Shown here: positions 1 through 64,000 of the stretch, one piece after another | Numbering within the stretch: the stretch's first letter is position 1 | Layout of the letters: each line of letters begins with the position of its first letter | The notes under the pieces: generated by a model | What the model was told of the DNA's origin: nothing | Database searches by the model: none | What the model saw: only the letters and a program-made list of their open reading frames with translations | Origin: a virus | IMG/VR virus record: IMGVR_UViG_3300025687_000001 | Coordinates: 96,862 to 160,861 of that record | DNA length: 64,000 nucleotides | Direction: 5' to 3' (one strand) | Position numbers and translations under genes: made by a program

Positions 1-3000
1 TCTCAGCTAGCCCTCGGTGCTTTTTTAGGTCCTGTAGCGCGTAGGCGTTAGCCATGGTCTCGTCACGCAGAACCCGAAGCGCTCCCTTGAGAGTGTCCCT
101 CTTAGGCGCTGCGTTCATGTCCGTGCGGATAGCCGCCCGAATCTGATCATCCAGCGTTAGAGCCCCAGACCTGCGGGCTCGATTTTCAAAATCTCGAGCG
201 TGTCCTAGCTCGTGCGCCAGGAACTCCGGGGTGTGCGCCTGCACTGCCTGCCTACGCGAGTAGTCGTAAGTCGGAGACTCAACCCCCCGGTTCATGGGAT
301 GGTTGCGATCTGCCGTAACCCCGAATCCCCCTTCGGGGCTCACATGTACCAGCCCTCTATCGTTGATGATCTTGCGACCGAAGTCCTGCATGTCAGCTTC
401 GACCTTGGCCTTAGCCTGATCTAAGCTGAACCCTTCGGCCATGATGTCCCGAAGGCGCTTATCGCCGTACTCATTGATCTGCTTGCGGTAGTTGTTTACC
501 GCAGCCATGCTGAGTGGCTTGTGAAGGAAGGGCACGGCCCCTGCTGCGCCTAACCCAAGCCCTGCAGCTACCTCGGGTACAGAGACGTCTTCCGGGTTTA
601 CCTTGGACAGGCCGTAAATAGCTCCAGCACCGCCCAGACCGATGGCTCCGCGAGCGATGTTAGGCGCGTGCCGCAGCAACTTGTCTCGTCGCAGCGCAGA
701 TCGCTGCTGCTTTGCTACCTCAGCAATCGCGTCTTCTGTGGACATGCCGGCTGCGCGCAAATCACGAACAGCACGCGCCTTAGCTTCCTCTGGGTCTGGC
801 GTGTACTCGAGCACCGTCTCCAGGCTGGGGTCGCTGGCAATGTCTCTAGGCAACAGGGAGCTGAGGCTCTTGTTCTGCCGAGCCTTGGACGCCGGGTCCA
901 TAGTCCCACCAGGAAGAACTGTGCAAACCCCCCCGGCGCACCGAACCTCCTCGCCTAGTTGACTAGGAGTCTTAGGCTGCTTGTTGGTAAGCTTCCCCCA
1001 CAGCTTAGCAACGGGGTCTGGCACCAAGATTTCTCGCAGCCCACTCTTGACAGACTTGCCTACGCTGTACGTCGGAGCATCTCCGTGCTGGCCGTACATA
1101 GACTGTAGGAACTTAGCTCGGTCCTGCTCCCCTGTCAGGGACGCCATGGCCGGGTCTTTGTGCCGTAGGATCCGCACTCGGCGCTCAGGATTGATACCCG
1201 CGTCACCTATGTCACTCATGACATGGCGTCGATCTGGCGCAATGTCCAGAACCTTGCCGGGTCCCCACCCCACGTTAGCGTGGGTATAGTCAGCAGACCC
1301 TTGAGTCGCCGCCACTAGATTGCGGATAGGGTCACCTTTGTCAGACCCCGAGAGGACGATATCGCCTGGCTTCAAGTTAGCCGTTATGTAGTCAAAGTTG
1401 TGGGTGCTGGTACCCGGCGTGTGCAGCGGAGCCCGACGATTAGTAAGCGCAGTAACCGCAGGCACCCCCGCCGCTACCCCCATGAGGGAGTTGCGTAGCG
1501 CGTGGGACTCCTCATCTTGCTGCCAGGGCAAGGCAGCACCCGTCTTCTCCCCCTCGCGACCTTTGCTGTACTGAACCCCTGCTCCGATGCCACCAATGCC
1601 CGCGCCGATACCTAGTTGCGCCAAGAAGGTGTTATACCCAGACTGCGCTGCGGGCTGCATAGCCCTAGCCACTTCAGGTGGGAGGTGCCCTTTGTCTAAC
1701 TGCTGAAGAGGAGTCAAGGCGGACATGTCCCCCGCCTCAATAGCCTCCCGGACTTTCCTTGAGGCACTGGGAGTACCGAGGTTTCCGCCAGTCTCCATCA
1801 CAGTAGACACTGGCGTCTGCCCAGTAATGAACTCCAGAGAGTCCTTCTCCGGCCGTGTAAGCTTACGACTGTAGCCTTTAGGAGCGCGAGCTGCTTCATC
1901 CAACAGCTTAGTAGCCCGTCTCCCATGATAAACTCCTCGGAAGGGCATAGCAGCGCCCTCCAGGAAACCGCGCCCGAGACCCCGCCAACCCCCCTTAGCT
2001 CCACCCTTGAAACCCTCGATGAGCCCAGTCACCATGCTAGGGACCAACAACCCGCCTCCCGCTAATCCTCCAGCAATGCCCACGCCCTGCTTGAGGTTAT
2101 GCTCTCCCTCAGAGATACCTGCCCGCTGGTTACGTGCCCCATACTCAGACGTCCAGACGCCAAAGGGGCCCAGACCCGCAGCAAAGTCCTGTCCTAGATT
2201 GGTAGGCTTCTCGGACTTCCAGAACGCACTCGTCTTTACGCGCGTAAGCAGCCACTTCCCGTCCTTCGTACGCAGCAGCCGCATCTTTCCCTGGTCAGGC
2301 ACATCGAACTCCACTTTACCTGGCGCAGACGACACCATAGTGTCCGCGTCAAGTATAGCGTCAACCTTGCCTGCCCCGTACGTTCCCTCCGGGATTTCCC
2401 CCGACCACCCCGCGTAGTCCGCTGTGTGGGTAGGCTGAAGCAAAGCAAGCAGCTTCTGTCGCTTCTCGTCGGGCCACTGAGCTCGAGGCACCGCCCAAGA
2501 GTGAGCACGGCTGGTCTCCGGATCAACCAGGCGAAGGTCCCAGTGCTTTCCCGCGCGGTTTGCGTTGTGGAGCTGGGTGGTTAGGCGCCAGTTGGCGTCT
2601 TGGACCTCTGGGATTGGGTGGATTTGGCGGGAGGCGGGGATGCCTGGGGCGAATTCTTCGGAGGACTGCTTCTTCCGAAACCAATTGCCCCCACCCCACC
2701 GATCTTCATAGTCGCCCTCCTCGAAACCCGCTGCAAGGAACGCCTTCCGAGAAGGCTCGTTGCTCGTCTCAATGAACGCAATGCCGTCCCCATGTTTTGC
2801 GACGTGCTCCCGGATGGCCTGCGCGGCCAAGCCCTTCCCTCGGTGCTCCGGCTGAACGTAGATGGCGCCCACCCGGTGCATCCCCGAACCCCTGGACTGG
2901 CGCGGAGTGTGGAACCCCACGATCTCACCATCGACTGTGATTGGAACCCGAACTCTATCCTTGTCCCTGGGGCGTACGTACCCGCGTAGATAAGGCTCCT

Positions 3001-5116
3001 GATTAGCCTCGAGGAGGAGTTTGTAAGGGATACCGGGGGCGAATTCCCCCTGCGGTAACCCTGCCTCCTCCGAGAACTTCTTCAGCTCAGACCTAGCCCA
3101 TGGTGATTCGACTACGTCGTAGTGTCCGCGAAGCTTATCCGCCAGGGTGGTCTTACCAGCGGCCACGTCCCCCATGAGGAAGTTGATCTCGGAGGTCTTA
3201 GTCCGGAGAAGCTCCGCAAAAGGGGCTCCACCAACAGTTCGTACCGCGAAGGCAGGGTTGCCCTGAACATCCCTAGCGGGGCGAACTCGGTACTCCCCCA
3301 AAGGGGCCTCTAGCTCCCGTCTGAATAGAGGCACCTCATACGTAGGGTTCCTAGTGCTAACAACGCTAGTAGGGTCCGCCGTCCTGTTTGAGTCGCGGAC
3401 AAACCTTTCGTAATAGGGTCGATCCCATAAATCAGAGGCCTTGGTTACTGCGTGACTGTGCACCTCCGGGTAACTACCCGCCGCACCAGACCTGGAATAC
3501 GCAAACAACTTACCATCTACAGGTGCCCAGGATGGCTCCCCCACAATTCCAGTGGCATACCCCGCCGCTACGTCCGGGTGTCGAGTAGTGAAGACCAACT
3601 TACCGCCCTCTTCCGGCAGAGCATTGCCCCTGAAGAGCACGTCAGTAGGGCTGCTAGGGTTAGCTAAGATCTCAGCGGACCCTGTACTGGGCAGCAACAC
3701 CTCGTCCGCTGCCGGCAAGTGCTTCCCCTTAGCTCGCTCCCGAATAGAGTCAGTAGCTGCCGCTATGTCCCTACGCACTTGATAGGCAGGCTTGCTTCCA
3801 CTCCATGCATGCGCGCGATAAAGCTCTCTTGCGGCAGAGTCAGCTCTGGCACCTACCCGCCTGCGTTGCGCGTTACCCTCGATTAGCTCGTCTACAACAT
3901 CCCCGGCCCCCCGGCCCGGCTTACCGCTCTCTGGAACACCAAACCGCCTTTCTAGCGCGCCATACCAGTCCTTGCGCTCCTGCCTAGTAGTAGGGTTCAA
4001 CAAGTCCGCTATAGCGGCGTTGGACTTAGGCCCCACATCAGGCCCAGCCGCATGGAGGCGCTTGATCTCCTTAGTAATCCCCGGTCGGACCTCTTCTAAT
4101 AGAGCTAGTGCTTGTCTGGTGCTTGCTCGCGCAGCGTACTTGCTAATAGGAGCCGAGGAGCTCTTCTTAAACTCCCTCCACCTCTCCAACTCCTCCCTCA
4201 AACTCTCCGGCACCCCGCCCTCACGCCCAATACGCGCGTAGATCTCATCCAGGTCAGTAATGCTCGGCTCGCCCTCACGGTGAAGGCCGTACCTATTGAA
4301 CGTGTAGCCCTTCTCTTTAGCTAGGCGCTTGTCGTGGATGATGCCCTTGCCCCGAAGCCACTGAGCTAGCGCGGGCTCGAAGTGTTCCTCAGTGGTCTTG
4401 AAGACATCTACGCCAGGCTGCTTGGGCAGGTCAGTGACCCCCTCCTTAGGGACCACCAGGAGGTCAAGGTCTTTTGGGTCGGGGTGGCCCCTCCCGGTGG
4501 AGCCTACAGTAGCCTGGTAGCGAATTTGGTCTGCTAGGGACTCTGGGGCCGCACCACTCTGCTTAGGAAACAGCGAAGTATACCCAGACCTAAAAACCTC
4601 GGGCAGCGACCCCACGGTGGCCCCCGCCCCCGCCCCACCAAGAAGCGCGATCAGCTTGTGCTTGGGGAGCAGCTTTGTGAAGCCCTTGTTGGGGTGAGCT
4701 GCTTCCCAAATTGCGCCAGACAACGCCCCTGCTGCCGGCGCTACCCCTAGGGCTCGGTCCGTTAGCGTCGGCTCCTGCGATCCCGTGTTCCAGAACGCTT
4801 TCTTCTCCTCCTGCCCGCCAAACAGCGCCCGCACCGCCAAAGCTTCCTCGTCGCTGTACCCGCGCTCGGACCCCTTGTGAGCTCCGCCTACCCAGAGCCT
4901 GTCAGGGTAGAGATGAACCTGCCCCCGCTCAGTGTGCAGTCCGTAGTGCGGGCCGCGCTTGGACTCTCCGAAGTGCGCTCGAGGACCGAACTTGAGATGC
5001 ACCGGTTCGTACTTAGAGCCAGGGCTCCGCTTAGCCGCGCGCTTCTTCTTGAGGCGCTCGATTTCCGCTATGAACTGTAGGAGCTCGTTCTGAGTCGGGG
5101 TACCTTGGTCGTTCAC
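1..5116 (-). CDS. Giant multidomain 'polyvalent' phage protein, partial (C-terminus beyond window)
   Basis: The minus strand is open from a GTG at 5116 to the window edge, about 1,705 residues with no stop seen. Domains read in order: Pol-beta/MNT-type nucleotidyltransferase signature at residues 203-222 (GS then DLDLLV); a segment near 490-546 (LFRG, VAAGYA) weakly recalling ADP-ribosyltransferases; Walker A GDVAAGKTT at 649-658; GNAT acetyltransferase with HRGKGLA near 755; LigD-type 3'-phosphoesterase at 843-968 (HWDLRL with His858, SWAVP, GEIPEG, YGAG); glycine-rich membrane-like stretches; a permuted NlpC/P60-like fold at about 1247-1400 (GDIVLSG, YTHANVG, Cys in RCAGGVC); a HELGH zinc-peptidase motif at 1635-1639. 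This mosaic fits the phage polyvalent-protein class, thought to be carried in the virion and injected with DNA. Delivery and activity are inference. Confidence 0.85.
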   Translation of the reverse strand, partial: MNDQGTPTQNELLQFIAEIERLKKKRAAKRSPGSKYEPVHLKFGPRAHFGESKRGPHYGLHTERGQVHLYPDRLWVGGAHKGSERGYSDEEALAVRALFGGQEEKKAFWNTGSQEPTLTDRALGVAPAAGALSGAIWEAAHPNKGFTKLLPKHKLIALLGGAGAGATVGSLPEVFRSGYTSLFPKQSGAAPESLADQIRYQATVGSTGRGHPDPKDLDLLVVPKEGVTDLPKQPGVDVFKTTEEHFEPALAQWLRGKGIIHDKRLAKEKGYTFNRYGLHREGEPSITDLDEIYARIGREGGVPESLREELERWREFKKSSSAPISKYAARASTRQALALLEEVRPGITKEIKRLHAAGPDVGPKSNAAIADLLNPTTRQERKDWYGALERRFGVPESGKPGRGAGDVVDELIEGNAQRRRVGARADSAARELYRAHAWSGSKPAYQVRRDIAAATDSIRERAKGKHLPAADEVLLPSTGSAEILANPSSPTDVLFRGNALPEEGGKLVFTTRHPDVAAGYATGIVGEPSWAPVDGKLFAYSRSGAAGSYPEVHSHAVTKASDLWDRPYYERFVRDSNRTADPTSVVSTRNPTYEVPLFRRELEAPLGEYRVRPARDVQGNPAFAVRTVGGAPFAELLRTKTSEINFLMGDVAAGKTTLADKLRGHYDVVESPWARSELKKFSEEAGLPQGEFAPGIPYKLLLEANQEPYLRGYVRPRDKDRVRVPITVDGEIVGFHTPRQSRGSGMHRVGAIYVQPEHRGKGLAAQAIREHVAKHGDGIAFIETSNEPSRKAFLAAGFEEGDYEDRWGGGNWFRKKQSSEEFAPGIPASRQIHPIPEVQDANWRLTTQLHNANRAGKHWDLRLVDPETSRAHSWAVPRAQWPDEKRQKLLALLQPTHTADYAGWSGEIPEGTYGAGKVDAILDADTMVSSAPGKVEFDVPDQGKMRLLRTKDGKWLLTRVKTSAFWKSEKPTNLGQDFAAGLGPFGVWTSEYGARNQRAGISEGEHNLKQGVGIAGGLAGGGLLVPSMVTGLIEGFKGGAKGGWRGLGRGFLEGAAMPFRGVYHGRRATKLLDEAARAPKGYSRKLTRPEKDSLEFITGQTPVSTVMETGGNLGTPSASRKVREAIEAGDMSALTPLQQLDKGHLPPEVARAMQPAAQSGYNTFLAQLGIGAGIGGIGAGVQYSKGREGEKTGAALPWQQDEESHALRNSLMGVAAGVPAVTALTNRRAPLHTPGTSTHNFDYITANLKPGDIVLSGSDKGDPIRNLVAATQGSADYTHANVGWGPGKVLDIAPDRRHVMSDIGDAGINPERRVRILRHKDPAMASLTGEQDRAKFLQSMYGQHGDAPTYSVGKSVKSGLREILVPDPVAKLWGKLTNKQPKTPSQLGEEVRCAGGVCTVLPGGTMDPASKARQNKSLSSLLPRDIASDPSLETVLEYTPDPEEAKARAVRDLRAAGMSTEDAIAEVAKQQRSALRRDKLLRHAPNIARGAIGLGGAGAIYGLSKVNPEDVSVPEVAAGLGLGAAGAVPFLHKPLSMAAVNNYRKQINEYGDKRLRDIMAEGFSLDQAKAKVEADMQDFGRKIINDRGLVHVSPEGGFGVTADRNHPMNRGVESPTYDYSRRQAVQAHTPEFLAHELGHARDFENRARRSGALTLDDQIRAAIRTDMNAAPKRDTLKGALRVLRDETMANAYALQDLKKHRGLAE

Positions 5117-5147
5117 GGCTTATCAGCCCCACATTAAGACTAATTCA

Positions 5148-5157
5148 GTTATAAGAT
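5148..5157 (+). promoter_or_regulatory. ATAAG-type phage promoter box
   Basis: GTTATAAGAT lies 18 nt before the ATG at 5169 and is divergent from the giant minus-strand gene. It is one copy of a box recurring through the window before gene starts. Confidence 0.5.
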
Positions 5158-5168
5158 AATTGACCGAG

Positions 5169-5642
5169 ATGAACATCTTTGTATTGGACTCGGACCCCGC
5201 AAAAGCGGCTGAATTCCACTGTGATAACCACGTCGGAAAGATGCTGCTGGAGTCCGTGCAAATGCTCTCCACGGTGCGTCGACTCTACGGGTATACCGCG
5301 CCCTACAGAGCTACGCACCCAAACCACCCTGCGACTGTGTGGGTCAGGGAATCCAGAGCCAATTACGTTTGGCTGTATGACCTGGCTCGAGAACTAGACA
5401 TCCAGCACGTCGCACGCTTTGGCACACGGCACAGCTCCGGCAAAGCACTGAGCAAAGTGCTCCTGGTGCCCGCTGAGCTCCCGGACACTCCGCGTACAAA
5501 GTTCGCTCAGTGCATGCCGCCCAAGTACCAGCACGCTGACGCGGTCGTGGCCTACCGAAAGTTCTACGCTGGGGAGAAGGCGCACTTTGCTACCTGGCGC
5601 AACGAAGAGCCGTATTGGTGGCGAATTATGTGTCATAAGTGA
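5169..5642 (+). CDS. Conserved phage protein of the NIFVLDxDP type
   Basis: 157 residues. The N-terminus MNIFVLDSDP followed by HCDNHVGKMLLES and QML is the signature of a conserved protein common in large phages, usually left as hypothetical and sometimes annotated as nucleic-acid repair related. Conserved His, Cys and Asp in the first 25 residues and a Trp-rich end (EEPYWW) suggest an enzyme, but no reaction can be assigned. ATG 5169 is chosen over the in-frame codon at 5160 because it matches the family N-terminus. Confidence 0.7.
   Translation: MNIFVLDSDPAKAAEFHCDNHVGKMLLESVQMLSTVRRLYGYTAPYRATHPNHPATVWVRESRANYVWLYDLARELDIQHVARFGTRHSSGKALSKVLLVPAELPDTPRTKFAQCMPPKYQHADAVVAYRKFYAGEKAHFATWRNEEPYWWRIMCHK
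5634..5640 (+). promoter_or_regulatory. CATAAGT promoter-like box
   Basis: CATAAGT overlaps the stop of the upstream gene. Its ATAAG begins at 5635, 12 nt before the ATG at 5647, a spacing shared with other copies of the box. Confidence 0.4.
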
Positions 5643-5646
5643 ACAC

Positions 5647-5916
5647 ATGGAAGCAATGCCAGCGTTGTTGGCTCTCACTGCGCCGTCTCTGGCGCGCGGG
5701 CCCAACTACCGCCCTTCGCGGCTACACCAAGCCGCTGTAGAATACTACCTGGGGTGCATACCTACTCAGTACGCGCCCCAGCTTGTCAAAACCTGCCGTG
5801 CCTGGCTCCGCCGCCAGCTCACCTGGAGCCACGTTGTCGCTGCTTGGGCTGCTGCGTGGGAGAACTACTACCGAACTTCTCCGCCGCACCTCATTCGAGA
5901 AGTACGATGCCCATAG
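5647..5916 (+). CDS. Hypothetical protein
   Basis: 89 residues, Trp/Ala-rich (RAWLRRQLTWSHVVAAWAAAW), predicted helical, with no membrane segment or known motif. ATG 5647 follows the upstream stop by 4 nt; an earlier in-frame start at 5587 would overlap that gene. Its end overlaps the next gene by 10 nt. Confidence 0.6.
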   Translation: MEAMPALLALTAPSLARGPNYRPSRLHQAAVEYYLGCIPTQYAPQLVKTCRAWLRRQLTWSHVVAAWAAAWENYYRTSPPHLIREVRCP

Positions 5917-6203
5917 CGTACACCGGGTGCGAATGCGGCACTTGTACGCGCGTAAAGGTCTCCGGCAGCTCCCTAAGCATGAACCACGTGAGCTTTGTAA
6001 CCTTCGGGATCGGATCCAAGGGGCTGCCGACCTTATTTGGCATCTCCGCACTGAAGCCCGGGGCGAAATACGTCAAAGAAATGGCAGTGGCGTACAGTAG
6101 GCTGAAGAAGCGTAACTGGGCTCCGGAGAACATGGTCTGCTGGGACTGTGGTGCCCCTGTGGAACTGGTAGGAGATCTGGATGGCGGGGCTGCTAGCGCT
6201 TAG
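5907..6203 (+). CDS. Small Cys-rich (zinc-type) protein
   Basis: 98 residues. CECGTC near the N-terminus and CWDCGAP near the C-terminus form two Cys pairs that could bind one zinc ion. The part between them is basic and could contact nucleic acid. Function unknown. It overlaps both neighbours. Confidence 0.6.
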   Translation: MPIAYTGCECGTCTRVKVSGSSLSMNHVSFVTFGIGSKGLPTLFGISALKPGAKYVKEMAVAYSRLKKRNWAPENMVCWDCGAPVELVGDLDGGAASA

Positions 6204-6459
6204 CGCTTTCCTGGGTTTCCTGGCTGGTGCTGCTTGCGCTGCTTTCAGCCTGGTCAGGGTCTGGTCTCCACAACGCAATAAGTACTTGGAGCGCCGAGCA
6301 CGCCTCAAGGTCATCGAGGACCTGCGCTTCGAGGCTCGCGCCTACGACGCCAAAGCTCGCTCTGCGTGGCAGCCGTTTTACATGAACAAATATGCTGCGC
6401 GCGCAGAGCAACTACGTCAGCAAGCACAAGACCTAGCGTACAAGGAAGAGTCCCTTTAG
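6181..6459 (+). CDS. Small inner-membrane protein with cytoplasmic coiled tail
   Basis: 92 residues. Residues 3-25 form one hydrophobic segment (LLALSAFLGFLAGAACAAF), followed by a basic, Ala/Gln-rich helical tail. The start lies inside the preceding gene. It ends inside a hairpin terminator. No family recognised. Confidence 0.6.
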   Translation: MAGLLALSAFLGFLAGAACAAFSLVRVWSPQRNKYLERRARLKVIEDLRFEARAYDAKARSAWQPFYMNKYAARAEQLRQQAQDLAYKEESL

Positions 6460-6474
6460 GACTCCTTCCTTTTA
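6442..6474 (+). terminator. Rho-independent terminator
   Basis: AAGGAAGAGTCC and GGACTCCTTCCTT form a stem with one bulge around a 5-nt loop, followed by TTTTA. The stop of the preceding gene is within the stem. Confidence 0.7.
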
Positions 6475-6490
6475 GCCTAGACTTAGGCTA
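6473..6490 (+). promoter_or_regulatory. Perfect inverted repeat reaching the start codon
   Basis: TAGCCTA-GACT-TAGGCTA is a perfect 7-bp hairpin or operator whose last base is the A of the ATG at 6490. It could block translation initiation or bind a dimeric regulator of the signalling cassette. It directly follows the terminator. Confidence 0.4.
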
Positions 6491-7002
6491 TGCGATTTAC
6501 TCCGTACCTAGCTGCAATCGTTAGCGCGTGGCCCGGCCTGACTTTAGCTCAGGCTACAGCTGCTTCTGTCAACAAGGGCACCACGTTCACCCTGGAGCTG
6601 GTGCTTGCACTTGGTACTGCACTCCTAGCCGTGGGAGCCTTTGTCCAGAAGTCGAGGCAGATGGAAAAGTCGCTGGAAGAAGCCAGCAAAGAACGCAGGC
6701 TACTCTCCGACACAGCGACCAAGATCGAGAAGGACATCATTCAGATGGGCAACAGGGCCACAGAGCACGGCCTGGCCGAAGTCGCAACCAGTGTGGCTCA
6801 GGCGATGATCATGATGGGGGGAGTGGCGGAGCGGTTAGAACGGTCTCAGGAGGCCTTAGAGACCCGCCTGCGAGAATGCGAACGTAACGCCGACCAGACA
6901 ACTGCGGCATTCCGGGAATTGGCCAAAGCCGCGGGCAACGCCGATGAGATGTACCGGCAGCTCAACGCAATGGAGAGGCGTATCGACCGGTTGGAGAGGT
7001 AG
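6490..7002 (+). CDS. Membrane-anchored coiled-coil protein upstream of the two-component genes
   Basis: 170 residues. There is a signal-like N-terminus (residues 1-20), a hydrophobic segment at about 33-53 (LELVLALGTALLAVGAFV), then a long charged heptad-rich helix to the end. It lies 2 nt before the first receiver gene, so it is probably co-transcribed. A sensory or scaffolding role for the kinase is possible; I see no HAMP or methyl-accepting signature. Confidence 0.65.
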   Translation: MRFTPYLAAIVSAWPGLTLAQATAASVNKGTTFTLELVLALGTALLAVGAFVQKSRQMEKSLEEASKERRLLSDTATKIEKDIIQMGNRATEHGLAEVATSVAQAMIMMGGVAERLERSQEALETRLRECERNADQTTAAFRELAKAAGNADEMYRQLNAMERRIDRLER

Positions 7003-7004
7003 CA

Positions 7005-7358
7005 GTGTCCAGCGTAGAAATCCCGCTGGTGCTGGTTGTTGAGGATAACAACACCGACTACGATCTTCTGGTTGAGCAGCTAGTTACTGAGTACCTGCTT
7101 GTTCGAGCCAAGGATGGCTCTGCCGCTATTGAGATGCTCCTCGGCGGGGCAACCTACTACGCCGCTATCATTGACCTATTGCTTCCGGGGACCAAGACGG
7201 GGGCTGATGTGTCCCTAGTCGCAGCGGACCTCGGGGTGCCTGTACTCATGCTCACTACCACACCAGCGCTAGCGCAAATGTCAGGTTCACTGGGCAGTAT
7301 CATGGAAAAGGGGGCTGCGCCGGAGGCGGTCCTTACTTGGTTACGGAGTCTGACGTGA
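7005..7358 (+). CDS. Receiver-domain response regulator 1 (REC only)
   Basis: 117 residues, a single CheY-like domain. Acidic pocket VVEDNNTD (residues 11-18), phosphoacceptor Asp57 in IIDLLLPG, and Lys in the final loop (MEKGAAP). There is no output domain, so it must act by protein contact or as a phosphate relay or sink. The GTG start is 2 nt after the upstream stop; its end overlaps the next gene by 4 nt. Confidence 0.85.
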   Translation: MSSVEIPLVLVVEDNNTDYDLLVEQLVTEYLLVRAKDGSAAIEMLLGGATYYAAIIDLLLPGTKTGADVSLVAADLGVPVLMLTTTPALAQMSGSLGSIMEKGAAPEAVLTWLRSLT

Positions 7359-7744
7359 GAGTGCTTCTGATCGAGGACTGCCCAGACGATGAGGTCAGGT
7401 CCCTAGCAGCTTTGCAGGCGACAGAGATGCCCCTGAACGTAACGGTGGCGCATAACAGCGGTGATGCGAAGAAGTCCCTGGAGGAGTCCGGTCCCTGGGA
7501 CATAGTCCTTGTGGACTTTCGACTGCCTGGGAGCATCGACGGGGTGACGCTGGCCGAGCTGGCTATGGAGTTGTACCCCGACGCACGGGTCGCGATGTTG
7601 ACCGGACTCCCCGAAGCAGCGTCTCGTGCGTTAAAAGACAACCGTATCCTGGTGTTTGGTAAGGACATCTTCTTGCGTGGGCACGTCGCAGCGCTGGTCC
7701 ACGACGCTTCTATCCAGCCGGGCACGTTGTACGCGGTAGGCTGA
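7355..7744 (+). CDS. Receiver-domain response regulator 2 (REC only)
   Basis: 129 residues from GTG 7355, which overlaps the previous stop (GTGA). The receiver features are LLIEDCPDDE at the N-terminus, Asp54 in VLVDFRLPG, a Thr-bearing strand AMLTG, and Lys in VFGKD. An in-frame codon at 7337 would only add a tail inside the upstream gene. There is no effector domain. The stop overlaps the kinase start (TGATG). Confidence 0.85.
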   Translation: MRVLLIEDCPDDEVRSLAALQATEMPLNVTVAHNSGDAKKSLEESGPWDIVLVDFRLPGSIDGVTLAELAMELYPDARVAMLTGLPEAASRALKDNRILVFGKDIFLRGHVAALVHDASIQPGTLYAVG

Positions 7745-9027
7745 TGTTTCGGTTAACTGTTGACGCGAAGGGGGTTATTGTCGAGGCGGATGCAGCCGCC
7801 TCGCGTCTCCTCGAGAGAGAGCTTGTCGGCGTCTCTGTAGACGTCCTGGCCGGAGGAGACCACGCCCGTCTACGAAAAGCTGTTGCCCCGGACGAGGCCC
7901 GGCCAATGGCGCGGACGCTAAAGCTCGGTCAACGGTATGTGGACGTCGCGTTTGGTGCTGCCGACGTAAGCAGCAGCCGCCACGTTTGGGTCGCAGACCG
8001 AACAACAGAGACCACCGTGTTGCGGCTTTTAGAGCTTGGCTTGGATCTGGCCTGTACCGCAACAGACGGCTTACATTTTGATTACCTTTCTCCGTCCTGG
8101 GAAAAAACACTAGGCTGGTCGCTGGAAGAACTTCGAGCGCGGCCGTTTGTAGAGTTCGTACACCCGGAAGACGTCCCAGCCACAGCGGCGGTGGCCGAAG
8201 AGATGCTCGCTAGTCAAGGTGTGGTGCAGCTGTTCCGCAACCGCTACCGGCACAAGAGCGGTTCCTGGGTCTGGCTGGAGTGGATGGCGCGGGTCGCGGA
8301 CAACATGTTTTGGGCGAGTGCTCGCGACGTGACTCGTTTGGTCGAGGTCGAAGCTCGACAGACACGCACCTTACGAGAGATGGAGCAGTTCAGTTACGCC
8401 GCCGCCCATGATCTGAAGGCGCCGTTACGCCGCATTACCAGTCTCGCCAGGAGCGCCGTGATGGCGCTGGAAGCCGGTGATAACGAGAAGCTGGTCAAGC
8501 GGCTGGAGCAGATCGCTGCCGCCGGAGAAGACGGGTCCTCGGTCGTCGAGGCAGCGTTGGAGTACGCATGCCTCGGGGGCGAAGTCACGACTGCCCCGGC
8601 GGATGTGGAGGATGCCATAGGCGCAGCTCTGAGGCGATCGGGTGTCCTTCACGGCGGTGCCCCCCTTTCCGCTAAAGGTCCCGAGGGGGTCACTGTGCGG
8701 TACCACAAGGAGGGGCTCGTCGCGGCTATCACTAATCTGCTCGACAACGCGAAGAAGTACGGTGACGGTTCTGCCATCTCCATCACGTGGGACAATAGTG
8801 CGCACGGCGGTGCGTGGATTGCCGTGGCAGACCAAGGCCGCGGTTTCGACCCCGAGTGGGCAGAGCGGGTGTGGGAGCCGGCGTGGAGAGGGCATAGTGA
8901 CGTGGCAGGACACGGCTTCGGACTGGCCAAAGTACGAAAGCTGATTGAATCAATGGGCGGCGCCGTGCGGGCGTCGTCCCCCGGTCCGGGCAAGGGGGCC
9001 GTCTTTGTGATCGAGTTGGAGCTATGA
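7744..9027 (+). CDS. PAS-domain sensor histidine kinase
   Basis: 427 residues, soluble. A PAS-like segment is at about 8-85 and a fuller PAS domain at about 92-200 (LSPSWEKTLGWSLEEL, HPEDV, KSGSWVWLEW). HisKA follows with phospho-accepting His222 in YAAAHDLKAPLRR. The HATPase_c domain has an N box NLLDNAKKYG near 331, G1 DQGRGFD near 363 and G2 GHGFGLA near 390. All catalytic boxes look intact. The H-box style (EQFSYAAAHDLKAPLR) resembles phytochrome-type kinases. It sits between receivers with TGATG and 1-nt junctions, so the set is almost certainly one operon. A full kinase is rare in phages. Confidence 0.92.
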   Translation: MFRLTVDAKGVIVEADAAASRLLERELVGVSVDVLAGGDHARLRKAVAPDEARPMARTLKLGQRYVDVAFGAADVSSSRHVWVADRTTETTVLRLLELGLDLACTATDGLHFDYLSPSWEKTLGWSLEELRARPFVEFVHPEDVPATAAVAEEMLASQGVVQLFRNRYRHKSGSWVWLEWMARVADNMFWASARDVTRLVEVEARQTRTLREMEQFSYAAAHDLKAPLRRITSLARSAVMALEAGDNEKLVKRLEQIAAAGEDGSSVVEAALEYACLGGEVTTAPADVEDAIGAALRRSGVLHGGAPLSAKGPEGVTVRYHKEGLVAAITNLLDNAKKYGDGSAISITWDNSAHGGAWIAVADQGRGFDPEWAERVWEPAWRGHSDVAGHGFGLAKVRKLIESMGGAVRASSPGPGKGAVFVIELEL

Positions 9028-9028
9028 A

Positions 9029-9466
9029 ATGGGTGGGTACGCAGAGCCGCTGCATGTAGTCGTCTGCGACGACGACGACGTGGATGCTGAGCTAATAGTA
9101 GAAGCGTTGGAACGTGAAAGTGTCGCGGACAGCTATACTCATGTAGACAGCGGTCCAGCACTACTTGCTTACTTGCGAGACCCGAAGACTCCGAGACCTT
9201 GCCTCATCCTGCTCGACCTCTCCATGCCGGGTATGAACGGTCACGACACCCTAAGGGCCGTACGCGGTGACCGCAGCATTCGCGACATCGTAGTCTGCGT
9301 TTACTCGACGTCAGGCGAGCTACGAGATGTGCGCGAGGCACACGAGATCGGCGTCCAAGGCTATCTCAAGAAACCAGGCACAGCACCGAACGAGACGGAG
9401 CGGGTGGTGCGCGGCATCATGGCGCACTTAGAGTACTTCATCCTGCCGCACCCTCCGAGGGTGTAG
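9029..9466 (+). CDS. Receiver-domain response regulator 3 (Rcp1-like)
   Basis: 145 residues. CDDDDVDAE (residues 13-21), Asp63 in LLDLSMPGMNG, VYSTSG and a closing YLKKPG are all present. The pattern resembles the Rcp1-type single-domain regulators that pair with phytochrome-like kinases, consistent with the adjacent kinase. The ATG at 9029 follows the kinase stop by 1 nt. Confidence 0.88.
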   Translation: MGGYAEPLHVVVCDDDDVDAELIVEALERESVADSYTHVDSGPALLAYLRDPKTPRPCLILLDLSMPGMNGHDTLRAVRGDRSIRDIVVCVYSTSGELRDVREAHEIGVQGYLKKPGTAPNETERVVRGIMAHLEYFILPHPPRV

Positions 9467-9538
9467 TCGGACCCCCACTACCCCCCTACGCCCGCAAAAC
9501 CCTATACTTGCTGCACCAGACCATAGTGGGCGGTCAGT

Positions 9539-9847
9539 ATGCAGCGATTGTGGATGATTGCACAGGCAGATAACGGGTTTACCTGCTCTGACGTAACTGG
9601 GTCAACTAGAACGGTGCACGCCGGGGAACCCGCTGAGGCCTTGGCTGATTTGCTGTTTGAGCACTTTGAGAGCCTGTTCCGAACCAAGCACCGAGGCGGC
9701 CTGGTTATTCGCGTAGCGGGGCGTCGTACATCGGAAGATGACATCCTGGCAGCCGCCTACGAGGTAATCGACGCCCTGCCTCCGGAACTAAGAAGCCCTG
9801 TAGCTCGGGCGCTCAACCTGCTGCAGGGAGTAGACAGCGATGCGTGA
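9539..9847 (+). CDS. Hypothetical protein
   Basis: 102 residues, no recognisable motif. The C-terminal half is helical and acidic (EDDILAAAYEVIDALPPEL). A 72-nt non-coding gap before it ends the signalling operon, and its stop overlaps the next gene by 8 nt, so it probably belongs with the phosphoesterase. Confidence 0.6.
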   Translation: MQRLWMIAQADNGFTCSDVTGSTRTVHAGEPAEALADLLFEHFESLFRTKHRGGLVIRVAGRRTSEDDILAAAYEVIDALPPELRSPVARALNLLQGVDSDA

Positions 9848-11120
9848 AGACTTAGTAGCGACTGCTCGCGAGCTGTACGCACGCTACCAAAGCAGCCGAG
9901 AAGTAGCGCGCCGTATGGGCGTGCACAGGTCCACGGTCTCTCGTTGGTTAGCCGGAACGCAGGCCCCCACAGGTCCCACACAGACCGCAGATTCCTCGCA
10001 GCGCAAAGAGCTAAAAGACAGCATCGAAAACGGCGTACGCACTATTGAGTCCAACGATGTAGCTACGCTCGAGGACCTCTTGGCGGAGGCTAAGGTCGAC
10101 CTGGATGAGTGGTTGGTGGTCAAATACAACGTCGGCTACCACGTCGTAACCATCAAGGCCAAGCAGGCTGACGGTACACACAAACTCATCAAATCTAGGA
10201 ACCCTAAAATCAACGCGGTCCTAGAGCGCCGTCCCTCCTTCTTTGCCCCTGTTGTACGACCTGTAACACCACTAAAGCGCCGTGCAGTCCCGACCACTCC
10301 TGACGGAGTGGCACTAATTCTCCCGGACTCCCAGCACGGTTTTCGCCGCAAACCTGGCGGAGAGTTGGACCCTCTGCACGATGTACGCGCGTGCGACGTA
10401 GCCCTGCAGACCGCGGAGTTGCTTCAGCCGGATGAAATCGTGCTCTTGGGTGACATGTTGGATCTAGCCCCGTGGAGTTCGTACGCGCAGGAGCCCGAGC
10501 TCAAGTACACTACGCAACCCGCTATCGAGGCTCTCGCTGCCTGGCTGGGCGGCTTGAGGAAAGCGTGCCCCTCTGCGAAAATCACGTACCTCGAGGGCAA
10601 CCATGAGCACCGAATCATTAAGAAACTCAACGACGTACATGACGAAGCCTCTACTCTCCGCGGACCTGACTCAGACCTGCCTCTTCTTTCCATCCCCTAT
10701 TTACTATCTCTCAGCTCCTTGGATATCGACTATGTCGGACCGTACGGAGCTAGCTACTGGCTCTGGGGGGTTAGAATTCATCACGGCAATGTGGTCCGTG
10801 CACGCGGTGGGGACACCGCGGGGGCAATGTTAGCTCGAGCTACACACAGCCAGATCGTAGGGCACATCCATCGCCGTGAGGTGGCCTCCCGACGCATACG
10901 CACCGAGCACGGGCCGCAGACTGTTACAGCCCTAAGCCCTGGTTGCTTATGCCGGGTGGACGGCGCAGTGCCCCACAAGCAGGGGGCGGAGGTAGACTGG
11001 CAGCAGGGAATGGCGCTGGTCTACAGGCACGAAACTCGTGCTCAGTCTGTGCAACTCGTACCTATCAACGACGGCGTCGCGTACGTCCATGGGCACAAAA
11101 TTGAATCCAAAAACGATTAG
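9840..11120 (+). CDS. HTH-metallophosphoesterase fusion
   Basis: 426 residues. A helix-turn-helix (SSREVARRMGVHRSTVSRWL) lies near residues 18-38. After a linker comes a calcineurin-like phosphoesterase with metal motifs PDSQHG, GDMLDL, GNHEHR, HHGN and GHIHR. The family hydrolyses phosphodiesters, including DNA ends; a fused DNA-binding HTH suggests a nucleic-acid substrate or site-directed action, which is inference. Confidence 0.85.
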   Translation: MREDLVATARELYARYQSSREVARRMGVHRSTVSRWLAGTQAPTGPTQTADSSQRKELKDSIENGVRTIESNDVATLEDLLAEAKVDLDEWLVVKYNVGYHVVTIKAKQADGTHKLIKSRNPKINAVLERRPSFFAPVVRPVTPLKRRAVPTTPDGVALILPDSQHGFRRKPGGELDPLHDVRACDVALQTAELLQPDEIVLLGDMLDLAPWSSYAQEPELKYTTQPAIEALAAWLGGLRKACPSAKITYLEGNHEHRIIKKLNDVHDEASTLRGPDSDLPLLSIPYLLSLSSLDIDYVGPYGASYWLWGVRIHHGNVVRARGGDTAGAMLARATHSQIVGHIHRREVASRRIRTEHGPQTVTALSPGCLCRVDGAVPHKQGAEVDWQQGMALVYRHETRAQSVQLVPINDGVAYVHGHKIESKND

Positions 11121-11496
11121 CACTGTCCTCGGAGCGGTCACGGCTCTCTTTTTAGCCTGGTCTCAGCTAAAAGAAGTGCAAGTGCGCGCACAGAAGACGG
11201 CGATAGAAGTTGCAGGCGCTGCTCGCGCTGAAGCGCTAGCCACAGCTGCCCCCGTCACAAACGCGTGCGCTCGGGAGGTAGAAGCTCTTCGTGCCGAGTT
11301 TGACCTGGAGCGGCAGCTTCACATTAAGACCCGCATAGAGGTGCGTCGATTGCAGAGCTCTGCTCTGGTACGCCGGGACTCTCTGGAATGGGACGCTAGA
11401 GAGCTTCGCGAGGCGCGCGGCGAAGTATTCACCGGCCCCGAAGTTGACCTGGACTCACTGAAGCCTCCCGAGCGGGTCCTCCTGCCTAAGCTTTAA
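11089..11496 (+). CDS. Membrane-anchored coiled-coil protein (spanin-like candidate)
   Basis: 135 residues from ATG 11089, overlapping the phosphoesterase by 32 nt. A short basic N-terminus, one transmembrane segment (residues 8-24) and a long Ala/Glu/Arg-rich helix make the layout of an inner-membrane spanin (Rz type). Sequence support is only topological. Confidence 0.55.
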   Translation: MGTKLNPKTISTVLGAVTALFLAWSQLKEVQVRAQKTAIEVAGAARAEALATAAPVTNACAREVEALRAEFDLERQLHIKTRIEVRRLQSSALVRRDSLEWDARELREARGEVFTGPEVDLDSLKPPERVLLPKL

Positions 11497-11499
11497 TCT

Positions 11500-11507
11500 G
11501 GTATAAG
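11500..11507 (+). promoter_or_regulatory. TGGTATAAG-type promoter box
   Basis: CTGGTATAAG spans the previous stop region, with ATAAG at 11503, 13 nt before ATG 11516. No Shine-Dalgarno is visible in between. Confidence 0.5.
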
Positions 11508-11515
11508 CGGTTAGC

Positions 11516-11866
11516 ATGGAACCATGTAACTGCACCACTCGTCGTGTGGACCGACGCAGCACCTGCTCCAACGCAGTTGCGCTAAACCTGACCTACGGCG
11601 AATTCAATCTTTTCGGCGCCTGGCCTGAAGACACTGATGAGCAGCCTCTAGCTGGAAGCCTGACCGGCACCATGAGCCGTATTACACCGGCCAACCCCGA
11701 CTACGTTTTCATAGCGCGCGCAATGCTGCACGCCATCCTACGCAAGGGCTGGGTAGAGCGTATCAGCCCTTGCAAGGTTCGCATCACCGAGTCTGGCAAA
11801 GCTCTTCGCGAGCAAATCCGCTCTACGCCACACTGGCAAAAGACCGAGCCTAGACGAGAAGAGTAG
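11516..11866 (+). CDS. Small protein with winged-helix-like C-terminus
   Basis: 116 residues. An N-terminal Cys pair (CNC) is followed by AMLHAILRKGWVERI and KVRITESGKALREQ, which read like the recognition helix and wing of a MarR-style winged helix. DNA binding is therefore possible but unproven. It is directly preceded by the promoter box. Confidence 0.6.
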   Translation: MEPCNCTTRRVDRRSTCSNAVALNLTYGEFNLFGAWPEDTDEQPLAGSLTGTMSRITPANPDYVFIARAMLHAILRKGWVERISPCKVRITESGKALREQIRSTPHWQKTEPRREE

Positions 11867-11961
11867 TGGAGCTGACCCTGACAGACCCTGCCACCTTGTT
11901 CTTGGTGGTGGTTTGTTCCGGGTTGCTTGCTCGCGCGATCAGCAGCTATCTTGGCTGGTAG
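11866..11961 (+). CDS. Micro-membrane protein, 31 residues
   Basis: GTG start overlaps the preceding stop (TAGTG). The peptide is one hydrophobic helix (TLFLVVVCSGLLARAI) with short tails. Size and coupling are typical of phage micro-proteins such as holin accessories. There is no homology evidence. Confidence 0.4.
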   Translation: MELTLTDPATLFLVVVCSGLLARAISSYLGW

Positions 11962-11964
11962 AGT

Positions 11965-12014
11965 GCTGGGGGCTAGTTTGCCAGCTACGGGTACAACCCA
12001 AACTAGCCCCCAGC
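11965..12014 (+). terminator. 16-bp perfect stem-loop
   Basis: GCTGGGGGCTAGTTTG and CAAACTAGCCCCCAGC form a perfect 16-bp stem around an 18-nt loop, directly after the micro-ORF. No U-run follows, so it may be a processing or stability element rather than a classic terminator. Confidence 0.6.
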
Positions 12015-12115
12015 CGCTGGGAACTCGGACCGCGGAGGGACTAGGCGGGGGTGGGGCGACGCAGCGAGATACCCGTTAGCCCGCGACCTCCTACTATTTA
12101 GCTCAGGAGAATTAG

Positions 12116-12400
12116 GTGGCCCAGGACAGTCATCTAGGCATGTCTTCTTTCGAGAAACGCGAAGCACTAGGCATTGTTGTGCTGTTTGCTCTGCTGATGT
12201 CGTTGACCTGTAGCGTAATCACCTGCGGAACACCCAACAACACGGTCACTAAGTGCAGGGAGTGTAGTGTCGCTGCAGACTGCTACTACGGCGAAAAGTG
12301 CGGCTGCCCCATCGTAAGCGTAGGCGGCCGAAACCAGCGCCACTGCGGCGTGTGCGAGCCTAGCCTCTCCTCCGCTGAGAGCTACACCTGCGAGCTCTAG
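12116..12400 (+). CDS. Cys-rich secreted or membrane-anchored protein
   Basis: 94 residues. GTG 12116 has a good ribosome site (AGGAG, 9 nt upstream). A hydrophobic segment (IVVLFALLMSLTCSVITC) precedes a domain with about nine Cys (CRECSVAADC, KCGCPI, CGVC), likely disulphide-bonded outside the cytoplasm. Receptor or superinfection-exclusion roles are speculative. Confidence 0.65.
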   Translation: MAQDSHLGMSSFEKREALGIVVLFALLMSLTCSVITCGTPNNTVTKCRECSVAADCYYGEKCGCPIVSVGGRNQRHCGVCEPSLSSAESYTCEL

Positions 12401-12419
12401 TTTCTGGTAAAAGAAGGGG

Positions 12420-12491
12420 ATGGAGACATCCACTTCGGCCTCGTTGGAGGCCAAAAAGAGACACACTAAAACGGAGCTAGAAGGTGGCTGA
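12420..12491 (+). CDS. Micro-ORF, 23 residues
   Basis: A short Thr/Ser/Lys-rich peptide. Its ATG is 12 nt downstream of a CTGGTAAAAG variant of the promoter box, and its stop overlaps the next GTG start. It may mainly serve as a leader for the next gene. Confidence 0.35.
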   Translation: METSTSASLEAKKRHTKTELEGG

Positions 12492-12747
12492 CCCCCGCCT
12501 ACTCCACCCCCTAAACCGTCCCCCTCCAAGTCTGCGTAGCCTGTACTCGTTCACCGAGTTCGAGAAGCTCATCTACGCCGCCTCGTACGCTTCCTGGTAC
12601 GCCAGGGAGGTTGCCCAGCACGTGGACCAAGGCCGCGGCTACCCAGACTCTGGGTACCAGGTTCGGGCTGCTGAGGAAGCCCACACTCACGCTATAGATG
12701 CGGTCCTGGCTCTCCGCGCACAGGTTGCAGGCGTTGATGAGTTCTAG
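12484..12747 (+). CDS. Hypothetical protein
   Basis: 87 residues, GTG start inside the upstream micro-ORF. Mostly helical (FEKLIYAASYASWYAREVAQHV), aromatic and Ala-rich, without a membrane segment. It overlaps the following gene by 11 nt. Confidence 0.6.
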   Translation: MADPRLLHPLNRPPPSLRSLYSFTEFEKLIYAASYASWYAREVAQHVDQGRGYPDSGYQVRAAEEAHTHAIDAVLALRAQVAGVDEF

Positions 12748-13090
12748 CCAGCCTGACCCGGAGGACTTCGCTGACTTCGACATCGAGCGGGGTCCTCGTT
12801 ACACCCGGCATGCGCTGCTGCGTGCTAAGCAGCGATTCTCTGACCTACGCGCGTACAACGAAGACAGGATTCTTCGTGTTTTGGACGCAGCTCTGCTTGG
12901 AGGCGCCATAGTGGAAGACCCACTGCCCGGCACCTACCACGTCCGCAACCGTGCCTACGCCTGGTGCCCCGAGGAGCGAACTGTTACCGTTCGAGGACAC
13001 ATCAAGGGCAAAGCCGCGGACTTCATCATTGACCGTGACTCGGGCGTGGTGATTACCATCACTGACCCGTACTATGTGGAGCCTAAGTGA
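12737..13090 (+). CDS. DUF4258-like small protein
   Basis: 117 residues from ATG 12737. YTRHALLRAKQRFSD followed by a helix, a central Trp-Cys strand and a final VITITDPYY strand recalls the DUF4258/RelE-like fold, where an N-terminal 'H-A-x-x-R-x-x-x-R' helix precedes a beta sheet. If right it may be an RNA-directed effector; the match is by pattern only. Confidence 0.55.
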   Translation: MSSSQPDPEDFADFDIERGPRYTRHALLRAKQRFSDLRAYNEDRILRVLDAALLGGAIVEDPLPGTYHVRNRAYAWCPEERTVTVRGHIKGKAADFIIDRDSGVVITITDPYYVEPK

Positions 13091-13500
13091 GCAAGACCGA
13101 TAGCTACGCTACCCACCACGAAGGCGGGACGTACACTACCAACACTGACCCCGAAGAATGTGAGATCCTTCGTACTGCTGACACTGCTGGCACCGCCATC
13201 CAGGTCAACCAGTGGGACGTACGCCGACAGAACGGGCATTGGGCCTGGCAGCGCTGGCGGGGGCGTATGTGGCGCCTCACTGTGCTGCTGCTTCCGGTGC
13301 TGTACCTGACCTTCGCTCCCTTCGCTATGGTGGAGTTGGGCTTTGACGCTGGTTGGCGGCCCCTGACCGAGGAGAGCTTGTCCGGGGTTTGGATACGGGG
13401 GCTGCCTGCCACTTTCGCAGCAGTCTTCGTTAGCTTTTTCTGCTACGTAGTAGTGGTCCCGCTCTTGGGCGACCTCGCCCTCTGGGTCTGGAAGGGTTGA
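13087..13500 (+). CDS. Membrane protein with two transmembrane segments
   Basis: 137 residues, GTG overlapping the upstream stop. A soluble N-terminal third is followed by hydrophobic segments near 62-80 (LTVLLLPVLYLTFAPF) and 107-130 (FAAVFVSFFCYVVVVPLLG). No family recognised. Confidence 0.6.
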   Translation: MSKTDSYATHHEGGTYTTNTDPEECEILRTADTAGTAIQVNQWDVRRQNGHWAWQRWRGRMWRLTVLLLPVLYLTFAPFAMVELGFDAGWRPLTEESLSGVWIRGLPATFAAVFVSFFCYVVVVPLLGDLALWVWKG

Positions 13501-13504
13501 GGCT

Positions 13505-13762
13505 GTGTCAGCCCTAGGCAAAGCCTCGGCTATCTTGAAAGGCCAAGGGTGGGAGAACACCTTCACTGGAGCCATCCAGCACCCGAAAATCCACAGCATG
13601 GATCTTCCGGTGCACAAGAGCGTCTACGCCCACCCTGACGGGCGCGCCATGCACCTTCGGATGTTCTACAACGACTACGACACGGTAATCCTCGAGACCC
13701 CAGAAGGCCCCTCCATGCTGCACCACACGCAGCTTACTCGGGAGACGCTGTGCCCACACTAA
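13505..13762 (+). CDS. Hypothetical protein
   Basis: 85 residues from GTG 13505, 4 nt after the upstream stop. A His-rich soluble protein with alternating strands (VYAHPDGRAMHLRMFYNDYDTVILETPEG). No motif recognised. Confidence 0.6.
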   Translation: MSALGKASAILKGQGWENTFTGAIQHPKIHSMDLPVHKSVYAHPDGRAMHLRMFYNDYDTVILETPEGPSMLHHTQLTRETLCPH

Positions 13763-14007
13763 CCGACATGAGCAAGCCCCTTCAGGTACGCGTTGCTCGA
13801 GAGGACTTCCGCACAGACCCCGACGACGGGCTGTGCCCGTACCACTCTCTGTGCGAAAAGCGCGCGGGGCACCACGGACGCTGTGCTAACGGCAACCTGT
13901 CCTGGCTCACGAACAAGGCTCGCCCTGAGTTGTATTGGGGCGCTGACTTCGCTGATGCCTGGATGGAGCGCCACAAGCCGTACCTGAGAAAGAAGAAGCG
14001 CAAGTGA
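13750..14007 (+). CDS. Small Cys/His protein
   Basis: 85 residues from GTG 13750; ATG 13768 is an alternative start. CPYHSLC, HHGRC and a very basic tail (RKKKRK) suggest a small zinc-binding, nucleic-acid-contacting protein. It overlaps both neighbours. Confidence 0.6.
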   Translation: MPTLTDMSKPLQVRVAREDFRTDPDDGLCPYHSLCEKRAGHHGRCANGNLSWLTNKARPELYWGADFADAWMERHKPYLRKKKRK

Positions 14008-14240
14008 CGCACGCCTGGCTTGCCAGCACGTACAGCATCTGTGGTCTACTGGCTTACTTCGGTATCCTGATGACCGCCGTGCTGGCTGTGCACCAGAACC
14101 CTCCCGCTACAAGTGACAAGGAGTCGCGTGGAGAGCAGATCGTGCTGCTCTTCATGCTAGCGCTGGTTTGCATGGTCACGTGGCCTTTGCTGCTTGCGCT
14201 GCTTCTTGGGAAAACCACAAAGGATGGGAGCCTGGATTGA
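14004..14240 (+). CDS. Small membrane protein, two transmembrane helices
   Basis: 78 residues. Hydrophobic segments at about 8-28 and 48-67 are joined by a charged loop (DKESRGEQ). GTG overlaps the previous stop (GTGA). Holin-like in size and topology, but with no supporting sequence match. Confidence 0.55.
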   Translation: MTHAWLASTYSICGLLAYFGILMTAVLAVHQNPPATSDKESRGEQIVLLFMLALVCMVTWPLLLALLLGKTTKDGSLD

Positions 14241-14251
14241 CTCCCTATCTT

Positions 14252-14259
14252 TCATAAGA
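14252..14259 (+). promoter_or_regulatory. TCATAAG promoter box
   Basis: TTTCATAAG with ATAAG at 14254, 13 nt before ATG 14267. The intervening ACCGAG matches the spacer of the first copy near 5163. Confidence 0.5.
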
Positions 14260-14266
14260 AACCGAG

Positions 14267-14800
14267 ATGAGTAAGATCAACCTCTGCATCCACCTCGTGG
14301 TGGATGGAAAACCTGTTTACAAGACCCAAACCGCTAGCGTCGAAACCACTCGCATGGCCAGCACCGTACTGCAGGTGATGGTCGACGAACTCTTCGCGAG
14401 CTCCGAGGAGTGGGACGACAGCGCTGTCGAGAAGCTGTTGGAGGCCGCGAAGGGGGCGGAGCCTAGCTCCTGCGACCACAGACCTTCTTGGGCCCCAGAC
14501 TTGGGCAAGATGTTCTGTGTGTATTGTGGCATGGCTTGGGACGTGCCAGAAGCCGCGGCGAACACAGAGCCCGCAAAGCCTCGCTACTGCTACACCCCCG
14601 CGGACTCCAGGTTTCACCGGCTGACCGCGGACAAACGCATAGCTTGCACTGGGGTGCCCAACCCCTCCGGCGGAGGCTACGAGGTGGCCTCGGTGTTCGA
14701 AGAATCTCTGTGTACCGAGCCCGAGTGCCGGGAAGGGTGGGAGAAGAAGTCCTGCGAACCACGGTGTGAAGACATCGTCACACATCTGGGGGAGGAGTGA
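14267..14800 (+). CDS. Cys-rich hypothetical protein
   Basis: 177 residues. The N-terminal 60 residues form an alpha/beta domain; the rest carries CDH, CVYCG, CTGVP, CTEPEC and CEPRC clusters typical of one or two zinc knuckles. Preceded by a promoter box; followed by GTG overlap with the next gene. Confidence 0.6.
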   Translation: MSKINLCIHLVVDGKPVYKTQTASVETTRMASTVLQVMVDELFASSEEWDDSAVEKLLEAAKGAEPSSCDHRPSWAPDLGKMFCVYCGMAWDVPEAAANTEPAKPRYCYTPADSRFHRLTADKRIACTGVPNPSGGGYEVASVFEESLCTEPECREGWEKKSCEPRCEDIVTHLGEE

Positions 14801-15051
14801 GCAGCGCCCGCGCCGAGACCGGCGTAATGCAGTTTGGGGATGACTGGCCGGGATACTTCATCCGCGGCGACAACGTCATCCACATAAGGTTCGTTCTCAA
14901 GGGTCTGAGCGACGACCCGCCCGAAGGCATCGGGGTCCTGGAGTGGGCGCAGTTCCGCGCCGCCCTCGAGGACATGACCCGGTGCCTGCACAACGATAAC
15001 CCTGAGCAGAAGCTCAAGGATTGGAAAGATGTCGTCGCGGGTGTGGAGTAG
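14797..15051 (+). CDS. Hypothetical protein
   Basis: 84 residues, GTG overlapping the previous stop. An acidic small soluble protein (DDWPGYFIRGDNVIHIRFVL, then an amphipathic C-terminal helix). No motif recognised. Confidence 0.6.
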   Translation: MSSARAETGVMQFGDDWPGYFIRGDNVIHIRFVLKGLSDDPPEGIGVLEWAQFRAALEDMTRCLHNDNPEQKLKDWKDVVAGVE

Positions 15052-15280
15052 CAAATGGCAGCCCACCACTCCGCCCGAGGGCAAGACTGACATCCCCAAC
15101 CACACTCGATACTGGCCACGCACCGCTAAATGCAGTTGTTGTGGCCAGCGTCGGGTTGTGTGGATGAACGACGAGAGCCGACAAGGCCCAGACGGTGTTC
15201 TCTACTCCAAACGTCCGGGGTGCCAGAAGTGCTGTGAGAAGGGGGCGTGGAGAGCGGTGGAAGAGACTAGCGATGAGTAA
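15029..15280 (+). CDS. Zinc-ribbon protein
   Basis: 83 residues. CSCCGQRR and CQKCCEKG provide two Cys pairs about 30 residues apart, a zinc-ribbon arrangement. It overlaps the upstream gene by 23 nt and the downstream one by 8 nt. Confidence 0.6.
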   Translation: MSSRVWSSKWQPTTPPEGKTDIPNHTRYWPRTAKCSCCGQRRVVWMNDESRQGPDGVLYSKRPGCQKCCEKGAWRAVEETSDE

Positions 15281-15539
15281 GAAGCTTAGCCTCCGCCTCG
15301 GCTGGAAGCGCAACGCCGGCCTCGTTTGCGTTGCCTACAAGGCCTACACTGTTCACCTTGGTGTGCAGCCTCGAGACTGGCTGTGGGGCCCTGCGTACAG
15401 CTGGTACGATGGGTCCCTCCTGGAGTTTGGTCTTGGGCCGTGGATGCACGCAAATTGGTGCGAGTGTGCCAGTGAACCTGGGGACGTAGAACCTCCTGGT
15501 TGGCTGCAGGACTGGGTGGAGAAGCATGGCTGCCGGTGA
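15273..15539 (+). CDS. Hypothetical Trp-rich protein
   Basis: 88 residues from ATG 15273. It is rich in Trp and Gly (DWLWGPAYSWYDG, PGWLQDWVEKHG). Beta-rich and probably soluble. No family recognised. Confidence 0.55.
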   Translation: MSKKLSLRLGWKRNAGLVCVAYKAYTVHLGVQPRDWLWGPAYSWYDGSLLEFGLGPWMHANWCECASEPGDVEPPGWLQDWVEKHGCR

Positions 15540-15597
15540 GTACGGGTTGTACGAGCATGTGGCTACCGGCAACCGCGACGGGTGGGTGTGGTCCTAG
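15526..15597 (+). CDS. Micro-ORF, 23 residues
   Basis: ATG 15526 lies inside the end of the upstream gene and the stop overlaps the next GTG (TAGTG). It fits the coupling pattern of the operon, but with so short a reading frame it may be non-coding. Confidence 0.3.
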   Translation: MAAGEYGLYEHVATGNRDGWVWS

Positions 15598-15719
15598 TGT
15601 CGACGCCCCCCGCACCGGTAAACCCAGGGGCGCAGCCTGCGTCTACCAACAACGCTAACCTCGCAAGAGGCTTCAAGAATTTGGAGATGGATTGCCCCGC
15701 CCACGACACCTCTTCCTAG
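15597..15719 (+). CDS. Small Pro/Asn-rich protein, 40 residues
   Basis: GTG at 15597 overlaps the previous stop. The product is Pro/Ala/Asn-rich with a single Cys-Pro near the end. It fills an otherwise empty gap and keeps the overlapping-start style of the operon. Confidence 0.4.
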   Translation: MSTPPAPVNPGAQPASTNNANLARGFKNLEMDCPAHDTSS

Positions 15720-15940
15720 CACTAGCAGCGTCAGCAGAGCTACGCACTGCTTTGGCTGAGAGCGACGCAAACCTGAAGCTCTCGGAACCCCTGGAAGCGC
15801 TGCACCTCGCTGCTTGCGTTGTGAAAACGCTCGATAGCCAGCGGGGGGCTCCTCTGACAGCCGAGGATTCTCGGCTGTACAGAGAGCTACGCTGCTTGCC
15901 CCGCAACCACCCCTTGCGCCCCAGGCATCGTAGCTACTAG
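15692..15940 (+). CDS. Hypothetical helical protein
   Basis: 82 residues, read from TTG 15692 with GGAG upstream; no ATG or GTG fits. Ala/Leu-rich helices (LFLALAASAELRTALAES) are followed by a basic tail. The end runs into a terminator. Confidence 0.45.
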   Translation: MPRPRHLFLALAASAELRTALAESDANLKLSEPLEALHLAACVVKTLDSQRGAPLTAEDSRLYRELRCLPRNHPLRPRHRSY

Positions 15941-15971
15941 GAAGCGGAGGCCTCGCCTCTCCTTCCTTTTA
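15938..15971 (+). terminator. Rho-independent terminator
   Basis: AGGAAG-CGGAGGC and GCCTCTC-CTTCCT form an imperfect stem, then TTTTA. It closely resembles the terminator at 6442 and overlaps the stop of the upstream gene. Confidence 0.65.
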
Positions 15972-15975
15972 TGTG

Positions 15976-15983
15976 GCACAAGA
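15976..15983 (+). promoter_or_regulatory. TGGCACAAG promoter box
   Basis: A one-base variant of the TGGYATAAG box, 13 nt before ATG 15991 and directly after a terminator. It decides the start of the next gene. Confidence 0.5.
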
Positions 15984-15990
15984 TAAGGAC

Positions 15991-16557
15991 ATGTACGACC
16001 ACTACTTGTGGACAAAGGCACAAGAGAACATTCGGATCGCTCTCGGCCTACACCCACCGCACATAGTTTTTTGGATGTGGCACAGAGAGTGGGCTCCTGC
16101 GGGAGCTCGCGACTACCGCATCCTGCGAGCTAAGCTGGATCTCAAAGCATGCCAGGCAGCAGCCGCTACGATGCGTACCCAGGAAGACAACCTGGTGCGC
16201 TTATTTGATGAGACAGGGGACGCAGAGTTCCGCAGGAAAGCGGAGAAGCTGCGTAAGCATCGAGAGGGGGCGCTTACTCGGGAGTTGCGTCTAAGGCACC
16301 TGGCGCTGGGCTTTCTTCGGGAGAAACCGCGGTCTCTTGTAGCGCCTCGCGGGAGCTTTACGGGCAGACGCCGTGTGTGGTACTTAGTGCCCTCTGGAGA
16401 AATCCTCTCCTACGCGTACTTAGCCACTATGAACTGCAGTATGGTGGATACGGAGCACGGTCTACACGCAGACAACATCAGCGGCCACGTGACCACCTCA
16501 CTTAACTCCACTAAATTTTTCGTTAGAGCGCTAGACTCTTGGTTGAGAGAGACGTGA
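15991..16557 (+). CDS. Hypothetical protein
   Basis: 188 residues. A central basic helical region (residues 45-110, many Arg/Lys and Glu) is followed by a beta-rich C-terminus. ATG 15991 is chosen over GTG 15973 because the promoter box sits between them. The stop overlaps a micro-ORF. Confidence 0.6.
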   Translation: MYDHYLWTKAQENIRIALGLHPPHIVFWMWHREWAPAGARDYRILRAKLDLKACQAAAATMRTQEDNLVRLFDETGDAEFRRKAEKLRKHREGALTRELRLRHLALGFLREKPRSLVAPRGSFTGRRRVWYLVPSGEILSYAYLATMNCSMVDTEHGLHADNISGHVTTSLNSTKFFVRALDSWLRET

Positions 16558-16628
16558 AATACCTCTACACAAACCCACACAAGGTCTATGAGTTTCTATC
16601 TAGGGCCCAGCACAAAGCTACTGCTTAA
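16554..16628 (+). CDS. Micro-ORF, 24 residues
   Basis: GTG overlaps the upstream stop (GTGA). A basic, aromatic peptide (KYLYTNPHKVYEFLSR). Overlaps the next micro-ORF in another frame. Confidence 0.35.
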   Translation: MKYLYTNPHKVYEFLSRAQHKATA

Positions 16629-16677
16629 GACCACTGCGGGCGTCGGGGGCATCGCCATTCTCATTGGTGTAGTATAG
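16588..16677 (+). CDS. Micro-membrane protein, 29 residues
   Basis: The ATG-started peptide has a polar N-terminus and one hydrophobic, glycine-containing helix (TTAGVGGIAILIGVV). It resembles the 31-residue peptide at 11866 in size and topology. Confidence 0.4.
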   Translation: MSFYLGPSTKLLLKTTAGVGGIAILIGVV

Positions 16678-16687
16678 CTGGAAGTAC

Positions 16688-16840
16688 GTGCCTGGACTGT
16701 CTCACATTACGCTGCGAGTGCTAAACGCCACTCAGCTGCTCGAGCAGCTACTCGAGGCTAAAGAAACTTGCAGTAAGATCGAGGAAGAAGATTTTGAGGC
16801 GTACCTCTACCACCAAGCCTCCAGCAAACATGATATATAA
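16688..16840 (+). CDS. Small acidic helical protein, 50 residues
   Basis: GTG 16688 with GGAAG upstream. The product is an amphipathic, Glu-rich helix (QLLEQLLEAKETCSKIEEED). No family recognised. Confidence 0.45.
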   Translation: MPGLSHITLRVLNATQLLEQLLEAKETCSKIEEEDFEAYLYHQASSKHDI

Positions 16841-16869
16841 CAGCCACTACTACTCAGGAGAATCCTCCA

Positions 16870-17244
16870 GTGTCTGATATCGCTATTGATACCGCCGAGA
16901 CCCCGGCTCCGGAAGCCGAGTCGGGCCCTGCTCGTCCGGGTATTGCTCCTCCGCCTAACGGGACCCCCTGTGTGCTCACTGTCGTGTTCAAGGACACGCA
17001 CATCACGATGGAGCTGCAGACTCGGTGCTTCCAGGGGTTCAACCCCTTCAACGTTCCCGCTGTTCACGCTGCTACGCTGCGTCAGGGTGGCGGGGCTATG
17101 GTGTTCTCGCTCAACCCTGAGGGCACCGAAAGCGTGTCCTTTGAGTCCGAGAGCGTAGCCAGCATCTGGGCGCGGGTGCCACAGCCCAAGAGCGCTCCTA
17201 CGCCGATGCCTCAGCCCAAGCCTCGAGTTCGTAAGCGTAAGTGA
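16870..17244 (+). CDS. Hypothetical protein with Pro-rich tails
   Basis: 124 residues from GTG 16870 with a strong site (AGGAG, 12 nt upstream). Acidic Pro/Ala-rich residues 1-35, a compact beta domain, then a Pro/Lys/Arg tail. The strong ribosome site and codon style suggest high expression, possibly a virion or DNA-associated protein. Confidence 0.65.
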   Translation: MSDIAIDTAETPAPEAESGPARPGIAPPPNGTPCVLTVVFKDTHITMELQTRCFQGFNPFNVPAVHAATLRQGGGAMVFSLNPEGTESVSFESESVASIWARVPQPKSAPTPMPQPKPRVRKRK

Positions 17245-17311
17245 GCCTTCCCAAGGCAGTTGCCGGAAGGGCGGCAGGGCCCTCGATGTACAGACTGTGG
17301 AGGCAAAATAG

Positions 17312-17512
17312 ATGGGTAGCGAAGCGTCCCACACCCGGTACGTAGTGCAAGCCAAGGAAGGCTGGTACATCGCCGGAAACACGGAAAAGACGTTGGCTAG
17401 CTTAGGCAGAGCCCGGCAGTGGAGCACCAAGGCTGAGGCTGATGCCTGGGCTAAGCCCTACGGCGGCGAGTACCGCGTGCTAGAAATCACAGTCCACATC
17501 AAGGTTGCGTGA
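17312..17512 (+). CDS. Hypothetical protein
   Basis: 66 residues. TRYVVQAKEGWYIAG followed by STKAEADAWAKPYGGEYRVLEI resembles small beta-alpha-beta phage proteins that describe one strand-helix-strand unit. The ATG follows a CAAAATAG box. Confidence 0.55.
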   Translation: MGSEASHTRYVVQAKEGWYIAGNTEKTLASLGRARQWSTKAEADAWAKPYGGEYRVLEITVHIKVA

Positions 17513-17518
17513 AACCTG

Positions 17519-17526
17519 GCACAAGA
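17519..17526 (+). promoter_or_regulatory. TGGCACAAG promoter box heading the paralogue array
   Basis: CCTGGCACAAG with its core at 17521 lies 10 nt before ATG 17531, the first array-family gene. It may drive much of the 17.5-24.2 kb operon, because downstream junctions are tight. Confidence 0.45.
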
Positions 17527-17530
17527 GAGT

Positions 17531-17890
17531 ATGACAAGCCTAGTAAGGCAGATTGACGCTGCCCTACAGCTTCTTGGTTGGAGTCCCCTTACGGACTTTG
17601 GAGAGATTAGTCTCTGCAGTTTACGTGAAGAGTGGGTGGCCGATATGACGGCTAATCTCTCCTGGCCGAGGGACGCCCAGATTAGTAGATGGTGCAGCAG
17701 CGCTACCCGTGGCGTAGGGAAAGAGGCGGGTACCACAATCTACGTCCTAGCCAACCTAAAAGACCCGCACATGGTGTTCCTGGCCTCCCTCACACACCTA
17801 GGCCCAAGCAAGTTCAGCAGCGAACACGCAGTGCTTCACGCAAACTACCCAAACTGGGAATGGCTGCTCAACCACACTGCAGCCCAGTAG
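17531..17890 (+). CDS. Array-family paralogue 1
   Basis: 119 residues. The N-terminal helix VRQIDAALQLLGW carries the family's L-x-G-W end; the middle is beta-rich; the last helix ends NWEWLLNHTAAQ. First gene after the promoter box. Function unknown. Confidence 0.65.
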   Translation: MTSLVRQIDAALQLLGWSPLTDFGEISLCSLREEWVADMTANLSWPRDAQISRWCSSATRGVGKEAGTTIYVLANLKDPHMVFLASLTHLGPSKFSSEHAVLHANYPNWEWLLNHTAAQ

Positions 17891-17906
17891 AAAACCCCGA
17901 CGTGTC

Positions 17907-18245
17907 GTGCCTGCTACAACTAATCCATTGGGATACTTAAGTAAGTTAGCGGGTGTCATGGACCTCGCGGGCTTTACCTACGTTGATCGGTGGCTAACGC
18001 CTCAACTGATCGGGGGGTTGCCCACCGACATGGCCCACAACCCTAGCAGGGTAGACTATGTACTCGGAGAGTCCGTGCATGTAGTGGCGTGTGTCGTAGA
18101 AGTAGGGTTCCAGGTCAAGCAGGCCAAGCTGGCCATCTACGTCTACAGCCCTGAAAAGCCTGAAGTACCCGGCTACCACGCTGTGCTCGACAACGCTGTT
18201 GCCGCTTTCGGCGTTGTTGCTGCTTTCATTGAGGACATGAGATGA
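17907..18245 (+). CDS. Array-family paralogue 2
   Basis: 112 residues from GTG 17907. LSKLAGVMDLAGFTY is the family N-terminal helix; VKQAKLAIYVY is a core strand; the C-terminal helix is AFGVVAAFIEDMR. Its stop overlaps the next ATG (ATGA). Confidence 0.65.
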   Translation: MPATTNPLGYLSKLAGVMDLAGFTYVDRWLTPQLIGGLPTDMAHNPSRVDYVLGESVHVVACVVEVGFQVKQAKLAIYVYSPEKPEVPGYHAVLDNAVAAFGVVAAFIEDMR

Positions 18246-18661
18246 GCCTGATTGACCTTAGCAACTGGGACCCCGCCTTCATCAAGGCTAGCGCTGCTGC
18301 GCTGCTTACGCTGCCCGTTGACCCAGCAGAGGTGCAGGTCCAGCTGCGTGCTAGTGAGTTGAATACGTATTCCTCGGAAGGGGTGATGACATGGCCCTAC
18401 TCAAAGGATGTCCTCTCTAGCTATGGCGACACTCCGTGGGTCAGTGCAATCTGGTTAGACCTGGCCAACCTGCCAGGTCTTCACTTTCGGTCAGCCAGTT
18501 ACGACCTCTGGTACATCAATACTCGCTGGATCGTGGGGTGCAACGTCCACCCAGACCATCCAGGGCTGCCGGAGATATCCTGGTGCAAAGAAGTCAGCAC
18601 TCCCTACGAAGTCTACGAGGGCGGCGTGAGAGCACTCAATGAGCTCTGGTCCTGTGGATAG
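18242..18661 (+). CDS. Array-family-associated protein 3
   Basis: 139 residues, ATGA coupled. It shares the alternating strand core (LHFRSASYDLWYINTRWIVGCNV) and a C-terminal helix (EVYEGGVRALNELW), but the L-x-G-F helix end is not obvious. Probably a diverged member. Confidence 0.55.
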   Translation: MSLIDLSNWDPAFIKASAAALLTLPVDPAEVQVQLRASELNTYSSEGVMTWPYSKDVLSSYGDTPWVSAIWLDLANLPGLHFRSASYDLWYINTRWIVGCNVHPDHPGLPEISWCKEVSTPYEVYEGGVRALNELWSCG

Positions 18662-18711
18662 CCCGCCCTTGCACGGACGGCTGTTCGACCGTACATGGGC
18701 GCCACGGCCTG

Positions 18712-18957
18712 GTGCTGTACGTGTTTGTGCGGCTGAGCAGTGGTAGCGCCTACGTGGTCAGCAACGTGTCGTGGGCGCAAATGTTCAAGCGCCCTTCAAG
18801 ACAGGGAAATATGCTTCACGTAGGACGCCCTAGCTGGGAGCTGAAGCGCGAGCGTACGCGCGTAAGCCTTGAGCACCCCGCAGAAGTGCAGCAACACATC
18901 CTCAAGGAACTCGACCGGCCTCACAGGCATGCAAAACGAATTAGCGCTCAACGCTAA
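18712..18957 (+). CDS. Array-family paralogue 4, N-terminally short
   Basis: 81 residues from GTG 18712. It starts in the strand region (LYVFVRLSSGSAYVV) and ends with the family helix type HPAEVQQHILKELDRP, so the N-terminal helix is missing. It may be a truncated copy. Overlaps the next gene. Confidence 0.45.
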   Translation: MLYVFVRLSSGSAYVVSNVSWAQMFKRPSRQGNMLHVGRPSWELKRERTRVSLEHPAEVQQHILKELDRPHRHAKRISAQR

Positions 18958-19348
18958 GCTGCTCCTGAGAGCAGCAGAGCTGTTAGGGTGGGAAGCGCCG
19001 GTGCAGGTAGCCACAAGCTCCCTGGACAAGCACATCGGGGCAGGGATCTACTACACTATTGGGCGGTTCTCAGGGCGAGGCATCACCATAAGCGTAGCTA
19101 CGAGCACCGACAACGTCTGGAAACCCCTGCTAACTTACGGACCCTGCGAGCGGCGCGAGCCTACGCACTGGGAAGACCGACAATACAAGCATCCCAAGTA
19201 CGTCTTCATGCCTTCGTATAGGCGAGAACAATGTAACAGCATACAAACACTGTTCGCAGCGACAGACTTTCTCGCAGAGCAAGCAGCGTGGTTCAGGGAC
19301 TGTTCCCGCAAGGGAAGGCTGTATGTACGAAAGGAGTACTCCTCGTGA
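18929..19348 (+). CDS. Array-family paralogue 5
   Basis: 139 residues from ATG 18929. The N-terminal helix AKLLLRAAELLGW is clear; the last helix is FAATDFLAEQAAWFRDC with a basic tail. GTG of the next gene overlaps its stop. Confidence 0.65.
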   Translation: MQNELALNAKLLLRAAELLGWEAPVQVATSSLDKHIGAGIYYTIGRFSGRGITISVATSTDNVWKPLLTYGPCERREPTHWEDRQYKHPKYVFMPSYRREQCNSIQTLFAATDFLAEQAAWFRDCSRKGRLYVRKEYSS

Positions 19349-19632
19349 GTGACCTGAGGACACTGCTTACCTCGCTTGCGCTGCTTGGGTTCCAAGCAAA
19401 CCGCGCGGGCGGCATGATCAGTGGTAGGTTCGAATTCAGCGAGGCCAATACATTGGTGCTAGTCTACGTGCCCGACGACCGAGGCCGCCTGTACTTGTCG
19501 CTGACCATAACGCCTTCCGCCCTAGACTGGGTGGCCTCGACAACTACCCAATTTCCGGTGACCTGGGTGACCCCCCAAGACTTCCCTGCAGTGGCAGCAT
19601 GGCTTCTCAGCGGATTGCCTCGAGATGAGTAA
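19345..19632 (+). CDS. Array-family paralogue 6 (compact)
   Basis: 95 residues from GTG 19345. A minimal member: LRTLLTSLALLGFQA, two strong strands (TLVLVYVPDDRGRLYLSLTI) and TPQDFPAVAAWLLSG. Useful as a template for the fold: helix, antiparallel strands, helix. Confidence 0.7.
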   Translation: MSDLRTLLTSLALLGFQANRAGGMISGRFEFSEANTLVLVYVPDDRGRLYLSLTITPSALDWVASTTTQFPVTWVTPQDFPAVAAWLLSGLPRDE

Positions 19633-19652
19633 AGCAACGCTCAACGCTACCA

Positions 19653-20000
19653 ATGACCAAGACTGAAGCGCGAGTAGCGCTAGAGGCGCATGGGTACGTG
19701 GCCCGCTACCCCTCCGCTGCTTTCCCTAATCACGCTAACGGGGTACTGGTAGCTAAGCGCGGAGCGCCTACTGTGCTATCGCTGTCCTATAACCCGGACG
19801 TACTGGACCTGGTACTCGAGGTAGGTTCTGCAGATGTGTGGAAACAATCGGGTGGGCTCTTTGTTCAGTGGCATCTTCCGGGTCTTCGACCAATAGGTAC
19901 CCCCTACCACTACCACCACGACGGTTACCTGCCGTCTGAGTACTTCCTGGAGTTCTTGCTGCTGATGAAGAAAGCCTTTCATGACATCACCGGCAGCTGA
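19653..20000 (+). CDS. Array-family paralogue 7
   Basis: 115 residues. Starts MTKTEARVALEAHGY, the commonest family N-terminus (MT-x-T-E). Strand TVLSLSYNPDVLDLVLEV and terminal helix YFLEFLLLMKKAF follow. Overlaps the next gene by 20 nt. Confidence 0.65.
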   Translation: MTKTEARVALEAHGYVARYPSAAFPNHANGVLVAKRGAPTVLSLSYNPDVLDLVLEVGSADVWKQSGGLFVQWHLPGLRPIGTPYHYHHDGYLPSEYFLEFLLLMKKAFHDITGS

Positions 20001-20382
20001 GCTCCTTTTTAGCCCGCAAGACCAGGCGGCGTTTGTGGCACAAGCGAGTATGAACCTGACTACCGCGGCACAGGTCTTTGATCTTTGCGGCTACGATGTC
20101 GAAGCCGTCTACCCAACTAGGCCGTCGCTGTTAGCCACCACCCGCGGCGCCTTCTCCACCGGCGGCGCCTTCTCTGGGCAAACTGCGGACACAATAGAGT
20201 GTGAGCTTAGCATCGACTCGTGTGGTTTCCTATTGACAGTCCTCTACGGGAAGGCTTGGTATCCCACTCTTAGAGATCCCTTGCGCACTTGGGTAGACAG
20301 CGAACCCCACATGCAAGAGCTAGAAGTACACACAGCGCAAGAGCTGCTTGCGCTGTGTGCGTGGCTGAAGACAGCGCTGTGA
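19981..20382 (+). CDS. Array-family paralogue 8
   Basis: 133 residues. A 25-residue N-terminal extension precedes LTTAAQVFDLCGYDV. TAQELLALCAWLKTAL is a textbook family C-terminus. A short internal repeat (GGAFS twice, near 52-62) is visible. GTG coupling downstream. Confidence 0.65.
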   Translation: MTSPAAELLFSPQDQAAFVAQASMNLTTAAQVFDLCGYDVEAVYPTRPSLLATTRGAFSTGGAFSGQTADTIECELSIDSCGFLLTVLYGKAWYPTLRDPLRTWVDSEPHMQELEVHTAQELLALCAWLKTAL

Positions 20383-20759
20383 GCCACAACAGATACCCTA
20401 CAAATGAAGAGGCCTGGGAGATGCTAAAGCTCATGGGCTTCCACCAGTCTTACATCCCTAGCCATGTACGCGAATCTCTCTCTGCTGTGTACTGCTATCC
20501 AAAAGTACACATGCGACACGCGGTCCTTGAGATACGGTGGTTCGAAGGCGCAGGGAACCTTTTCGCCCATTTGAGCGGTGGCTGGGTCAGCAACACACTT
20601 ACGTCACCGTGGGAGATAATGTTTGTTCGGTGGGACCCGTGGGAGCCAGGCCTTCCACACACTCTCGCTGGAGTAGCGCTAACGCTGCCCAAGCTGCAAG
20701 CTCGGCTCGCCGAGCTCATGCAGCAATTCAAGGAAGCCAATGCTTCGCTGTACGCCTGA
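20379..20759 (+). CDS. Array-family paralogue 9
   Basis: 126 residues from GTG 20379. NEEAWEMLKLMGFHQ is the N-terminal helix; HAVLEIRWF a core strand; LPKLQARLAELMQQFKEA the final helix. Overlaps the next gene by 20 nt. Confidence 0.65.
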   Translation: MSHNRYPTNEEAWEMLKLMGFHQSYIPSHVRESLSAVYCYPKVHMRHAVLEIRWFEGAGNLFAHLSGGWVSNTLTSPWEIMFVRWDPWEPGLPHTLAGVALTLPKLQARLAELMQQFKEANASLYA

Positions 20760-21102
20760 CCGAGCTTGTCTTGTCTTTGAGCTGCTAGGGTTCGCCAACC
20801 TGGCGTACTACACCCGGGACCCCCAGCGCCGAGCCGCCACGGGATTTCACAGCGCGGGAGGCCACCTCTACGCTCTCGTAGTGGCCTGGGACGCGGAGGT
20901 GGAAGAGTTTTTCTCCGAAGCAGGCCTCGGCATGATCCTCGACACTTCGGATCCCCCCACGCAGCCTCCGACAGTGGTTTGGTCCGCGATGTATCCTCCG
21001 GAGCCCTTGCTCCCAGCAATAGAAGTGAAGACAGTGCAAGAGCTGCTCAACGCTACTTGCGCTGCTTTCGCTGCTTTCCATGAAAAATACGGAGATGACT
21101 AG
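20740..21102 (+). CDS. Array-family paralogue 10
   Basis: 120 residues. DRACLVFELLGFANL, then LYALVVAWDAEVEEF, then TVQELLNATCAAFAAFHEKY. Overlaps the next start. Confidence 0.65.
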   Translation: MLRCTPDRACLVFELLGFANLAYYTRDPQRRAATGFHSAGGHLYALVVAWDAEVEEFFSEAGLGMILDTSDPPTQPPTVVWSAMYPPEPLLPAIEVKTVQELLNATCAAFAAFHEKYGDD

Positions 21103-21454
21103 AACAGAGTTTGAGATGCTGGCCACGATGTGTGGTTACAGAGTGATTACGAGAGACAAAAACGTGTCTAAGTCGTCTGTCGTGGCCTTCGCTACTTGCT
21201 ATGACACAGGACGAACTAAGCGCGGTGACACGCCCGCAGTGCTAGTCAAGTGGCTAGCGCCTCCGCCTACATACTTAGGGGTCACCGCAGGCTACGCCCG
21301 CCTAATTCCCCTCATCCACGAGGGTAGACTGACACACTGGACTCACTGGACGAGGCAGGTATACTCCTCTGGGATCCCCCCGCTGCCTGATGCCAAAGAG
21401 CTAGCAGCGCTGTTTGCGTGGTTGGCGGAAGGAGTCCTAAGTGTTGAGACCTAG
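21080..21454 (+). CDS. Array-family paralogue 11
   Basis: 124 residues. The family start MTRTEFEMLATMCGY begins at residue 6, so ATG 21095 may be the true start. DAKELAALFAWLAEGV closes the protein. The middle includes AVLVKWLAPPP. Confidence 0.65.
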   Translation: MKNTEMTRTEFEMLATMCGYRVITRDKNVSKSSVVAFATCYDTGRTKRGDTPAVLVKWLAPPPTYLGVTAGYARLIPLIHEGRLTHWTHWTRQVYSSGIPPLPDAKELAALFAWLAEGVLSVET

Positions 21455-21797
21455 TGTCCTCCGGGAGGTGCTTGCGCTAGCTGGGTACCACCCTGCTTCC
21501 ATCCGACACTGGTTTGTGCTGACTTCTCGAGGCACGTCTGTCCCCCACCTGGCAGAGTCTGACTGTTTTGTCTTGAGTGTAGATATCACCATGCAGGGAT
21601 CACTGCGCTTCGAGGCAGGCACTGCTATAGTTGCTTTCTCTGCTGAAGACGACCCAGGCTGCTGCGCAAAACTCTTTCGCTACGGCCGCGCTTCTCTGGT
21701 GGAAAGCCTAGACACACCAGACACACCCGAAGAGCTCCTCGAGCTCCTGGTAAACAAGGCGGAAGCCTTTTACAGGGAGTACAGTGCCAAGCATTGA
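21441..21797 (+). CDS. Array-family paralogue 12
   Basis: 118 residues from GTG 21441. LREVLALAGYHP, core strands DCFVLSVDITM and AIVAFSAED, and TPEELLELLVNKAEAFY. GTG overlap with the next gene. Confidence 0.65.
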   Translation: MLRPSVLREVLALAGYHPASIRHWFVLTSRGTSVPHLAESDCFVLSVDITMQGSLRFEAGTAIVAFSAEDDPGCCAKLFRYGRASLVESLDTPDTPEELLELLVNKAEAFYREYSAKH

Positions 21798-22134
21798 GCT
21801 GAGTGACAGTAGGAAAGAGTGGCTGCTACAGCTTGCCGGGTTTGAGATGGTGTACTTAGCTCCACGGCAATACATTGGTAGTCTTAGGCTGCCCGCAACC
21901 GGACAACTCTTGCTGGCACAACCACTGACAACAGAGCTACGCATGTGGCACGGCGTGGGAGGTACTCACCAGACGTCTTACGGTCGCAGGTCCTACAGCT
22001 GGCAAAGCATACCAGTCTTTATCCACTGGCAATATCAAGGCCCAACAGAGTGGGCAGTGTACGCACAGCTGGTAGAGGCAGCCAACGAGTTTATGGAGAC
22101 TGGTGTCATCGAGATGTGTTGTGACCAGGACTGA
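21784..22134 (+). CDS. Array-family paralogue 13
   Basis: 116 residues. RKEWLLQLAGFEMVY is the N-terminal helix. The middle is Trp/Tyr-rich (YSWQSIPVFIHWQYQG). The C-terminal helix is WAVYAQLVEAANEFM. Confidence 0.65.
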   Translation: MPSIELSDSRKEWLLQLAGFEMVYLAPRQYIGSLRLPATGQLLLAQPLTTELRMWHGVGGTHQTSYGRRSYSWQSIPVFIHWQYQGPTEWAVYAQLVEAANEFMETGVIEMCCDQD

Positions 22135-22381
22135 GATGCGAGCGCCGCTAGCGCTGCTTGGCTTTCGCGTTTTGAGCAAGGAAGGCCCCTTGGAGTGGGA
22201 GGTAGCGGCGAAACAGCTGCCTGGTAGGCCAAAGCTTATCTACGTAGATATGGCAAAGGCCGGACCTCCGCATAAGCTCAATGTGTACATAGGTGACGGG
22301 GTAATCCTCGGAGTAGAGACAGACGCATACCTGAGGGGAATTAGGTGGGGCTCCCCTCCTAAGATAAACCGCAGCGACTGA
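22121..22381 (+). CDS. Array-family paralogue 14, C-terminally truncated
   Basis: 86 residues from GTG 22121. MTRTEMRAPLALLGFRV is typical, followed by KLIYVDMAKAG and a strand, but the protein stops before the final helix. About 58 nt without a clear frame follow, consistent with deletion of the 3' end. Confidence 0.55.
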   Translation: MTRTEMRAPLALLGFRVLSKEGPLEWEVAAKQLPGRPKLIYVDMAKAGPPHKLNVYIGDGVILGVETDAYLRGIRWGSPPKINRSD

Positions 22382-22439
22382 AGTGTCAGCACTCCGATAC
22401 AGTTGGCCATTGTGTTAGCCAACCAAGTAAGGCTTGCTC

Positions 22440-22775
22440 ATGACTAGGACTGAGATTGGTATTGTCTACCTTGCCTTAGGCATAGAGACTACCACACCCA
22501 AGCCCACACACTACTATCCCTGGTTCCTCGGGGTTAGAGAAGTGGGTCCCTGCGTTTTGTGGGTAGAGACCAGCAACTCTGACGCAAGTGGCGTGAGAAG
22601 CCACATCAATGCTTACTGGGGCCCAGGAGTGTTAGAAGGCTCCGTGGGTCGCAGACGACCTGACCGCGGATGGGACGTTGTACACCGCAGACACTTCAAC
22701 TGTGACACCCCGCAAGAACTCTACGATCTCCTGGTACAAGTAATAGGTGAGATCGCAAAGCATGACTCGAACTGA
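22440..22775 (+). CDS. Array-family paralogue 15
   Basis: 111 residues from ATG 22440. MTRTEIGIVYLALGIE, strand CVLWVETSNSD, and TPQELYDLLVQVIGEI. Its end overlaps a 27-residue remnant. Confidence 0.65.
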   Translation: MTRTEIGIVYLALGIETTTPKPTHYYPWFLGVREVGPCVLWVETSNSDASGVRSHINAYWGPGVLEGSVGRRRPDRGWDVVHRRHFNCDTPQELYDLLVQVIGEIAKHDSN

Positions 22776-22845
22776 GCAATGTAGCCACTACCAGCTGCTC
22801 CTGGAAATCACAGACCGCTTCGTTAGATATGCCTCTCGTGACTAA
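22762..22845 (+). pseudogene. Internally deleted array-family remnant
   Basis: A 27-codon frame that begins like the family (MTRTEQ) and then reads YQLLLEITDRFVRYA, which resembles the terminal helix. The middle seems deleted. It overlaps both neighbours. Confidence 0.4.
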
Positions 22846-23224
22846 GCAAGAGCTAGCAATGACATTGTCGCTGACAGGGTTTACCCGGACACACCCTGCT
22901 GACGCTGTTTGGGTTGGCGGCGCTAAAGGTGTAGGAGACAACCTGCTGTGGGTTACCATCACTGATGTCATAGGCGAGTGGTACACCCGAGCTGAGTGGG
23001 GGACTGGCTCCTTAGCCAATCGCTCGACTTTGACTCACTACTCCCATAGGGACGGCTACACGGGCACGGAATACTACCCTAGGTGGGCGTACCGCCGAGA
23101 CGGGGGCTTCTTCCCAAGGCGCAAGCAGGTCAAAGCAACGTCAGCAACGCCAGCAGCGTTCCTCGCTGAGCTCGCTGAACTCACTGCTCGCGCTGCTGCC
23201 TACGACCCCACAAAGACAGCATGA
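22829..23224 (+). CDS. Array-family paralogue 16
   Basis: 131 residues; GTG 22838 (MTKQELAMTLSLTGF) is the likelier family start. DNLLWVTITD is the core strand. There is a basic Tyr-rich insert (YYPRWAYRRDGG), then TPAAFLAELAELTARAAAY. Confidence 0.6.
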   Translation: MPLVTKQELAMTLSLTGFTRTHPADAVWVGGAKGVGDNLLWVTITDVIGEWYTRAEWGTGSLANRSTLTHYSHRDGYTGTEYYPRWAYRRDGGFFPRRKQVKATSATPAAFLAELAELTARAAAYDPTKTA

Positions 23225-23449
23225 CACGCGCAGAAGCAGAGCTGGCGCTGACTTGCGCTGGCTACACGCTGATGTTGTGGCCTGGGGTGTTCTTAAGGAA
23301 AATCGAGGGATCCTTACATAGCGTGGGAAGGCGAACGCAGGTACCCGCTTTACCGGCTAAAGAAAAGACACGACGTGACCAGCTTACGCGGCTTCGCTGA
23401 TTTCCTTGTTGCGCTGAGAGAGCAGTACTTGCAGGAGGTTGGGTGCTGA
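23221..23449 (+). pseudogene. Frameshifted array-family copy
   Basis: ATG 23221 opens MTRAEAELALTCAGYTL, then after about residue 28 the frame turns to unlike sequence and stops at 23400. The +1 frame resumes family-like sequence (YPLYRLKKRHDVTSLRG, then FADFLVALREQY) and stops at 23449. One indel near 23300 would explain this. Confidence 0.6.
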
Positions 23450-23826
23450 GCCCAGCTCAAGCAGCGCTAGCAATGCAAGGGGCGGGGTTGATGCTGACTA
23501 GCGAACGAGCTGCCCCGATCCTCCGCGTCGGGAGTCTGCTTCGAATACCATGGGCCCCCGCGGACACTCGGGAATACGCCCCCGGCCTCGGGGCCACCTA
23601 CACCGAGAATAGTCACGGTGAGGGCAGGCTGTACGTGCGCACTGGACCAGCGCGATGGACGCCTCGAGTTTCCGTGGGAGGTCAGCCCTACGCCACAATT
23701 AGCTGGAAGCTAGATGGCGCGTTGATGCAACAAATACCCTGGGACTCCAACGACCCTGTTGAGCTGACGCGCTTCTTGCGCTGGTTCGTTGATTGGTTTG
23801 TCGAGACACAGGCTAAAGAAAAGTGA
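23443..23826 (+). CDS. Array-family paralogue 17
   Basis: 127 residues from GTG 23443. PAQAALAMQGAGLML is the N-terminal helix; DPVELTRFLRWFVDWFVE is the last helix, very close to that of the next gene, suggesting a recent pair. GTG overlap. Confidence 0.65.
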   Translation: MLSPAQAALAMQGAGLMLTSERAAPILRVGSLLRIPWAPADTREYAPGLGATYTENSHGEGRLYVRTGPARWTPRVSVGGQPYATISWKLDGALMQQIPWDSNDPVELTRFLRWFVDWFVETQAKEK

Positions 23827-24227
23827 TCAGCGCAAGCAGCGTTAGCCTGATTTTAGAGGTACTAGGGTTCAGGCTAGCTTACCCGTACCAGCCAAAGTTA
23901 GTTGTCGGTGGGGGGTTGCAAGTGCCCTTTACCGGTAAGCTAGCCACTAGTCTAGTCGTGGAGCACTACCGCTTAGCCAACGTCTTGTACCTTTACTGCG
24001 GTAACGCCTTGGTTTGGGATCCTGAACCAGGCATCACTGTCGTGGAGGTCAAGGACGACATAGACCAACTGGGCCTGTACACCAACGCACCTGAGGATCC
24101 CACAGAGCTCTATAACTTCTTGTTATGGATCGTCGACTGGTTCGTTTCAACCAGACATGCCGCGACGAGCAGCCTCAGCGAAGGCAGAGAAGGCAGCGTC
24201 AGCCCGGTGTCGGCCCAGACCACTTAA
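23823..24227 (+). CDS. Array-family paralogue 18
   Basis: 134 residues. VSLILEVLGFRLAYP, strands SLVVEHYRLANVLYLY, and DPTELYNFLLWIVDWFV as in the preceding gene. A 20-residue Ser-rich tail. Last plus-strand gene of the first block. Confidence 0.65.
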   Translation: MISASSVSLILEVLGFRLAYPYQPKLVVGGGLQVPFTGKLATSLVVEHYRLANVLYLYCGNALVWDPEPGITVVEVKDDIDQLGLYTNAPEDPTELYNFLLWIVDWFVSTRHAATSSLSEGREGSVSPVSAQTT

Positions 24228-24249
24228 CAGGTACTGGGCTGACACCGGA
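24205..24249 (+). terminator. 15-bp stem-loop ending the first array block
   Basis: CCGGTGTCGGCCCAG pairs with CTGGGCTGACACCGG (one G-T wobble) around a 15-nt loop, between convergent genes. No U-run; probably a bidirectional stop. Confidence 0.5.
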
Positions 24250-24330
24250 AGTTGCGCTAGTTCTCGCTTTAGATTTACCGGGCCAGGCTGTTGCGGAGTA
24301 CGCGCGTAGTACGACTCCTTGACAATGCCT

Positions 24331-25140
24331 CTAGCGCTCAGCTCCCCCCGGTAGGGCGTTTCTTTTAGCTCCGACATGGTCTAAGTCTAGGGCTGCGGTG
24401 GGGGGAAAGGCAAGCTTACGCTGCTGCTCTGCTTGCTTGAGAAAAGCGAGGGGGTCGGGGTGCTGCTGGAGCTGCCTAAGCAGCTTAGCGTCTAAAGAAT
24501 CATCAACAGCGAAGGCAGCGTCGAAGGCGTGTCCATACGAGACGTCATCGTCGTATAGCAGCTCCTGCAGCTTATCGTAGGTGAACTGCTCCCAATTTGG
24601 GTGCTGCTTGCGCCAGAGCACGCGGAGCTTGGTGATTGGATCGCCGTCTCGGTCGTCTAGGACATCAAAGTACGAGTCGTCCCAGCAGGCGCGGAATTCT
24701 CTGTCGGTTGAGCTAGTAAAGGCCAGCAGCGCCTGCCAGGCAGCAAGGCCAGCTTCTTTTAGGTCGGGGAGCGAGGAGGGCGTTGCTTGCGCTGCTGCTC
24801 TGAGGGCTTCTAAGGCGTCGAGCAGCTGACCATAGGCAGGGGTAGGGACTTGGTCTCTTCGTGGGCCTACGCTGACGAGGGCCGCATCTACGCGCTTTAA
24901 CACCTCCAAGCCTATGGAGACGTTTATGCTTTGCAACCTGCCCACCTTACGACCTGCTTTGCTGCTTCGTTGTTTGACCGCGCCCTGGAGCCAAGTAGCG
25001 AGGATCGCATGGGCGCGTTGAGGATTTACGTAGGGCATATACCGATGATTCGTGTCTGGGGTTTCGAGGGTAGAAAAAGCATATCGCAGAGGAAGTGAGT
25101 AAGAAACAGCGCAAGCAGCGCCAGCAACACTTTCATCCAC
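24331..25140 (-). CDS. Hypothetical protein, only minus-strand gene in the array region
   Basis: 269 residues, largely helical, with an Ala/Gln-rich middle and acidic C-terminal half (QELLYDDDVSYGHAFDAAFAVDDS). No enzyme motif. It starts at the edge of the AT-rich gap and is divergent from the 26.3 kb operon, so a replication- or regulation-related role is plausible from position alone. Confidence 0.65.
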   Translation of the reverse strand: MDESVAGAACAVSYSLPLRYAFSTLETPDTNHRYMPYVNPQRAHAILATWLQGAVKQRSSKAGRKVGRLQSINVSIGLEVLKRVDAALVSVGPRRDQVPTPAYGQLLDALEALRAAAQATPSSLPDLKEAGLAAWQALLAFTSSTDREFRACWDDSYFDVLDDRDGDPITKLRVLWRKQHPNWEQFTYDKLQELLYDDDVSYGHAFDAAFAVDDSLDAKLLRQLQQHPDPLAFLKQAEQQRKLAFPPTAALDLDHVGAKRNALPGGAER

Positions 25141-25366
25141 ATCAATGATATCCTCTATTACTTCTAACAGAGAACCCCTGTTTTCAATGATTACGCGGAC
25201 TTAGCCAGTAAGCTTCGAAATTTTCGAACGCGCTCTAAGTACTGGAATCTATTGGGAAATCAGACACAAGTCTCACGTTATAACTAACAATCCTTTTTTC
25301 CCTTTAATTTCAAGGGTTTCGACTTTTGGTTTTCGATTGTCAATAAGTTTCAAGTACTTAGGCGTT

Positions 25367-25403
25367 GCCCTGCGCGAGCAGCCGCCTCGAAAAGTGGCCC
25401 TAA
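25367..25403 (+). repeat. Left arm of long inverted repeat
   Basis: Begins GCCCTGCGCGAGCAGCCGCC; the inverse copy is at 25788-25824 with three mismatches. Confidence 0.8.
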
Positions 25404-25787
25404 TGCGCTGATTTCATTGAGAAATTCGCTGCATCTATATCTTTATGGGAGAGGTTTTGCGCACCATAACCTAATACCCAAAACCCTGGCTACTAGAGTA
25501 GCCGACAAAAGAGCGGCATAGAATTGTAAAATTCCATAAGCAAATCTTATGGTAACCCAACACTGCAAGCTCAAGCAGCGCTAATAGGCTTTCTCGACCC
25601 TCAGGAGAAAATTTTGACTTTTGAGATTACTAACACAAATAACAAATAAGCTTTAATGAGTAATAAAAGCTTCTACTTCTTATGCATTGAGACATAAATG
25701 TCCCAGCAGATTTCGTTTGTAAGCTCTTTACCCAGTACTCTCTCATAAAGATATAGATATAGGTAAAAAGGTAATAGTTTTAGTTAG

Positions 25788-25824
25788 TTAGGGTCACTTT
25801 TGCAGGCGGCTGCTCGCGCAGGGC
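25788..25824 (-). repeat. Right arm of long inverted repeat
   Basis: Contains GGCGGCTGCTCGCGCAGGGC, the reverse complement of the left arm. Confidence 0.8.
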
Positions 25825-26249
25825 AGTCTCTAACTACCCGGAATCTATGCGCATTTGCTTTTCGAAAGTCGAACTCGTTGAAATCATTAAGAATTTCCCG
25901 ATTTTCAGCTATGCAAAAAGTATAAGGTGTAACTTTACCGTATGACTAGATTTTGAAATCTCTACTATTCCTCACAAGCTTCTATTCCCGCGGACGTTTT
26001 TGCTCTAATACTTCTACGCCGACATGTAGGTATAGAAACTACTTCTACTGAGACCTTAGCACCTCACTTTTTGCAGCACACGCACCTACATGTACTGCGC
26101 TGTCGTATCAGCGTTCACATCAAAAACAGTGCTCTCGCCCTCCGCACTTTCTAAATCCCCCAAATCCTCCACCAACCCCCTCCCTCGCTCAAATTCCGCC
26201 CCCGACCCAAATCGCGCTACTCTTTCCGCACAACAACAACCGGCTTCCT

Positions 26250-26257
26250 GGTAAAAG
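26250..26257 (+). promoter_or_regulatory. TGGTAAAAG promoter-box variant
   Basis: CCTGGTAAAAGAAC is 11 nt before ATG 26264, like the copy at 12408. It heads the second array block. Confidence 0.4.
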
Positions 26258-26263
26258 AACACG

Positions 26264-26665
26264 ATGAGCAACCCCCCAACTCCACCCTGGGTCCGAACTA
26301 CCGCGCGACTCGTTCGCACGAAGGAATTCAAGACCCTCCTGGAGTCGTTGATGCCCCCACACAAGGCACGCATCCTCGCTGAGGCATTGACGAACTACTA
26401 CTCTGTAGACAGAAACCCAGAAGCCCGAGAGAACTACTGGGATGAGTTCACTGATCCGGGCCTAGAGCTGTGCTTTGACAAACACGGCCCCCGCTTCGAA
26501 GGCAGCGCAGGCAGCGCAAGCAGCGCAAGCAGCGCAAACAAGGCCCTCCAAGCAATCGTGGCCACCGTAGCCCCCTCTCACCCCTCTACCCGCCCCCCAC
26601 ACTCCGCTCAAACCCCCGCGCCCACGCCCACCCAACTCTCTGCTAGCCCTAATGAGCGCAAGTAA
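26264..26665 (+). CDS. Hypothetical protein with Ser/Ala and Pro tail
   Basis: 133 residues. A helical N-terminal half (EFKTLLESLMPPHKARILAEALTNYY) is followed by a low-complexity stretch, GSAGSASSASSA, produced by the GCAGCGCAAGCAGC word read in an unusual frame, then a Pro/Thr tail. Not an obvious family member. Overlaps the next gene by 14 nt. Confidence 0.6.
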   Translation: MSNPPTPPWVRTTARLVRTKEFKTLLESLMPPHKARILAEALTNYYSVDRNPEARENYWDEFTDPGLELCFDKHGPRFEGSAGSASSASSANKALQAIVATVAPSHPSTRPPHSAQTPAPTPTQLSASPNERK

Positions 26666-27104
26666 GACGTACGCGCGTACAACCGAGCAAGTTTCTGCCA
26701 CCCCCAGCACCTCCGCCACCCCCGACCCCATCGACTGGCTCACCACCGACGCAGGGTTGGCGTGGCTTCGCTGGCTCACCCTGCCTGTAGTCGTACGCCC
26801 GTGGTTCCCTACGGGAGTAGTGGCAGTTGCCGCAAACCCTATAACCACCACCTCCGCCAGCGCTTTGCGAGACTTCGCCGCCAAGCTCCACGACACCAGC
26901 CGCTTGTTGTTGGCAGTCTTGCCCTCCTCCGCAGATAACCTATTGGCGGGCGCTTACTTGGACACAAGCACAGCCCGATTATTCACTCGAACAATGCGTA
27001 ACGTAACTCTCGCCAATACCGCCTCTCTCTGCGACCTCCAGGACCCCCTCGAGCTCCACAAATGGCTGACAGAGCAAGCAGCGCTAGTGCACCAACAGCA
27101 CTAG
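26652..27104 (+). CDS. Array-family paralogue 19 (diverged)
   Basis: 150 residues. Thr/Ser-rich N-terminus, DAGLAWLRWLTLPVV helix, strand segments, and DPLELHKWLTEQAALVHQ, a standard family end. Its last 43 nt overlap the next gene in another frame. Confidence 0.6.
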   Translation: MSASKTYARTTEQVSATPSTSATPDPIDWLTTDAGLAWLRWLTLPVVVRPWFPTGVVAVAANPITTTSASALRDFAAKLHDTSRLLLAVLPSSADNLLAGAYLDTSTARLFTRTMRNVTLANTASLCDLQDPLELHKWLTEQAALVHQQH

Positions 27105-27544
27105 CACCACACCTAAGCGACGAAGAAGAGCTAGCCTGCCTGGTGCGTACCCTGGCACCCACTACTCTCCTGGCTGGCTACGAGCTCGTGCACCAAGACC
27201 TTACAGACAAGAGGTACTGGCGCTTCGTGTTGGATGACGTAGCTGGCGAGTTCAGCCAGACTTCCACCGACCTCGACGTCTGGCAGCTCCCCTGCACCTC
27301 CGCCACACACCCCACCCCCGCCTGCATAATGGCAATCAATCCTTACGCTGACTGCATGCGAGTCGTTTGGATTGAGGGAGACCCGTCACGTGAGCTTATG
27401 GGACCAAGCATCAAGCTAGCTACATTCGACTTCCCGGAACCTCTCTTCCCGGTCACCCCCACCACCCAGCTTGAGTTTTACACGTGGCTAGTAGAGTGCA
27501 AGAAGAAGTACCTGGCGCCATCCAGAACACAGTCGCCCAGTTAG
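27062..27544 (+). CDS. Array-family paralogue 20 (YW...LD subfamily)
   Basis: 160 residues. LVRTLAPTTLLAGYELV, then RYWRFVLDDVAGEF, NPYADCMRVVWI, and QLEFYTWLVECKKKYL. The [YF]W-x3-LD and NPY features define a subfamily with the next three genes. Confidence 0.65.
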   Translation: MADRASSASAPTALAPHLSDEEELACLVRTLAPTTLLAGYELVHQDLTDKRYWRFVLDDVAGEFSQTSTDLDVWQLPCTSATHPTPACIMAINPYADCMRVVWIEGDPSRELMGPSIKLATFDFPEPLFPVTPTTQLEFYTWLVECKKKYLAPSRTQSPS

Positions 27545-27678
27545 CTGGGTTTGTGTACTCTTACGAAGAGGCCACGTTACCTGCTTACTGGGAGACCTTC
27601 CTTGATCACTACCCAGACCGCGCTTTCTCCACAGCGGACTGCGCGTTTTATGTCTGGGAATACACCATAAAGCGATAG
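27496..27678 (+). CDS. Array-family copy, N-terminal half of a split gene
   Basis: 60 residues from GTG 27496 (start uncertain). TVAQLAGFVYSYEE and YWETFLDHYPDR match the front of its neighbours, then a TAG stops it exactly where NPY should come. Confidence 0.5.
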   Translation: MQEEVPGAIQNTVAQLAGFVYSYEEATLPAYWETFLDHYPDRAFSTADCAFYVWEYTIKR

Positions 27679-27872
27679 TGTCGCTCAACCCCTACCCACC
27701 CCCAGGCCGCAGTCCCTACTTGGTTAGCCCCTCCGTTCCACACGGGACTTTTCCTCTTCAGGTCTCTCAGGATTCTCCAAACCCATTGGACACCCAGCAC
27801 TACCTGGATTTCTATGTAGGGCTGACCCGTCTGCGCCTGGCAGTGTTCCCAGCGCCGCCAGGAGCACCATGA
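27678..27872 (+). CDS. Array-family copy, C-terminal half of a split gene
   Basis: 64 residues from GTG 27678, overlapping the previous stop (TAGTG) in a different frame. It begins SLNPYPPPG, matching the NPY region, and ends QHYLDFYVGLTRLRLAVF, the family end. The two halves may be translationally coupled. Confidence 0.5.
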   Translation: MSLNPYPPPGRSPYLVSPSVPHGTFPLQVSQDSPNPLDTQHYLDFYVGLTRLRLAVFPAPPGAP

Positions 27873-28318
27873 CCCCAGAAGAAATCGCAGCAGCACTAAC
27901 AGCGCTAGCACCGACAGCAGCGCTAGCAGGGTACGTCTCTACAAAACCTACCAGCGTCTCTGCTGGCCTCGGTGCCAACGCCCACTATGACCCGCGGTTC
28001 TGGCAGCGCACGTTGGACAATTACCAGGGGTTTAATGAACAGGTAGCTGTGTGGGATATCTGGGTATACGAAGCAACTGGCAATGACACCGGAAGCAACG
28101 ACTTACGGGCAGTCATCATTGCTGTAAACCCATATGCCCGCGCCCTACAGTGGGTGTGTGCTTTCCCAGCTACGCCAACCCTAATAGAAGCAAGGTTCCG
28201 ACTCCCTACTAACACCAGCACCAACACACCCTACCCACCCTTTTTCCACTGGGAACTATACACGTGGCTATGTACCTGTCGAAAGAAAAGCCTTACGGCG
28301 ACCTTCCAAACCCAGTAA
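27869..28318 (+). CDS. Array-family paralogue 21 (YW...LD subfamily)
   Basis: 149 residues. MTPEEIAAALTALAPTAALA then GYV, FWQRTLDNYQGF, VAVNPYARALQWVC and WELYTWLCTCRKKSL. An intact reference copy for the split gene just upstream. ATG overlaps the previous stop. Confidence 0.65.
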   Translation: MTPEEIAAALTALAPTAALAGYVSTKPTSVSAGLGANAHYDPRFWQRTLDNYQGFNEQVAVWDIWVYEATGNDTGSNDLRAVIIAVNPYARALQWVCAFPATPTLIEARFRLPTNTSTNTPYPPFFHWELYTWLCTCRKKSLTATFQTQ

Positions 28319-28746
28319 GATACAAACTCCTGGTCGACTTCGTAAACATGGCAGAGAAGGTCCTGCTACTCACTGCCTTGCCAGTGCGGCTGGGCGACTC
28401 TCCAGAGTATTACAGGCATATCTTGTTGCCTACGTACGAGACATGGAAGCGGGATGTGTTCAACCGCTGTGCGCGCAACCCCGTCCCTAGCCCCAGCGGG
28501 CATCCCTGTGCTGATTACTACAACCACCTGGCTTTGGTGTACACAGAGCCGGAAGGCGAGCGCGCCTCGAACACTCAGACAGAATCCTGGGTCTTCTGTC
28601 TGAGTGTGGTTGACTTGACTCTGTGCACCTTCAGCAGCAGCATATCGGGCCCAGCATACATCCGTCCCATGCCAGACCCACGCACCCCCAATGCTCCGAC
28701 AGAGCTACTGGAATACATCCTAATGTGTCATAAGGCACTAACATGA
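28270..28746 (+). CDS. Array-family paralogue 22 (YW...LD subfamily)
   Basis: 158 residues from ATG 28270 (28264 also possible). KLLVDFVNMAEKVLL, YYRHILLPTYETWKRDV, WVFCLSVVDLTLCTF and ELLEYILMCHKALT. Cys-rich. Contains a CATAAG box just before its end. Confidence 0.6.
   Translation: MYLSKEKPYGDLPNPVRYKLLVDFVNMAEKVLLLTALPVRLGDSPEYYRHILLPTYETWKRDVFNRCARNPVPSPSGHPCADYYNHLALVYTEPEGERASNTQTESWVFCLSVVDLTLCTFSSSISGPAYIRPMPDPRTPNAPTELLEYILMCHKALT
28729..28734 (+). promoter_or_regulatory. CATAAG promoter-like box
   Basis: GTCATAAG inside the end of the upstream gene, ATAAG at 28730, 13 nt before ATG 28743. Confidence 0.4.
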
Positions 28747-29618
28747 CACCAGCAATACTGCTCAACCCCTTCTTCACTGCCATCACGCAAAGCACGCAGC
28801 GTACGGCAACGTTCTACATGTTTCAGTACTCGCCGGAGTCTTACCCGCCGGCGCCAGCCCCGGTGGCCAACACTTTGCTCCAGTACACAGTGCACACGCC
28901 GCCCTCTCTCGCGAGCACTGCTCTCGCAGCTGTTCCTTCTCCAACAGCAGCGCTAGCAGCGTACGTTCCCTCCCCACTAAGAGAGCTAGCGCTGCTAAAC
29001 ATGGTAAACGTGGGGGGACTCCCGCTCTTTGTACCTTGCGTAGACATGAAGACGGCCTCTTTTCGCACTGCCGGGCTCACGCCGGGCGCTTACATGACCA
29101 TCGTACAAGACGTCGCAGAGATGGAAGACTACCTTGGGTTGCCAGCCATGATTTTCGACACGGGCAATTCTTATCATGTGTACTTCGAAGGGCTGTTGAC
29201 TCAGAGTGCGCACGAGACGTGGTTGGGGTGGCTACGCGACCTGGCTGAATCGGCGCAGTCGGACATTCGCTCACCGCAGATAGACTACACTTGGGTCAGG
29301 AACACCATCGACCGCAGGGTAGCAACGCTTCGGTGGACGCACACCACGCGGAGCAAGCAGCAAATCAAGCATTTGCCAACGCTTGCGTACATGCCACACG
29401 CGTCTGACAGCTCTCCGCTGGTCCCGCGGACCTGGCTGGACCCTGAACACCCCGAAAACCCGTTCACTGCCCACCCAGCCCTCGGTCACAGCAGGTATTA
29501 TGACGCGCGAACGCTGCCGCTGCCTCCGAACCCAGACCCGGATTTGCGGCCTGTTTTTGCTCGCACCAAAGCCGCCAGCATCTCCACCCCCAAAGCGAAC
29601 TACACATGGACTCTCTGA
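28743..29618 (+). CDS. Possible primase-polymerase (AEP)-like protein
   Basis: 291 residues, much larger than its neighbours. A stretch FDTGNSYHVYFEG (residues 139-150, His145) resembles the 'S/T-G-x-x-x-H' motif II of archaeo-eukaryotic primases; VDMKT (Asp101) could be motif I, and a later DYTWVRNTIDRR then TLRWT with Lys205/Lys210 could be motif III and its Arg. Motif I has only one Asp, so activity is doubtful. It may instead be an enlarged array-family member. ATGA coupling upstream. Confidence 0.5.
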   Translation: MTPAILLNPFFTAITQSTQRTATFYMFQYSPESYPPAPAPVANTLLQYTVHTPPSLASTALAAVPSPTAALAAYVPSPLRELALLNMVNVGGLPLFVPCVDMKTASFRTAGLTPGAYMTIVQDVAEMEDYLGLPAMIFDTGNSYHVYFEGLLTQSAHETWLGWLRDLAESAQSDIRSPQIDYTWVRNTIDRRVATLRWTHTTRSKQQIKHLPTLAYMPHASDSSPLVPRTWLDPEHPENPFTAHPALGHSRYYDARTLPLPPNPDPDLRPVFARTKAASISTPKANYTWTL

Positions 29619-30511
29619 GCTACATCCTCAAGACGCGCATGCCGGAGCACCTGGACACGTTCAAGAGGCACTCTCTGCCACTGGAGTGGTCACGGCTCAC
29701 GCAGAAGCGCTTGCTGTACCACCCGGACACGCGTGCGATCTGGAACCAGCTGAGGTACTACGGGCTGCCAATGTACGCAGCGCAAGCAGCGCATGCAGCG
29801 AAAGCAGCGCTCATGCCGCTCTCAAGCCACAAACACACACCTGCCATCTACGAGGGCCTGAACTTTGACCTGATGGACCTCTCCCGCACGGTGTGGGGTA
29901 CGCTTGAGCTTCCGGCGTGCAGCTTTGTTGGAGCAGACCTCTCCCACTCCAACTTCTCTCGAGCCAATCTCACCAACACCGACTTCACGTACGCCAAAGC
30001 CACCAACGCGAAGTTCTCTCGTACGTTGGACCTGAGGCACATTTCGTACCTGCGTAGCCGTACTCCGGCAATCAATAAGCGCCCCACCATGTACCACGAC
30101 CGAGCGCGAGACGGCTCGGCAACACTATGGCCTTTGGAGGACTTTCAGCGCGCCCCCGACGCCCCGCCCCCCAAGCCACTCCCACCATCGCCAAAAGCGC
30201 CAGCGTCGCGGTCGGTGTTGTGCTTGTGTACACTGCACCACTGGCATGCACGAGCCTTTCTGGCTCGACGAGCGTTGCGCACGTGGAAGTGGAAGTACCA
30301 ACACGAGTGGGTGATTCACTTCCCGACAGGCTTTACCCCCGAAACCCGTCAAGCCGTCCGCATTCTACGCGCGTACGGGTACATTCCACACCTGCTGGCC
30401 GTCGAGTTGCACAGCGCGGGCTGGGAAGCTGGAGTGTTTTCGAGCTTTCTGCCGATGCCGGTTAGCGGTACTGAGTGGGAGACAGTGCGGGTGGTAGAGC
30501 GGCGGTTGTGA
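29606..30511 (+). CDS. Pentapeptide-repeat protein
   Basis: 301 residues. An N-terminal helical part contains AAQAAHAAKAAL. Residues 95-135 form pentapeptide repeats (CSFVGADLSHSNFSRANLTN, then DFTYAKATNAKF). A Pro-rich linker and a basic Trp-rich C-terminus follow (TWKWKYQHEW). Pentapeptide proteins form a right-handed beta helix; some mimic DNA and inhibit gyrase. That role here is speculative. Overlaps both neighbours. Confidence 0.7.
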   Translation: MDSLSYILKTRMPEHLDTFKRHSLPLEWSRLTQKRLLYHPDTRAIWNQLRYYGLPMYAAQAAHAAKAALMPLSSHKHTPAIYEGLNFDLMDLSRTVWGTLELPACSFVGADLSHSNFSRANLTNTDFTYAKATNAKFSRTLDLRHISYLRSRTPAINKRPTMYHDRARDGSATLWPLEDFQRAPDAPPPKPLPPSPKAPASRSVLCLCTLHHWHARAFLARRALRTWKWKYQHEWVIHFPTGFTPETRQAVRILRAYGYIPHLLAVELHSAGWEAGVFSSFLPMPVSGTEWETVRVVERRL

Positions 30512-30934
30512 GTACCAAACCGGGCCTATGGGCAGGCGGCATTCACGCAGCGCAAGTCAAGTTTGACGCCTGCTGCGAGGTGCTGTGGATGTTGGGGTGG
30601 CAAGACATTCACGGTCCTCAGATTATTCTTCACACAGGGTACGATCGAATGAAGCGCGTGTTTCGGCTCTCTACAAACCCCGCGATTTTGCTCCCCCACC
30701 GAGCTCGAGTGTTTTTTTGGGCACGGCGCCGCAGACTACAGCCGAGGGGCCTATGTCCGCGTGGAGGTGGTAGTGACCACACCGCCAGAACCGGGCCAAC
30801 ACCCCTACCTGCTCTACGACGGTGACGGGTGTCCCCGACCTCCTAGCTTTGTTGTCGTACAATGGGACAACCTACAAGCCCTAGGAGAAGCACTCTATGA
30901 ATACACTGCTGCAGCGATTAGCGGACGCATTTGA
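30508..30934 (+). pseudogene. Array-family copy with frameshift at a T7 run
   Basis: GTG 30508 opens a member (FDACCEVLWMLGWQDI, later ARVFF), but at T7 (30712-30718) the family-like sequence moves to the +1 frame, GHGAADYSRGAYVRVEVVV to LQALGEALYEYTAAA, stopping at 30934. Unshifted reading ends at 30825 in unlike sequence. This could be decay, a sequencing error, or homopolymer slippage acting as a switch. Confidence 0.6.
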
Positions 30935-31460
30935 GCTGATGGGGTGGGAGGAGACTCCTCCTCCGTCTCGTAGGTACAACCAAGACGCGCCTCTCGACAA
31001 TCCAGGGAGGTTTAAGTTTCCGGAGTCCCTGACAACCAAGAAGACCCCCAACACGCCGGTAGCGGTGCGAAGGTTTTCGCCGCCGCCAGAGTCCCCTGCC
31101 TACCCGCTAACAGCGCTAGCAACGCAAGTAGCGTCAGGCAAGATTCGCGTGTCCGTCCGAGCACTAAGGCTCTCCCCCGAAGTCTGGGAAGACTTTGTGT
31201 TTGACGAGCTGGACGACATGTCTCCGAAGCTGCACGAGGCTGTGCAGAAATTGGCTGCCCTGCTCCCCCCTAAAGAAGCCGCCACCGAGAACCACATCGT
31301 CTCTATGACGCTTGGTGGCGGCTGTACCGTGTCTAGCTTCACGGGATCGGGGTCCGTGACCGCACTTGCAACCCATATGACCTCGGAGGACTCCTACACG
31401 GTAACGATGAACGTCGAGTGCCCGAGGTGTGGATTGCAACATGTAGCTAGCCCCAAATAA
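30897..31460 (+). CDS. Array-family paralogue 23 with C-terminal zinc-type pair
   Basis: 187 residues. LLQRLADAFELMGWEE is a clear N-terminal helix. The tail TMNVECPRCGLQHVA adds a Cys pair, shared in style with the 34937 gene (KCPHCNETHLNE). Last gene before a 485-nt gap. Confidence 0.6.
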   Translation: MNTLLQRLADAFELMGWEETPPPSRRYNQDAPLDNPGRFKFPESLTTKKTPNTPVAVRRFSPPPESPAYPLTALATQVASGKIRVSVRALRLSPEVWEDFVFDELDDMSPKLHEAVQKLAALLPPKEAATENHIVSMTLGGGCTVSSFTGSGSVTALATHMTSEDSYTVTMNVECPRCGLQHVASPK

Positions 31461-31945
31461 GCTCCACTAGCTCTAGACGCACGTATGCACGAGCCTGTTA
31501 CAGGCTCACTGTGGCCTTCTGACAAACCACGAGGGCTCTGACCATAAGAAACTCACCTCCGGCCCTGGCCGGCGGTTGCGTAGTTTCACCACTTACCGAC
31601 GGCAGCAGAAGCCGGAGGGAAGTCGTAGAGCTAGACACAGACACATTAGCCGGTGTCGACAGGCACCACGAGCTTGTAACGAGCTCACTGCGGGGGTACG
31701 GAGGTTGGTTTACATCATATCCCGACCACAACCTAGTCATTTCGCAAAAGTGACTCGCTCCGCCCCGCTCCTCTCGTCACTCTGTCCGCTGCGCGGCCAG
31801 AGCGACCGATTATACCCATGCCGGGTCTAATAGGTCTGTTTTGCGAAATAGATCGTAATGTGTCTCAAAACGCCTAAGTTTTTAGGCCGTCAGCAACAGC
31901 AGCACTGCTACCACCAACACGACGGCCACAACCTGGTATAAGTCA
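31461..31945. other. 485-nt intergenic region with repeats
   Basis: No convincing gene. It has a GAGCCTG-TTA-CAGGCTC hairpin (31491-31507), an imperfect direct repeat of its surroundings at 31667-31690, a perfect 11-bp inverted pair ATTTCGCAAAA (31739-31749) and TTTTGCGAAAT (31839-31849), a hairpin GCCTAA/TTAGGC near 31873-31888, and a promoter box at the right edge. Probably regulatory. Confidence 0.5.
31935..31942 (+). promoter_or_regulatory. TGGTATAAG promoter box
   Basis: CCTGGTATAAG with ATAAG at 31938, 8 nt before ATG 31946 and 17 nt before ATG 31955. Starts the third part of the array. Confidence 0.55.
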
Positions 31946-32302
31946 ATGCGAGTTATGTACAGAGATCCTTCCAAAGCACTCAGCCACGCAGGCCTGGGAC
32001 GAGGCTGGCGCATTGTGGGGAACACCCCGCTTCAAATGCGCAAGTACGTCACCGACCACGCATACGTGGAAATGAGCGCACACGACAAAGTCAGTGTCTT
32101 CGAGTTGAGGACATCTCCCCCCACGTCTTCCAACGCAAGGCGGTTTACGACCAAACACGTCTGGGCGGAGACTCACAGGACCCTAAGCAATTTCTCCGAA
32201 CAGGAGCTAGCCGAGTTCCTGCCCCGTCTGGAGGCTAGAGCAAGAGACCTTGCCAGATCACCGACCGCCGCCCCACCAGATCCCGAAGCGCCTCGTTCTT
32301 AG
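31946..32302 (+). CDS. Array-family-associated protein
   Basis: 118 residues. DPSKALSHAGLGRGW is a weak N-terminal match; SEQELAEFLPRLEARARDL is a good C-terminal one. Pro-rich tail overlapping the next gene. Confidence 0.55.
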   Translation: MRVMYRDPSKALSHAGLGRGWRIVGNTPLQMRKYVTDHAYVEMSAHDKVSVFELRTSPPTSSNARRFTTKHVWAETHRTLSNFSEQELAEFLPRLEARARDLARSPTAAPPDPEAPRS

Positions 32303-32753
32303 ATTTACGGAGCTAACGAAGACGCTGACTGAGCTATCAGGGTGGAATTTCCCCCCGGCGCTGTCCTGGCCCAACGTGTCAATGAGCTACACCACGCTCT
32401 ACGACTCGCCCCTGCGATACGGTCAGCTCTTCCATCGACAGCCTGATGGCGACTTAACTGGAGGAGCGGATCTCTGGTACGTCCCAGAGGACGCCACCAC
32501 TCGGCTGGCAGTTTTTCGTTGCGACCTCACCCCTGGCGGGCAGCGCAGGTATTTCACAAAGCACCTCCGCCCAGCGCTAACAAACAGACTCTGTTACGTG
32601 CAAACCTGGCCTTTTCTAACGGAGGGCATGCTCGACCCGGACACCCCACCTACGCCCAGCATCGAGTACCTGGCGGAGTGCCACGCACATCTGGTAGAAG
32701 CGCGCCACGTAGCGTTGGAGTTGCTAGAGGGGTTGTGCAACCAGAAGAGCTAG
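32250..32753 (+). CDS. Array-family paralogue 24
   Basis: Up to 167 residues. No ATG or GTG fits; TTG 32250 is the only candidate start I see. FTELTKTLTELSGWNF, TRLAVFRCDLTPGGQRRYF and SIEYLAECHAHLVEARHVAL are family features. Confidence 0.55.
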   Translation: MPDHRPPPHQIPKRLVLRFTELTKTLTELSGWNFPPALSWPNVSMSYTTLYDSPLRYGQLFHRQPDGDLTGGADLWYVPEDATTRLAVFRCDLTPGGQRRYFTKHLRPALTNRLCYVQTWPFLTEGMLDPDTPPTPSIEYLAECHAHLVEARHVALELLEGLCNQKS

Positions 32754-33211
32754 TCGAGCATTTTCGACAAGCAATCCTTTTGGCGCCTAGCGCAGGCTGG
32801 CACTGTCCGCAGGCTCTGAGCGCCGCAAAGATCCGGTATGATGGGCCTACTTCGAGGCGGATTACGGGAGAGCGGCTGGCGGTGAAGCTGTTGTACCGAG
32901 CTGGTAGCCCAACAGGACGACTGTACCGTGCTGGTCTGCACCCGGCCTCCGCGCCAACCAAGATCCCCGGAGAAGCGTGCATCGCACTGCTAGTAGTAAA
33001 GCGCCCCCAGATGCGCAGGCTGACTATTTATAGCGCTCAGGAGTCCTACGGGATGCACCTGACCCTGAACAAGGCCCGTCGTCGAGAGCTCCGCGACCCA
33101 CCCGACTCAGCGCTAGCAGCGTATGAAATCCTACTGAGGCTAGACATGCTCGCTGAAGGCGCGTGGGCCCGGTACACTCCTTACACGGACCAGTTGGTGT
33201 GGCGCGGCTAG
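32735..33211 (+). CDS. Array-family paralogue 25 (RRLTLY subfamily)
   Basis: 158 residues from GTG 32735. LVEHFRQAILLAPSAGW, then VVKRPQMRRLTIYSAQ, and AYEILLRLDMLAEGAW. The 'K-R-x-x-x-RRLT-x-Y' strand is shared with the next three genes. Confidence 0.6.
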   Translation: MQPEELVEHFRQAILLAPSAGWHCPQALSAAKIRYDGPTSRRITGERLAVKLLYRAGSPTGRLYRAGLHPASAPTKIPGEACIALLVVKRPQMRRLTIYSAQESYGMHLTLNKARRRELRDPPDSALAAYEILLRLDMLAEGAWARYTPYTDQLVWRG

Positions 33212-33693
33212 ACACAGAGCGCAAGCAGCTCGCTCCGCTCAACAAAACAACGCAGGACTTGTTCAAGCAGGCATTGGTGTCTGGGTACTTGCCGAGCTGG
33301 TGTGCCTGGGACCACTTACCTTCGCGGCTTTCTTACCTTCGCGTATCCCCCCAGAAGTCTGGCGCTTTTATCGCTGCCCGCCTAGGGTGGGTTCCGACGC
33401 CGCCTTCCCGATTCCTCGGCAGTGGCATACTAAAGGTGGAGACCTTGCGTCCCCTGGTGGTTGTGGCTAGCCGAGCTAAGTCTAGGCGGCTGACGCTGTA
33501 CACCTTGAGTTTTGACCCCCTCACGCTCATACCCACCGCACTAAAGCAGCGAGCAGCGTATCAGCGTCTGGCAACGCGCCCAACAACAGCGTACGCAGCG
33601 CACGCAACGCTAGTAGAGTTGGAGAGTATAGTTCAGGAGATGTGGCCCGGCCTCGAGCCTTACCAAGCGGCTGATGACAGCTATGACATCTGA
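33199..33693 (+). CDS. Array-family paralogue 26 (RRLTLY subfamily)
   Basis: 164 residues from GTG 33199. VVVASRAKSRRLTLYTLSF is the subfamily core; HATLVELESIVQEMW the final helix. The helix TTQDLFKQALVSGYLPSW replaces the usual N-terminus. Confidence 0.6.
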   Translation: MARLDTERKQLAPLNKTTQDLFKQALVSGYLPSWCAWDHLPSRLSYLRVSPQKSGAFIAARLGWVPTPPSRFLGSGILKVETLRPLVVVASRAKSRRLTLYTLSFDPLTLIPTALKQRAAYQRLATRPTTAYAAHATLVELESIVQEMWPGLEPYQAADDSYDI

Positions 33694-34105
33694 CGACAAG
33701 CTCAGCGCAGAACCTAAACCCCGAAAGCGCGTAGAAACCGGGCCGCCAGCAGCGAACACCTATCTGCTCATGCAGCGGGTGATAGTTACCGCGGCATTCC
33801 CGCATTGGCGAGTTCCTGGCAGCGGATGGAGCTACGCGCTAGCGGGTACTCCCGTGGCTAAGCGCATGCGGCCCAACTCCCCTTCTCTTACAACACCTGA
33901 CACTCTACCGTGGGTGCCCGGCTTAATCGTGTGCCACCGGAGTAAACAGCGGACGCTTACAACGTACGCTCTACACTTTGTGACCCCCGGGGAGTGGGGG
34001 GCTGTGCCACAGTCTACGCTACGAATCCTAGCTCCTACTACGCCAGCGGAAGCGCTAGCAGCGCTAGCAGCGCTAGAGGAGTTTGCCCAAAAGCTATGGA
34101 CTTGA
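33674..34105 (+). CDS. Array-family paralogue 27 (RRLTLY subfamily)
   Basis: 143 residues (ATG 33683 is an alternative). Basic Pro-rich N-terminus, LIVCHRSKQRTLTTYALHF core, and TPAEALAALAALEEFAQKLW, where the AALAAL codons are the GCGCTAGCA repeat word. Confidence 0.6.
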   Translation: MTAMTSDDKLSAEPKPRKRVETGPPAANTYLLMQRVIVTAAFPHWRVPGSGWSYALAGTPVAKRMRPNSPSLTTPDTLPWVPGLIVCHRSKQRTLTTYALHFVTPGEWGAVPQSTLRILAPTTPAEALAALAALEEFAQKLWT

Positions 34106-34455
34106 AGTCCGCAGAGGAAACCGCCCTGCGAGTGCAGCTAGTAGCCGAGCTACAAGGCTTGCAGTGTTACGATCTGCGCGAGGCGAACCTCAGACTTCTC
34201 ACCCACAACGAAGGCGTGTTGTACCTGGTGCTGCTAGCTAAACGCACCCGGGAACCTATGACTCGCTTACAATTAGAGTTGTACAGCGCAATGCCAATAG
34301 CAGAGCTAGCGTTGCGCGGGGACGGCAAGATTTGCCTGCTAGCAGGGCACGGCGCGCACCCCGACACGATAGCTACCTGTAGAACGCCAACAACGCCAGC
34401 AGCGCTAGCAGCGCTAATAGCGCAGTGGCGTGTACGCGCGTGGGAGTACATATGA
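34096..34455 (+). CDS. Array-family paralogue 28 (RRLTLY subfamily)
   Basis: 119 residues from ATG 34096. ALRVQLVAELQGLQCY, LLAKRTREPMTRLQLELYSA core, and TPAALAALIAQWRVRAWEY. Overlaps neighbours by 10 and 4 nt. Confidence 0.65.
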   Translation: MDLKSAEETALRVQLVAELQGLQCYDLREANLRLLTHNEGVLYLVLLAKRTREPMTRLQLELYSAMPIAELALRGDGKICLLAGHGAHPDTIATCRTPTTPAALAALIAQWRVRAWEYI

Positions 34456-34913
34456 CGCCCATAGAGACCACCGAGCGCTTAGTCCGGCAACTACTAGACC
34501 TGGGCCCCATGGCAGGGTGGTCAGTGGTCACGTGGTTGCAAGACAAGTTGCACGCCAAGGAGCTGTTCCCCGGGGGGCTATACAGTGACCGCCAGGGAGT
34601 GTTGTACGCCTACGAAAACAACTGTCTCTGATTTGTGGGCTTTCGTCACGGAGAGTCGGAAGTTTGCTTGTACGTGCCAGAGATCACAGGCGGAGTCTTT
34701 CTACGCGAGACAGCAATTTTGCCCTCGCACAGAAACGTAGCCTACCCGCTAGGAAGTCTGGAGCTGGGGACTTTGCTGCTCAACTGGCGGCTGTCCCTAG
34801 CGGACGTTATGTTCCAGGCACGCAAACGGGAGCTAGAGTTAGCTGCGCCCAACTTCCAAATAGAAATAGGCGAAAGCAAGTTGAACTCTCCCCTTCACGA
34901 GACTAAGGTCTAG
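34452..34913 (+). pseudogene. Array-family copy interrupted by an in-frame TGA
   Basis: ATG 34452 encodes ERLVRQLLDLGPMAGWSVV and onward to YENNCL, then TGA (34629-34631). The same frame continues with family-like strands (GESEVCLYVP) and ELGTLLLNWRLSLADVMFQA to 34913, possibly restarted at GTG 34635. One nonsense change explains it; restart may yield two half-proteins. Confidence 0.55.
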
Positions 34914-34936
34914 TCACAACCTAGAAGGACCCTGAG

Positions 34937-35371
34937 ATGCCCCGTCGTAAGACTTCTACCCCCTCTCCTACGTCCAGCAGCGCTACCACCTCCAAGCCGA
35001 AGTCGGCGGAGCCTGTCATGGAGCAGCTTGAGCTAGAGCTAGCGCTGTCGGAGCCGGCGGTCCCCACTCAGCTCGAGCAGCTCGAGGCGGACATCATGCC
35101 CGTGATAGCTGCAGGTCCCGAGTACAAGAACTTCGTGGTCTTCGGTACCAAGTCCGGAGACCGCGCGGAGTCGTACTACTACTACCGCGCGCAAGACCAG
35201 CGAGAGCTGGAGAGCGTACTTCTTTCCACGCCGCTGTCCGATGGCGGCTTCGTCAACTTCACCTACAACGAGGTGGACGTTTTCCCGGAGGATGTTTTCG
35301 TTAAGTGTCCGCACTGCAACGAGACTCACCTGAACGAGTCGATGGTAACAACGATCTCCCCCCAGAGCTAA
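34937..35371 (+). CDS. Hypothetical protein with Ser-rich N-terminus and zinc-type pair
   Basis: 144 residues. Basic Ser/Thr/Pro-rich N-terminus, acidic Leu/Glu stretch, SYYYYRAQDQRELESVL, and KCPHCNETHLNES near the end. AAGGA precedes the ATG. Codon style looks like the well-expressed 16870 gene. Confidence 0.65.
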   Translation: MPRRKTSTPSPTSSSATTSKPKSAEPVMEQLELELALSEPAVPTQLEQLEADIMPVIAAGPEYKNFVVFGTKSGDRAESYYYYRAQDQRELESVLLSTPLSDGGFVNFTYNEVDVFPEDVFVKCPHCNETHLNESMVTTISPQS

Positions 35372-35742
35372 AGCCCTCGGCGCTCTACAAGCACGTAGAG
35401 ATTGCCAGCCTGGGCTTTCAGCTGATGGGGTGGGAGCTTAGGTACCCTCATCCCATACCTTCGCTACGAGACAGCGTTAGGTACCCAGAGCATCAGCTGG
35501 CTCGGGTCCCTACACGACGGCCAAAAGCCTGGCACCCCAACCGGATGGACAGAGTAGTGCTGAGGTTGTCGGGATCGGTGTATATTCCCGCCTGCATCGT
35601 GATACCAGGCTACTACGGGCGCACTTCTTGGATCCAAGAGTTCGGGCCGCAGTTGCCCAACCCGACACCAGAAGCCTCCGTACCAACTCCAGCAGAATTG
35701 GTGTTGAGCGTTGTCAGACGACTGGACAACCTCGGTACTTGA
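35305..35742 (+). CDS. Array-family paralogue 29
   Basis: 145 residues from GTG 35305; the true start may be further in, since 67 nt overlap the upstream gene. VEIASLGFQLMGWELRYP, DRVVLRLSGSVYIPACIVI and TPAELVLSVVRRLDNL. Confidence 0.6.
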   Translation: MSALQRDSPERVDGNNDLPPELKPSALYKHVEIASLGFQLMGWELRYPHPIPSLRDSVRYPEHQLARVPTRRPKAWHPNRMDRVVLRLSGSVYIPACIVIPGYYGRTSWIQEFGPQLPNPTPEASVPTPAELVLSVVRRLDNLGT

Positions 35743-36262
35743 GGCGGCGAAGCGGCGGTGGCGTCAAAGGATGCTGAGACGTAAGCAGCCCCCGCCTTCG
35801 CCGCCTTCAGAGCAGCCCCCGCCGCCCACCGATTTCACTGTAGGCGCTACGCTATCGCCCAAATACCCGAAGGTGCATAGCTCCTCCAACCCCGCAGTGC
35901 GCGTTTCCCCCGAGGACATTTACAAAGCCCTGTGTTTACTGGGCTGGAGCTGTCAGCTACTAGAGTCAAAGCTTACCAATGTCGGGACGCCAGGTCAGAA
36001 GGTAGTCACTGGGCTGATCGGGGAAGGCAACCGGAACAACACGTGGGCGTGGGTCTCCATGCGGCTGTGGGACCAGGACACAAACCTGTACCTGTGTGAG
36101 TACACGCCGGACAACTATGGCAGGGACCCTGCGGCCTCCGACTACAAGTCCGGACCAACTCAAATCCTCTTCGCGGACATGGACGCGGTGCTGAACTGGG
36201 TAGCTGCGCGCAGGCACTATCACTTAGCGTGCCTGTACGGGGATAGGGGTGAACATCCATAG
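35711..36262 (+). CDS. Array-family paralogue 30
   Basis: 183 residues from TTG 35711, or 163 from ATG 35771. A Pro-rich N-terminal extension, EDIYKALCLLGWSCQLL, WVSMRLWDQDTNLYLCEY, and MDAVLNWVAARRHY. Confidence 0.6.
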   Translation: MSDDWTTSVLEAAKRRWRQRMLRRKQPPPSPPSEQPPPPTDFTVGATLSPKYPKVHSSSNPAVRVSPEDIYKALCLLGWSCQLLESKLTNVGTPGQKVVTGLIGEGNRNNTWAWVSMRLWDQDTNLYLCEYTPDNYGRDPAASDYKSGPTQILFADMDAVLNWVAARRHYHLACLYGDRGEHP

Positions 36263-36554
36263 TCTAGTGCAGGTTGCGCAGGCCTTAGGGTGGGGAGTTA
36301 TCTACCCGGCAGTCTATGGGACCCTGCCGGCTAACAAGTTGGCTCACGTATCTCGTGTAACGCTAGTGCTGCCCCTGGTAGTACCAGACGACGTTGATGA
36401 ACCGTACCTAGTTCTCGCTGCTTCGGGGCGCCTGGAAGCCTCACTGTACAAGAGGATTAGCTCCACCGACAGAGAGACTATACGACTTGTGCCTCGTACA
36501 ACCGCTGAGTTCGGGGAGTGGTTGCTGGCACACACGCGGGGCGCAATGCAATGA
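36249..36554 (+). CDS. Array-family paralogue 31
   Basis: 101 residues from GTG 36249. HSLVQVAQALGWGVIYP, strands VTLVLPLVVP and YLVLAASGRLEASLY, and TTAEFGEWLLAHTRG. A compact, clean member. Confidence 0.65.
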   Translation: MNIHSLVQVAQALGWGVIYPAVYGTLPANKLAHVSRVTLVLPLVVPDDVDEPYLVLAASGRLEASLYKRISSTDRETIRLVPRTTAEFGEWLLAHTRGAMQ

Positions 36555-36931
36555 GCCCACAGTTTGCTCAGTTCACAGAACTGTACCATACTCGACAGCG
36601 TCTGATTAGGGCGTTGACCACCGCGTTCCCTGTCATTGCGGTGAGCCCGCAAACAACGCAGGTAGACTTAACTATCTACAGCTGGACCATCCCGTTTGTG
36701 CGTATCAAAGGATTGCCTGAGGAGTTTTTGTACTGCAACATAGACGCGGTAAGCTTGCGGGTTACCTACACTAGTAATAGCCTACCTCGTAGCGCCCGGT
36801 ACCCCCAGGGCGTGCTGGAGCGTCGAGCATTCACGACCCTCCGGGACAAGTCCCCAATCAAGATGATAGACTGGGTCCTCCAGCAAAGGAACGCGTTGCA
36901 TGAGCACCTGGAAGCTGCACGACGGGATTAG
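36551..36931 (+). CDS. Array-family-associated protein
   Basis: 126 residues from ATG 36551. RQRLIRALTTAFPVIAV may be the N-terminal helix without L-x-G; MIDWVLQQRNALHEHLEA is a family-like end. ATGA coupling. Confidence 0.55.
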   Translation: MSPQFAQFTELYHTRQRLIRALTTAFPVIAVSPQTTQVDLTIYSWTIPFVRIKGLPEEFLYCNIDAVSLRVTYTSNSLPRSARYPQGVLERRAFTTLRDKSPIKMIDWVLQQRNALHEHLEAARRD

Positions 36932-37409
36932 GCACGTTCTTCATGTGCCTACTGGTCTCAGTGTAGGGCGCAACCTAACAACGCAAGCAGCGCTAGCACT
37001 ACTTGCATACCTACAAGAGCACCTACCTGACCCAGACCTAAACGACCCCGAATTGCGAGCACAGCTAGAAGCTGCCGTGTGCCACGCCAGGTCCTATCTA
37101 CCGGTAAAAGACCTGGAACACGTCGTAGTTCGGGTGTCGTATGAGTTTTCCGTTTACGCGGACAGTACGACGCAGGCTATACGGGCCACCAAGGCGTCTC
37201 TTTCTGCGCATCCGCAACTGGGCCCGGCTCGAGTACAGGCATATCAGGTATCCCACCCAACGCGCACTAAAGCGCTGGTGCCTATAAAGCTGCCTCCCAC
37301 CCCCACACAGGTAATCTCACCGGAGAAACTTCAGATTGTCACTCTGGACGAGGTGGCGTTTGTTCCGCGAGTTGCGGCGAACTCACCGACACCTTCTAGT
37401 AAGAACTAA
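36900..37409 (+). CDS. Hypothetical protein ending the array
   Basis: 169 residues. LTTQAALALLAYLQEHLPD (with the repeat word), then acidic helices, then KDLEHVVVRVSYEFSVYADSTTQA, an alpha/beta domain unlike the family. Overlaps the upstream gene by 32 nt. Confidence 0.55.
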   Translation: MSTWKLHDGIRHVLHVPTGLSVGRNLTTQAALALLAYLQEHLPDPDLNDPELRAQLEAAVCHARSYLPVKDLEHVVVRVSYEFSVYADSTTQAIRATKASLSAHPQLGPARVQAYQVSHPTRTKALVPIKLPPTPTQVISPEKLQIVTLDEVAFVPRVAANSPTPSSKN

Positions 37410-37517
37410 CTCCCTGCTAGTAACTCCTGACCTGGTTACGCTCTCCCGTGAGCGTAGACTTTTGGTCCTGGCTCTACTAGAGCACACAAATTCGCCAAAA
37501 TTTGGCAAAAGGTTGTG

Positions 37518-38159
37518 ATGACGTACCTCATACTAATCGCACTATCATATTTTAGTGCAGGAACAGCTACGCGCGTACACGATGCGATGTTGTGCGCGTT
37601 CAGCATCAAACACCCAACCACATACCTGGGTAATCCGGAGATGACTCGAGACGCCTTCTTCGTATGCATGGAGATGGTAGCGGAGTCTCGCAGACAGCGG
37701 GTACCCCCGTTTTGGACGCTATCAGTAGCGTACACCGAGACGCGGTGGCGCCACGGACTTGTGGGCTCTCTAGGAGAGATCGGCCCGCTACAGATCATGC
37801 CAAAGTACTACTGCCCCGCAGACCCCACTACTCCGTACCCTAAGGGATCCGCTAAGATGTGCGGGGATCGCACTGTGTACTACGGCGTAAAGGCTCTCAA
37901 AAACCACCTGCTAAAGTACGGAAACGAAGACCTGGCTACGTGCCACTACAAGCAAGGGAATACCTGTGGCCCGGAAGGCAGAGAAGCAGCGGCAAGAGTT
38001 AGGAGAAAGACTATGGCGCTTAGGGGGGCCTGGCACCGAACCAAAGCGCGACGCAACAAGCTGCAGCCTCTGTGGTCGCCCATTGCCGCAACCAGTAAAC
38101 GTGGACGCCTACGCAAGAACCGTATGGTTCGGCCCCCCGCGGGGCGGCGGAGCATGTAG
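37518..38159 (+). CDS. Lytic transglycosylase (SLT/lysozyme-like)
   Basis: 213 residues; GTG 37515 also possible. A signal-type N-terminus (YLILIALSYFSAGTAT) precedes FWTLSVAYTETRW (catalytic Glu) and GSLGEIGPLQIMP, then YYGVKALKNHLLKYGNEDL, the usual SLT order. It should cut the glycan strand of peptidoglycan. The last 190 nt overlap a zinc-ribbon gene in another frame, and that tail is very basic and unlike the family. Confidence 0.8.
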   Translation: MTYLILIALSYFSAGTATRVHDAMLCAFSIKHPTTYLGNPEMTRDAFFVCMEMVAESRRQRVPPFWTLSVAYTETRWRHGLVGSLGEIGPLQIMPKYYCPADPTTPYPKGSAKMCGDRTVYYGVKALKNHLLKYGNEDLATCHYKQGNTCGPEGREAAARVRRKTMALRGAWHRTKARRNKLQPLWSPIAATSKRGRLRKNRMVRPPAGRRSM

Positions 38160-38196
38160 ACATTGCGTCGAAGAGTGCCGCGCTCTGCGCAGGTAG
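37966..38196 (+). CDS. Zinc-ribbon protein overlapping the transglycosylase
   Basis: 76 residues from GTG 37966. CSLCGRPLPQPVN and CRHCVEEC are a good four-Cys zinc site. It overlaps the transglycosylase by 194 nt in another frame, so one of the two is coding under constraint or the enzyme ends earlier. Confidence 0.55.
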   Translation: MARKAEKQRQELGERLWRLGGPGTEPKRDATSCSLCGRPLPQPVNVDAYARTVWFGPPRGGGACRHCVEECRALRR

Positions 38197-38654
38197 GAGC
38201 TGTCCTGACGGTAGGCCGGCTCGTGGAGCACCTGACTCACCACAGAGGACTTGGGTTTTGGGACTATGCCAAGGCTTGGGCCATTTTCAACGGCCTGGTC
38301 ATTGTGGACCCTGAAGACTCCGGGATGACAGGCATGGTCATCAACGCCCGCAGCGAAGGCAATCCCTGGTTGGTCTACCGCAGCAGCACGGACAAAGACT
38401 CGGCCGAGATTTTTCAGGTGCCGTACCAGCGAGTAGTGGAGTGGGTGCTCAGCAAGTCCTCAAAGCACAACTACTGGCAGTTGATGGGGATGGCTGGCGC
38501 TCATAAGCAAGAAGACTGCTATGCGTTGATTCCCATGATGGAGTGCGACACGTCAAGTCGGTACCGTCACTACGCGCTCAACTCGCTCGTTGATCCCTAC
38601 TCAACCAATACGCTAACGGCCGAGAAGCTCTTTCGGCACATCGCCGAGAACTGA
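38163..38654 (+). CDS. Hypothetical protein
   Basis: Up to 163 residues; the start is unclear (TTG 38163, GTG 38175, or GTG 38223 after AGGAG). An alpha/beta protein (YQRVVEWVLSKSSKHNYWQL) with no known motif. Confidence 0.55.
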   Translation: MRRRVPRSAQVGAVLTVGRLVEHLTHHRGLGFWDYAKAWAIFNGLVIVDPEDSGMTGMVINARSEGNPWLVYRSSTDKDSAEIFQVPYQRVVEWVLSKSSKHNYWQLMGMAGAHKQEDCYALIPMMECDTSSRYRHYALNSLVDPYSTNTLTAEKLFRHIAEN

Positions 38655-39028
38655 GCCTCTTACAGCTCCGGTTCGACCGTACGGTCGAGGCAGCGCAACG
38701 CTGCTGCTGGTCAGTAAGTGTACCCAGAAAGAAATATTGAGAGGGTACAGCCTCGCAATTTTCCCTCTGTGTTCAGGGAAAACTGCAAGGTCGCGGAGCT
38801 AAGTTTCTTATCGGGCTGATCCCCCGATGTCTTGGTTTGCTTTTTACAGCAACGAGCTCGCAACGAGCTCATCGCAGTGCTGGGGCGCTGCGCGCCCTTG
38901 ATCTAAGCTGATCATAACCACTTTGCTGCGTTGAAACCGTAATGATTTCAAGGAGTTACACGGGCTGCCTATCGGCATTAGGTGCCAAAGGGGATCGTAA
39001 TTAGCCGCAGCAAATCGCAAGACAAAAA
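38655..39028. other. 374-nt intergenic region with palindromes
   Basis: No gene seen. Contains the perfect palindrome TCGACCGTACGGTCGA (38673-38688), a tandem GCAACGAGCTC pair near 38852-38873, TTTTCCCTCTGTGTTCAGGGAAAA-type dyad symmetry near 38759-38782 and a GGGCGCTGCGCGCCC hairpin near 38883-38897. Part of it resembles repeats in the 31.5 kb gap. Confidence 0.5.
38673..38688. repeat. 16-bp perfect palindrome
   Basis: TCGACCGTACGGTCGA; a near copy, GTCGACCGTTCGGTCGAC, lies inside the next gene near 39418-39435. Confidence 0.7.
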
Positions 39029-40009
39029 ATGCTCTACATAGACTTGCCCAACGGGCAAAGAACCCATTGGCCTCCAGTCAGGGACAAAAACGCTAATTAC
39101 GGTTGGTCGCAAACGCGCGCGCTTGAGGAAAGCTTTGCCTTCTTCCAGCGCCGCAAACACCTACACCGGACGGGTCCGGGGGAGATTACCGGCACCAACC
39201 GGCACCACCTGGTCCACGAACTGAGCTCGAAAACCACCAGCTACGTGTTCCGTCGCAAGACAGGCGGGGTGTACAAGAACAACAGGGGGCGTGCGGTGTG
39301 TTACCTGGCCTTCCGAGTGGACCTGAGTGGTTTCGCGACCCGCGCACAGGACGAAGAAACTATCTACCTCCGGTTGGACCGGGGCTGTATTTTCTCGCGG
39401 CTCTCCAGGGCTATGGAGTCGACCGTTCGGTCGACCGCCAGCCATAGAGCAAGAGAGCGCAAGCTGGCGGAGGCGGTGACTCAGCTTGAGGAGCGAACTG
39501 GGTGTGCTCTGTGGGCTACCCACAGAGCTGATTCGGAGAAAAAAACAGTCTGGTCCTGCAAAGACACCGCCTCTCGCTTGGAGGTGACTTCGGTGTACGA
39601 AAGGGACCTCGCCACTGACTACCCGGCGATACATAGGTTGCCAGAAGAGCTAGCTCAACAGCTACAGCGTTGCGCCCAGTTAAACGCTCGCGGCTGGCGG
39701 ATTCAACGACAGTTGAACGCAGCGCGCTACCTGTGGGTAAACCACATGGTGTATCCGCAGCTCCCAAGTTTGCGGGGCCTGGAGTACCAAGAGGTACCGA
39801 CGTACGCGGTGATCACCTATCCAGGAAAACAAGTCCAGGTACTCCTTGCTGACATGTTCCGCCACAGCGCCAGCACAGTTGAGTTTGAATGGTTGTCGCA
39901 ACCCACCAGCACACAAAGAGGCGTGGGCGGCGGGGATCCGGTTCTTGGTCCCGCGTGGTTTTTTGAGTATGATGCGGACTCCATGCAGTTACGCAGAGTA
40001 AATGAGTAA
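39029..40009 (+). CDS. Hypothetical protein
   Basis: 326 residues. Basic and aromatic N-terminus, central YVFRRKTGGVYKNNRGRAVCYLAF then VDLSGFATRAQDEETIYLRL, a charged helix (ERKLAEAVTQLEERTGC), and a Gln-rich region. Nucleic-acid binding is suggested by charge only. A near-palindromic site lies inside it. Confidence 0.6.
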   Translation: MLYIDLPNGQRTHWPPVRDKNANYGWSQTRALEESFAFFQRRKHLHRTGPGEITGTNRHHLVHELSSKTTSYVFRRKTGGVYKNNRGRAVCYLAFRVDLSGFATRAQDEETIYLRLDRGCIFSRLSRAMESTVRSTASHRARERKLAEAVTQLEERTGCALWATHRADSEKKTVWSCKDTASRLEVTSVYERDLATDYPAIHRLPEELAQQLQRCAQLNARGWRIQRQLNAARYLWVNHMVYPQLPSLRGLEYQEVPTYAVITYPGKQVQVLLADMFRHSASTVEFEWLSQPTSTQRGVGGGDPVLGPAWFFEYDADSMQLRRVNE

Positions 40010-40012
40010 GTG

Positions 40013-40213
40013 ATGTCTGACGATACGCCGCACTACGAAAGCCAAGACCGATTTCGCTACAAAGTACTTGTGGGCGAGTGGCGAGACCCCGGAGCGCTAG
40101 TGAAGCGCCTCAACCACTTAGGTGCTAGGGGCTGGGAAGTAGTGCAGCTATCGGAGACTGATGGCGCGGTAACACGCGTGTACCTCAAGATGCTGGTGGA
40201 CGGTGAGCCCTAA
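40013..40213 (+). CDS. DUF4177-like small protein
   Basis: 66 residues. FRYKVLVGEWRDPGALVKRL then HLGARGWEVVQL and YLKMLV match the DUF4177 pattern, a small protein common in phages with unknown role. ATG 40013 or GTG 40010. Confidence 0.7.
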   Translation: MSDDTPHYESQDRFRYKVLVGEWRDPGALVKRLNHLGARGWEVVQLSETDGAVTRVYLKMLVDGEP

Positions 40214-40526
40214 GCGGCGCAGGGCCCTAGACAAAGTTCTAGCTGAGATCGACCAGTGCCCCGACATCCGCGCGAGCAAGTCCTCCCGGAGAGTGTCCGC
40301 AGGAGGTAAGCTACACGAGATTTTTCTCAGCTGGGACGACGATGAGCCGTGTCCTGCTGCGGTGTTGGTGACTCGAGAGAACCCGACTGGCGGCAGAGAG
40401 CTACTGCGGCCCTGCATGGGTGCTCCCGATGACTGGCACAAAACGTGGGCACGGTACTTAGTAGCGGTGTTTCGAGAGGCAGGGCGGGACACTACCGCGC
40501 CCCACTACCTGAATGTGCTATCATAG
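40203..40526 (+). CDS. Hypothetical protein
   Basis: 107 residues from GTG 40203. A basic helical N-terminus then KLHEIFLSWDDDEPCPAAVL, an alpha/beta core. No motif recognised. Confidence 0.6.
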   Translation: MSPKRRRALDKVLAEIDQCPDIRASKSSRRVSAGGKLHEIFLSWDDDEPCPAAVLVTRENPTGGRELLRPCMGAPDDWHKTWARYLVAVFREAGRDTTAPHYLNVLS

Positions 40527-40530
40527 CCGG

Positions 40531-40824
40531 ATGCAAAATCCTAGTTGTGATGTCTGTGCTGCCCTCGACAGAACCCATGTCCCCGTAGTCTTTGGGTACA
40601 AAGAGGGCTACGAGTACCCTCTGAAAACCATAGAGTTTAGGGACGCGCGTGTCTGCAGCACTGGATGCGCCGTTTCTTTAGCCTCGGATTTCCTACATCC
40701 GTCGTACACCTGGAGGGTAGAGATACACAGTGTTAGTGAACTTCAACAAAGCGCTGGACGCTCTGACACACCGCATGGAGACGCAGGGAGTAAAAACAGT
40801 GTGGAAGGAGACCAGCAAGCTTAA
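40531..40824 (+). CDS. Small Cys-rich protein
   Basis: 97 residues. CDVCAALDR and VCSTGCAVSLA are two Cys pairs in a MYM/zinc-ribbon-like layout; the last 30 residues overlap the next gene and may be unstructured. TCATAGCC before the ATG resembles the promoter box weakly. Confidence 0.55.
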   Translation: MQNPSCDVCAALDRTHVPVVFGYKEGYEYPLKTIEFRDARVCSTGCAVSLASDFLHPSYTWRVEIHSVSELQQSAGRSDTPHGDAGSKNSVEGDQQA

Positions 40825-41413
40825 CCAGCTTTTCGCCTGGTTCCTGAAACCGGTTAACCCTGACTACATGGCTCGCATGGTTACGACTATCGGGTCCACT
40901 ATTTACTGGCCTAAGCAACGCTGGGAAGAGGCTTACGCGTGGCAACGCTTTGCTACGCAAGCACACGAGATGCAGCACGTGCTAGACCACCGAAAGTACT
41001 GGTACGTGTATGTGTGGAGCTACCTGCTGCCCCAAGTAGCAGCGCTGTCGATATTTTTAGCCTTCGGCGCATTCTGGAATCCCCTCTGGTGGTTCAGCCT
41101 GTTTGGCCTGGTGTTTCTAATCCCTGGGATACCTAGCCCCAGGGCCTTTTGGGAACTACGCGCGTACAAGGTCAGCCACGCCATTTACAGCCTGAAAAAG
41201 GGCTACAACGACGGCGATTACGCTGACTACCTGGCGGAAGTATTCGCAGGGCCCAAGTACATGTGGATGTACCGGGACCGAGACCACATCGTGCAGAGTC
41301 TCACAGCTAGTACTGCTGCGGTGCTTCGAGGCGAGCCGGACCCGTCTATGCCGTGGCTTCGAGAGGTCATCGCAATCATAGAGGAGAATAGGTTAAAAGA
41401 GAGGGATGAATAG
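40730..41413 (+). CDS. Membrane zinc metallopeptidase-like protein
   Basis: 227 residues from GTG 40730. QAHEMQHVLDH (HExxH) is followed by two hydrophobic segments (YVYVWSYLLPQVAALSIFLA and WWFSLFGLVFLIPG) and RAFWELRAY, whose Glu could be the third zinc ligand. Substrate unknown; active-site placement near the membrane is inferred. Confidence 0.7.
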   Translation: MLVNFNKALDALTHRMETQGVKTVWKETSKLNQLFAWFLKPVNPDYMARMVTTIGSTIYWPKQRWEEAYAWQRFATQAHEMQHVLDHRKYWYVYVWSYLLPQVAALSIFLAFGAFWNPLWWFSLFGLVFLIPGIPSPRAFWELRAYKVSHAIYSLKKGYNDGDYADYLAEVFAGPKYMWMYRDRDHIVQSLTASTAAVLRGEPDPSMPWLREVIAIIEENRLKERDE

Positions 41414-41792
41414 TATGCGTTCTTCCTCGACAACCTACTTGGACTGCAACACGGTCCGTCTGACTGAGCTCAGCACTTCGGTCCAGCCGGAGCCCAAGAC
41501 CAGCGACAACTCCCGCAACGTAGCGTTTCAAGCTATGCAAGAGCTGAGGCAGTTGCACACGGCTGATTCGGTGGTCTCCATGCTAGACCAGCGCCGCGAG
41601 TTTGGGCGTCGGAAGTACGGGACTCCTCTGCTCAGCCACAATGGGCGCGACGCTAACTGCGATGCAGCGCAAGAGATGCTAGACGCGCTGGTCTACGTAA
41701 CCCAGGCTAAGATGGAAGGCCGGGACACTCGAGAGTTACTTCCCTTGGCCCAGACCCTGCTCAGGGTGGTCATCAGTGGGTGCGAAGAGTAA
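41406..41792 (+). CDS. MazG-like nucleotide pyrophosphohydrolase
   Basis: 128 residues. REFGRRKYGTPLL followed by DAAQEMLDALVYVTQAKME is the pattern of phage MazG/dATP-type pyrophosphohydrolases, where the Glu/Asp helix binds magnesium. Expected to hydrolyse (d)NTPs to monophosphates. It starts inside the metallopeptidase gene. Confidence 0.65.
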   Translation: MNSMRSSSTTYLDCNTVRLTELSTSVQPEPKTSDNSRNVAFQAMQELRQLHTADSVVSMLDQRREFGRRKYGTPLLSHNGRDANCDAAQEMLDALVYVTQAKMEGRDTRELLPLAQTLLRVVISGCEE

Positions 41793-42150
41793 CCCAACCG
41801 ACTACAAGCTTCCCCTCAACCTGGTAACAGCGCAAGCAGCGCTAGCAGCGTGTGGCTGGGAACCACACCTCTATCCTCGAGAGCCAATAGGCCAAGAGGA
41901 GCTAGTCTACTTTAGGATAAAGCAGCGGAATCCTTTCGCGGAGTTGCGGCTAAAGCTAAGCCTGGGCGATGACTGGTGCCGCATGTACTTCAGCGCTGTA
42001 TCGGACTTCCGAGGCCAGCCACCTAACTCGTACCAGCAGTACGCCTCCACAGAGAGGGTGGCTCACAGTATGGCGGAGTTTGTAGCGCACGCCACGCGCG
42101 TACCGCACGAGTACCTCTATGAGGGAAAGTATGTCAAAAACGTCCGTTGA
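41776..42150 (+). CDS. Array-family paralogue outside the main array
   Basis: 124 residues from GTG 41776. LVTAQAALAACGWEPHLYP and AELRLKLSLGDDW, then MAEFVAHATRVPHEYL. Overlaps neighbours by 17 and 20 nt. Confidence 0.65.
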   Translation: MGAKSNPTDYKLPLNLVTAQAALAACGWEPHLYPREPIGQEELVYFRIKQRNPFAELRLKLSLGDDWCRMYFSAVSDFRGQPPNSYQQYASTERVAHSMAEFVAHATRVPHEYLYEGKYVKNVR

Positions 42151-42445
42151 CCACCAAACCGCCCTGCTTGCACTGTCCTTGCACGGCTGGGAGACAGTAG
42201 AGCTCTCCAACGGAGGTAAATACCAACACCGTTTCGTGGGGGGCCAATACTACACGGTTAGCGTGGTCTCCCCGACCGCGCATCCAGGTCTCATGGAAGT
42301 CTTTGTTAGCAGCGCGACTAGGCTGTCTTCGAGGGCCGTTGACCTCGTAGCTCATGCTACGGTCTACAGTATCCCCGAGCTTCTAGGAACCACCGCCAAA
42401 AACCTAGAGGAGCACCGCCAAAAACCTAGAGGAGCACCTACATGA
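42131..42445 (+). CDS. Array-family paralogue outside the main array
   Basis: 104 residues from ATG 42131. HQTALLALSLHGWETVE, YYTVSVVSPTAHPGLMEVFV, and a helix VDLVAHATVY similar to the preceding gene (FVAHAT), so the two are sister copies. A 22-nt tandem duplication forms its tail. Confidence 0.65.
   Translation: MSKTSVDHQTALLALSLHGWETVELSNGGKYQHRFVGGQYYTVSVVSPTAHPGLMEVFVSSATRLSSRAVDLVAHATVYSIPELLGTTAKNLEEHRQKPRGAPT
42391..42434 (+). repeat. 22-nt tandem duplication carrying a ribosome site
   Basis: Two exact copies of a 22-nt unit starting CACCGCCAAAAACC and ending GAGGAG. The second GAGGAG is the ribosome site of the ATG at 42442. Confidence 0.85.
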
Positions 42446-42723
42446 ATGAGAACACAACCAGTGCTAGACGCGTAGGACTGACTCCTCTTTTAGCTCGCTT
42501 AGCCTGGTACTACGCGAAAAAGGGAGAGGGTCAGTACTACATCGACCACAAGGAATACGACAACGTCGTGGTGTCTCAGCGCTACGATTGGACCGTCGTA
42601 GACGGCGTGGGCCAGGGCTGCCTAGAAGTTTCGTTTCGCCTCGGTAGGGAGAAAATTCGTAGTATTGAGCTAGGTGTACACATTGTTGGGGCGAGAGGGG
42701 AGCCTCTAGTCCGGGAAACGTAG
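42442..42723 (+). CDS. Hypothetical, possibly array-family protein
   Basis: 93 residues. LTPLLARLAWYYAKKGEG, then strands VVVSQRYDWTVVDG and CLEVSFRLG. The C-terminal helix is missing. Confidence 0.55.
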   Translation: MNENTTSARRVGLTPLLARLAWYYAKKGEGQYYIDHKEYDNVVVSQRYDWTVVDGVGQGCLEVSFRLGREKIRSIELGVHIVGARGEPLVRET

Positions 42724-42727
42724 CGCA

Positions 42728-43123
42728 ATGGGTGTTGTGGCTTTTACAGTGCCGATCCTCTCTAGGATTTCCCACAACACTGCGCTGATGGACCTCTTCC
42801 TGGACATGGACCGGGACTTTCAGCTAGACCAGTTGCTCATAGCCGACCGCTACAAAAACGGCGTACTCAAGCTAGTACAGCTCCACAAGGAGCGGTTTGG
42901 GACGCAGGATGGCTGCACGCGTGACAGCCAGAATAAACTGCACTACTGGTGGTTTACGGACAGCGGATGCGTTGTTTACGTCAACAACCACCACGGCATC
43001 GACTTCCAGGTGCCTGCCTCCATGACCGCAGAAGAAGCCTTCGACGCCTGGCAGCGCTACCGGAGTCAGGTAGTTTGCTTGATTGGTGACGAGGATGGCG
43101 GGGACCCTGACTGGGTCAGCTGA
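42728..43123 (+). CDS. Hypothetical protein
   Basis: 131 residues. Acidic, with an N-terminal hydrophobic strand, NKLHYWWFTDSGCVVYV, and MTAEEAFDAWQRYRSQ near the end. No known motif. Confidence 0.6.
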   Translation: MGVVAFTVPILSRISHNTALMDLFLDMDRDFQLDQLLIADRYKNGVLKLVQLHKERFGTQDGCTRDSQNKLHYWWFTDSGCVVYVNNHHGIDFQVPASMTAEEAFDAWQRYRSQVVCLIGDEDGGDPDWVS

Positions 43124-43148
43124 ACGCGCAAATCCGTAGTTAAATTCA

Positions 43149-43157
43149 GGCATAAGT
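43149..43157 (+). promoter_or_regulatory. AGGCATAAGT promoter box
   Basis: TTCAGGCATAAGTAT with ATAAG at 43152, 8 nt before a 13-codon ATG frame at 43160. A second ATAAG (43208) follows. Confidence 0.5.
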
Positions 43158-43159
43158 AT

Positions 43160-43201
43160 ATGCGCACCCGAAAACTACATATGGCCTTACTATGGCCGTG
43201 A
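43160..43201 (+). CDS. Leader-peptide-sized ORF, 13 residues
   Basis: A basic 13-residue frame between two promoter boxes. It may be a leader or simply transcript sequence. Confidence 0.2.
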   Translation: MRTRKLHMALLWP

Positions 43202-43205
43202 GAAA

Positions 43206-43213
43206 GGATAAGT
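43206..43213 (+). promoter_or_regulatory. GGATAAGT promoter box
   Basis: ATAAG at 43208 is 10 nt before ATG 43218. Two boxes 56 nt apart suggest tandem promoters. Confidence 0.45.
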
Positions 43214-43217
43214 CGAC

Positions 43218-43451
43218 ATGGGCCTCGAAAGCCTGGAGTGCTGCGAGTACGACTTGGAGGGCCTGGTCAAGGACCCCGTCAAGGGTCTGACCCAGATCCT
43301 GGAGCTGGACTACGAGGTCCTCGGCGACCTCATTGAGGATCTCGAGTGGTGGCTCGAGAACCTCGAGGACGAGGAAATCCCCACCGCCAACAAGGTGTTC
43401 GCGGAGAGCCTGATCTCCGCGGCCCGTAAGCGCCGGGCGCAGCTCGCCTAA
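43218..43451 (+). CDS. Small highly acidic protein
   Basis: 77 residues. Long runs of Glu/Asp/Leu (DLIEDLEWWLENLEDEE) and a short basic end. A DNA-mimic-like charge pattern, as in several anti-defence proteins, is an inference. Strong GAG/CTC codon bias suggests high expression. Confidence 0.65.
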   Translation: MGLESLECCEYDLEGLVKDPVKGLTQILELDYEVLGDLIEDLEWWLENLEDEEIPTANKVFAESLISAARKRRAQLA

Positions 43452-43454
43452 TCA

Positions 43455-43496
<42 letters not shown>

Positions 43497-43508
43497 GGAG
43501 GGCTTACT

Positions 43509-43928
43509 ATGCCTCGCCTCGCCTCGCCGGTCGTCGTGGAGTTCCACGACGACCACCGTGCCCAGTTGAACTCGGACATCTCGTCCGGAATCCTGTTTGT
43601 CGGCCTTCGGGCCGACAACCCCCACAAGATTTTCTTCCCGGGGTACGAGGGGGGACGCTTCTGTGTCAACCCCCTCTACCGCGGGGACAAGGGAGAGGTC
43701 CGACTCTCCCGCTGGTCGGTGGCCGGCGTCATCTCCCCTAAGGAGATGGACCGGCTGGTCTCGGGCGAGGTTCGCTGGGTCGCCCAGGGTGATTGGTTGT
43801 TCTTCCTAGCCAACAACCCCGCCACCCCCGAGCAGATCGGCAGAGCCCACGACAAATTCATGGACCACCACCACGGGCGGGGGGTCTCCGACGACCTCCC
43901 GCTGCTGATCGGTCTGGAACGCCGCTAG
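43509..43928 (+). CDS. Hypothetical protein
   Basis: 139 residues with a strong site (AAGGAGG). Contains a beta-rich core (GILFVGLRADNPHKIFFPGYEG), an acidic/His region (MDHHHGRG). Codon bias points to high expression. Ends in a strong terminator pair. Confidence 0.65.
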   Translation: MPRLASPVVVEFHDDHRAQLNSDISSGILFVGLRADNPHKIFFPGYEGGRFCVNPLYRGDKGEVRLSRWSVAGVISPKEMDRLVSGEVRWVAQGDWLFFLANNPATPEQIGRAHDKFMDHHHGRGVSDDLPLLIGLERR

Positions 43929-43978
43929 CCTTCGGGCTAGCGGCAGCGACGGGGGCTAACTACCCCCGCTCGTTTTTA
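43921..43978 (+). terminator. Double terminator with UUCG hairpin
   Basis: GCCGCTAGCC-TTCG-GGCTAGCGGC is a perfect 10-bp stem with a stable UUCG loop overlapping the stop. Next CGGGGG/CCCCCG (43950-43968) is followed by CTCGTTTTTA. Confidence 0.85.
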
Positions 43979-43982
43979 GCTT

Positions 43983-44126
43983 CTACTTCCCCCCACTCCC
44001 ACGACCAGAAGAGCTCGCAGGGTAGACACTCGGACCAGGGAGCTTAGGCTTCTCGGCTTCTTCCTTCTTGCGCCGCTCACGTCGTACTTTACGCTCCCAT
44101 TCAATTAGCTCACCGAGGGACATCAT
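43983..44126 (-). CDS. Small basic protein, minus strand (tentative)
   Basis: 47 residues. MMSLGELIEWERKVRRERR then a Lys/Glu and Gly/Ser-rich tail. AGGAG lies about 13 nt before the start. A longer frame in the same phase extends antisense through the 44205 gene and is not credible. Confidence 0.4.
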   Translation of the reverse strand: MMSLGELIEWERKVRRERRKKEEAEKPKLPGPSVYPASSSGRGSGGK

Positions 44127-44191
44127 GGGGTGAAGGAACTCCTGTTGTTGTGTGAGTAAAGTATATACACGCAAATCGGCGGTGGGAAGAT

Positions 44192-44200
44192 GGCATAAGT
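44192..44200 (+). promoter_or_regulatory. TGGCATAAGT promoter box
   Basis: ATAAG at 44195, 10 nt before GTG 44205. A nearby GTATATAC palindrome (44161-44168) may belong to a divergent promoter. Confidence 0.55.
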
Positions 44201-44204
44201 ATAC

Positions 44205-44666
44205 GTGAAAGGAGGAAGCTTGCTGTCCGAGACTCTCTCGGCAGAGGCGGCTCTCCTGGTGCGCGCGGCTCTCCTCTCGAAGGAAGCAGTCCGCCCGTTC
44301 ACGGATCGGTACCGCCAGGCTTGCGCCTGGACGACCAAGGTCCGTAACGGGAGGGTGCTTACCCCCGAGGTGGAGCAGCGGCGGCTCGAGGGGCTTCTCC
44401 TCGAGGGCTTCTTGGCGGAGGTTCGTGACTTCGTCAAGGGGCTCGAGAGGGAGGCCGTTCGCCTGAGGGCTCTCGCGAGAGATGCCAAGAAGGCGGAGAC
44501 CGAGGCTGCCCGTAAGGCCTACGCCGAGGCTCACACCGACGACTCGCCCCGTAAGGGGCGCGTCCGCGGTGGGAACCGGGCGAAGGGCGGGTATCCGAGG
44601 TGGTCGAGCGCGGCGGTCGACCCGGTCATGTACGAGGCCGGGATCGTCGCCTGGCGGCGCCAGTAG
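44205..44666 (+). CDS. Hypothetical helical protein with basic tail
   Basis: 153 residues from GTG 44205. Glu/Arg/Ala-rich helices (residues 10-105) are followed by a very basic Gly/Arg segment (SPRKGRVRGGNRAKGGYPRW). Could bind nucleic acid. Strong codon bias. Confidence 0.65.
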   Translation: MKGGSLLSETLSAEAALLVRAALLSKEAVRPFTDRYRQACAWTTKVRNGRVLTPEVEQRRLEGLLLEGFLAEVRDFVKGLEREAVRLRALARDAKKAETEAARKAYAEAHTDDSPRKGRVRGGNRAKGGYPRWSSAAVDPVMYEAGIVAWRRQ

Positions 44667-44682
44667 GGTCCCTCTGGACCCG
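44667..44682 (+). terminator. Hairpin after the 44205 gene
   Basis: GGGTCC-CTCT-GGACCC starts at the stop codon; no U-run. The following 270 nt to 44940 hold no gene I can support. Confidence 0.4.
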
Positions 44683-44938
44683 TACACGGCGGTTGTACGG
44701 CGTAGAGTGCACATGGCACGGAGGAGAAATTCCGTGTGAGGATGTGCTGAGCCAATTAGCGTTTGGCTCGGAAAAAGAAGGGGTGTACTCGCGTACAGCG
44801 AGAGTTCCCCCAAACGTAGGCGCCCAGGATGGGGGCCGGAGAGAAGAGGCTGTGCGAGTTCTTTGGGCAGAGCGCCTCTGCGGAACAACACCAAGTTCCG
44901 CCTTCTCTTTAGCCGGCACAAACCAGTAAGCCCTTTCG

Positions 44939-44947
44939 GGCATAAGA
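44939..44947 (+). promoter_or_regulatory. GGGCATAAG promoter box
   Basis: CGGGCATAAGATAG with ATAAG at 44942, 10 nt before ATG 44952. Confidence 0.55.
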
Positions 44948-44951
44948 TAGT

Positions 44952-45290
44952 ATGAGCAAAGTAAAGCTCGCTCCCTCTAGGGGAGCAGAAACCATTAGAC
45001 TCCTCCTCGACGAGGAGTACGGCTACCGCTCCTGGGTGTGGGACAGCGGTATGTCAGCGAAGGAGCTGATCTCCTGGTGGAAGAACCTCCACTCGGTGAT
45101 GATCGGCTTCTTCGACCCCAGGAAGCTGCCCGGAAGCTTCATGGAGATCGAGGACAAGGTCTTCGATCAGTTGGACGTGGACCCGCGTTGGTGGCGGGGG
45201 CACATCCACACGGATGAGGACAGCTTCATCCGTGCGCCGATTGCAGAGGGGCATACCCTGTATCGGCACGCTGGCTACCGGCGGAAATAG
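44952..45290 (+). CDS. Hypothetical protein
   Basis: 112 residues. Trp-rich alpha/beta protein (YRSWVWDSGMSAKELISWWK; DPRWWRGHIHTDED). Single-gene unit between two promoter boxes. Confidence 0.6.
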   Translation: MSKVKLAPSRGAETIRLLLDEEYGYRSWVWDSGMSAKELISWWKNLHSVMIGFFDPRKLPGSFMEIEDKVFDQLDVDPRWWRGHIHTDEDSFIRAPIAEGHTLYRHAGYRRK

Positions 45291-45303
45291 CCTGTCGTAT
45301 CCG

Positions 45304-45312
45304 GGCATAAGT
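45304..45312 (+). promoter_or_regulatory. GGGCATAAGT promoter box before ncRNA candidate
   Basis: CCGGGCATAAGTATG with ATAAG at 45307. No good gene start follows, unlike other copies. Confidence 0.5.
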
Positions 45313-45314
45313 AT

Positions 45315-45708
45315 GTGAATCGCCAGAGCCCCTGGCTGAAACCACCACAGCCCCATGAGGCAACGCAAGGTGATAAACGCCTGCGAAGCCTGCACCTAGT
45401 ACGGCATGGGGTGGCCCGGGGACATGTGCGTAGCGCTGGCAAGGTGGGCACTCCGGTAAAGCTCTAGACCCCCGGATATCGCGGTGATACCCGCGCAGTA
45501 CTCTCAGTACTGGGGAGTTAATGGCAGAACTCCTATTGCTGAGCCCAAAAGGCGAGGCAGAGAGATTCCTAGTTTCGCGCAGTTCTGCCTGAACCAGCTG
45601 CGCCGAACCACGAACAGCGAGAATCCGGGAACACGAGAGGAGCCGCCTGCCGGCGTGACAGGCAGAGACGCGCGGACGCCCTGAGGCCCCAGGGAATAGC
45701 GTCTTTTT
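45315..45708 (+). ncRNA. Candidate structured non-coding RNA, about 390 nt
   Basis: Bounded by a promoter box and a terminator, with no credible protein. Predicted helices: CCCCATG (from 45351) with CATGGGG (from 45404); AGGTG with CACCT inside it; CGCGG/CCGCG near 45480-45495; CAGTACT-CTC-AGTACTG near 45496-45512; GGAGTT/AACTCC near 45514-45533; AGGCAGA/TCTGCCT near 45554-45590; GCCTG/CAGGC near 45645-45663. I find no tmRNA or RNase P signature. Confidence 0.5.
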
Positions 45709-45710
45709 AG
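45674..45710 (+). terminator. Rho-independent terminator of the ncRNA candidate
   Basis: GACGC with GCGTC outside and CCTG with CAGG inside, then TTTTTAG. Confidence 0.7.
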
Positions 45711-45719
45711 CTTTTACCT

Positions 45720-45729
45720 GGCATAAGTA
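45720..45729 (+). promoter_or_regulatory. TGGCATAAGTA promoter box
   Basis: CCTGGCATAAGTAAG, ATAAG at 45723, 13 nt before ATG 45736. The best match to the consensus. Confidence 0.6.
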
Positions 45730-45735
45730 AGCACA

Positions 45736-46143
45736 ATGGGTGACTACATCCCTCTAGAAAACTGCGTAAAAGGGCGCCTCTACAAGCTCCACTCCCGCAA
45801 TCTCGCTGCTGGCGTTTTTGACGGTAAAAGGGGCTTTATTGGCATCCGAGAGAAGTTCGACCAGCGGTACTTGTTCACGGAGTACCACTGGGACAGCCCG
45901 GCGTTTGCAACGGCGAAACCTATAGAAGACCTAGGCGTAGACGTGCCTGAAGACATCCCCGTCCAGGAATCGCTGGGGAGCTTCGACCAGATCACGCAAC
46001 GCCCAACCGCTTTCGACAAGCCTGTCGCAGATGGTGGCAGGGGCTGGTACTTCACCGACACAGGCGAGGCCAGCCGGGACATCAGGTCCTACAGTAAAAG
46101 CAACGAAGAACTCTTCAAGTGGATACAAAGCACCACGTCATAG
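45736..46143 (+). CDS. Hypothetical protein
   Basis: 135 residues. YIPLENCVKGRLYKLHSRNL then GVFDGKRGFIGIREKF, a beta-barrel-like start. No Shine-Dalgarno, so probably a short-leader message. Overlaps the next gene by 25 nt. Confidence 0.65.
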   Translation: MGDYIPLENCVKGRLYKLHSRNLAAGVFDGKRGFIGIREKFDQRYLFTEYHWDSPAFATAKPIEDLGVDVPEDIPVQESLGSFDQITQRPTAFDKPVADGGRGWYFTDTGEASRDIRSYSKSNEELFKWIQSTTS

Positions 46144-46409
46144 CGACAGTTTTCACCTGTCCGCTATGCGAAGACACCATTGTTTCTCGAGCCACGCACG
46201 ACATGCACAGCTGCTCTTGTGGCGCTGTTAGCATCGACGGCGGGTTCGAGTACTTACGCGGAGCCTGGGACCCCAAGAGGGTCGAGATGCCCGAGGGGCG
46301 CAAGGTAAAGCTGCCCTATACCAAGAAAGAGCTTTACGAAGACTGGGCCAACGGGGCTGACAGGCTTGGAGTGTTCCCGAAGGGGACGGTGTTGGTGGAA
46401 GCCGATTAG
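46119..46409 (+). CDS. Phage zinc-ribbon protein (HDxxxCSCG type)
   Basis: 96 residues from GTG 46119. FTCPLCEDTIVSRATHDMHS then CSCGAVSIDGGFEYLRG is a recurrent phage family with a four-Cys zinc site and a conserved DGG-x-x-YLR strand (I recall it as DUF7695-like). Function unknown. Confidence 0.7.
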   Translation: MDTKHHVIATVFTCPLCEDTIVSRATHDMHSCSCGAVSIDGGFEYLRGAWDPKRVEMPEGRKVKLPYTKKELYEDWANGADRLGVFPKGTVLVEAD

Positions 46410-46498
46410 TAAAATCGTCTACCAGGCATTAGGCCTGCCTATACATCTGGGTCCGCTGTCACGTTCGACGTCCCCCGCGATATCCTACTGTGGCTACT

Positions 46499-46534
46499 CG
46501 GCGTCCGCAGAGCGGATCCTGAGACGCCGTTTAA
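46499..46534 (+). terminator. Weak hairpin terminator
   Basis: CGGCGTC and GACGCCG with a 17-nt loop, then TTTAA. The rest of the 46410-46553 gap has no gene; a strong AAGGAG precedes 46554. Confidence 0.4.
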
Positions 46535-46553
46535 CGATCTAAGGAGCAAGTGA

Positions 46554-46868
46554 TTGGAACTCCTCTACGACGGTAAGACCGTTGAGTTCGAAGACTTCGA
46601 TGGTGGGGAGGTCATCAAGATCAACCTCCACTTCGACGGCGAAGACGGCGAGGGCATCTGGGCGATGTTGCGCCCTGATGACCAGAAGGCCTACGACAAC
46701 GACGAGAGCGGCAAGCTCGTCGTCTGCTCCCTGCGAAACAAGAGCCTTCACGGCGTACCGTGGGGCGCGTTCATCCTGGCGGAGTTGCAGGGGTCGGGGC
46801 GTCCCTCGACCAACCTGAGTCTGATGGACGGGAAAATGCTGGTGAGCGAGCTAGCTCGCAAATCCTGA
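46554..46868 (+). CDS. Small acidic hypothetical protein
   Basis: 104 residues from TTG 46554, supported by AAGGAG 8 nt upstream. Acidic (DFDGGEVIKINLHFDGEDGE). High codon bias. Confidence 0.6.
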   Translation: MELLYDGKTVEFEDFDGGEVIKINLHFDGEDGEGIWAMLRPDDQKAYDNDESGKLVVCSLRNKSLHGVPWGAFILAELQGSGRPSTNLSLMDGKMLVSELARKS

Positions 46869-46880
46869 CCCAGCCGGGGG

Positions 46881-46920
46881 AACTCCTGGGCCTGCGTGAG
46901 TAGGCCTGGGAGTTTCTTTA
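46881..46920 (+). terminator. Rho-independent terminator
   Basis: AACTCCTGGGCCT pairs with AGGCCTGGGAGTT (13 bp with two wobbles) around 8 nt, then TCTTTA. Confidence 0.75.
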
Positions 46921-46946
46921 GGTCGCAAATCCGGATAGCAAATCAG

Positions 46947-46954
46947 TCATAAGT
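46947..46954 (+). promoter_or_regulatory. TCATAAGTA promoter box
   Basis: CAGTCATAAGTAAG, ATAAG at 46949. The nearest start (GTG 46975) is 26 nt away, so this transcript would have a longer leader. Confidence 0.5.
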
Positions 46955-46974
46955 AAGTAAGCGCAACAATCTGG

Positions 46975-47295
46975 GTGCGCGCCTTTGTTTCAGCCACCAC
47001 CAACCATCAATGGGGAGGTACAATCTTGGCTCACGGAGCCTGCGAAGACTGTGTGTGCTCGCACGCCGAGTGTGAGTGCCCCACCGTCGTGGAGCACTTC
47101 GACGACTGGGACCCGGCCCGCGCGCGGGTCTTGGTGTCCCAGTTGGCAGGGTGCCCCTTCGAAGACGTCCTGGCCTTCCGGCCGGGGCGAGATGAGATCC
47201 TGGGGCTGCTCGGCAGCTTCAGGGTCAAGACCCGCACCTACTCCGTGGTGCGGACGCAGCGTGGGGTGGCCTGGAGGGGCCGGTCCAAGCTGTGA
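46975..47295 (+). CDS. Small Cys-rich protein
   Basis: 106 residues from GTG 46975; TTG 47026 after GGGGAGG is an attractive alternative (residue 18). CEDCVCSHAECECP is a dense Cys cluster near the N-terminus, the rest is alpha/beta with a basic end. Confidence 0.55.
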   Translation: MRAFVSATTNHQWGGTILAHGACEDCVCSHAECECPTVVEHFDDWDPARARVLVSQLAGCPFEDVLAFRPGRDEILGLLGSFRVKTRTYSVVRTQRGVAWRGRSKL

Positions 47296-47299
47296 GAGT

Positions 47300-47344
47300 C
47301 GGGAGCGCTGCGTAAACCCGCGCGGCGCTCCCGGTTCGTTTTTA
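47300..47344 (+). terminator. Rho-independent terminator
   Basis: CGGGAGCGC and GCGCTCCCG form a perfect 9-bp stem around 16 nt, then GTTCGTTTTTA. Confidence 0.85.
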
Positions 47345-47347
47345 GAC

Positions 47348-47728
47348 ATGAAGGTTTACGATTACTGGCGGGTGCACGCAGAGTTAGACCTGTGTGGGTT
47401 CCCTGCCAAGGACGTTTGGAAGGACGCCTACCATCTAGCGCGGTGGGTATGCAGAATTCCGTGTAAGAACGGGCAGTGGGTGCTCTCGGTATTAGCCGGG
47501 GCTAGCGTGTACTCCTCGCCCAGGGACTTGCTCAGAAACCCAGCTGAGTACTTTGACGTAGAGGTTGCTATCCTGCCCGGAGTAGAAAACCCCAATCAGG
47601 GCCAATGGGCGAGCCGTGCAGACTTACCGGATGCGCTCAAGACCCTTATGGAGCCTGGTGGAAATAAGGGCGTTCTACCCTATGTCTCCTGGGAAGACGT
47701 GCAGCGCATCTATGACTGGTTTGCTTAG
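47348..47728 (+). CDS. Array-family-like protein, isolated copy
   Basis: 126 residues from ATG 47348, 4 nt after the terminator's T-run and with no visible ribosome site. WRVHAELDLCGFPAKDV is a family helix; QWVLSVLAGASVY a core strand; SWEDVQRIYDWF the end. Convergent with the structural block, stops overlapping by 4 nt. Confidence 0.55.
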   Translation: MKVYDYWRVHAELDLCGFPAKDVWKDAYHLARWVCRIPCKNGQWVLSVLAGASVYSSPRDLLRNPAEYFDVEVAILPGVENPNQGQWASRADLPDALKTLMEPGGNKGVLPYVSWEDVQRIYDWFA

Positions 47729-49863
47729 CAGGCGCTGCCTTCGTCACTGTGCCGAGTCACCACGCCCATGTCCTCGCCGAAAGCGGAGCCGGCTTCAACG
47801 TCAGCAGCGTCAACAGCACCCACGATGTTGAAAGCTGCGTCGAAGACCGGCTCCGCTCGGCCGTCCCCTCCGCCCTCTAGTAGGACGTCGACCTGGTACT
47901 GCAACTCCGGTGTGGACGAAGTGCTAGAACCAATGCCGAAGAGAGTTTGGAAGATGCGGTAAGTATCTAGAGCTGCTTGCATGCTGGCGTCCCCAGCGAG
48001 GAAAGCAAGGCCACCAACGGTATCTTCGTCTCCGAACTTTGGCACGCGGTTGTCGGCTACGAAGTCCGTGAAGCTAGTTTTTTCTAGCCTTTCGGAGAGG
48101 CGCTCGCTGAGCGAAGCGTCGCCGTCTACGGGAGTGGGATCATTTAAGTTGCTCGCTGGGGCGTTCTGGACGCTGTCTTTTAGCACGTCCACCATGAACG
48201 CGTTGCCTCCGAGACCAAAGAAGCTCAGAGCGTGGAACCCTGCGCTGATGTTGAAAAGGTCTCGGACCATTGCCAGAAGGGCGTTTAGACGACGAGCAAG
48301 TGCAACCCACTTTTCTACCTCCGCTACCATGGAACTTACCAAATCAGAGAACAGCCCAGCTGTATCAACGGGTAGGTCTAACAGCTGGTTAAGCACAACT
48401 CGCAGCTCGTCAATGAGAGCCACTAGCCCTGCTGGTAAGAAGTCTGATACGCGGCCGGAGACCCAGTCCGGCGGGATACCCCCAGAGCTGGCGCCCCTTT
48501 CTTTAGGTAGTAGCACGCTAACTGGCGCAGAGAGAACCTCTACCTCGAAATCTGAGGTGAGGCTGGAGCTTAGCTTTTTCTTGTAGACGCGGCCCACCCG
48601 GTAGACCCACGTGTCACCCGCGTCTCCGGGTACGAAGTCTTCGTCGATGTACGTTTTGGACCAGAGGTCGGTATCCACGCGCGTACGCTCGAATGCTGCT
48701 ACGGGCTTGCCTCGGTCGTGGAACTTAACAAAGTCAGCAATGCCAGCAGCCCACTCAGCGCTAGCAGGGCTAGCAGTGTTGAGATCTTTAGTAGCGTACA
48801 GGATGTCGCGCTGCGGCTGCCAGGCCGGATAGTACCCAGAGAGCTTGAAGCTCACTTTGGGGCGGTCCCAGTGAGCAGCAGTCTTAGGCGCGTCCGTGGC
48901 AGACGCCAGAGCTTCTACGCGCAGCCCGGTGGGTGCCGGAGGCAGATCTAGCCCAGCGTTGCTACCAATGAAGTCCCCAAAGAGCGCTAAGAGGTCTAGC
49001 CACTTCTGGTGCAGCAGGCCGAGGTCCGTGCCTCCGTACACAATGATGATGCCGCCAACCCAGGCGTTGGAGCTGAGCTGCGGGCGTTCCAGATCGTCGA
49101 CGTCATTAAGAGAAGCTTCAAAGGTGTCAATGAAGCCGTTCATCCCTCCCCGGGAGGCCGTCTTATTCGCAGCAGTAGGAACCACGCCAGCACTAATACG
49201 ATTACGTATGTCGCTAGCAGAAGTAGAGTAAGAAGATCCGATACCGAGTGCGGATCCGACAGCCTCTCGAAGATTGACCGTTGTGGCCTCAAGTTTGGCC
49301 ACGCGTTTGGCAGCGTCAGGTCCGGGCGGGGCCTGAAGAGGCACACTAAGTGCGTAAACACCTGTAGTACCAGTAAAGAGCCCCAGGACATCCTCAATCT
49401 CCGCCTTCACTGCGTTGACAATGGCCGACAGCGCATCAACGCGAGCGAGCTGCGCTGCCTCTATAAGCTTGAGGATTGTTAGTACTGCTTCAAGCAGGGA
49501 CTTAACGGTGTTGACAATGTCTGCCAACGCATCAACGCCAGAGGCAAAGGCGTTGGGCAGCTTCAAGCTCAGTCCGTCCCACCGCCACGCTGCTACTGTG
49601 CTGTCCAGCACACCCAGCGCAGCAGTGAGAGCGTCGCCAGTCTCGTCAGCGATTACGCCCTGCTCTGCATTGCTATTGGTTACGGCAGCGTAGTTACGGT
49701 ATTGAGCGACCTCGAGAGCACGTTTCTCCGTGGCCAGCAACACGTCGTCAACAGCGATGCCGAAGACAGGCTTCATCTGCTGGTCAAACCCCACCCGCTG
49801 GGACTGGTTGGTCGGGTAGGAGTTCTTGCCTACGTTGTCTGGTTTGTAGGGTCGGCGGGCCAT
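47725..49863 (-). CDS. Large virion structural protein (tail or baseplate)
   Basis: 712 residues. N-terminal 200 residues helical with Leu/Ile/Val repeats, then a Pro/Gly-rich beta part with fibronectin-like patterns (PPAPTGLRVEAL; DTWVYRVGRVYKKKL), then a long helical segment. Size and position next to the spike gene suggest a baseplate or tail protein. No closer assignment. Confidence 0.6.
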   Translation of the reverse strand: MARRPYKPDNVGKNSYPTNQSQRVGFDQQMKPVFGIAVDDVLLATEKRALEVAQYRNYAAVTNSNAEQGVIADETGDALTAALGVLDSTVAAWRWDGLSLKLPNAFASGVDALADIVNTVKSLLEAVLTILKLIEAAQLARVDALSAIVNAVKAEIEDVLGLFTGTTGVYALSVPLQAPPGPDAAKRVAKLEATTVNLREAVGSALGIGSSYSTSASDIRNRISAGVVPTAANKTASRGGMNGFIDTFEASLNDVDDLERPQLSSNAWVGGIIIVYGGTDLGLLHQKWLDLLALFGDFIGSNAGLDLPPAPTGLRVEALASATDAPKTAAHWDRPKVSFKLSGYYPAWQPQRDILYATKDLNTASPASAEWAAGIADFVKFHDRGKPVAAFERTRVDTDLWSKTYIDEDFVPGDAGDTWVYRVGRVYKKKLSSSLTSDFEVEVLSAPVSVLLPKERGASSGGIPPDWVSGRVSDFLPAGLVALIDELRVVLNQLLDLPVDTAGLFSDLVSSMVAEVEKWVALARRLNALLAMVRDLFNISAGFHALSFFGLGGNAFMVDVLKDSVQNAPASNLNDPTPVDGDASLSERLSERLEKTSFTDFVADNRVPKFGDEDTVGGLAFLAGDASMQAALDTYRIFQTLFGIGSSTSSTPELQYQVDVLLEGGGDGRAEPVFDAAFNIVGAVDAADVEAGSAFGEDMGVVTRHSDEGSAC

Positions 49864-50049
49864 TTACTTAAGTTTAGTTTCCGCCTTCTTCAGCTCCAAC
49901 CTTGCCTGCTCCACCAGCTGAGTAATCCTGCCAGCCATGGCCTTCTGGATGACCTCGTTGGCCTTCTCTAGTGACTGGAGGGCGGGGGAGTCAAAGCCGT
50001 CCGGATTCTTGGTCCACTTAGCGTCTTCTACGGGGATTTTGGGGGTCAA
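49864..50049 (-). CDS. Small helical virion-cluster protein
   Basis: 61 residues. Charged amphipathic helix (LEKANEVIQKAMAGRITQLVEQARLELKKAETKLK). The stop is adjacent to the start of the 712-residue gene, so the two are probably co-translated. Confidence 0.6.
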   Translation of the reverse strand: MTPKIPVEDAKWTKNPDGFDSPALQSLEKANEVIQKAMAGRITQLVEQARLELKKAETKLK

Positions 50050-50059
50050 GAGAAGTCTC

Positions 50060-51676
50060 CTAGGTTGCTAAAGCTACAGACAAGGAAGCAATGGGAGTCA
50101 CAAGCCCCGACAGCGAAGGCGTGAAGGGCACAGCGGGAGTCCCGGTAGGCCCAGCGCTAGAGGGGTGCGTATGCGCGTCTAGTAGCAGGTGTAGCTGGTT
50201 GAGGTACGCCAGCAGCATGTTGTACTTGCACGCAGGGTCGCCGGGGCCTGTGGGGATTAGGCCTCCCGGAACTCCACCCAAGAGGACTCGAGGTGCGTTG
50301 AGTACGATGCCAAACGTGGCAGCCTTGCCTAGAGTAGACGGTACCCCCGTAACCGCGTTAACGACGAAGGAGCCGGCCTGGTTGATGGTGGCGAGTACAT
50401 CGCCCGTGTGCACGTCCAGTTTGATCGAGGGGTAGGAGGCGGGGTAACCGAGAGATCCCACAGCCGAAGTAGGGTTTCCCACATCGAGCTCGAAGTTTCC
50501 ATTGACTACCTCGATTTTCTTGCCTCGGACCTGGCCGGGGGTGGGGGTTACGTCTTTCTCTACGCGATACCCAGAGACGGTCTCGGTGCTGGTATGCGAC
50601 GCGGTAACGCTGAAGTCACCGGTAGAGATGCTGTGCTTAGTGCCGGACTGGTCTTGGATGCCCGAGCCAGCGGACCGGCTAACCGTAGTGGCCTTACGCG
50701 CGTAGGCCCCGCCGATTTCTTTAGTATCGTTGCCCCGGATGATTTCGTTGGCTTCCTGGCGGCTACGAGCTCCTGCAGTAGCCTTGGCTTTCTCGCGTTC
50801 GCTGATGGTGCGCCCCTCTATCTGGATGTCTCCAGCCGGCGACACGTTTAGCCCAGCAATGACGTTCTTTCCGGCGTCCAAGAAGCGCAAGTAGAACAGC
50901 GAGCCTGCCTCGCCCAGACCACACTCAATGTCCCAGTTTTCTCGAGTAGGGTGGGCTTCTCGGACGTTGGTAGCGCCTCTGAAACTCATCGAGGCCTTGC
51001 CGTTGTCCGACACTATCCGGAACTCACCCATGTCGGTGAAGAGCTCAAAGTTGCGAGCTACTACGCGGATGAGGTCCCCGAGCTTGAAACCCAGAATCTG
51101 AGCTAGGTCGCTAGCTCTGAAGATGTTGACTCCACCCTCGAAGACTCCGAGACCATTGCCGTCCCCAGCCTGTAGGAGCCAATCTCCGGGCCCGGCGTCC
51201 CGGCCCTGCCCCTCCGAGTAGTCAGCGCCCCCAGTACGTGAGAAAAGCGGGTCCTGCGCGCCTCCCAGGTCTTCGCGGGCTAGGGGCACTGCGGTAGTCT
51301 TGGCCACGTCGCCTACTGTAGTAGGAGTGCTAGACTCCCCGGACCCCGCTTGACGAGCTGCTCCTTCCCCCAGGTACCCGACAACGAAAGGAGATTCGCC
51401 GTCGATGCGAGAGGTGACCGCCACTGCTCCTGGTTTGGGGAGGTGGATTTGGCCCCCACGCAGGTCGGGGTCTAGAGCGGAGCGCATGATGGGAATAGAG
51501 TCTTTGACCGCACCGGACCCCAGGTACTGCAGGGTACAGGTGTGTGTTGCTGGGTCTACGGCTATTACGGTGGCCTTAGCGAAGCCTACAGGGTGCTCAA
51601 AGGTATCATCCGTAGACGGGACGGACGCTCTAGGCTGGTAGGTGCCTACTAAGGGCTTAGCGGGTCGGCGCTGCAT
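50060..51676 (-). CDS. Baseplate spike / hub protein (gpV/gp5-like)
   Basis: 538 residues. An OB-fold-like start at residues 30-105 (AKATVIAVDPATHTCTLQYL; GAVAVTSRIDGESPFVVGYL), a beta-rich repetitive middle, and a C-terminal LLLDAHTHPSSAGPTGTP, the His-containing tip motif of membrane-piercing spikes. Expected to sit under the tail tube as the puncturing tip. Confidence 0.75.
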   Translation of the reverse strand: MQRRPAKPLVGTYQPRASVPSTDDTFEHPVGFAKATVIAVDPATHTCTLQYLGSGAVKDSIPIMRSALDPDLRGGQIHLPKPGAVAVTSRIDGESPFVVGYLGEGAARQAGSGESSTPTTVGDVAKTTAVPLAREDLGGAQDPLFSRTGGADYSEGQGRDAGPGDWLLQAGDGNGLGVFEGGVNIFRASDLAQILGFKLGDLIRVVARNFELFTDMGEFRIVSDNGKASMSFRGATNVREAHPTRENWDIECGLGEAGSLFYLRFLDAGKNVIAGLNVSPAGDIQIEGRTISEREKAKATAGARSRQEANEIIRGNDTKEIGGAYARKATTVSRSAGSGIQDQSGTKHSISTGDFSVTASHTSTETVSGYRVEKDVTPTPGQVRGKKIEVVNGNFELDVGNPTSAVGSLGYPASYPSIKLDVHTGDVLATINQAGSFVVNAVTGVPSTLGKAATFGIVLNAPRVLLGGVPGGLIPTGPGDPACKYNMLLAYLNQLHLLLDAHTHPSSAGPTGTPAVPFTPSLSGLVTPIASLSVALAT

Positions 51677-51697
51677 GACGAAATACTACATGATTCA

Positions 51698-51705
51698 GGT
51701 ATAAG
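51698..51705 (+). promoter_or_regulatory. AGGTATAAG promoter box
   Basis: TTCAGGTATAAG with ATAAG at 51701, 10 nt before ATG 51711; divergent from the spike gene. Confidence 0.55.
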
Positions 51706-51710
51706 GAAGT

Positions 51711-52997
51711 ATGCCAATCAACGATGACGAGCTGGTCAGGTCGACCAGACGTCGATACAATAAGCTTGTTTTGGAGTTATCGGCCCTGGAAGGGCCGTAC
51801 TCCGTGCTGATCTCGCGCCGAGAGGCGCTCAACGCCGAGATATCGGCGGCTGAGGCCAAACTCGAGCAGGTACGCACGCAGATTCGCGCACTGCATGACG
51901 TCATGGCCTCGTTTGGCGAGGAGGAGTTGCCTCCGCCTCCTGCTCGCACCGTCCAGGAAGTCGCTGCTCCCGAGCCACCACCAAGCTCGGCCGCGGAGAA
52001 TCCTTGGGCGTCGTTTGTGGTGCCAACGGTTTCTACGTTGGTGCCTCAGGCTCCGCCGCAGCCCGTCCCTGCCAGGCTCAAGAAGCCCGCTGCGCCGGTA
52101 GTTCCTCGCGCTACTCCAATTGCACCCGAGGAGTGGCCTACGCAGGCGTCTCAGGAGCCGCAGGAGTCCCCGGAGCCCAAGGCTACGCCAGCAGCGGGGG
52201 CGTGTCCCCGGTGCCACGAAGCCACCGGGCTCTCCAAGAAGGCTACGCGGCGTGAGCTGCGCAAGTTCTGTCGGTCGTGCGTCAACGCGGCGGACACGTT
52301 CCTGCGGCGTAACAAGCTGCCTGCTTTCTTGGCGGGGCAGTACCTCCTGGAGGTACCTTCGCAGAAGGTTGAGCGGGCTAGCCTCGTGCGCGAGCTGGGC
52401 GTAGCGTTCCTCCAGCGGCTCGATGTCATGCCGCTGATAAGCACCCGGGAGACCTACACGGGCCACGTACCGCCGCTTCGTACGAAGAAGGGGGAGCCGG
52501 AGAAGCCAGCAGCGCCTTCAACCCCACCCGCCCGGCAGCGCAAGAGCCCGCACCCCGATGACATCCGGGCCGCGGCAGCTCTAGTGGCTGAAGGCTCGAC
52601 GTGGGAAGAGGTAGCGAAGTTCCTGGGGATCTCCGTGCTGGCGCTGCAGGAATATGTGGCGGAGCTGGAGAAGATAGTTCCTCCGGAGGAGCCGCTGGTC
52701 GTTCCGGAAGTTCTGGAAGCCGAAGCGGAAGTTCCGGCCCCGGCGGAGAGCGCTAAGCTCAATTACACCGAGCTGGTGTTGCAGTACATGCGAAACCACC
52801 CGAGGGCCAGCTACATGGCGGCGGACGTGGCTAACCGCGTGCTGCCGGGCAAGGTCAACCGGAAGGAGATCAGCACCGTCCGGAAGATCCTCGAGGACAT
52901 GGTTCACTCCGGTGTGCTACACCGTAACAGCAACAGCGGCGGGCGCGGCGTGACCTACACCATCCGCCTTCCGCCCTCGAACCGAAAGGCGGGTTGA
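51711..52997 (+). CDS. DNA-binding regulator with coiled coil, zinc site, HTH and winged helix
   Basis: 428 residues. A coiled coil at about 5-70, a Pro/Ala linker, a Cys4 site (CPRCHEATG then FCRSCVN) near 163-195, an HTH-like segment (WEEVAKFLGISVLALQEYV) near 300, and a winged-helix-like end (YMAADVANRVL; ISTVRKILEDMVHSGVLHR). Its layout and isolated promoter suggest a transcription factor; target unknown. It interrupts the minus-strand structural block. Confidence 0.65.
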   Translation: MPINDDELVRSTRRRYNKLVLELSALEGPYSVLISRREALNAEISAAEAKLEQVRTQIRALHDVMASFGEEELPPPPARTVQEVAAPEPPPSSAAENPWASFVVPTVSTLVPQAPPQPVPARLKKPAAPVVPRATPIAPEEWPTQASQEPQESPEPKATPAAGACPRCHEATGLSKKATRRELRKFCRSCVNAADTFLRRNKLPAFLAGQYLLEVPSQKVERASLVRELGVAFLQRLDVMPLISTRETYTGHVPPLRTKKGEPEKPAAPSTPPARQRKSPHPDDIRAAAALVAEGSTWEEVAKFLGISVLALQEYVAELEKIVPPEEPLVVPEVLEAEAEVPAPAESAKLNYTELVLQYMRNHPRASYMAADVANRVLPGKVNRKEISTVRKILEDMVHSGVLHRNSNSGGRGVTYTIRLPPSNRKAG

Positions 52998-53206
52998 TGC
53001 CCCGGTTTGCTGTAACGGTGAAGCGCACCTTCGTACGCGAGTACGAGTTCGCCGTAGACGCTGCTGACCAGGCGGACGCCGAGGCCCAGGTCTCTCAAGC
53101 CATGCAGCTGCTGGAACAAACCAGCCGCTGCGACTCCTTCGTAGAAGAGGAGTGGGCGGTAGGGGAGACCCGGGTCCTGCGGGCGGTAACGAGCAGCGAA
53201 GAGTGA
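52997..53206 (+). CDS. Small partner protein
   Basis: 69 residues. VTVKRTFVREYEFAVDAADQ then ADAEAQVSQAMQLLEQ is a beta-alpha fold resembling DpnD/PcfM-like phage proteins. The ATG follows the regulator stop (TTGATG). Confidence 0.6.
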   Translation: MPRFAVTVKRTFVREYEFAVDAADQADAEAQVSQAMQLLEQTSRCDSFVEEEWAVGETRVLRAVTSSEE

Positions 53207-53212
53207 GGTTCT

Positions 53213-53307
53213 CAACACCCAGGCAGCGCAAGCGACCCCCGTTCGGGGGTAACGCTGATGCTCCGCCCGACCCGTGCAGTATGGGCGCTGTCTGGGTGTT
53301 GTTTTTT
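53213..53307. terminator. Long bidirectional terminator
   Basis: CAACACCCAGGCAGCGC (53213-53229) pairs with GCGCTGTCTGGGTGTTG (53285-53301), 17 bp with one wobble, then T6; an inner ACCCCC/GGGGGT hairpin sits in the loop. Between convergent genes. Confidence 0.8.
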
Positions 53308-53310
53308 AGG

Positions 53311-53685
53311 TTAGCGAGTCAGTTTCTGCCAGGCGCTGTCACCTTCACGCGAGATGGCGGAGCCCTTGGCGGCGCCGTAAGTGCCCCCCAGGCCAGCACC
53401 TAGCAGACCGGCCAGCATTGCGCCTCTCCCCCCTCCAGCGAGGCCTCCCAGCGCTCCCGCCCCCAAGCCGCCTGCGGCCCCTCCCAAGAGACCGCCGCCC
53501 GTCATATGCCCCCACCGGCTCAAGCCTCGACCCTCAGGAGCATTAAACGCTGCGAGCAGAGGCCCGCCTAACAGCGCGTTCCCTACGTCCGTGGAATCAA
53601 TGTCGGCAGCCGCCTTAACAACCCCAGCATCAATCAGCGCCTGCTGCGCGCCAACGTCGTATGCCTGCTTAAGAAACGGGTTCAT
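53311..53685 (-). CDS. Glycine-zipper virion protein with FLKQAY module (1)
   Basis: 124 residues. MNPFLKQAYDVGAQQALIDA begins with the shared N-terminal module, then a helix and long Gly/Ala/Leu stretches (GGGLLGGAAGGLGAGALGG). Glycine-zipper proteins often insert in membranes during DNA injection. Ribosome site GGAGCTAAA is 5' of the ATG. Confidence 0.65.
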   Translation of the reverse strand: MNPFLKQAYDVGAQQALIDAGVVKAAADIDSTDVGNALLGGPLLAAFNAPEGRGLSRWGHMTGGGLLGGAAGGLGAGALGGLAGGGRGAMLAGLLGAGLGGTYGAAKGSAISREGDSAWQKLTR

Positions 53686-53694
53686 TTTAGCTCC
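53656..53694 (-). repeat. 39-bp direct repeat, copy A
   Basis: Carries the ribosome site and first ten codons of the 53685 gene; identical to 53732-53770. Confidence 0.9.
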
Positions 53695-53698
53695 TAAA

Positions 53699-53761
53699 CT
53701 ACAGATTTTCTTCTTTGACTAACGAGTCAGTGTCGTATGCCTGCTTAAGAAACGGGTTCAT
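53699..53761 (-). CDS. Mini-gene carrying only the FLKQAY module
   Basis: 20 codons: MNPFLKQAYD then TDSLVKEENL and stop. Made by the 39-bp duplication with its own ribosome site. May be a free copy of the module or duplication debris. Confidence 0.4.
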   Translation of the reverse strand: MNPFLKQAYDTDSLVKEENL

Positions 53762-53770
53762 TTTAGCTCC
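53732..53770 (-). repeat. 39-bp direct repeat, copy B
   Basis: Exact copy of 53656-53694, 76 bp away. Confidence 0.9.
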
Positions 53771-53772
53771 AG

Positions 53773-54450
53773 TTAGAAACCAATTGCATCGTCGATGGCG
53801 TCCGAGCCCTGGTGGCCGTCCTGCTTAGCGCCGGGGTCCCACGGGAGAAGCCTATCACACATGCCGGAGACGTTCTCCATGATCATGTTCTGCCCGGCGT
53901 TAAGCCCAACAGTCCACTGGTTCATGCAGCACAGCTCTAGGTAAAATCCCCCCAAAGTGTTGTGGCTCTTGTCGCGGAAAGCGATAGCCATCCCGAAGGG
54001 GATGAGCAGAAGCTCCGAGTCAAGGTTAACGAAGTAATCTGTTTGCTTTCCGCGAGGGTGAATGGGCTCATCGAAAGTATCCGGGTCTACCCCGGCTTCG
54101 ATAGCATTACGGTACAGAGCCTTCACCATGTTACGGCCCTTAACGAAGAGCCGCCCCATCTGCCAGGTTAGCGAGCTTTTACCCGATAGGAAAAAGCTGC
54201 GCCCCGACCCGATGGTCTGCACAGGCACGGTAGGCTTAGCCTGCGCCACCTGGAACGCTTGCATCATGCCCACGGCGTACAGCTTGCGCCCCGCAACGTT
54301 GTCGTTGCGCAGCTTCATGCGCGGAGGACCAATCATGACGAGAGTGTCATCCGGGTGCGCGGCTGTGTAGGCCGCGTTGTCCATGATACGCTCTACGTAC
54401 TGGTCCTGGTAGAGCCACGAGTTGAGGTCCTCGGTTACCTTATCAGCCAC
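53773..54450 (-). CDS. Virion protein, tail-tube candidate
   Basis: 225 residues. Beta-rich with SGRSFFLSGKSSLTWQMGRL, FGMAIAFRDKSHNTLGGFYL and AGQNMIMENVSGMCDRLLPW. Size, fold pattern and position two genes after the sheath suggest the tail tube. Overlaps the upstream gene by 8 nt. Confidence 0.55.
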   Translation of the reverse strand: MADKVTEDLNSWLYQDQYVERIMDNAAYTAAHPDDTLVMIGPPRMKLRNDNVAGRKLYAVGMMQAFQVAQAKPTVPVQTIGSGRSFFLSGKSSLTWQMGRLFVKGRNMVKALYRNAIEAGVDPDTFDEPIHPRGKQTDYFVNLDSELLLIPFGMAIAFRDKSHNTLGGFYLELCCMNQWTVGLNAGQNMIMENVSGMCDRLLPWDPGAKQDGHQGSDAIDDAIGF

Positions 54451-54931
54451 GGTTGTCCTCCGGGTTCATTTCCTTGAGACGCTGGCGGTACCAGTGGGTC
54501 CCGTAGCCGCTGCCTCCAAGGCTACCTAGGATTGCGGGAAGCGCAATCATCTTTGCTCTAGTGTCGTCGCTCAGGTCTGCGCCGAGAGCGTTAGCGAGGG
54601 CGCCTGCGCCCCAGCCTCCAAAAGCGCCTCCGAGGGCTCCTAGCGCTCCACCGCCGATACCCGCACCGGTACCTCCGACAGCGTGCATGATGCGGTCATT
54701 GGGCGCCGTAGCCCCGCTAACGATGCCTCCAGCAAGGGGGCTCAGCAGAGCGCTGGCGGCCGGAGCAGCGTAATCGCCTGCGGTGACCAGCGCGTTTTGC
54801 CCTTTGGGCTTAGCCTTGGGCTTGGACTCAGACTTAGGCTTCTTTTTAGCCTCGTCGTCGGACTTTGCCGCGAACTTCTGGAAGTCCTCCAGCGCCTGCC
54901 GGGCCCCTAACTGGTAAGCAACGTGAAGCAT
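54443..54931 (-). CDS. Glycine-zipper virion protein with module variant (2)
   Basis: 162 residues. The N-terminus HVAYQLGARQALEDFQKFA is a diverged module, followed by a Lys/Ser/Pro linker and Gly/Ala membrane-like segments (GGTGAGIGGGALGALGGAFG). The start overlaps the sheath stop. Confidence 0.6.
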   Translation of the reverse strand: MLHVAYQLGARQALEDFQKFAAKSDDEAKKKPKSESKPKAKPKGQNALVTAGDYAAPAASALLSPLAGGIVSGATAPNDRIMHAVGGTGAGIGGGALGALGGAFGGWGAGALANALGADLSDDTRAKMIALPAILGSLGGSGYGTHWYRQRLKEMNPEDNRG

Positions 54932-57294
54932 TACTGCGACACCAGGTGCACAATGAGTTTGTTGAGTACCTTGGGCAGCGTTACCTCAACATAGGTCTCC
55001 ATGGCGGAGCTGTCCGCAGCGGAGGCGCCGATGCTGCTGATCTTGCCGCTAAGCAGCGGCGACCCGATCTTCGGACGGAAGTCGGTTCGCAGGCTCTCGA
55101 TGGCGGAGTTGATGGTGTCGCTGACCGAGTTGACAGCCTCAGGGATGAAGTTCCACACACCAACGAACGGCTCCAGCCGGCCTTTCATGACCAGGGAGAC
55201 GTAATCGAAGTTGCGAACCACGCTGAGCTCTGCATACTCCTGAACGCCAGGGTTGTCGATCTGGCCCGTGGTGACCTGGTGCACAACGTAAGGCAGGCCA
55301 GCAACGCTGTCCTGGACAAAGACGTAGTACCCGCCGTCACCGAGAGCATCGATCTCGTCGTCCGAGAAGTGCAGGTTGGTGTCGAAGACCTGCTCGACGC
55401 CAGCAATGCCAATCTGGTTGAAGGGCTGATGCGGCGCCAGCGAGGCGTTCATGCCCCCCACAGCAGCCGCCAGGTAGTACGCCGGGAGCCCGGTAGTGCC
55501 GAGCACCTTGCAGCTACCCGCGTACACCATGGTGAGGCGCTTGCTGCCAGCGCTAGCAATGCGAGCAAGGAGCTCGTCCTTTTGCTGGGTTGTGCTGGAG
55601 CTAATGCTGCGCTGGACGGTGTAGGTAAGGCTGTTAGCGGTCTCAGCAACCTCGCCCCCACCAACGTCGGTGATGGTGAGCGCGTTCTCGTTGACTACAG
55701 CGGAAACAACGTAGGTCTCGCCGCCAGTGACAACAAGGGTGTCTCCTACGACCACGCCATCAGTAACAAACTGCGCGTTGAGATCAGAGAAGGTCCCTGG
55801 GTTCCCAGCGACCACCGATCCAGTATCCGTCTCCGCCCCCAGCACCGGGCCAACATATTTGAAGCTAGGCAGCCCAGCACTGGCACCGATGACGTGGCGG
55901 AAGTTGCCCTTCTCAGGAGCCGACTGCGCAACCGCGGCATTCTTAAAAGGAGCAATGACGTTAGCCAAATCCGTGCTCAGGGGCACTATGCAGTAGATGC
56001 TCTTGTTGGCGTTGATCTTCGACCGAGCAGCGGTGTACCCGGCAGTGTCGTCGCTGGCGATGGCCAGGCACTGCAGGTTGGTAGCGCCAGCGTTGCTAAG
56101 CGCCACGTACATGGCCAGGCCGAGAGGGTTCTTGTGGTGAACCTTCCCGATGTCAGCGAACTCGTTGTTCGAGGGGATGCTCGAGTGCGTGATGAAGTCG
56201 GCCAGATTGTTGATAAGGCCCCGGGCCTCGACCTGAACCGTGGCGCGGGTGACTACGGCTGTGCCCTCAGGGACGGCCATGGAAATCTGGTTGTTACCGC
56301 CACCTCCGAGGACAATATTGGTGTCGTCGAAGGCCACCTCTCCGGCAGGGACGGCCCAGCCGGGTGCGTTGCCGTTGGTGCTGGCCGCGAGGGAACGCTC
56401 GATGTAGCAGGAGGCCCGGCTGCCTGCGTCGTTGCTGGTCTTGAAGCGAAGATTTGCAGCCACAACCAGCTCTGTTTGGCTAGAAACAGACTGGACCGCC
56501 ACTGCGACCGGGACGTGCTTCAGAAGACTCGCCCTCTGATCCACGACGGCGAGAGCGCCGATGGTGTACCCGAACCGGGAATCCCCGCCACCAGAGTCCG
56601 CGTTCAGCTCCGCCCCCGCCAGAGTGTCAAAAACACCTCCAGCGCCGTCTGCGTCTGCCAGCAGGAGGCGGTTGTCATCGATTACCTGAAGCACCGTAAA
56701 GGCCCCGGCACCGACAGCATCAAGAACCGTAGAGTCGTTCTGCGTATTGTTGAACGTAACGACGTCCCCCACGGACACATCCGTCAGGAACGCGGCGGAC
56801 GCGTCTAGGTCCACCAGTACCTGAGGCATGTTGGACTGGATTACAACCTTGTCCCCGATCTTAACACCCCCTGCGGGGCTAGTGCTGGAGAGGTCGGCCG
56901 CTGCGAAAGTCAGCGTGTGCGCGTCCGCGCCAATGGTAACGTCATTGGCAGCGATGTCATTCTTTACTAGGTAGTAAACGGCCTCGAGGAACGCAGCCGG
57001 AGGGTGGTCCCCCGCAGTGTCGATATCGTGCTCAGCCCCAAACCCAAACGCAGACCACGCAATCGTGCTCGCCGGGCCATCCGGGTCAGGCCATGCTCCG
57101 GCGGTAATGGTGAACGAGTTATCCCCCCACCCTCCGGAACCATTAGGAGCGTAAGCAACGCCCGCCCCGCGGTTCTCGGGATACTCGACCACCTTGTAAG
57201 CGGGGCCCACGATGCACGTAGACAGGTCGGGGTTTGCCGGAGTCAGAATGACGTTGGCAACTTCCTGTCGGATTTCAACTAAAGGACGCGGCAT
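54931..57294 (-). CDS. Contractile tail sheath protein
   Basis: 787 residues. The N-terminal segment (PANPDLSTCIVGPAYKVVEY) and C-terminal VWNFIPEAVNSVSDTINSAI then ESLRTDFRPKIGSP have the typical sheath arrangement; the middle carries beta insertions that make it longer than T4 gp18. A good host-type promoter lies upstream. It should contract around the tube. Confidence 0.75.
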   Translation of the reverse strand: MPRPLVEIRQEVANVILTPANPDLSTCIVGPAYKVVEYPENRGAGVAYAPNGSGGWGDNSFTITAGAWPDPDGPASTIAWSAFGFGAEHDIDTAGDHPPAAFLEAVYYLVKNDIAANDVTIGADAHTLTFAAADLSSTSPAGGVKIGDKVVIQSNMPQVLVDLDASAAFLTDVSVGDVVTFNNTQNDSTVLDAVGAGAFTVLQVIDDNRLLLADADGAGGVFDTLAGAELNADSGGGDSRFGYTIGALAVVDQRASLLKHVPVAVAVQSVSSQTELVVAANLRFKTSNDAGSRASCYIERSLAASTNGNAPGWAVPAGEVAFDDTNIVLGGGGNNQISMAVPEGTAVVTRATVQVEARGLINNLADFITHSSIPSNNEFADIGKVHHKNPLGLAMYVALSNAGATNLQCLAIASDDTAGYTAARSKINANKSIYCIVPLSTDLANVIAPFKNAAVAQSAPEKGNFRHVIGASAGLPSFKYVGPVLGAETDTGSVVAGNPGTFSDLNAQFVTDGVVVGDTLVVTGGETYVVSAVVNENALTITDVGGGEVAETANSLTYTVQRSISSSTTQQKDELLARIASAGSKRLTMVYAGSCKVLGTTGLPAYYLAAAVGGMNASLAPHQPFNQIGIAGVEQVFDTNLHFSDDEIDALGDGGYYVFVQDSVAGLPYVVHQVTTGQIDNPGVQEYAELSVVRNFDYVSLVMKGRLEPFVGVWNFIPEAVNSVSDTINSAIESLRTDFRPKIGSPLLSGKISSIGASAADSSAMETYVEVTLPKVLNKLIVHLVSQ

Positions 57295-57332
57295 GAGTAG
57301 ACTCCGCTAGGTAAACGGTCTTCGTCAGTGAA

Positions 57333-57360
57333 ATTATAGGGGGGCTCTGTAGCCCAGCAA
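57333..57360 (-). promoter_or_regulatory. Sigma70-type promoter for the sheath operon
   Basis: On the minus strand TTGCTG, 16 nt, TATAAT, 39 nt before the sheath start. A perfect -10 box is unusual in this window. The spacer contains a GGGCT/AGCCC hairpin. Confidence 0.6.
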
Positions 57361-57373
57361 CCCCGCGAGATAA

Positions 57374-58021
57374 CTACTCCCCCAAATCCACTCTAGCCAG
57401 GCTATCAAACGCCAGCTGGTGGTAATCAACGTTGTTGGAGTGGGTGATACGAGTGTCGAGGCTTTGGATCTTCCGGGCTACCGGGCGCTCCGCCCACTTG
57501 ACGTCGAACGAGATCTCCGAAGTTACGCGCGTAGAGTAGAGCCGGTTGTCCTTCTCCCAGACCGTGGTGGGCCCCAGCGTAATCGGCGTATTGTCGCGGA
57601 TGTTGTAAACGCGGAGGATCTCGTTGGAGCTCATCAGCAGGAAGCCCTGCACAATGTCACCCAGGACAGCGCTCTCTCCTCGGTTGCTCGAGACGCAGTC
57701 CACCAGGATTTGCCCGTTACCTACGCAGTAGTACCCCTTGAGACCCGTGTGGTTCTGCTGGCCCGCAAAGTCACCCACCGTGACCTGGGGAAAGATGATG
57801 GCAGCGCGGTCTACGTAAAGAGCCGGACGAGCGTCGTTTTTCTTTAGCTCATCGCCCGCGCCAGCTTCGATGTAGATGCGAGAGAGGTGGTCCTCCTCGT
57901 TGTAGAACCACTGAAAGGTCTCTCCAGGCGAAGAGAACCGCTCACGCAGCGTAGCTAGGTAAACCCCGATGATGTGGAGAGGGGATTTGACGAGGACGTA
58001 TGGGTGTTCGGTGGCGGGCAC
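57374..58021 (-). CDS. Virion neck/tail protein
   Basis: 215 residues. SPLHIIGVYLATLRERFSSP at the start, then WFYNEEDHLSRIYIEAG and a beta core. In the position of tail-terminator or neck proteins between sheath and connector genes. Assignment by position. Confidence 0.5.
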   Translation of the reverse strand: MPATEHPYVLVKSPLHIIGVYLATLRERFSSPGETFQWFYNEEDHLSRIYIEAGAGDELKKNDARPALYVDRAAIIFPQVTVGDFAGQQNHTGLKGYYCVGNGQILVDCVSSNRGESAVLGDIVQGFLLMSSNEILRVYNIRDNTPITLGPTTVWEKDNRLYSTRVTSEISFDVKWAERPVARKIQSLDTRITHSNNVDYHQLAFDSLARVDLGE

Positions 58022-58024
58022 AGG

Positions 58025-58384
58025 CTACTCCCGCATGGCTTTCTCTGTAACGGCACCTGTTAGGGCGCCGCCGAGAATGCCTCCTCCTAGCACCGGCAGA
58101 CCAACAAGCTCGAACATATCAGAGTCCGGCATCCGCTTAGCCCACCGACCCAGGGCCAAGGCGGTAGCAGCGCCCCCTAGGCCTGCGCCTATAGTTGTCC
58201 CGGCCGGGTACGGTGTGTCGCTGTCCTTCTTGTAACTGGCGTAGCCCATAAGCCCGGCCCCAGAGCCCCCTCCGAGGAGAGCGGCAACCAGGTTGGGGTT
58301 GTCCCCCACCCAGGACCGGAACCCTGCTTCCTTAACCGCCAGCTCTACGCCCGCCTCGTAGGCCCGTTTGAGGAAGTAGTTCAT
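58025..58384 (-). CDS. Glycine-zipper virion protein with FLKRAY module (3)
   Basis: 119 residues. MNYFLKRAYEAGVELAVKEA heads an otherwise Gly/Ala-rich, three-segment membrane-like protein. It overlaps the next gene by 4 nt, as part of the structural operon. Confidence 0.65.
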   Translation of the reverse strand: MNYFLKRAYEAGVELAVKEAGFRSWVGDNPNLVAALLGGGSGAGLMGYASYKKDSDTPYPAGTTIGAGLGGAATALALGRWAKRMPDSDMFELVGLPVLGGGILGGALTGAVTEKAMRE

Positions 58385-59172
58385 TCGGTCAAATCCAGTT
58401 CAACAGCGTAAGCAGCGTCAGCGCGGCTTAGCTCGCTGATCTGCAAATCTTGGTGCACCGTGATCCTGCTGGACTCGGTGGGGATTTTTTGCCTGACGAT
58501 GAAGCGCCGGTTAGTGCGCATCTCCACCAGGACGTCTTCGGGCTCCATCAAAGGATAGTCCAACATGGTAGCACTGAACATAGCACTATCAGTGAGACCA
58601 GTGTTGTCAGCGCGCTGGCTGACTACTGCGGGGTCTAGCTTAGCCCAGATAGTGACGGGGTCGTGGTAGCCGCCGTCGAAGCTGGTGCCGTAGCACTTCC
58701 CACAAGAGCTGAGTACTACGTCTTTAGTGCGGGGGTTGTAGCAGACCGAGCAGCGAGTACCGAACCGCTTGCGCTTGAGAGCTACCAGCTTTACGCCATT
58801 GAGCTTGCGTAACTGGATGTCCAGGTCTCTGCGAGCTTTGCGACCAATACGGCCACGCCACTTGTCTTCCTGGTGAAAGACTGTTTGCGGCGCTGACGCT
58901 GCTGCGTTGTCTGGCCCTGTCTCGGGGATGGCCTGGACAATGTACCAGGCCCGGTTGGTAAGGTTGAGCTGCGGGACGGGCTGGTCCATGTAGAAGAAGT
59001 TGTTGTCGCGAACCTCTTCTTCGGAGACCTGCTCGAAGGGGCCGGTAGGAGACCCGGACCTAAAAATCTTGAAGGTGTAGGGTGTGTTGTCGGGGTTCTC
59101 CATCGTCCACTGGATGAAGACCTCGTGGGGGTAGACGGGCAGTACGCGCGTAATGGTGATTTTGGCGGCCAT
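58381..59172 (-). CDS. Virion protein with FN3-like and zinc domains
   Basis: 263 residues. Residues 1-95 read as a fibronectin-III-like domain (YTFKIFRSGSPTGPFEQVSE; AWYIVQAIPE). A central CSVCYNPRTKD and CGKCYG forms a Cys4 site. The C-terminal part is beta-rich. Probably a neck or head-tail connector protein. Confidence 0.6.
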   Translation of the reverse strand: MAAKITITRVLPVYPHEVFIQWTMENPDNTPYTFKIFRSGSPTGPFEQVSEEEVRDNNFFYMDQPVPQLNLTNRAWYIVQAIPETGPDNAAASAPQTVFHQEDKWRGRIGRKARRDLDIQLRKLNGVKLVALKRKRFGTRCSVCYNPRTKDVVLSSCGKCYGTSFDGGYHDPVTIWAKLDPAVVSQRADNTGLTDSAMFSATMLDYPLMEPEDVLVEMRTNRRFIVRQKIPTESSRITVHQDLQISELSRADAAYAVELDLTE

Positions 59173-59597
59173 CAGTCCTCAGTAAGTAGCTTACCTATCC
59201 CCCACCCAGCCCCCGCTCCGGCCCCCAGACCTAGGAGGCCAAGCAGAGATCTGGGTCTTCCTATGTACCTGCCGTGATTCACATCGCGGAAGGCTTCCCC
59301 ACCCTGCACGGATTTACGTAGGTAATGTTGTATTTTGGCGTCATTCGGGTCTATGTCACCCTTAGTTAAGGGCTCTTGTATCCAATTTTCGTACGCCCGG
59401 TCTAGGTTAGAAGCGCCCAGGGACGCTCCTGCCATAGCTGCGGGTACCCCCACCATTGGGGCCCCGATTAATGCTCCTAAGTACGCATCTTTATTATCCT
59501 CATCCATACCCCGGGAGACGTGGCTTAGCATACCCGCCTCCTTAACCGCCAACTCAACCCCAGCAGCGTAGGCCTGCTTCAGGAACTCACTGTTCAC
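59172..59597 (-). CDS. Glycine-rich virion protein with FLKQAY module (4)
   Basis: 141 residues. FLKQAYAAGVELAVKEAGML, a polar middle with an acidic loop, and a Gly/Ala end (LLGLGAGAGAGWGIGKLL). The module is almost identical to that at 58384. Confidence 0.65.
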   Translation of the reverse strand: MNSEFLKQAYAAGVELAVKEAGMLSHVSRGMDEDNKDAYLGALIGAPMVGVPAAMAGASLGASNLDRAYENWIQEPLTKGDIDPNDAKIQHYLRKSVQGGEAFRDVNHGRYIGRPRSLLGLLGLGAGAGAGWGIGKLLTED

Positions 59598-59633
59598 GGT
59601 TCGCTCCTAGTGCTGGTAAAGCAATAGCTGGCA

Positions 59634-59951
59634 TCAGAAGGAGGACACTATATCTGACAAGCCCCACCCAAACTGCCCCCAAGGAGACTTCGCCTCATGG
59701 ATAGTTCTCCCAGATAGGCCAGCAAGCCTAGACAGCCCATACCCGGCTCCCGCGCCGATAGCTCCCCCCGCTAAACCTCGCCCCAGGGCTTCCCCAGGAC
59801 TATCCGCAGAGGCTACCCCCACGCTAGCGCCTAGGCCACCCCCTAACACAGGGACAACGGCGTTAGGGTTGCGTAGGAAGTTACCCACCCCGGCCTCCTT
59901 CAGTGCCATAGCGCATCCGGCCTCGTAGGCCTGCTTTAGGAAGTCATTCAT
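59634..59951 (-). CDS. Glycine-zipper virion protein with FLKQAY module (5)
   Basis: 105 residues from ATG 59951. MNDFLKQAYEAGCAMALKEA, then Gly/Ala segments (LGGGLGASVGVA; GLAGGAIGAGAGYG). Overlaps the next gene by 4 nt. Confidence 0.65.
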   Translation of the reverse strand: MNDFLKQAYEAGCAMALKEAGVGNFLRNPNAVVPVLGGGLGASVGVASADSPGEALGRGLAGGAIGAGAGYGLSRLAGLSGRTIHEAKSPWGQFGWGLSDIVSSF

Positions 59952-60424
59952 ATGTGGTACCACCCCCGCCAAAGGGGCGACCTAATGAATCCGCTAGCAG
60001 CCATGTTAGACGCGATCTTCATCTGCGAGACATGAGCCCGGAACTCCTGCTTGAGAGACCCCGCTAGCTGCAGGTACTGACCGTACTTGTCATCAATGCC
60101 CACGGGCTGGATGTTGCCGTCCTGGTAGCTGGCCTGGTTGCGCAGCTGACGGAAGGCCTCGCTCTGCATGAGGTAGTGAGCGGCCCCCGTTAGAAGCACA
60201 TACTTGTTAGGGAACGTAGCAGAAGTCCAGTTAGTGGCGCGATCCACAACATTGGCAATGTCCACAGCGCGGTCGATGGCGGTAGCGAGCTCAGTGTCAG
60301 AGAACTCTACGTCATCGAGCAGGGGGTTGTGGCCAGTGTAGTCCCGCAGAAAGTCACGCACCTCTGTTGTCGAGATGATTCCCGCGGGTGCTGGTGACGC
60401 TACTGGAGTTGCTACTACTGGCAT
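59948..60424 (-). CDS. Head-completion/connector-type protein
   Basis: 158 residues. TTEVRDFLRDYTGHNPLLDD followed by DTELATAIDRAVDIAN is the helical pattern of phage head-tail adaptors. Position fits. Pattern-based call. Confidence 0.5.
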   Translation of the reverse strand: MPVVATPVASPAPAGIISTTEVRDFLRDYTGHNPLLDDVEFSDTELATAIDRAVDIANVVDRATNWTSATFPNKYVLLTGAAHYLMQSEAFRQLRNQASYQDGNIQPVGIDDKYGQYLQLAGSLKQEFRAHVSQMKIASNMAASGFIRSPLWRGWYHI

Positions 60425-60427
60425 TGG

Positions 60428-61357
60428 TTACACTAAGACTTCCTGAGCGTCAGGCCCGTAGGACCCCTGCTTCTCAAAAACAATGGTGTAGGTGTTGCCC
60501 GTGGGCAAGTACACCGGCACAGCCCAACGGCCATTGTTGTCTGTGTAAGTAATAGCCTGCACCAGGCTCAGGTTACCAGCGTCGTAGTCGGCCTTCTTGT
60601 ACGCGCGTATGGTAGCGCCAGCAACGGGGTCACCGCCCGCAGTGACGTAGCGTAAGTTGTCTGCGTCGCCGCCTGTGTTGTGGTTGATCGCGGTTTCCCC
60701 GAGGCCAACGCCAGTGATGACCTGGTTGTCCTCAACGAGAGCAGTGTACTCCTGGACCGCCTCGGTCTCCAGGACGCCAACCTTCTCTCTAGACTGGATG
60801 ACGTAGATGCCATCCGGGAAGTTGCTGAGGTTGATGGCCCACGAGTAGTTCTCGGCTACGCCTTCAGCGAAGGCCACGCGGAACGTTGCTCTCGTGGCTT
60901 CCGGGTCTGAGACGATATCAAACGCAGCGAAGTCATTGGTGGCAGGGCGCCAGTACTCTCCAGACTCCTGGCGCTTGATGTACGAGAAGAGAGTCTTGCC
61001 TGTGGCGTAGACCAGGTTGGCTTCAAGCTGGGACTCGACTTCATTGCCGTTGTCGATGACAGTGCTAGTGGTCCCAAACGGCCCGTACTCTGTACCCCCA
61101 GACAGCTCGTAGCTGTTGTAGGTGTAGGTACCGTCTGTCCAGTCGGAGGCGTCTAGGGACCAGTCGTAACTGGTGTCAGCATTGTCGGTGAAGTCCACCC
61201 GAAACGGGTCTCGAGTGGCCTCGTTAGCAGTAGCGGGGTCGAATACCTGGAACTGCTCGTCTACTGTATGCCAGTAGCGACCGTCAGAGTCTCTGCGCAC
61301 AAACGAGAAGAGTGCGCGCCCGACAGGACGGTTAGTCGTTGCTGTCAGTAGGCCCAT
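60428..61357 (-). CDS. Virion protein with tandem beta repeats and Ig-like end
   Basis: 309 residues. Two related units (RPVGRALFSFVRRDSDGRYW near 11-30 and GKTLFSYIKRQESGEYWRPA near 120-139, each followed by a 'PDG.Y' strand) and a C-terminal carboxypeptidase-regulatory/Ig-like domain (AGATIRAYKKADYD; NNGRWAVPVYLPTGNTYTIV). Likely surface-exposed decoration. Confidence 0.6.
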   Translation of the reverse strand: MGLLTATTNRPVGRALFSFVRRDSDGRYWHTVDEQFQVFDPATANEATRDPFRVDFTDNADTSYDWSLDASDWTDGTYTYNSYELSGGTEYGPFGTTSTVIDNGNEVESQLEANLVYATGKTLFSYIKRQESGEYWRPATNDFAAFDIVSDPEATRATFRVAFAEGVAENYSWAINLSNFPDGIYVIQSREKVGVLETEAVQEYTALVEDNQVITGVGLGETAINHNTGGDADNLRYVTAGGDPVAGATIRAYKKADYDAGNLSLVQAITYTDNNGRWAVPVYLPTGNTYTIVFEKQGSYGPDAQEVLV

Positions 61358-61676
61358 CGCCCATTACCTTCTGCTCGAGTAACTGCACTCCCAGGTCAAT
61401 AGTATACGAAGCGGCCGCTCCGGCGAACCCACTAAGCAAGATGGTTGCCGCGTCTTGGGGCTGTAGTAGGGTAGGCGAGGAGCTTAGTCTGTGCAGTACC
61501 AGTACTAGAACTCCAGACCAAAACCCCGTGCAGAAAGAGCAGGACAGCAGTTCATCGAAGAACTTTAGCTTTCTGAGCTGTCGCCTAGGCCACTCAGAGA
61601 GCTTAGCATCCTTAATGCCAAAGGTAGTGCCGTACACGGCAGCGGCCCACAGCAGGAAATCACCTAGAGTGTACAT
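61332..61676 (-). CDS. DUF1360-like small membrane protein
   Basis: 114 residues. SCSFCTGFWSGVLVLVL is the hallmark Cys-x-x-Cys-x-G-x-W segment of DUF1360, with other hydrophobic segments at the start and near 85-105. A frequent phage membrane protein of unknown role. Overlaps neighbours. Confidence 0.65.
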   Translation of the reverse strand: MYTLGDFLLWAAAVYGTTFGIKDAKLSEWPRRQLRKLKFFDELLSCSFCTGFWSGVLVLVLHRLSSSPTLLQPQDAATILLSGFAGAAASYTIDLGVQLLEQKVMGDGPTDSND

Positions 61677-62077
61677 TATCGTCCTTTAGGCTTTGATTGG
61701 CGGTCCGTACGCGGCTCACGCCGCGGCGTAGTAGCTCGGACTTGCTTAGGCGTAGCTCCGCTAATCCTGCAGCAGTTAGTTTCTGCAGACTTTTGAATGA
61801 GCTCCATAGAAGTGGGGGCTTCTGCTGCTACTGCATCTTCAATGAGTGTGCTAGCGGTTTCGATATCACACTCAAAAGATACGTGCAGCACGAAAGCATT
61901 AAGTGCTTCCTGCAGGGTGTGCACTTCATTTAGAAGGCGGGCGTTTACTACTGAGCTGGGGGTGGCCAGGACGCTATGCTGCGCCCGGATAAGCCGCACG
62001 ATCGCGGTACCTAAGGGAAGTTCTTCTTTAGGCCGCTTTCGCTGAACAACCGATGGGTTGGTGGGGTTAGCAGGCAT
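61676..62077 (-). CDS. Hypothetical protein with basic tail
   Basis: 133 residues. Helical core (LLNEVHTLQEALNAFVLHVS then ECDIETASTLIEDAVAAE) and a basic C-terminus (TPRREPRTDRQSKPKGR). Could be a small virion or scaffolding protein. Confidence 0.6.
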   Translation of the reverse strand: MPANPTNPSVVQRKRPKEELPLGTAIVRLIRAQHSVLATPSSVVNARLLNEVHTLQEALNAFVLHVSFECDIETASTLIEDAVAAEAPTSMELIQKSAETNCCRISGATPKQVRATTPRREPRTDRQSKPKGR

Positions 62078-62091
62078 TTGACCTTCAAAGT

Positions 62092-62128
62092 TTGAGGGGG
62101 GAGTAGGTTAAGCTTACTCCCCCCTCAA
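62092..62128 (-). terminator. 14-bp stem-loop terminator
   Basis: TTGAGGGGGGAGTA and TACTCCCCCCTCAA form a perfect stem around 9 nt, between the fibre-like gene and the next gene on the minus strand. Confidence 0.75.
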
Positions 62129-62147
62129 CTATACCCCTATTTGGCGA

Positions 62148-64000
62148 TTAAGCCAGAACGACGGCCTCGCCAGGCTGGATGAAGACAGCGTCTGCGCCGA
62201 TGGCGTACCCAACCTTCAGAACAACGTCCCCCGCGTCCGAGGGAGCGGTCTGGGTCAGTTCACCTGCGGTGAGGCTGAGGAAGACCTCGCCACCCGCGGT
62301 GAACGCCCCGCCGCCCGAGGGGCCACTGACCTTGCCTGCCACCGCGACGCGGATGTCGTCAGCGGTGTTCTCCGCGGAGGAGTCGAGAGCGAAGCCCACG
62401 AACTTGGAGCTGGCTTCCGCGTCCGCGTCACACAGGTTGACGGTACCCGAGCTATCGATGTAGAGGGCATCACCCACCGCGATGGCTGCGTGCGTCGCCG
62501 GGGTGCTGAAGCGCACACAGACGGGAGCGTCAACCGCGCCGGTGGCCCCAACCGTCAGGGCACCGGAACCGAGGAGGTTGAAGTCCGGGTTGGTGGCGGC
62601 GTTACCAAGAACCACGGCCGCACCGGTGTTGCTGGTATCCACCAGGAAGTAGTTGTTAGTCGACTCCGCGACCTTGAAGGCCTGGCCGGAGTCGTCAACT
62701 ACCGCCATGGAGAACGCACCGCCAGAGGTCAGGGCGATGGAATCCGCGTCCAAGGTGTGCGCACCAACGTTGACGTCAAACGCGCCTGTAGTAGTGATGT
62801 CCACCTCGCCAGCGTTGCCAACCAAGTTGACCCCGCCCGCACCGTCCAGGCTAAGAGCCCCGGCTACGGTCGACCAGGTGGCCGCAGCCGCCGAGGTCAG
62901 CGTCAGCGCTCCCGCGGACGTGGTCAGGCTCGAAGCCGCGTTAGCGGTCAGGGTGGCAGCGCCCCCCGAGAGGGTGAGATCGCCACCGCTGACGTCCAGC
63001 CCGGCGTCAGCGTCCAGGTTGGCGCTGGCAGTGATGACGCTGGCCCCGGAGCCCACGACCATCTCCGCCTCGTGCCCCAACCAGACAATGGAGGTGGACG
63101 AGTCCGCACCAGCGTTGTCCGTGCCGTGGAAGTAGAGGAACGCGTCGAGGTCAACGGCGGAATCGGCTGTGAGGCCGATCTGCATGCTGGCCGAGATGGC
63201 GGTGCCATCATCGTCCATGCCGAACTCGATGACGGGAGCCCCGGTGTCGCCCGCGACGTTGTACATGCTGGCCGAGAAGACCGAGTTGGTCTCCCCAACA
63301 GCGTCGCCCGACTTCAGAACGATGCCCGCGTCCTCCTCCGTGCCCTGCGCGGAGTCGTTGTTGACCGTGAACACCAGAGCGTTGGTGCTGGGAACGCTGA
63401 TCTCGCCAGCGTTGAGCGCCCCATCCTTGGTGATCTGGACGAGCCCAGCGTCGCTGTGGAAGAAGAGCTCCTCGTCCGAGCCATCGACGGCAACGTAAAT
63501 CCGACCGTCGCCATCCGCGGGAGCCCCGGGAGCAGCAATGGCGTCGAAATCCATGTAACCCGAGGACTTCACGTTATCCGAGCTGAGGGTACCAGTGGTG
63601 CTCAGGTTCTCGTTGCCGAAGTCAATCGCGCCACTGGAGTCAGTGATGCTCCCGTTCGCCAGGGTCAGGTTGCCGACCGAAGAACCAGAGGCCAGGGTGG
63701 CGACGCCGGCGCCCAGAGTACCAGTGGTGCTCAGGTTCTCGTCGCCGAAGTCAATCGCGCCACTGGAGTCAGTGATGCTCCCGTTCGCCAGGGTCAGGTT
63801 GCCGACCGAAGAACCAGAGGCCAGGGTGGCGACGCCGGCGCCCAGAGTACCAGTGGTGCTCAGGTTCTCGTCGCCGAAGTCAATCGCGCCACTGGAGTCA
63901 GTGATGCTCCCGTTCGCCAGGGTCAGGTTGCCGACCGAAGAACCAGAGGCCAGGGTGGCGACGCCGGCGCCCAGAGTACCAGTGGTGCTCAGGTTCTCGT
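62148..64000 (-). CDS. Tail-fibre-like repeat protein, partial (N-terminus beyond window)
   Basis: At least 617 residues, open to the window edge; the GTG at 63572 is internal. Residues upstream of 63.57 kb are 43-residue repeats (ending LSTTGTL; SGAIDFGDENL). The rest is Gly/Ala/Ser/Thr-rich beta sequence (LDVSGGDLTLSGGAATLTAN) followed by a compact C-terminal domain (DDIRVAVAGKVSGPSGGGAF). Typical of long trimeric fibres or capsid-surface proteins. Strong codon bias suggests abundance. Confidence 0.7.
   Translation of the reverse strand, partial: ENLSTTGTLGAGVATLASGSSVGNLTLANGSITDSSGAIDFGDENLSTTGTLGAGVATLASGSSVGNLTLANGSITDSSGAIDFGDENLSTTGTLGAGVATLASGSSVGNLTLANGSITDSSGAIDFGNENLSTTGTLSSDNVKSSGYMDFDAIAAPGAPADGDGRIYVAVDGSDEELFFHSDAGLVQITKDGALNAGEISVPSTNALVFTVNNDSAQGTEEDAGIVLKSGDAVGETNSVFSASMYNVAGDTGAPVIEFGMDDDGTAISASMQIGLTADSAVDLDAFLYFHGTDNAGADSSTSIVWLGHEAEMVVGSGASVITASANLDADAGLDVSGGDLTLSGGAATLTANAASSLTTSAGALTLTSAAAATWSTVAGALSLDGAGGVNLVGNAGEVDITTTGAFDVNVGAHTLDADSIALTSGGAFSMAVVDDSGQAFKVAESTNNYFLVDTSNTGAAVVLGNAATNPDFNLLGSGALTVGATGAVDAPVCVRFSTPATHAAIAVGDALYIDSSGTVNLCDADAEASSKFVGFALDSSAENTADDIRVAVAGKVSGPSGGGAFTAGGEVFLSLTAGELTQTAPSDAGDVVLKVGYAIGADAVFIQPGEAVVLA
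63591..64000 (-). repeat. 129-bp tandem repeats within the fibre-like gene
   Basis: ACCAGTGGTG recurs at 63591, 63720, 63849 and 63978, exactly 129 bp apart, keeping frame (43 residues). Units are near-identical, continuing past the edge. Confidence 0.9.

Follow-up and report, generated by a model that had tools for sequence, protein, structure and literature searches.

The final 64 kb of an IMG/VR virus record of 160,861 bases, here called the window, carries two plus-strand blocks of small genes, at 17,531-24,227 and about 26.6-36.9 kb, as a preliminary description of the sequence had it. Together with outlying copies, their array of about 25-33 small, diverged paralogues almost certainly constitutes one family (Table 1). 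Between the blocks lie minus-strand genes and then about 1 kb (25142-26263) with few open frames, which adjoins the switch of coding strand and is a possible regulatory or origin region. GC content is lower here (0.495 for 24-26 kb), and the most extreme GC skew of the window (-0.25) falls at 26001-28000, where the start of block b is C-rich on the coding strand.

The record derives from a tailed phage of roughly 160 kb, known from environmental DNA only, whose large terminase is 31-33% identical to the terminases of Salmonella phage Arash and Vibrio phage D181. Queries with the terminase retrieved 6 related contigs, and queries with the capsid protein, which was named by gene context and not from a profile match, retrieved 69 related viral contigs, the longest of 188 kb. 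Structural genes occupy the minus strand at 47.7-63.6 kb of the window as well as the left-hand part of the record; the array genes lie on the opposite strand to these late genes, within a plus-strand accessory region that extends from about 5 to 47.7 kb. In the minus-strand structural region at 53311-59951, the products of g102, g104, g107, g109 and g110 carry an N-terminal tag, as do those of minus-strand structural-region genes at L003, L005 and L007. The tag, which resembles FLKxAYxxGxxxALxxxG, is common to twelve different proteins, is often followed by glycine-rich hydrophobic stretches and has similar counterparts in the phage's relatives; by analogy with T4 capsid targeting sequences, it could direct proteins to the virion.

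Table 1. Coordinates of the array and of neighbouring features within the window.
Feature	Position	Strand	Basis
Block a (a01-a19), some 17 members in tandem	17531..24227	+	Motif and HMM leave-one-out, coding tests
a06, shortest full member (95 aa), modelled protein	19345..19632	+	AlphaFold2
a08, member close to a10	20050..20382	+	phmmer 4e-5 with a10; motif score above all controls and decoys
a10, member	20740..21102	+	Pairwise search, leave-one-out HMM and motif tests
a12, member	21441..21797	+	Leave-one-out HMM and motif tests
a14, truncated copy without helix 2	22103..22381	+	Translation; pairwise Z 4.1 with a15
a17, 59-residue remnant, helix 1 only	23221..23400	+	N motif 16.5 bits, C motif absent
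a18 and a19, closest block-a pair	23443..24227	+	phmmer 1.5e-6; alignment
Block-separating genes, non-members	24331..25142	-	Gene calls; larger one without Pfam match
Start of block b: b02, b03, b05, b06 and split copy b04; YW...NPY subfamily	26652..28746	+	b03/b05 4e-13
b04, split copy	27484-27678 and 27678-27872, two frames	+	
b09, copy with a frameshift between helix 1 and helix 2	30475..30934	+	Translations
b10, member	30897..31460	+	Above all controls with block-a motifs
b11 and b12, probable members	31946..32753	+	Leave-one-out motif and cross-block tests
b13-b16, RRLTLY subgroup, uncertain members	32882..34455	+	phmmer about 1e-4 among b13-b15
b20 and b22, clear members; b21 and b23, unproven	35305..36931	+	b20 and b22 outscore every control with block-a motifs
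c01 and c02, outlying copies	41776..42445	+	Leave-one-out HMM and motif tests, cross-block test
c04, outlying copy adjoining late minus-strand genes	47348..47728	+	Above all controls with block-a motifs

A total of 47 candidate open reading frames (ORFs) were identified by gene calling combined with stop-to-stop inspection. The array ORFs are genuine coding genes: the in-frame codon score is the best one for each of the 34 tested, and 16 of these 34 carry a Shine-Dalgarno-like site, compared with 19% of random positions. Their codon score per codon is 0.06, against 0.15 in other genes. Four copies (a14, a17, b04 and b09) look partial or broken, for which birth and death is the simpler reading and assembly error a possible one. 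The isoelectric points of the array proteins range from 4.3 to 10.0, a spread that makes one common role, as DNA mimics or nucleic-acid binders, less likely for the family as a whole.

Pairwise phmmer searches by themselves support few relationships (b03/b05, 4e-13; a18/a19, 1.5e-6; a08/a10, 4e-5; b13/b14/b15, about 1e-4), most pairs being non-significant, and the case for one family is carried by motif and profile tests. The sequence [LM]xG[FWY] occurs within the first 50 residues of 22 of the 47 array ORFs and of 5 of 115 other phage proteins (p = 6e-10), a count slightly biased by the upstream extension of some array starts. Leave-one-out HMMs ranked 12 of 26 core members higher than every one of the 172 other phage proteins; of 282 shuffled or reversed decoys, no more than 3 outscored these members. 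A leave-one-out test with two gapless motifs, one covering helix 1 with L-x-G-[FWY] and the other helix 2 with TPxELxxLLxW, gave 25 of the 47 ORFs a higher score than any of the size-matched control proteins, which come from the same phage; from the decoy rate, fewer than one such ORF would be expected. Moreover, motifs built from block a alone were applied to block b and the outlying copies (block c), which avoids circularity from close pairs. They separated the ORFs from control proteins (p = 7e-7) and ranked seven of them (b20, b03, b22, b11, b17, c04 and b10) above every control, while b13, b14, b21 and b23 failed. Pairwise scores are shifted as well, the mean shuffle-corrected Z being 0.59 in the array and 0.01 in controls. 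No match emerged when profiles of b03/b05 and of block a were compared directly with each other, and the union of blocks a and b therefore rests on the motif tests and not on a full-length profile match.

The earlier view that the blocks hold mainly one kind of protein is supported, but several ORFs in the range are not members. Judged by sequence, these include 28,743-29,618, which lies inside block b and has a weak AEP-like primase match (PF24387, E = 2.6e-4, under the curated cut-off), and the adjoining pentapeptide-repeat protein at 29,606-30,511. The leave-one-out motif and cross-block tests gave no family support for the ORFs at 26,264, 34,937 and 42,442, and little for that at 36,900. 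Extra copies had been placed outside the blocks; those at 41.8-42.4 and 47.3 kb are supported by the motif and cross-block tests, but the 42,442 ORF drops out, and its relatives are found in sister phages. Likewise, the proposed RRLTLY subfamily (b13-b16) coheres, but is tied weakly to the main family, which it resembles in the C-terminal helix only. The sole DNA repeat found in the array region is a 34-base stretch of 91% identity, with one copy at 26502-26535 in ORF 26264-26665 and the other at 29777-29810 in the pentapeptide gene.

Close neighbours, no more than two genes along from one another, show greater resemblance than expected (permutation p = 2e-4), which bears out the earlier suggestion that the family grew by local duplication. 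Within the array, blastn found no DNA similarity except for one short stretch, and recent duplication was rejected on this ground; because the DNA similarity has gone, the duplications are old or the divergence was fast.

At the protein level, members share an alpha-(beta)4-5-alpha layout in which L-x-G-[FWY] closes helix 1 and TPxELxxLLxW lies in helix 2, and both motifs and layout are kept despite very low identity. In anchor alignments, which were hand-checked and chosen with the anchors in mind and so are not independent evidence of homology, the order of elements is helix 1, a strand, an LVVxW-like strand, a strand with G at its centre, a W-containing strand leading into a proline-rich loop, and helix 2. 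AlphaFold2, supplied with the paralogues as alignment, gave five models of a06 with pLDDT of 61-64, the best of which (pLDDT 64) consists of a helix, five strands and a helix; the model of a19 (pLDDT 51) was left out of fold searches. The common alpha-beta-alpha layout put forward earlier is thereby supported at modest confidence. Foldseek searches of the PDB with the a06 model returned DR_1245 as the best match (E = 0.16, probability 0.90, TMq 0.53), followed by Pur-alpha, and BFVD yielded weak matches only (best E 0.04). The DR1245 protein is homologous to YbjN and has the type III chaperone fold, alpha-beta3-alpha-beta2-alpha (PMC3575483). The TY-chaperone layout runs helix, beta meander, helix, with the two helices on the same side of the sheet; the a06 model shows this order of elements, and the side on which its helices lie is not visible. 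YbjN (PF10722) has no match in the whole record, and TY-Chap3 (PF22552) has one weak match, below cut-off, outside the array and antisense to a called gene. Given these results, the modest model confidence and the non-significant E-value, we treat a YbjN/type III chaperone-like fold as a lead only, and infer the fold class of the family from the model.

Searches of Pfam, PHROGs, PADLOC and PDB sequences with members and profiles returned nothing credible, in keeping with the earlier remark that the proteins could not be assigned to a known family; PADLOC defence models gave zero matches. Furthermore, tblastn with a10 and b03 against named phages found nothing credible, and IMG/VR scans with a10, g81, g97 and the large tail-region protein g105 (which we guess to be a sheath protein) gave no matches. 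Profiles of a18/a19 against viral contigs and of b03/b05 against genomes found no relatives, so that with the profiles tried no array-gene orthologues appeared in IMG/VR or the genome collection, searches that may leave near-identical records out by design. Among related contigs, a profile search with alignment A1 came back empty; A1 is a poor alignment, and a two-motif scan was substituted, which loses about half of true single members but which a block should not escape. It found no array in the related loci, including eight relatives covered in full or nearly so, and none of the examined contigs from the terminase and capsid queries carries one. Among relatives with long records, G007 is the nearest (capsid 71%). 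It has homologues of g97, g76 and g1, plus a weak homologue of g71, in partly conserved order; the stretch that its g97 and g1 homologues enclose measures about 9 kb, compared with about 42 kb in the array phage, and no array-type protein was seen in it. These comparisons support the array being lineage-specific among the sampled relatives.

One scaffold, surfaces that vary as judged from isoelectric points, many copies, lineage specificity and copy loss together point to many different protein partners. It is the range of isoelectric points on one scaffold that argues for different partners, and the accessory-region setting in a phage that makes host defence components or toxins the most plausible ones. 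At a little under even confidence, we propose that the diverged family may be a stock of inhibitors, each copy binding a different host protein. Each copy would keep the scaffold and change the surface, each surface would bind a different host protein, most likely a component of antiviral defence or its toxin, and the stock would change by duplication, divergence and loss, following the logic of a homogeneous polyimmunity locus. The arms-race or recognition function first suggested for the array fits its extreme divergence, its spread of isoelectric points, its truncated and split copies, which suggest birth and death, and its accessory position opposite the late genes. Against it, the searches, in which PADLOC defence models served as the defence library, found no target, defence system or anti-defence homologue, and varied isoelectric points are compatible with relaxed constraint too.

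The closest organisational parallel is the homogeneous polyimmunity locus of bacteria. Polyimmunity loci are marked by tandem arrays of paralogues that are only distantly related, and in the homogeneous kind the array consists of one immunity family, its paralogues often distant (PMC3482391). The phage array is likewise tandem and is dominated by many distant paralogues of one small domain. Homogeneous loci also lack interposed toxin genes, and in the phage array no toxin was recognised among the inserted genes scanned with Pfam, several of which have no known family. Unlike the bacterial loci, the array lies in a phage, its domain matches neither SUKH nor the Imm families in Pfam, none of the 22 members scanned against Pfam matching an immunity family, and it has no known toxin partner. 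Clusters of small phage genes also occur in anti-defence islands and in segmental amplifications of anti-defence loci, and gene copy number is described as a counter-defence route in phages, but islands gather unrelated inhibitors and amplification yields identical copies, whereas the array holds one scaffold in many very different copies (PMC7648647, PMC13096335, PMC9391042). For a phage, so large a single-scaffold array is unusual, since gene families made by duplication are called absent from most dsDNA phages (PMC5694885). It is a tentative possibility that the phage carries a library of some thirty one-scaffold binders against different host defence components, a viral counterpart of polyimmunity built on a family undescribed before. 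If so, a phage can build an inhibitor repertoire by duplication and divergence and not only by gathering unrelated genes. Should the copies indeed block different defence proteins, the locus would offer a ready-made screen for further proteins of anti-defence function.

Other readings bear on the same evidence. The array proteins might belong to the TY (type III chaperone/YbjN) superfamily and act as chaperones that bind peptides, in which case each would escort or hold its own phage or host protein and not inhibit it. The superfamily, which comprises type III chaperones, YbjN and TY-Chap, shares a possible helix-flanked beta meander with the a06 model, and the match to DR_1245 speaks for it. 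We consider this unlikely, since that match is non-significant and comes from a model of modest pLDDT, the a06 model has no second central helix, and the 22 members match no TY-chaperone family in Pfam. Nor does any member adjoin an obvious partner gene, and the literature consulted gave no description of TY-chaperone arrays of this size.

That the array is decaying clutter, old duplicates drifting with little function, would account for the four truncated- or split-looking copies, the low codon scores and the extreme divergence, but is rather improbable where all tested frames are open with the best codon score in frame and the helix motifs and layout persist at very low identity. Diversified virion proteins, or injected internal proteins, have a precedent in the paralogous internal head proteins of T4, SPN3US and similar large phages, which are likewise a phage gene family made by duplication (PMC5694885). 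Those are virion proteins, many with propeptides, whereas the array genes lie outside the structural genes and on the opposite strand, encode proteins that lack the N-terminal tag, and are absent from relatives whose structural genes are conserved, which makes this reading quite improbable. A set of small proteins that are unrelated but have similar amphipathic helices at either end would explain the non-significant pairs, the negative b03/b05 profile comparison and the four cross-block failures, but this is very improbable in view of the cross-block p value, the seven ORFs above every control, the overall pairwise Z shift and the similarity of neighbours.

Other families of small proteins occur in this group. 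The G012 record (L143-L152) has its own 13-member family of proteins of about 70 residues, partly in tandem, at 130-183 kb, and G009 and G015 have smaller families of short proteins; expansion of small-protein families may thus be a habit of these phages. Elsewhere in the accessory region, a plus-strand two-component set at 7005-9466 comprises a PAS histidine kinase (HATPase 1.8e-17) and, around it, three receiver-domain proteins, two of which score under the Pfam cut-off; homologues of the set were not found in the relatives compared. The product of 40730-41413 is predicted to be a membrane protein; it contains an HEMQH motif, looks metalloprotease-like by eye, and has no Pfam match and a weak homologue in relative G008.

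Follow-up and report, generated by a model that had tools for sequence, protein, structure and literature searches.

A putative promoter-terminator unit of about 395 nt with no coding signal in a phage encoding its own RNA polymerase and sigma factor

What is specified by the stretch at 45304-45714, which lies between two small protein genes and was originally put forward as a possible novel structured RNA of about 390 nt? The window analysed here (64,000 nucleotides, bases 96862-160861 of a 160,861-base virus record; G+C 58%) belongs to a genome judged from its genes to be that of a phage, with a DNA polymerase, helicases and 11 tRNA genes. The whole record is denoted G000, L009 and L012 are other stretches of it, and G001-G003 are other viral records (L026 is G002). 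The RNA polymerase encoded by the record is a single chain of 1448 aa that contains NLDYDGDAL, which we take to be a catalytic-type motif, and sigma-70 regions 2 and 4 are found in the frame G000:35094-35702 with scores above the Pfam cut-offs. Among named phages, the most similar polymerases (34-35% identity) are those of Vibrio phages D181, D148 and D69 and Salmonella phage Arash. We favour, with a probability of roughly 0.55, the reading that 45304-45714 is an orphan gene of the phage transcription system, one that specifies an independently transcribed noncoding RNA. The features of the locus are collected in Table 1.

Table 1. Features at and around the locus, in window coordinates
Feature	Position	Strand	Basis or remark
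Upstream gene	44952..45290	+	112 aa, no known family
-35-like element CGGAAATA	45282..45289	+	6/8 letters of consensus CGCAAATC; overlaps stop of upstream gene
-10 box GGCATAAGTA and conserved start region TGTGAA	45304..45319	+	Box counts, weight matrices, 16-letter G002 match
Putative noncoding RNA, about 395 nt	45313..45708	+	No coding signal in any frame, no Rfam match; transcription itself predicted
Predicted hairpin closed by CCCCATG/CATGGGG	45349..45411	+	Best-folding part of 5' half
Predicted hairpin with perfect 9-bp closing helix GGCAGAACT/AGTTCTGCC	45523..45589	+	z -2.55, piece chosen afterwards
Alternative long-range helix CGCGCAGTTCTGCCTG/CAGGCAGAGACGCGCG	45576..45674	+	Excludes the 45523..45589 hairpin
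Intrinsic terminator, branched stem and TTTTT	45665..45708	+	Folding; context TTTTTAGC
Next -10 box GGCATAAGTA	45720..45729	+	Score 16.0, not a seed; private promoter of the 45736 gene
Downstream gene	45736..46143	+	135 aa, phrog_3740-like, function unknown

The promoter box predicted at 45304 is borne out by counts and by weight matrices. The sequence GGCATAAG has six copies in the window compared with a shuffle mean of 1.59, and none of 100 shuffles reaches six; GGCATAAGTA also has six copies in the whole record, every one on the plus strand. The second element, CGCAAATC, stands at one fixed upstream distance in four of the strongest sites. The family consensus, about CGCAAATC-n16-GGCATAAGTA-nnTGA, is common to G000 and two related phages (G002 and G003). 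The weight matrix was built from 20 sites with the site at 45306 among the seeds; with this site left out it still scores 17.4 bits, a value as high being found at 8 of 321,220 record positions and nowhere in the reversed control. Above 10 bits the 20-site matrix has 15 matches in G000 and 22 in G002 (2 and 1 in the reversed controls, none of these above 12), and a matrix from the relatives' sites only (14 seeds) gives the 45304 promoter 14.8, against 13.4 for the best control. The -35 part of this promoter is weak: in the leave-one-out score the -10 part with the start region contributes 20.1 bits and the -35 part -0.5 bits. The spacing of the -35-like element to the -10 box is identical at 43151, 44194, 46948 and L009:4782. 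Transcription would be expected to start near 45313-45318. The private promoters claimed for the neighbouring genes are also present (43151, 44194, 44941, 45722 and 46948).

When viral contigs are scanned for both boxes in combination, three records emerge, all of which encode a relative of the RNA polymerase (G001 100%, G003 64% and G002 53% identity). In G002 the promoter is repeated before many small genes, with the conserved start region nnTGA, and an unchanged copy of the 16 letters of 45304-45319 (G002:111031-111046) stands ahead of a different gene, whose ATG follows the box at a distance of 46 nt. Because these same letters precede a gene that starts further on, GTG 45315 falls within the conserved start region and was rejected as a start codon. 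Salmonella phage Arash has a single matrix match of 13.5 bits, which was not counted as the same promoter. Within the record, a promoter of the family at L012:14427 precedes the tRNA-Thr gene at 14458, and the family may therefore serve RNA genes too. Most such promoters precede protein genes, however, and those G002 units that were read hold proteins, which counts against a noncoding gene at 45304.

This two-part promoter occurs in a phage with a sigma-70 homologue as well as a single-chain RNA polymerase, and we infer that polymerase, sigma factor and promoter family act together. In the available excerpt of PMC7598289, phiKZ and AR9 are described as having their own multisubunit RNA polymerases and a phage-specific promoter motif near -10, and jumbo phages without polymerases of their own are those that usually encode sigma homologues. 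G000 resembles the phages of that excerpt in having a phage-encoded polymerase and a phage-specific motif near -10, but its polymerase is one chain, a sigma-70 homologue is also encoded and the promoter has two parts. The promoter family, paired with the phage polymerase and sigma factor, is a more solid product of this analysis than the RNA itself, and it makes the transcription units of related uncultured phages predictable.

The terminator that was predicted to close the unit is present. Its stem (45665-45705, or GACGC 45675-45679 with GCGTC 45699-45703) is followed by T at 45704-45708, folds at -18.3 kcal/mol alone and leads into the same TTTTTAG tail that follows neighbouring genes. It is absent from the output of a simple terminator scan, its loop being branched. 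The tail T[TC]TTTAG precedes 4 of 12 promoters in G000 and 9 of 19 in G002 by no more than 150 bases (background rates per 150 bases, 0.025 and 0.096, respectively); many units are therefore divided by a terminator plus a promoter, and many small G002 genes have a private promoter and terminator.

The terminator ends 27 bases upstream of ATG 45736, so the stretch might alternatively be an attenuated leader, in which a transcript from 45306 enters the 45736 gene unless stopped at 45665-45708. Two mutually exclusive predicted helices that adjoin the terminator (45523-45531/45581-45589 and 45576-45591/45659-45674) could then control read-through. We consider this quite improbable, as the 45736 gene has a -10 box of its own at 45720, a stem as good as the alternative helix arises in 16% of 300 core shuffles and no riboswitch family of Rfam matches.

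No credible protein had been seen in the stretch, and the codon scores agree. The seven ORFs of at least 30 aa that touch it score from -36.7 to 1.1 bits, compared with 22.2 to 50.7 for four flanking genes; the 50-codon frame at 45315 has a score of -8.7, and a 90-nt sliding codon scan finds no coding frame across 45304-45714. For the two longer frames, PHROG gives no match up to E 0.1, and nothing in Pfam scores better than E 0.13. Also rejected were a frame on the minus strand that stays open across the core, because it has no coding score, and a recoded-stop reading of the 5' half, which has no family match. The codon model does undercall: it misses real small genes (for example 47026-47296, at 0.07 bits per codon), and some gaps that it leaves in G002 are real small genes when read.

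The unit might instead be the message of a tiny peptide, such as that of the 23-codon frame whose ATG follows GGGGAGTTA near 45520. This reading has in its favour the purine-rich stretch before that ATG and the small genes with poor codon scores nearby. It is nevertheless distinctly improbable, given negative codon scores in the region of the frame, a spacing of just 3 nt and the greater part of the 395-nt unit that it leaves unexplained. Because the promoter family, the terminator, the separate box of the next gene and the lack of any coding-like frame can all be read directly from the DNA, the stretch is likely to be an independent, noncoding transcription unit of about 395 nt, in keeping with the original view of it as a transcription unit of its own without a protein.

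The proposed structure fared differently. The predicted fold of all 403 nt has an energy of -162.3 kcal/mol (z -2.56, range -2.6 to -2.7), and none of 100 shuffles is as low. This energy is not specific and owes much to the terminator, because z is -1.69 without the terminator and the mean for 60 pieces taken at random from the window is -1.3 (sd 2.0). When pairs may span at most 80 bases, the core folds no better than chance or the genome background (z -0.91; complementary strand -1.13; a value this low in 46% of 37 sense pieces of genes). The best core helix is matched in 16-17% of shuffles, as are the best six together. The piece 45318-45425, which was chosen afterwards, folds at z -2.45. 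At least seven helices can indeed be drawn, as had been claimed, but not beyond chance; drawable helices, as in any G+C-rich sequence this long, are by themselves no sign of a structured RNA. What stands of the novel structured RNA is the architecture of a noncoding unit of its own, and what does not is local folding above chance. A structured RNA class is possible and unproven, with little beyond that architecture pointing to it. That the unit represents a new class of phage noncoding RNA (about 395 nt, several hairpin domains, made by a sigma-dependent phage polymerase and so far known from one record only) is in our view unlikely; such an RNA would possibly have two exclusive predicted folds around 45581-45589.

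Relatives of the unit were sought by several routes. A cmscan of the window with all 4227 families of Rfam 15 gives no match at gathering score; up to E = 5 only snoU54 and snoU83B appear (E 2.6 and 3.5, chance), far below gathering and outside the unit at 44714-44757 and 44835-44917, so that no family is found inside the unit by the Rfam/Infernal search suggested for it. ARAGORN finds no tRNA or tmRNA gene in the window. Blastn, run both with 45000-46000 and with just the unit, yields one chance-level match (29 letters, E 1) in 50,697 phage records and nothing beyond chance level in 72,556 plasmids. DNA searches of nine records that have either the promoter or a gene related to that at 45736, and of 18 records with a related RNA polymerase, return matches of 14-22 letters only. 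The G001 fragment has a polymerase identical letter for letter, yet no match to the 45304-45714 locus. Protein searches for contigs with neighbouring genes find none for the 44952, 47725 and 50060 genes; the 45736 gene has six distant relatives, none with the RNA alongside. The helix-arm pattern occurs in 13 stretches of viral contigs without further similarity, and a 19-letter pattern has three matches in genome contigs, by estimate about the chance number. Two single-sequence covariance models (44 sources; 18 and 19 records, one of these sets containing no record that holds the query) recover the unit itself only. No second copy was found in the record, and an iteron replication origin was rejected, there being no such repeats and no skew switch at 45 kb. 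The parts of the literature that were searchable contain no report of this RNA. With no homologue anywhere searched, nothing points to selection acting on an RNA.

The length of the unit is within the range of some known large RNAs. That it is a diverged member of one of these (RNase P, tmRNA, 6S, group I intron, GOLLD, ROOL or OLE) is scarcely credible when none of the 4227 Rfam families reaches gathering and ARAGORN is negative. The comparison with GOLLD and ROOL as precedents is not supported. In the excerpt of PMC12286853, these are noncoding, phage-encoded RNAs of several hundred nt, often near tRNA islands, and many GOLLD members exceed 800 nt. The candidate RNA is likewise noncoding, phage-encoded and several hundred nt long; on the excerpt's figures, however, it is shorter than GOLLD, it lies about 48 kb from the 11 tRNA genes (L012:11438-14531), and it has neither an Rfam match up to E 5 nor structure beyond chance.

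The main rival of a noncoding RNA gene is a relic cassette. On this reading the small genes of the region occupy cassettes that come and go, and the one at 45304-45714 kept its promoter and terminator while its ORF degenerated or gave way to sequence with no function, any RNA being functionless. The promoter-gene-terminator layout around the unit and in G002 fits such a history, as does the lack of a homologue and of a structural signal. No frame retains a remnant of codon bias, though, the frames read have no family match, and the -10 part of the promoter and the terminator appear intact; we regard a relic as a serious but somewhat unlikely explanation.

Phage-encoded regulatory small RNAs are known as a general kind, and the unit resembles them as a promoter-terminator unit without an ORF inside a phage genome; it differs in having no homologue among the sequences searched. 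A noncoding gene, which we prefer, has against it folding and helices at chance, the want of a homologue, the weak -35 part and a codon model that misses some small genes. In our best reading, the gene would yield a phage-specific noncoding RNA that evolves quickly; its function is presumed, as are its transcription and the polymerase involved. In outline, a sigma-70-type phage factor, most likely partnered by the single-chain polymerase that the phage encodes, would direct initiation a few bases past the GGCATAAGTA box; about 395 nt would be read, with a stop at the branched terminator 45665-45708, so that neither neighbour would be co-transcribed. The untranslated RNA would most likely act in trans during infection, perhaps as a regulator or decoy that binds a host or phage component, a mode of action that is a guess. 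Should transcription occur, the phage, which has a polymerase and a sigma factor of its own, would be making an untranslated RNA, and the unit would offer a way into the search for phage RNAs through orphan promoters instead of homology.

Several other stretches of the record were noted in passing. At L012:1644-1952, some 300 nt with no called gene (z -4.96, centroid energy near the minimum) lie between a 31.7-bit promoter and a small gene, read by eye, at about 1953; among 16 records only G001 has this stretch (identical), and it has no match in phages. It is a candidate leader or RNA and folds better than 45304-45714. In the window, about 240 nt at 44667-44910, after the 44205 gene, are apparently untranslated and have a terminator at the end (z -3.2, helices not above chance). 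The gap between converging genes at L009:7236-7794 has z -9.2 over its first 450 bases, probably from long terminator hairpins. A 5-kb gap at window 1-5159 was dropped as a noncoding candidate, since open-ended frames occur there. The small gene within window 47026-47337, missed by the codon model, has a TTG start after GGGGAGG and, downstream, a long terminator hairpin with TTTTTAG. About 20 CA repeats (window about 43456-43496) stand just before the ribosome-binding site of the 43509 gene and may form a slippage-variable leader, and at 42398-42441 a short tandem duplication (ACCGCCAAAAACCTAGAGGAGC twice) lies at the end of a small gene.

Follow-up and report, generated by a model that had tools for sequence, protein, structure and literature searches.

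Why should several otherwise different late proteins of one virus begin with nearly the same 20 residues? The window analysed here is a stretch of 64,000 nucleotides, bases 96862-160861 of a 160,861-base virus contig (genome label G000), in which the late genes lie on the minus strand. A sequence-only reading had reported that the ORFs starting at 53685, 58384, 59597 and 59951 share almost the same N-terminus and that the protein starting at 54931 carries a diverged form of it; its label of virion proteins for them was an assumption. We found all four on the minus strand, with profile scores of 55-61 bits, and the diverged form as well. The leader-bearing ORFs of the window are the following (window coordinates).

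59634..59951, minus strand: leader protein 1, 105 aa; ATG start (alternative start TTG at 59972); leader MNDFLKQAYEAGCAMALKEAG at about 59889-59951, then a glycine-zipper payload.
59172..59597, minus strand: leader protein 2, 141 aa; GTG start; leader MNSEFLKQAYAAGVELAVKEAG.
58025..58384, minus strand: leader protein 3, 119 aa; ATG start; leader MNYFLKRAYEAGVELAVKEAG.
54443..54931, minus strand: leader protein 4, 162 aa; ATG start; diverged leader MLHVAYQLGARQALEDFQKFA, of the form MLHVAYQLGARQALEDFQ; between the sheath-like and tube-like genes.
53311..53685, minus strand: leader protein 5, 124 aa; ATG start; leader MNPFLKQAYDVGAQQALIDAGVVKAA.
53699..53761, minus strand: truncated leader ORF, 20 aa, MNPFLKQAYDTDSLVKEENL followed by a stop codon.

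A search of the whole 160.9-kb contig, which the same reading had proposed, raised the number of N-terminal leader copies to 12, with seven outside the window in addition to the five within it; the truncated ORF is a thirteenth copy.

Contig 16131, 19001, 19671, 19902, 50758, 95080 and 95312: starts of the seven leader genes outside the window.

All 12 copies are on the late strand (hypergeometric P 4e-5). Occurrence on early, non-virion proteins had been named as evidence against a virion tag, and in the window's genome the module was found on none of the 96 early-strand genes. A profile built from the four similar window leaders scored eight further N-terminal sites of the contig at 11-36 bits, compared with a best score of 6.8 bits in the reversed contig. 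A few of the weakest of these eight overlap other matches in score, and all of them are clear with a profile built from the whole set (HMM, 37-49 bits). The pattern [AS]Y..G...A matched 12 times in 5,600 N-terminal residues versus 4 times in 40,852 other residues. The profile scores and the pattern counts together established that the module is N-terminal and far above chance, and ruled out chance similarity. Four residues, A, Y, G and A, are the same in all 12 aligned leaders, giving the core A-Y-x-x-G-x-x-x-A. Employing tblastn, we found no match to two leaders and one whole tagged protein among the INPHARED phages; a degenerate DNA pattern of the module gave a single unrelated match in viral contigs, and a profile search of the PDB with the leader returned chance-level matches only.

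Behind each leader a different glycine-zipper protein had been reported. This is true of the five window proteins (16-28% Gly) but not of the genome as a whole, since the payloads outside the window include an acidic protein of 386 residues, a charged one of 218, one of 76 and a Cys-rich one of 83. The glycine zipper was thereby ruled out as the defining shared feature. In tblastn comparisons among the tagged proteins, similarity was mainly confined to the leaders; the exception was leader protein 3, which matched leader protein 1 over 58 residues.

The tagged genes of the window sit in its neck/tail region, next to the conserved window genes listed below; the last four entries are genes elsewhere on the contig. 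The names sheath-like, tube-like and neck-like are taken from gene order, size and homology to genes of Salmonella phage Arash annotated only as 'structural protein'; a literature search for a paper on Arash found none, and the basis of these annotations was not found.

Window 59948..60424, minus strand: neck-like core protein, which leader genes adjoin; homologues in G003, G017, G024 and Arash; name inferred from order and homology.
Window 58381..59172, minus strand: core structural-type protein separating leader genes 2 and 3; homologues in G003, G017, G024 and Arash; PHROG 2806 (unknown function).
Window 54931..57294, minus strand: sheath-like core protein, 787 aa; homologue of Arash gp236 'structural protein'; name inferred.
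Window 53773..54450, minus strand: tube-like core protein, 225 aa; homologue of Arash gp237 'structural protein'; name inferred.
Contig 3769-4707: capsid gene, homologous to the capsid gene of Arash.
Contig 7216-8988: head maturation protease gene.
Contig 20389-24735 and 16896-18677: split multisubunit RNA polymerase.
Contig 28184-29911: portal, weak match.

Judging from synteny with Arash, the contig probably starts within a continuous late region, and the head cluster at its low end seems to be resumed at its high end. Two leader genes follow a 2222-residue mosaic protein (contig 95309-101977, minus strand; window 1-5116 and before) with GNAT acetyltransferase and LigD 3'-phosphoesterase domains, two repeated domains that are perhaps papain-like, and K-T-S/G near some domain borders; it is possibly a packaged multi-enzyme protein.

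A search of relatives for the module had also been suggested. We found relatives in IMG/VR by way of the RNA polymerase, about 40% identical; the sheath-like protein as bait yielded none. They are unannotated metagenomic contigs, for which gene calls were made in the present analysis. In most of them other than G003, an operon runs from the RNA polymerase through genes A, B, C and D, with leaders at the head of the consecutive genes A, B and C; because the relatives are not mutually independent, per-genome counts of this kind overstate the number of separate events. The N-terminus of gene A resembles MYQYGYNAALRQLGLEKNAAFF, that of gene B MNPELIKQAYAYGAAVALQELGFSAQQAQAGGVKLASEK and that of gene C MGLFKQAHVRGIAHELMRSGILTFPSEKMAEDVADEVADN. 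Gene C is the orthologue of contig 14971-16131. The type A leader, a shortened and looser form, is less certainly related to the module of the window. Most genomes have a glycine zipper as the payload of the same gene B leader, and two have a disordered one. In one gene-B protein (L120, G012:311-388), two leader copies, IKKAYIYGVGVALGEAG... and YDAYIEGASVALVNAG..., stand in tandem.

The genome G003 carries six leaders on other payloads, including a glycine zipper, a Cys-rich protein and a pyrophosphatase-like domain, the last named from reading of the sequence, with no database match. A homologue of this domain in G008 has no leader. In G009 (4814-9784) an RNA polymerase subunit contains an inserted pyrophosphatase-like domain, flanked by KKA and EKTAA.

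At the tail loci, a leader-type glycine-rich protein lies at the junction of the sheath-like and tube-like genes in G000, G017 and G024, the match being loose in the latter two. Two leader genes separate the neck-like gene from the core gene that comes next in G000, none does so in G017 and G024, and in G003 two leader genes with other payloads adjoin the neck-like gene. The tube-like gene occurs twice in G003 (42498-43286 and 11552-12331), the second copy following a leader gene directly, in another operon. In these arrangements the tagged genes look like inserts within a cassette that is itself conserved. G017 also has two neighbouring late proteins (39043-39807 and 39832-42402) with a common N-terminus of another kind, MKK[TS]A-x-Q-I-A, which may be a second leader type. 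The module was not found in Arash, a distant isolated relative. In the relatives, leaders are kept behind the polymerase and between the two tail genes while the payloads change. With 12 copies on mostly unrelated payloads, payloads that differ at syntenic loci and restriction to the late strand, the proposal of a portable N-terminal tag is well supported. Its assignment to injected membrane proteins was too narrow, because tagged payloads are also acidic, charged, Cys-rich and pyrophosphatase-like.

In the gene B protein, AlphaFold predicted with confidence that the leader folds as a helical hairpin (helices 3-20 and 25-44; block pLDDT 81, 92, 93 and 87), with an unreliable payload (mean pLDDT 58). 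The small residues A-x-x-x-G-x-x-x-A would lie on one face of helix 1, which fits close helix packing.

The region behind the leader core points to a possible processing signal. We counted K-[TVI]-A in the head clusters of four genomes (contig 3769-16896 of the window's genome, and those of G003, G002 and G007), with expectations from within-protein shuffles, and observed 125 versus 23 expected, about fivefold. Replacing K with R gave 14 versus 19, replacing the final A with S gave 10 versus 10, and the reversed tripeptide gave 31 versus 23. An artefact of composition or of helices was ruled out by the shuffles, by the other first and third residues and by the reversed tripeptide. In G000 the excess is found in the head cluster (32 versus 5.6) and in an island at contig 49425-51755 (5 versus 0.6), while tail, neck and early genes are near background; the neck/tail region with the window's tagged genes has 5 versus 3.9. 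Arash prefers K-[EQSV]-A. It shows the K-x-A enrichment yet lacks the leader, so heads of this type can do without it.

The head protease (contig 7216-8988) is homologous to Arash gp222 and matches the profile phrog_18299 (E 1.6e-10, residues 57-211). H100 and S151-M-G are invariant in 11 homologues, as expected of a serine protease, and a catalytic role of H100 and S151 is a plausible assignment. K-V-A is invariant at 220-222 of this family, just beyond the point where the PHROG protease match ends (211-217), and K-[ELQ]-A is invariant near residue 30 in the N-arm of ten capsid proteins. The predicted model of the protease was poor (pLDDT 41.8), and a sequence search of the PDB gave no match. 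Within 23 residues after the leader core, K-x-[AS] occurs in 14 of 18 leaders, compared with 12% of control windows taken from the same proteins and with an expectation of 4.6 leaders after shuffling; the other four have none. Three window proteins have K-E-A at the module's own end, and the variants KEA, KFA and KAA of the window leaders are not the preferred ones in this genome. On these statistics and this conservation, the simplest reading of K-[TVI]-A, or K-x-A, is that of a candidate recognition motif of the head protease. The motif may be new and appears to be undescribed, as far as a limited literature search allows.

Put together, the leader would be a portable N-terminal tag of the capsid-targeting type that loads many late proteins into the particle and is possibly trimmed by the head protease, a reading whose chances we consider evenly balanced. 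A role in packaging or docking explains the findings best, because the relatives carry leaders on conserved genes of the head operon, because K-x-A then follows, and because this type of motif is concentrated in head genes. In the scheme we propose, a short A-Y-x-x-G-x-x-x-A helix, in relatives helix 1 of the predicted hairpin, is fused to a dozen different late proteins, which would in this way enter the particle under assembly, probably the prohead. One common docking partner, for example a core or scaffold protein, would receive all tagged cargoes. Once the cargo is inside, it may be released by the head maturation protease through a cut at the K-x-A found behind most of the helices, and it could later be injected.

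How the leader spread is suggested by a 39-bp exact direct repeat beside the gene of leader protein 5.

53656..53694, minus strand: copy 1; ribosome-binding site, start codon and first ten codons of leader protein 5.
53732..53770, minus strand: copy 2, 76 bases upstream; heads the truncated 20-codon leader ORF.

Duplication of gene 5' ends, together with their ribosome-binding sites, is the probable way in which leaders have spread. As the repeat contains a ribosome-binding site, the shared element could act on the DNA or mRNA, as a translation enhancer or recombination site, with the peptide as a by-product. We regard this as very improbable: the DNA of the other leader copies differs at wobble positions and in the upstream regions while the peptide is kept, so that selection appears to act on the peptide, and the protein-level conservation extends to relatives about 40% identical in the polymerase. 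A DNA-level element is disfavoured by the same wobble differences. The partial duplication beside gene 53685 likewise shows that duplication occurs, and plain paralogy is a further alternative reading: a small gene duplicated repeatedly, its C-terminal parts diverged or replaced, and its helix kept for folding or membrane insertion and not as an address. Most payloads are indeed small glycine-rich proteins, and leader proteins 1 and 3 match beyond the leader. Paralogy is nevertheless unlikely in our judgement, given that acidic, Cys-rich and pyrophosphatase-like payloads also carry leaders, that payloads have been swapped at the same locus with the leader kept, and that the pyrophosphatase-like domain stands without a leader in G008.

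The neck/tail position of the window's tagged genes keeps another reading alive, in which the helix docks to the tail, neck or membrane and not to the head, either anchoring accessory proteins on tube, sheath or neck or entering the host membrane together with the glycine zipper. Neck and tail genes surround all five window genes, several genomes retain the leader locus at the sheath-like/tube-like junction, and glycine-zipper payloads suggest membrane contact. Against docking to tail or neck stand the conserved leader genes A-C of the relatives, which are in the head operon behind the RNA polymerase, and the leaders beside the 2222-residue protein and in the K-[TVI]-A-rich island; a purely membrane role is at odds with leaders on soluble payloads. 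We consider such docking quite unlikely. The capsid-targeting-type tag can be extended, more tentatively, to the uncultured clade with a multisubunit RNA polymerase as a whole. This clade might have its own cargo-loading code, in which glycine-zipper proteins and enzymes reach the particle by means of a transferable A-Y-x-x-G-x-x-x-A helix or hairpin that a head protease of K-[TVI]-A (K-x-A) specificity trims, with few such genes in most relatives and amplification to a dozen here.

If these readings are true, the leader marks from sequence alone which of dozens of unknown proteins travel in the particle, and provides a testable list of packaged, perhaps injected, proteins in otherwise unannotated genomes. 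Phage heads could be loaded with foreign proteins by using it as a new modular address, and K-x-A would give the first predicted processing map of this clade's heads.

In bacterial microcompartments, encapsulation peptides, which are short helices at protein termini, bring different enzymes into the protein shell. They are not viral, and we know of no trimming of them by a head protease; they are alike in loading by a short helix, and no sequence relation is claimed. In T4 the prohead protease gp21 cuts after Glu. T4 head proteins have capsid-targeting propeptides of 10-20 residues, later removed (PMC5694885). As with the T4 internal proteins, Alt and gp24, where removal is probably by the head protease after incorporation (PMC5694885), a short N-terminal leader is found on several different late proteins of one phage, here in 12 copies. 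Different from T4 are the A-Y-x-x-G-x-x-x-A helix, which extends up to a hairpin of about 40 residues, the candidate site K-x-A, and the twelve tagged genes, many with glycine-zipper payloads. The first 30 residues of P1 DarB suffice to bring the protein, and a reporter, into the head, and the N-termini of the Dar proteins are without consensus (PMC9024508), whereas the leader described here is plainly shared. In SPN3US and other phiKZ-type phages the head protease cuts N-terminal propeptides, two of those of SPN3US being only 20-24 residues long, for which a targeting role has been proposed, and removes its own C-terminal propeptide (PMC10052503, PMC5694885). Cleavage there is after A-x-E-type sites (such as AVE-79, ALE-111 and AQE-203; PMC5694885) and not at K-x-A; most of those propeptides are far longer, and no shared leader motif has been described for them. 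Most likely the leader works like the targeting sequences of T4 and P1, in a new form that we do not count as a member of either system since the predicted site differs, and for which no sequence relation is claimed.
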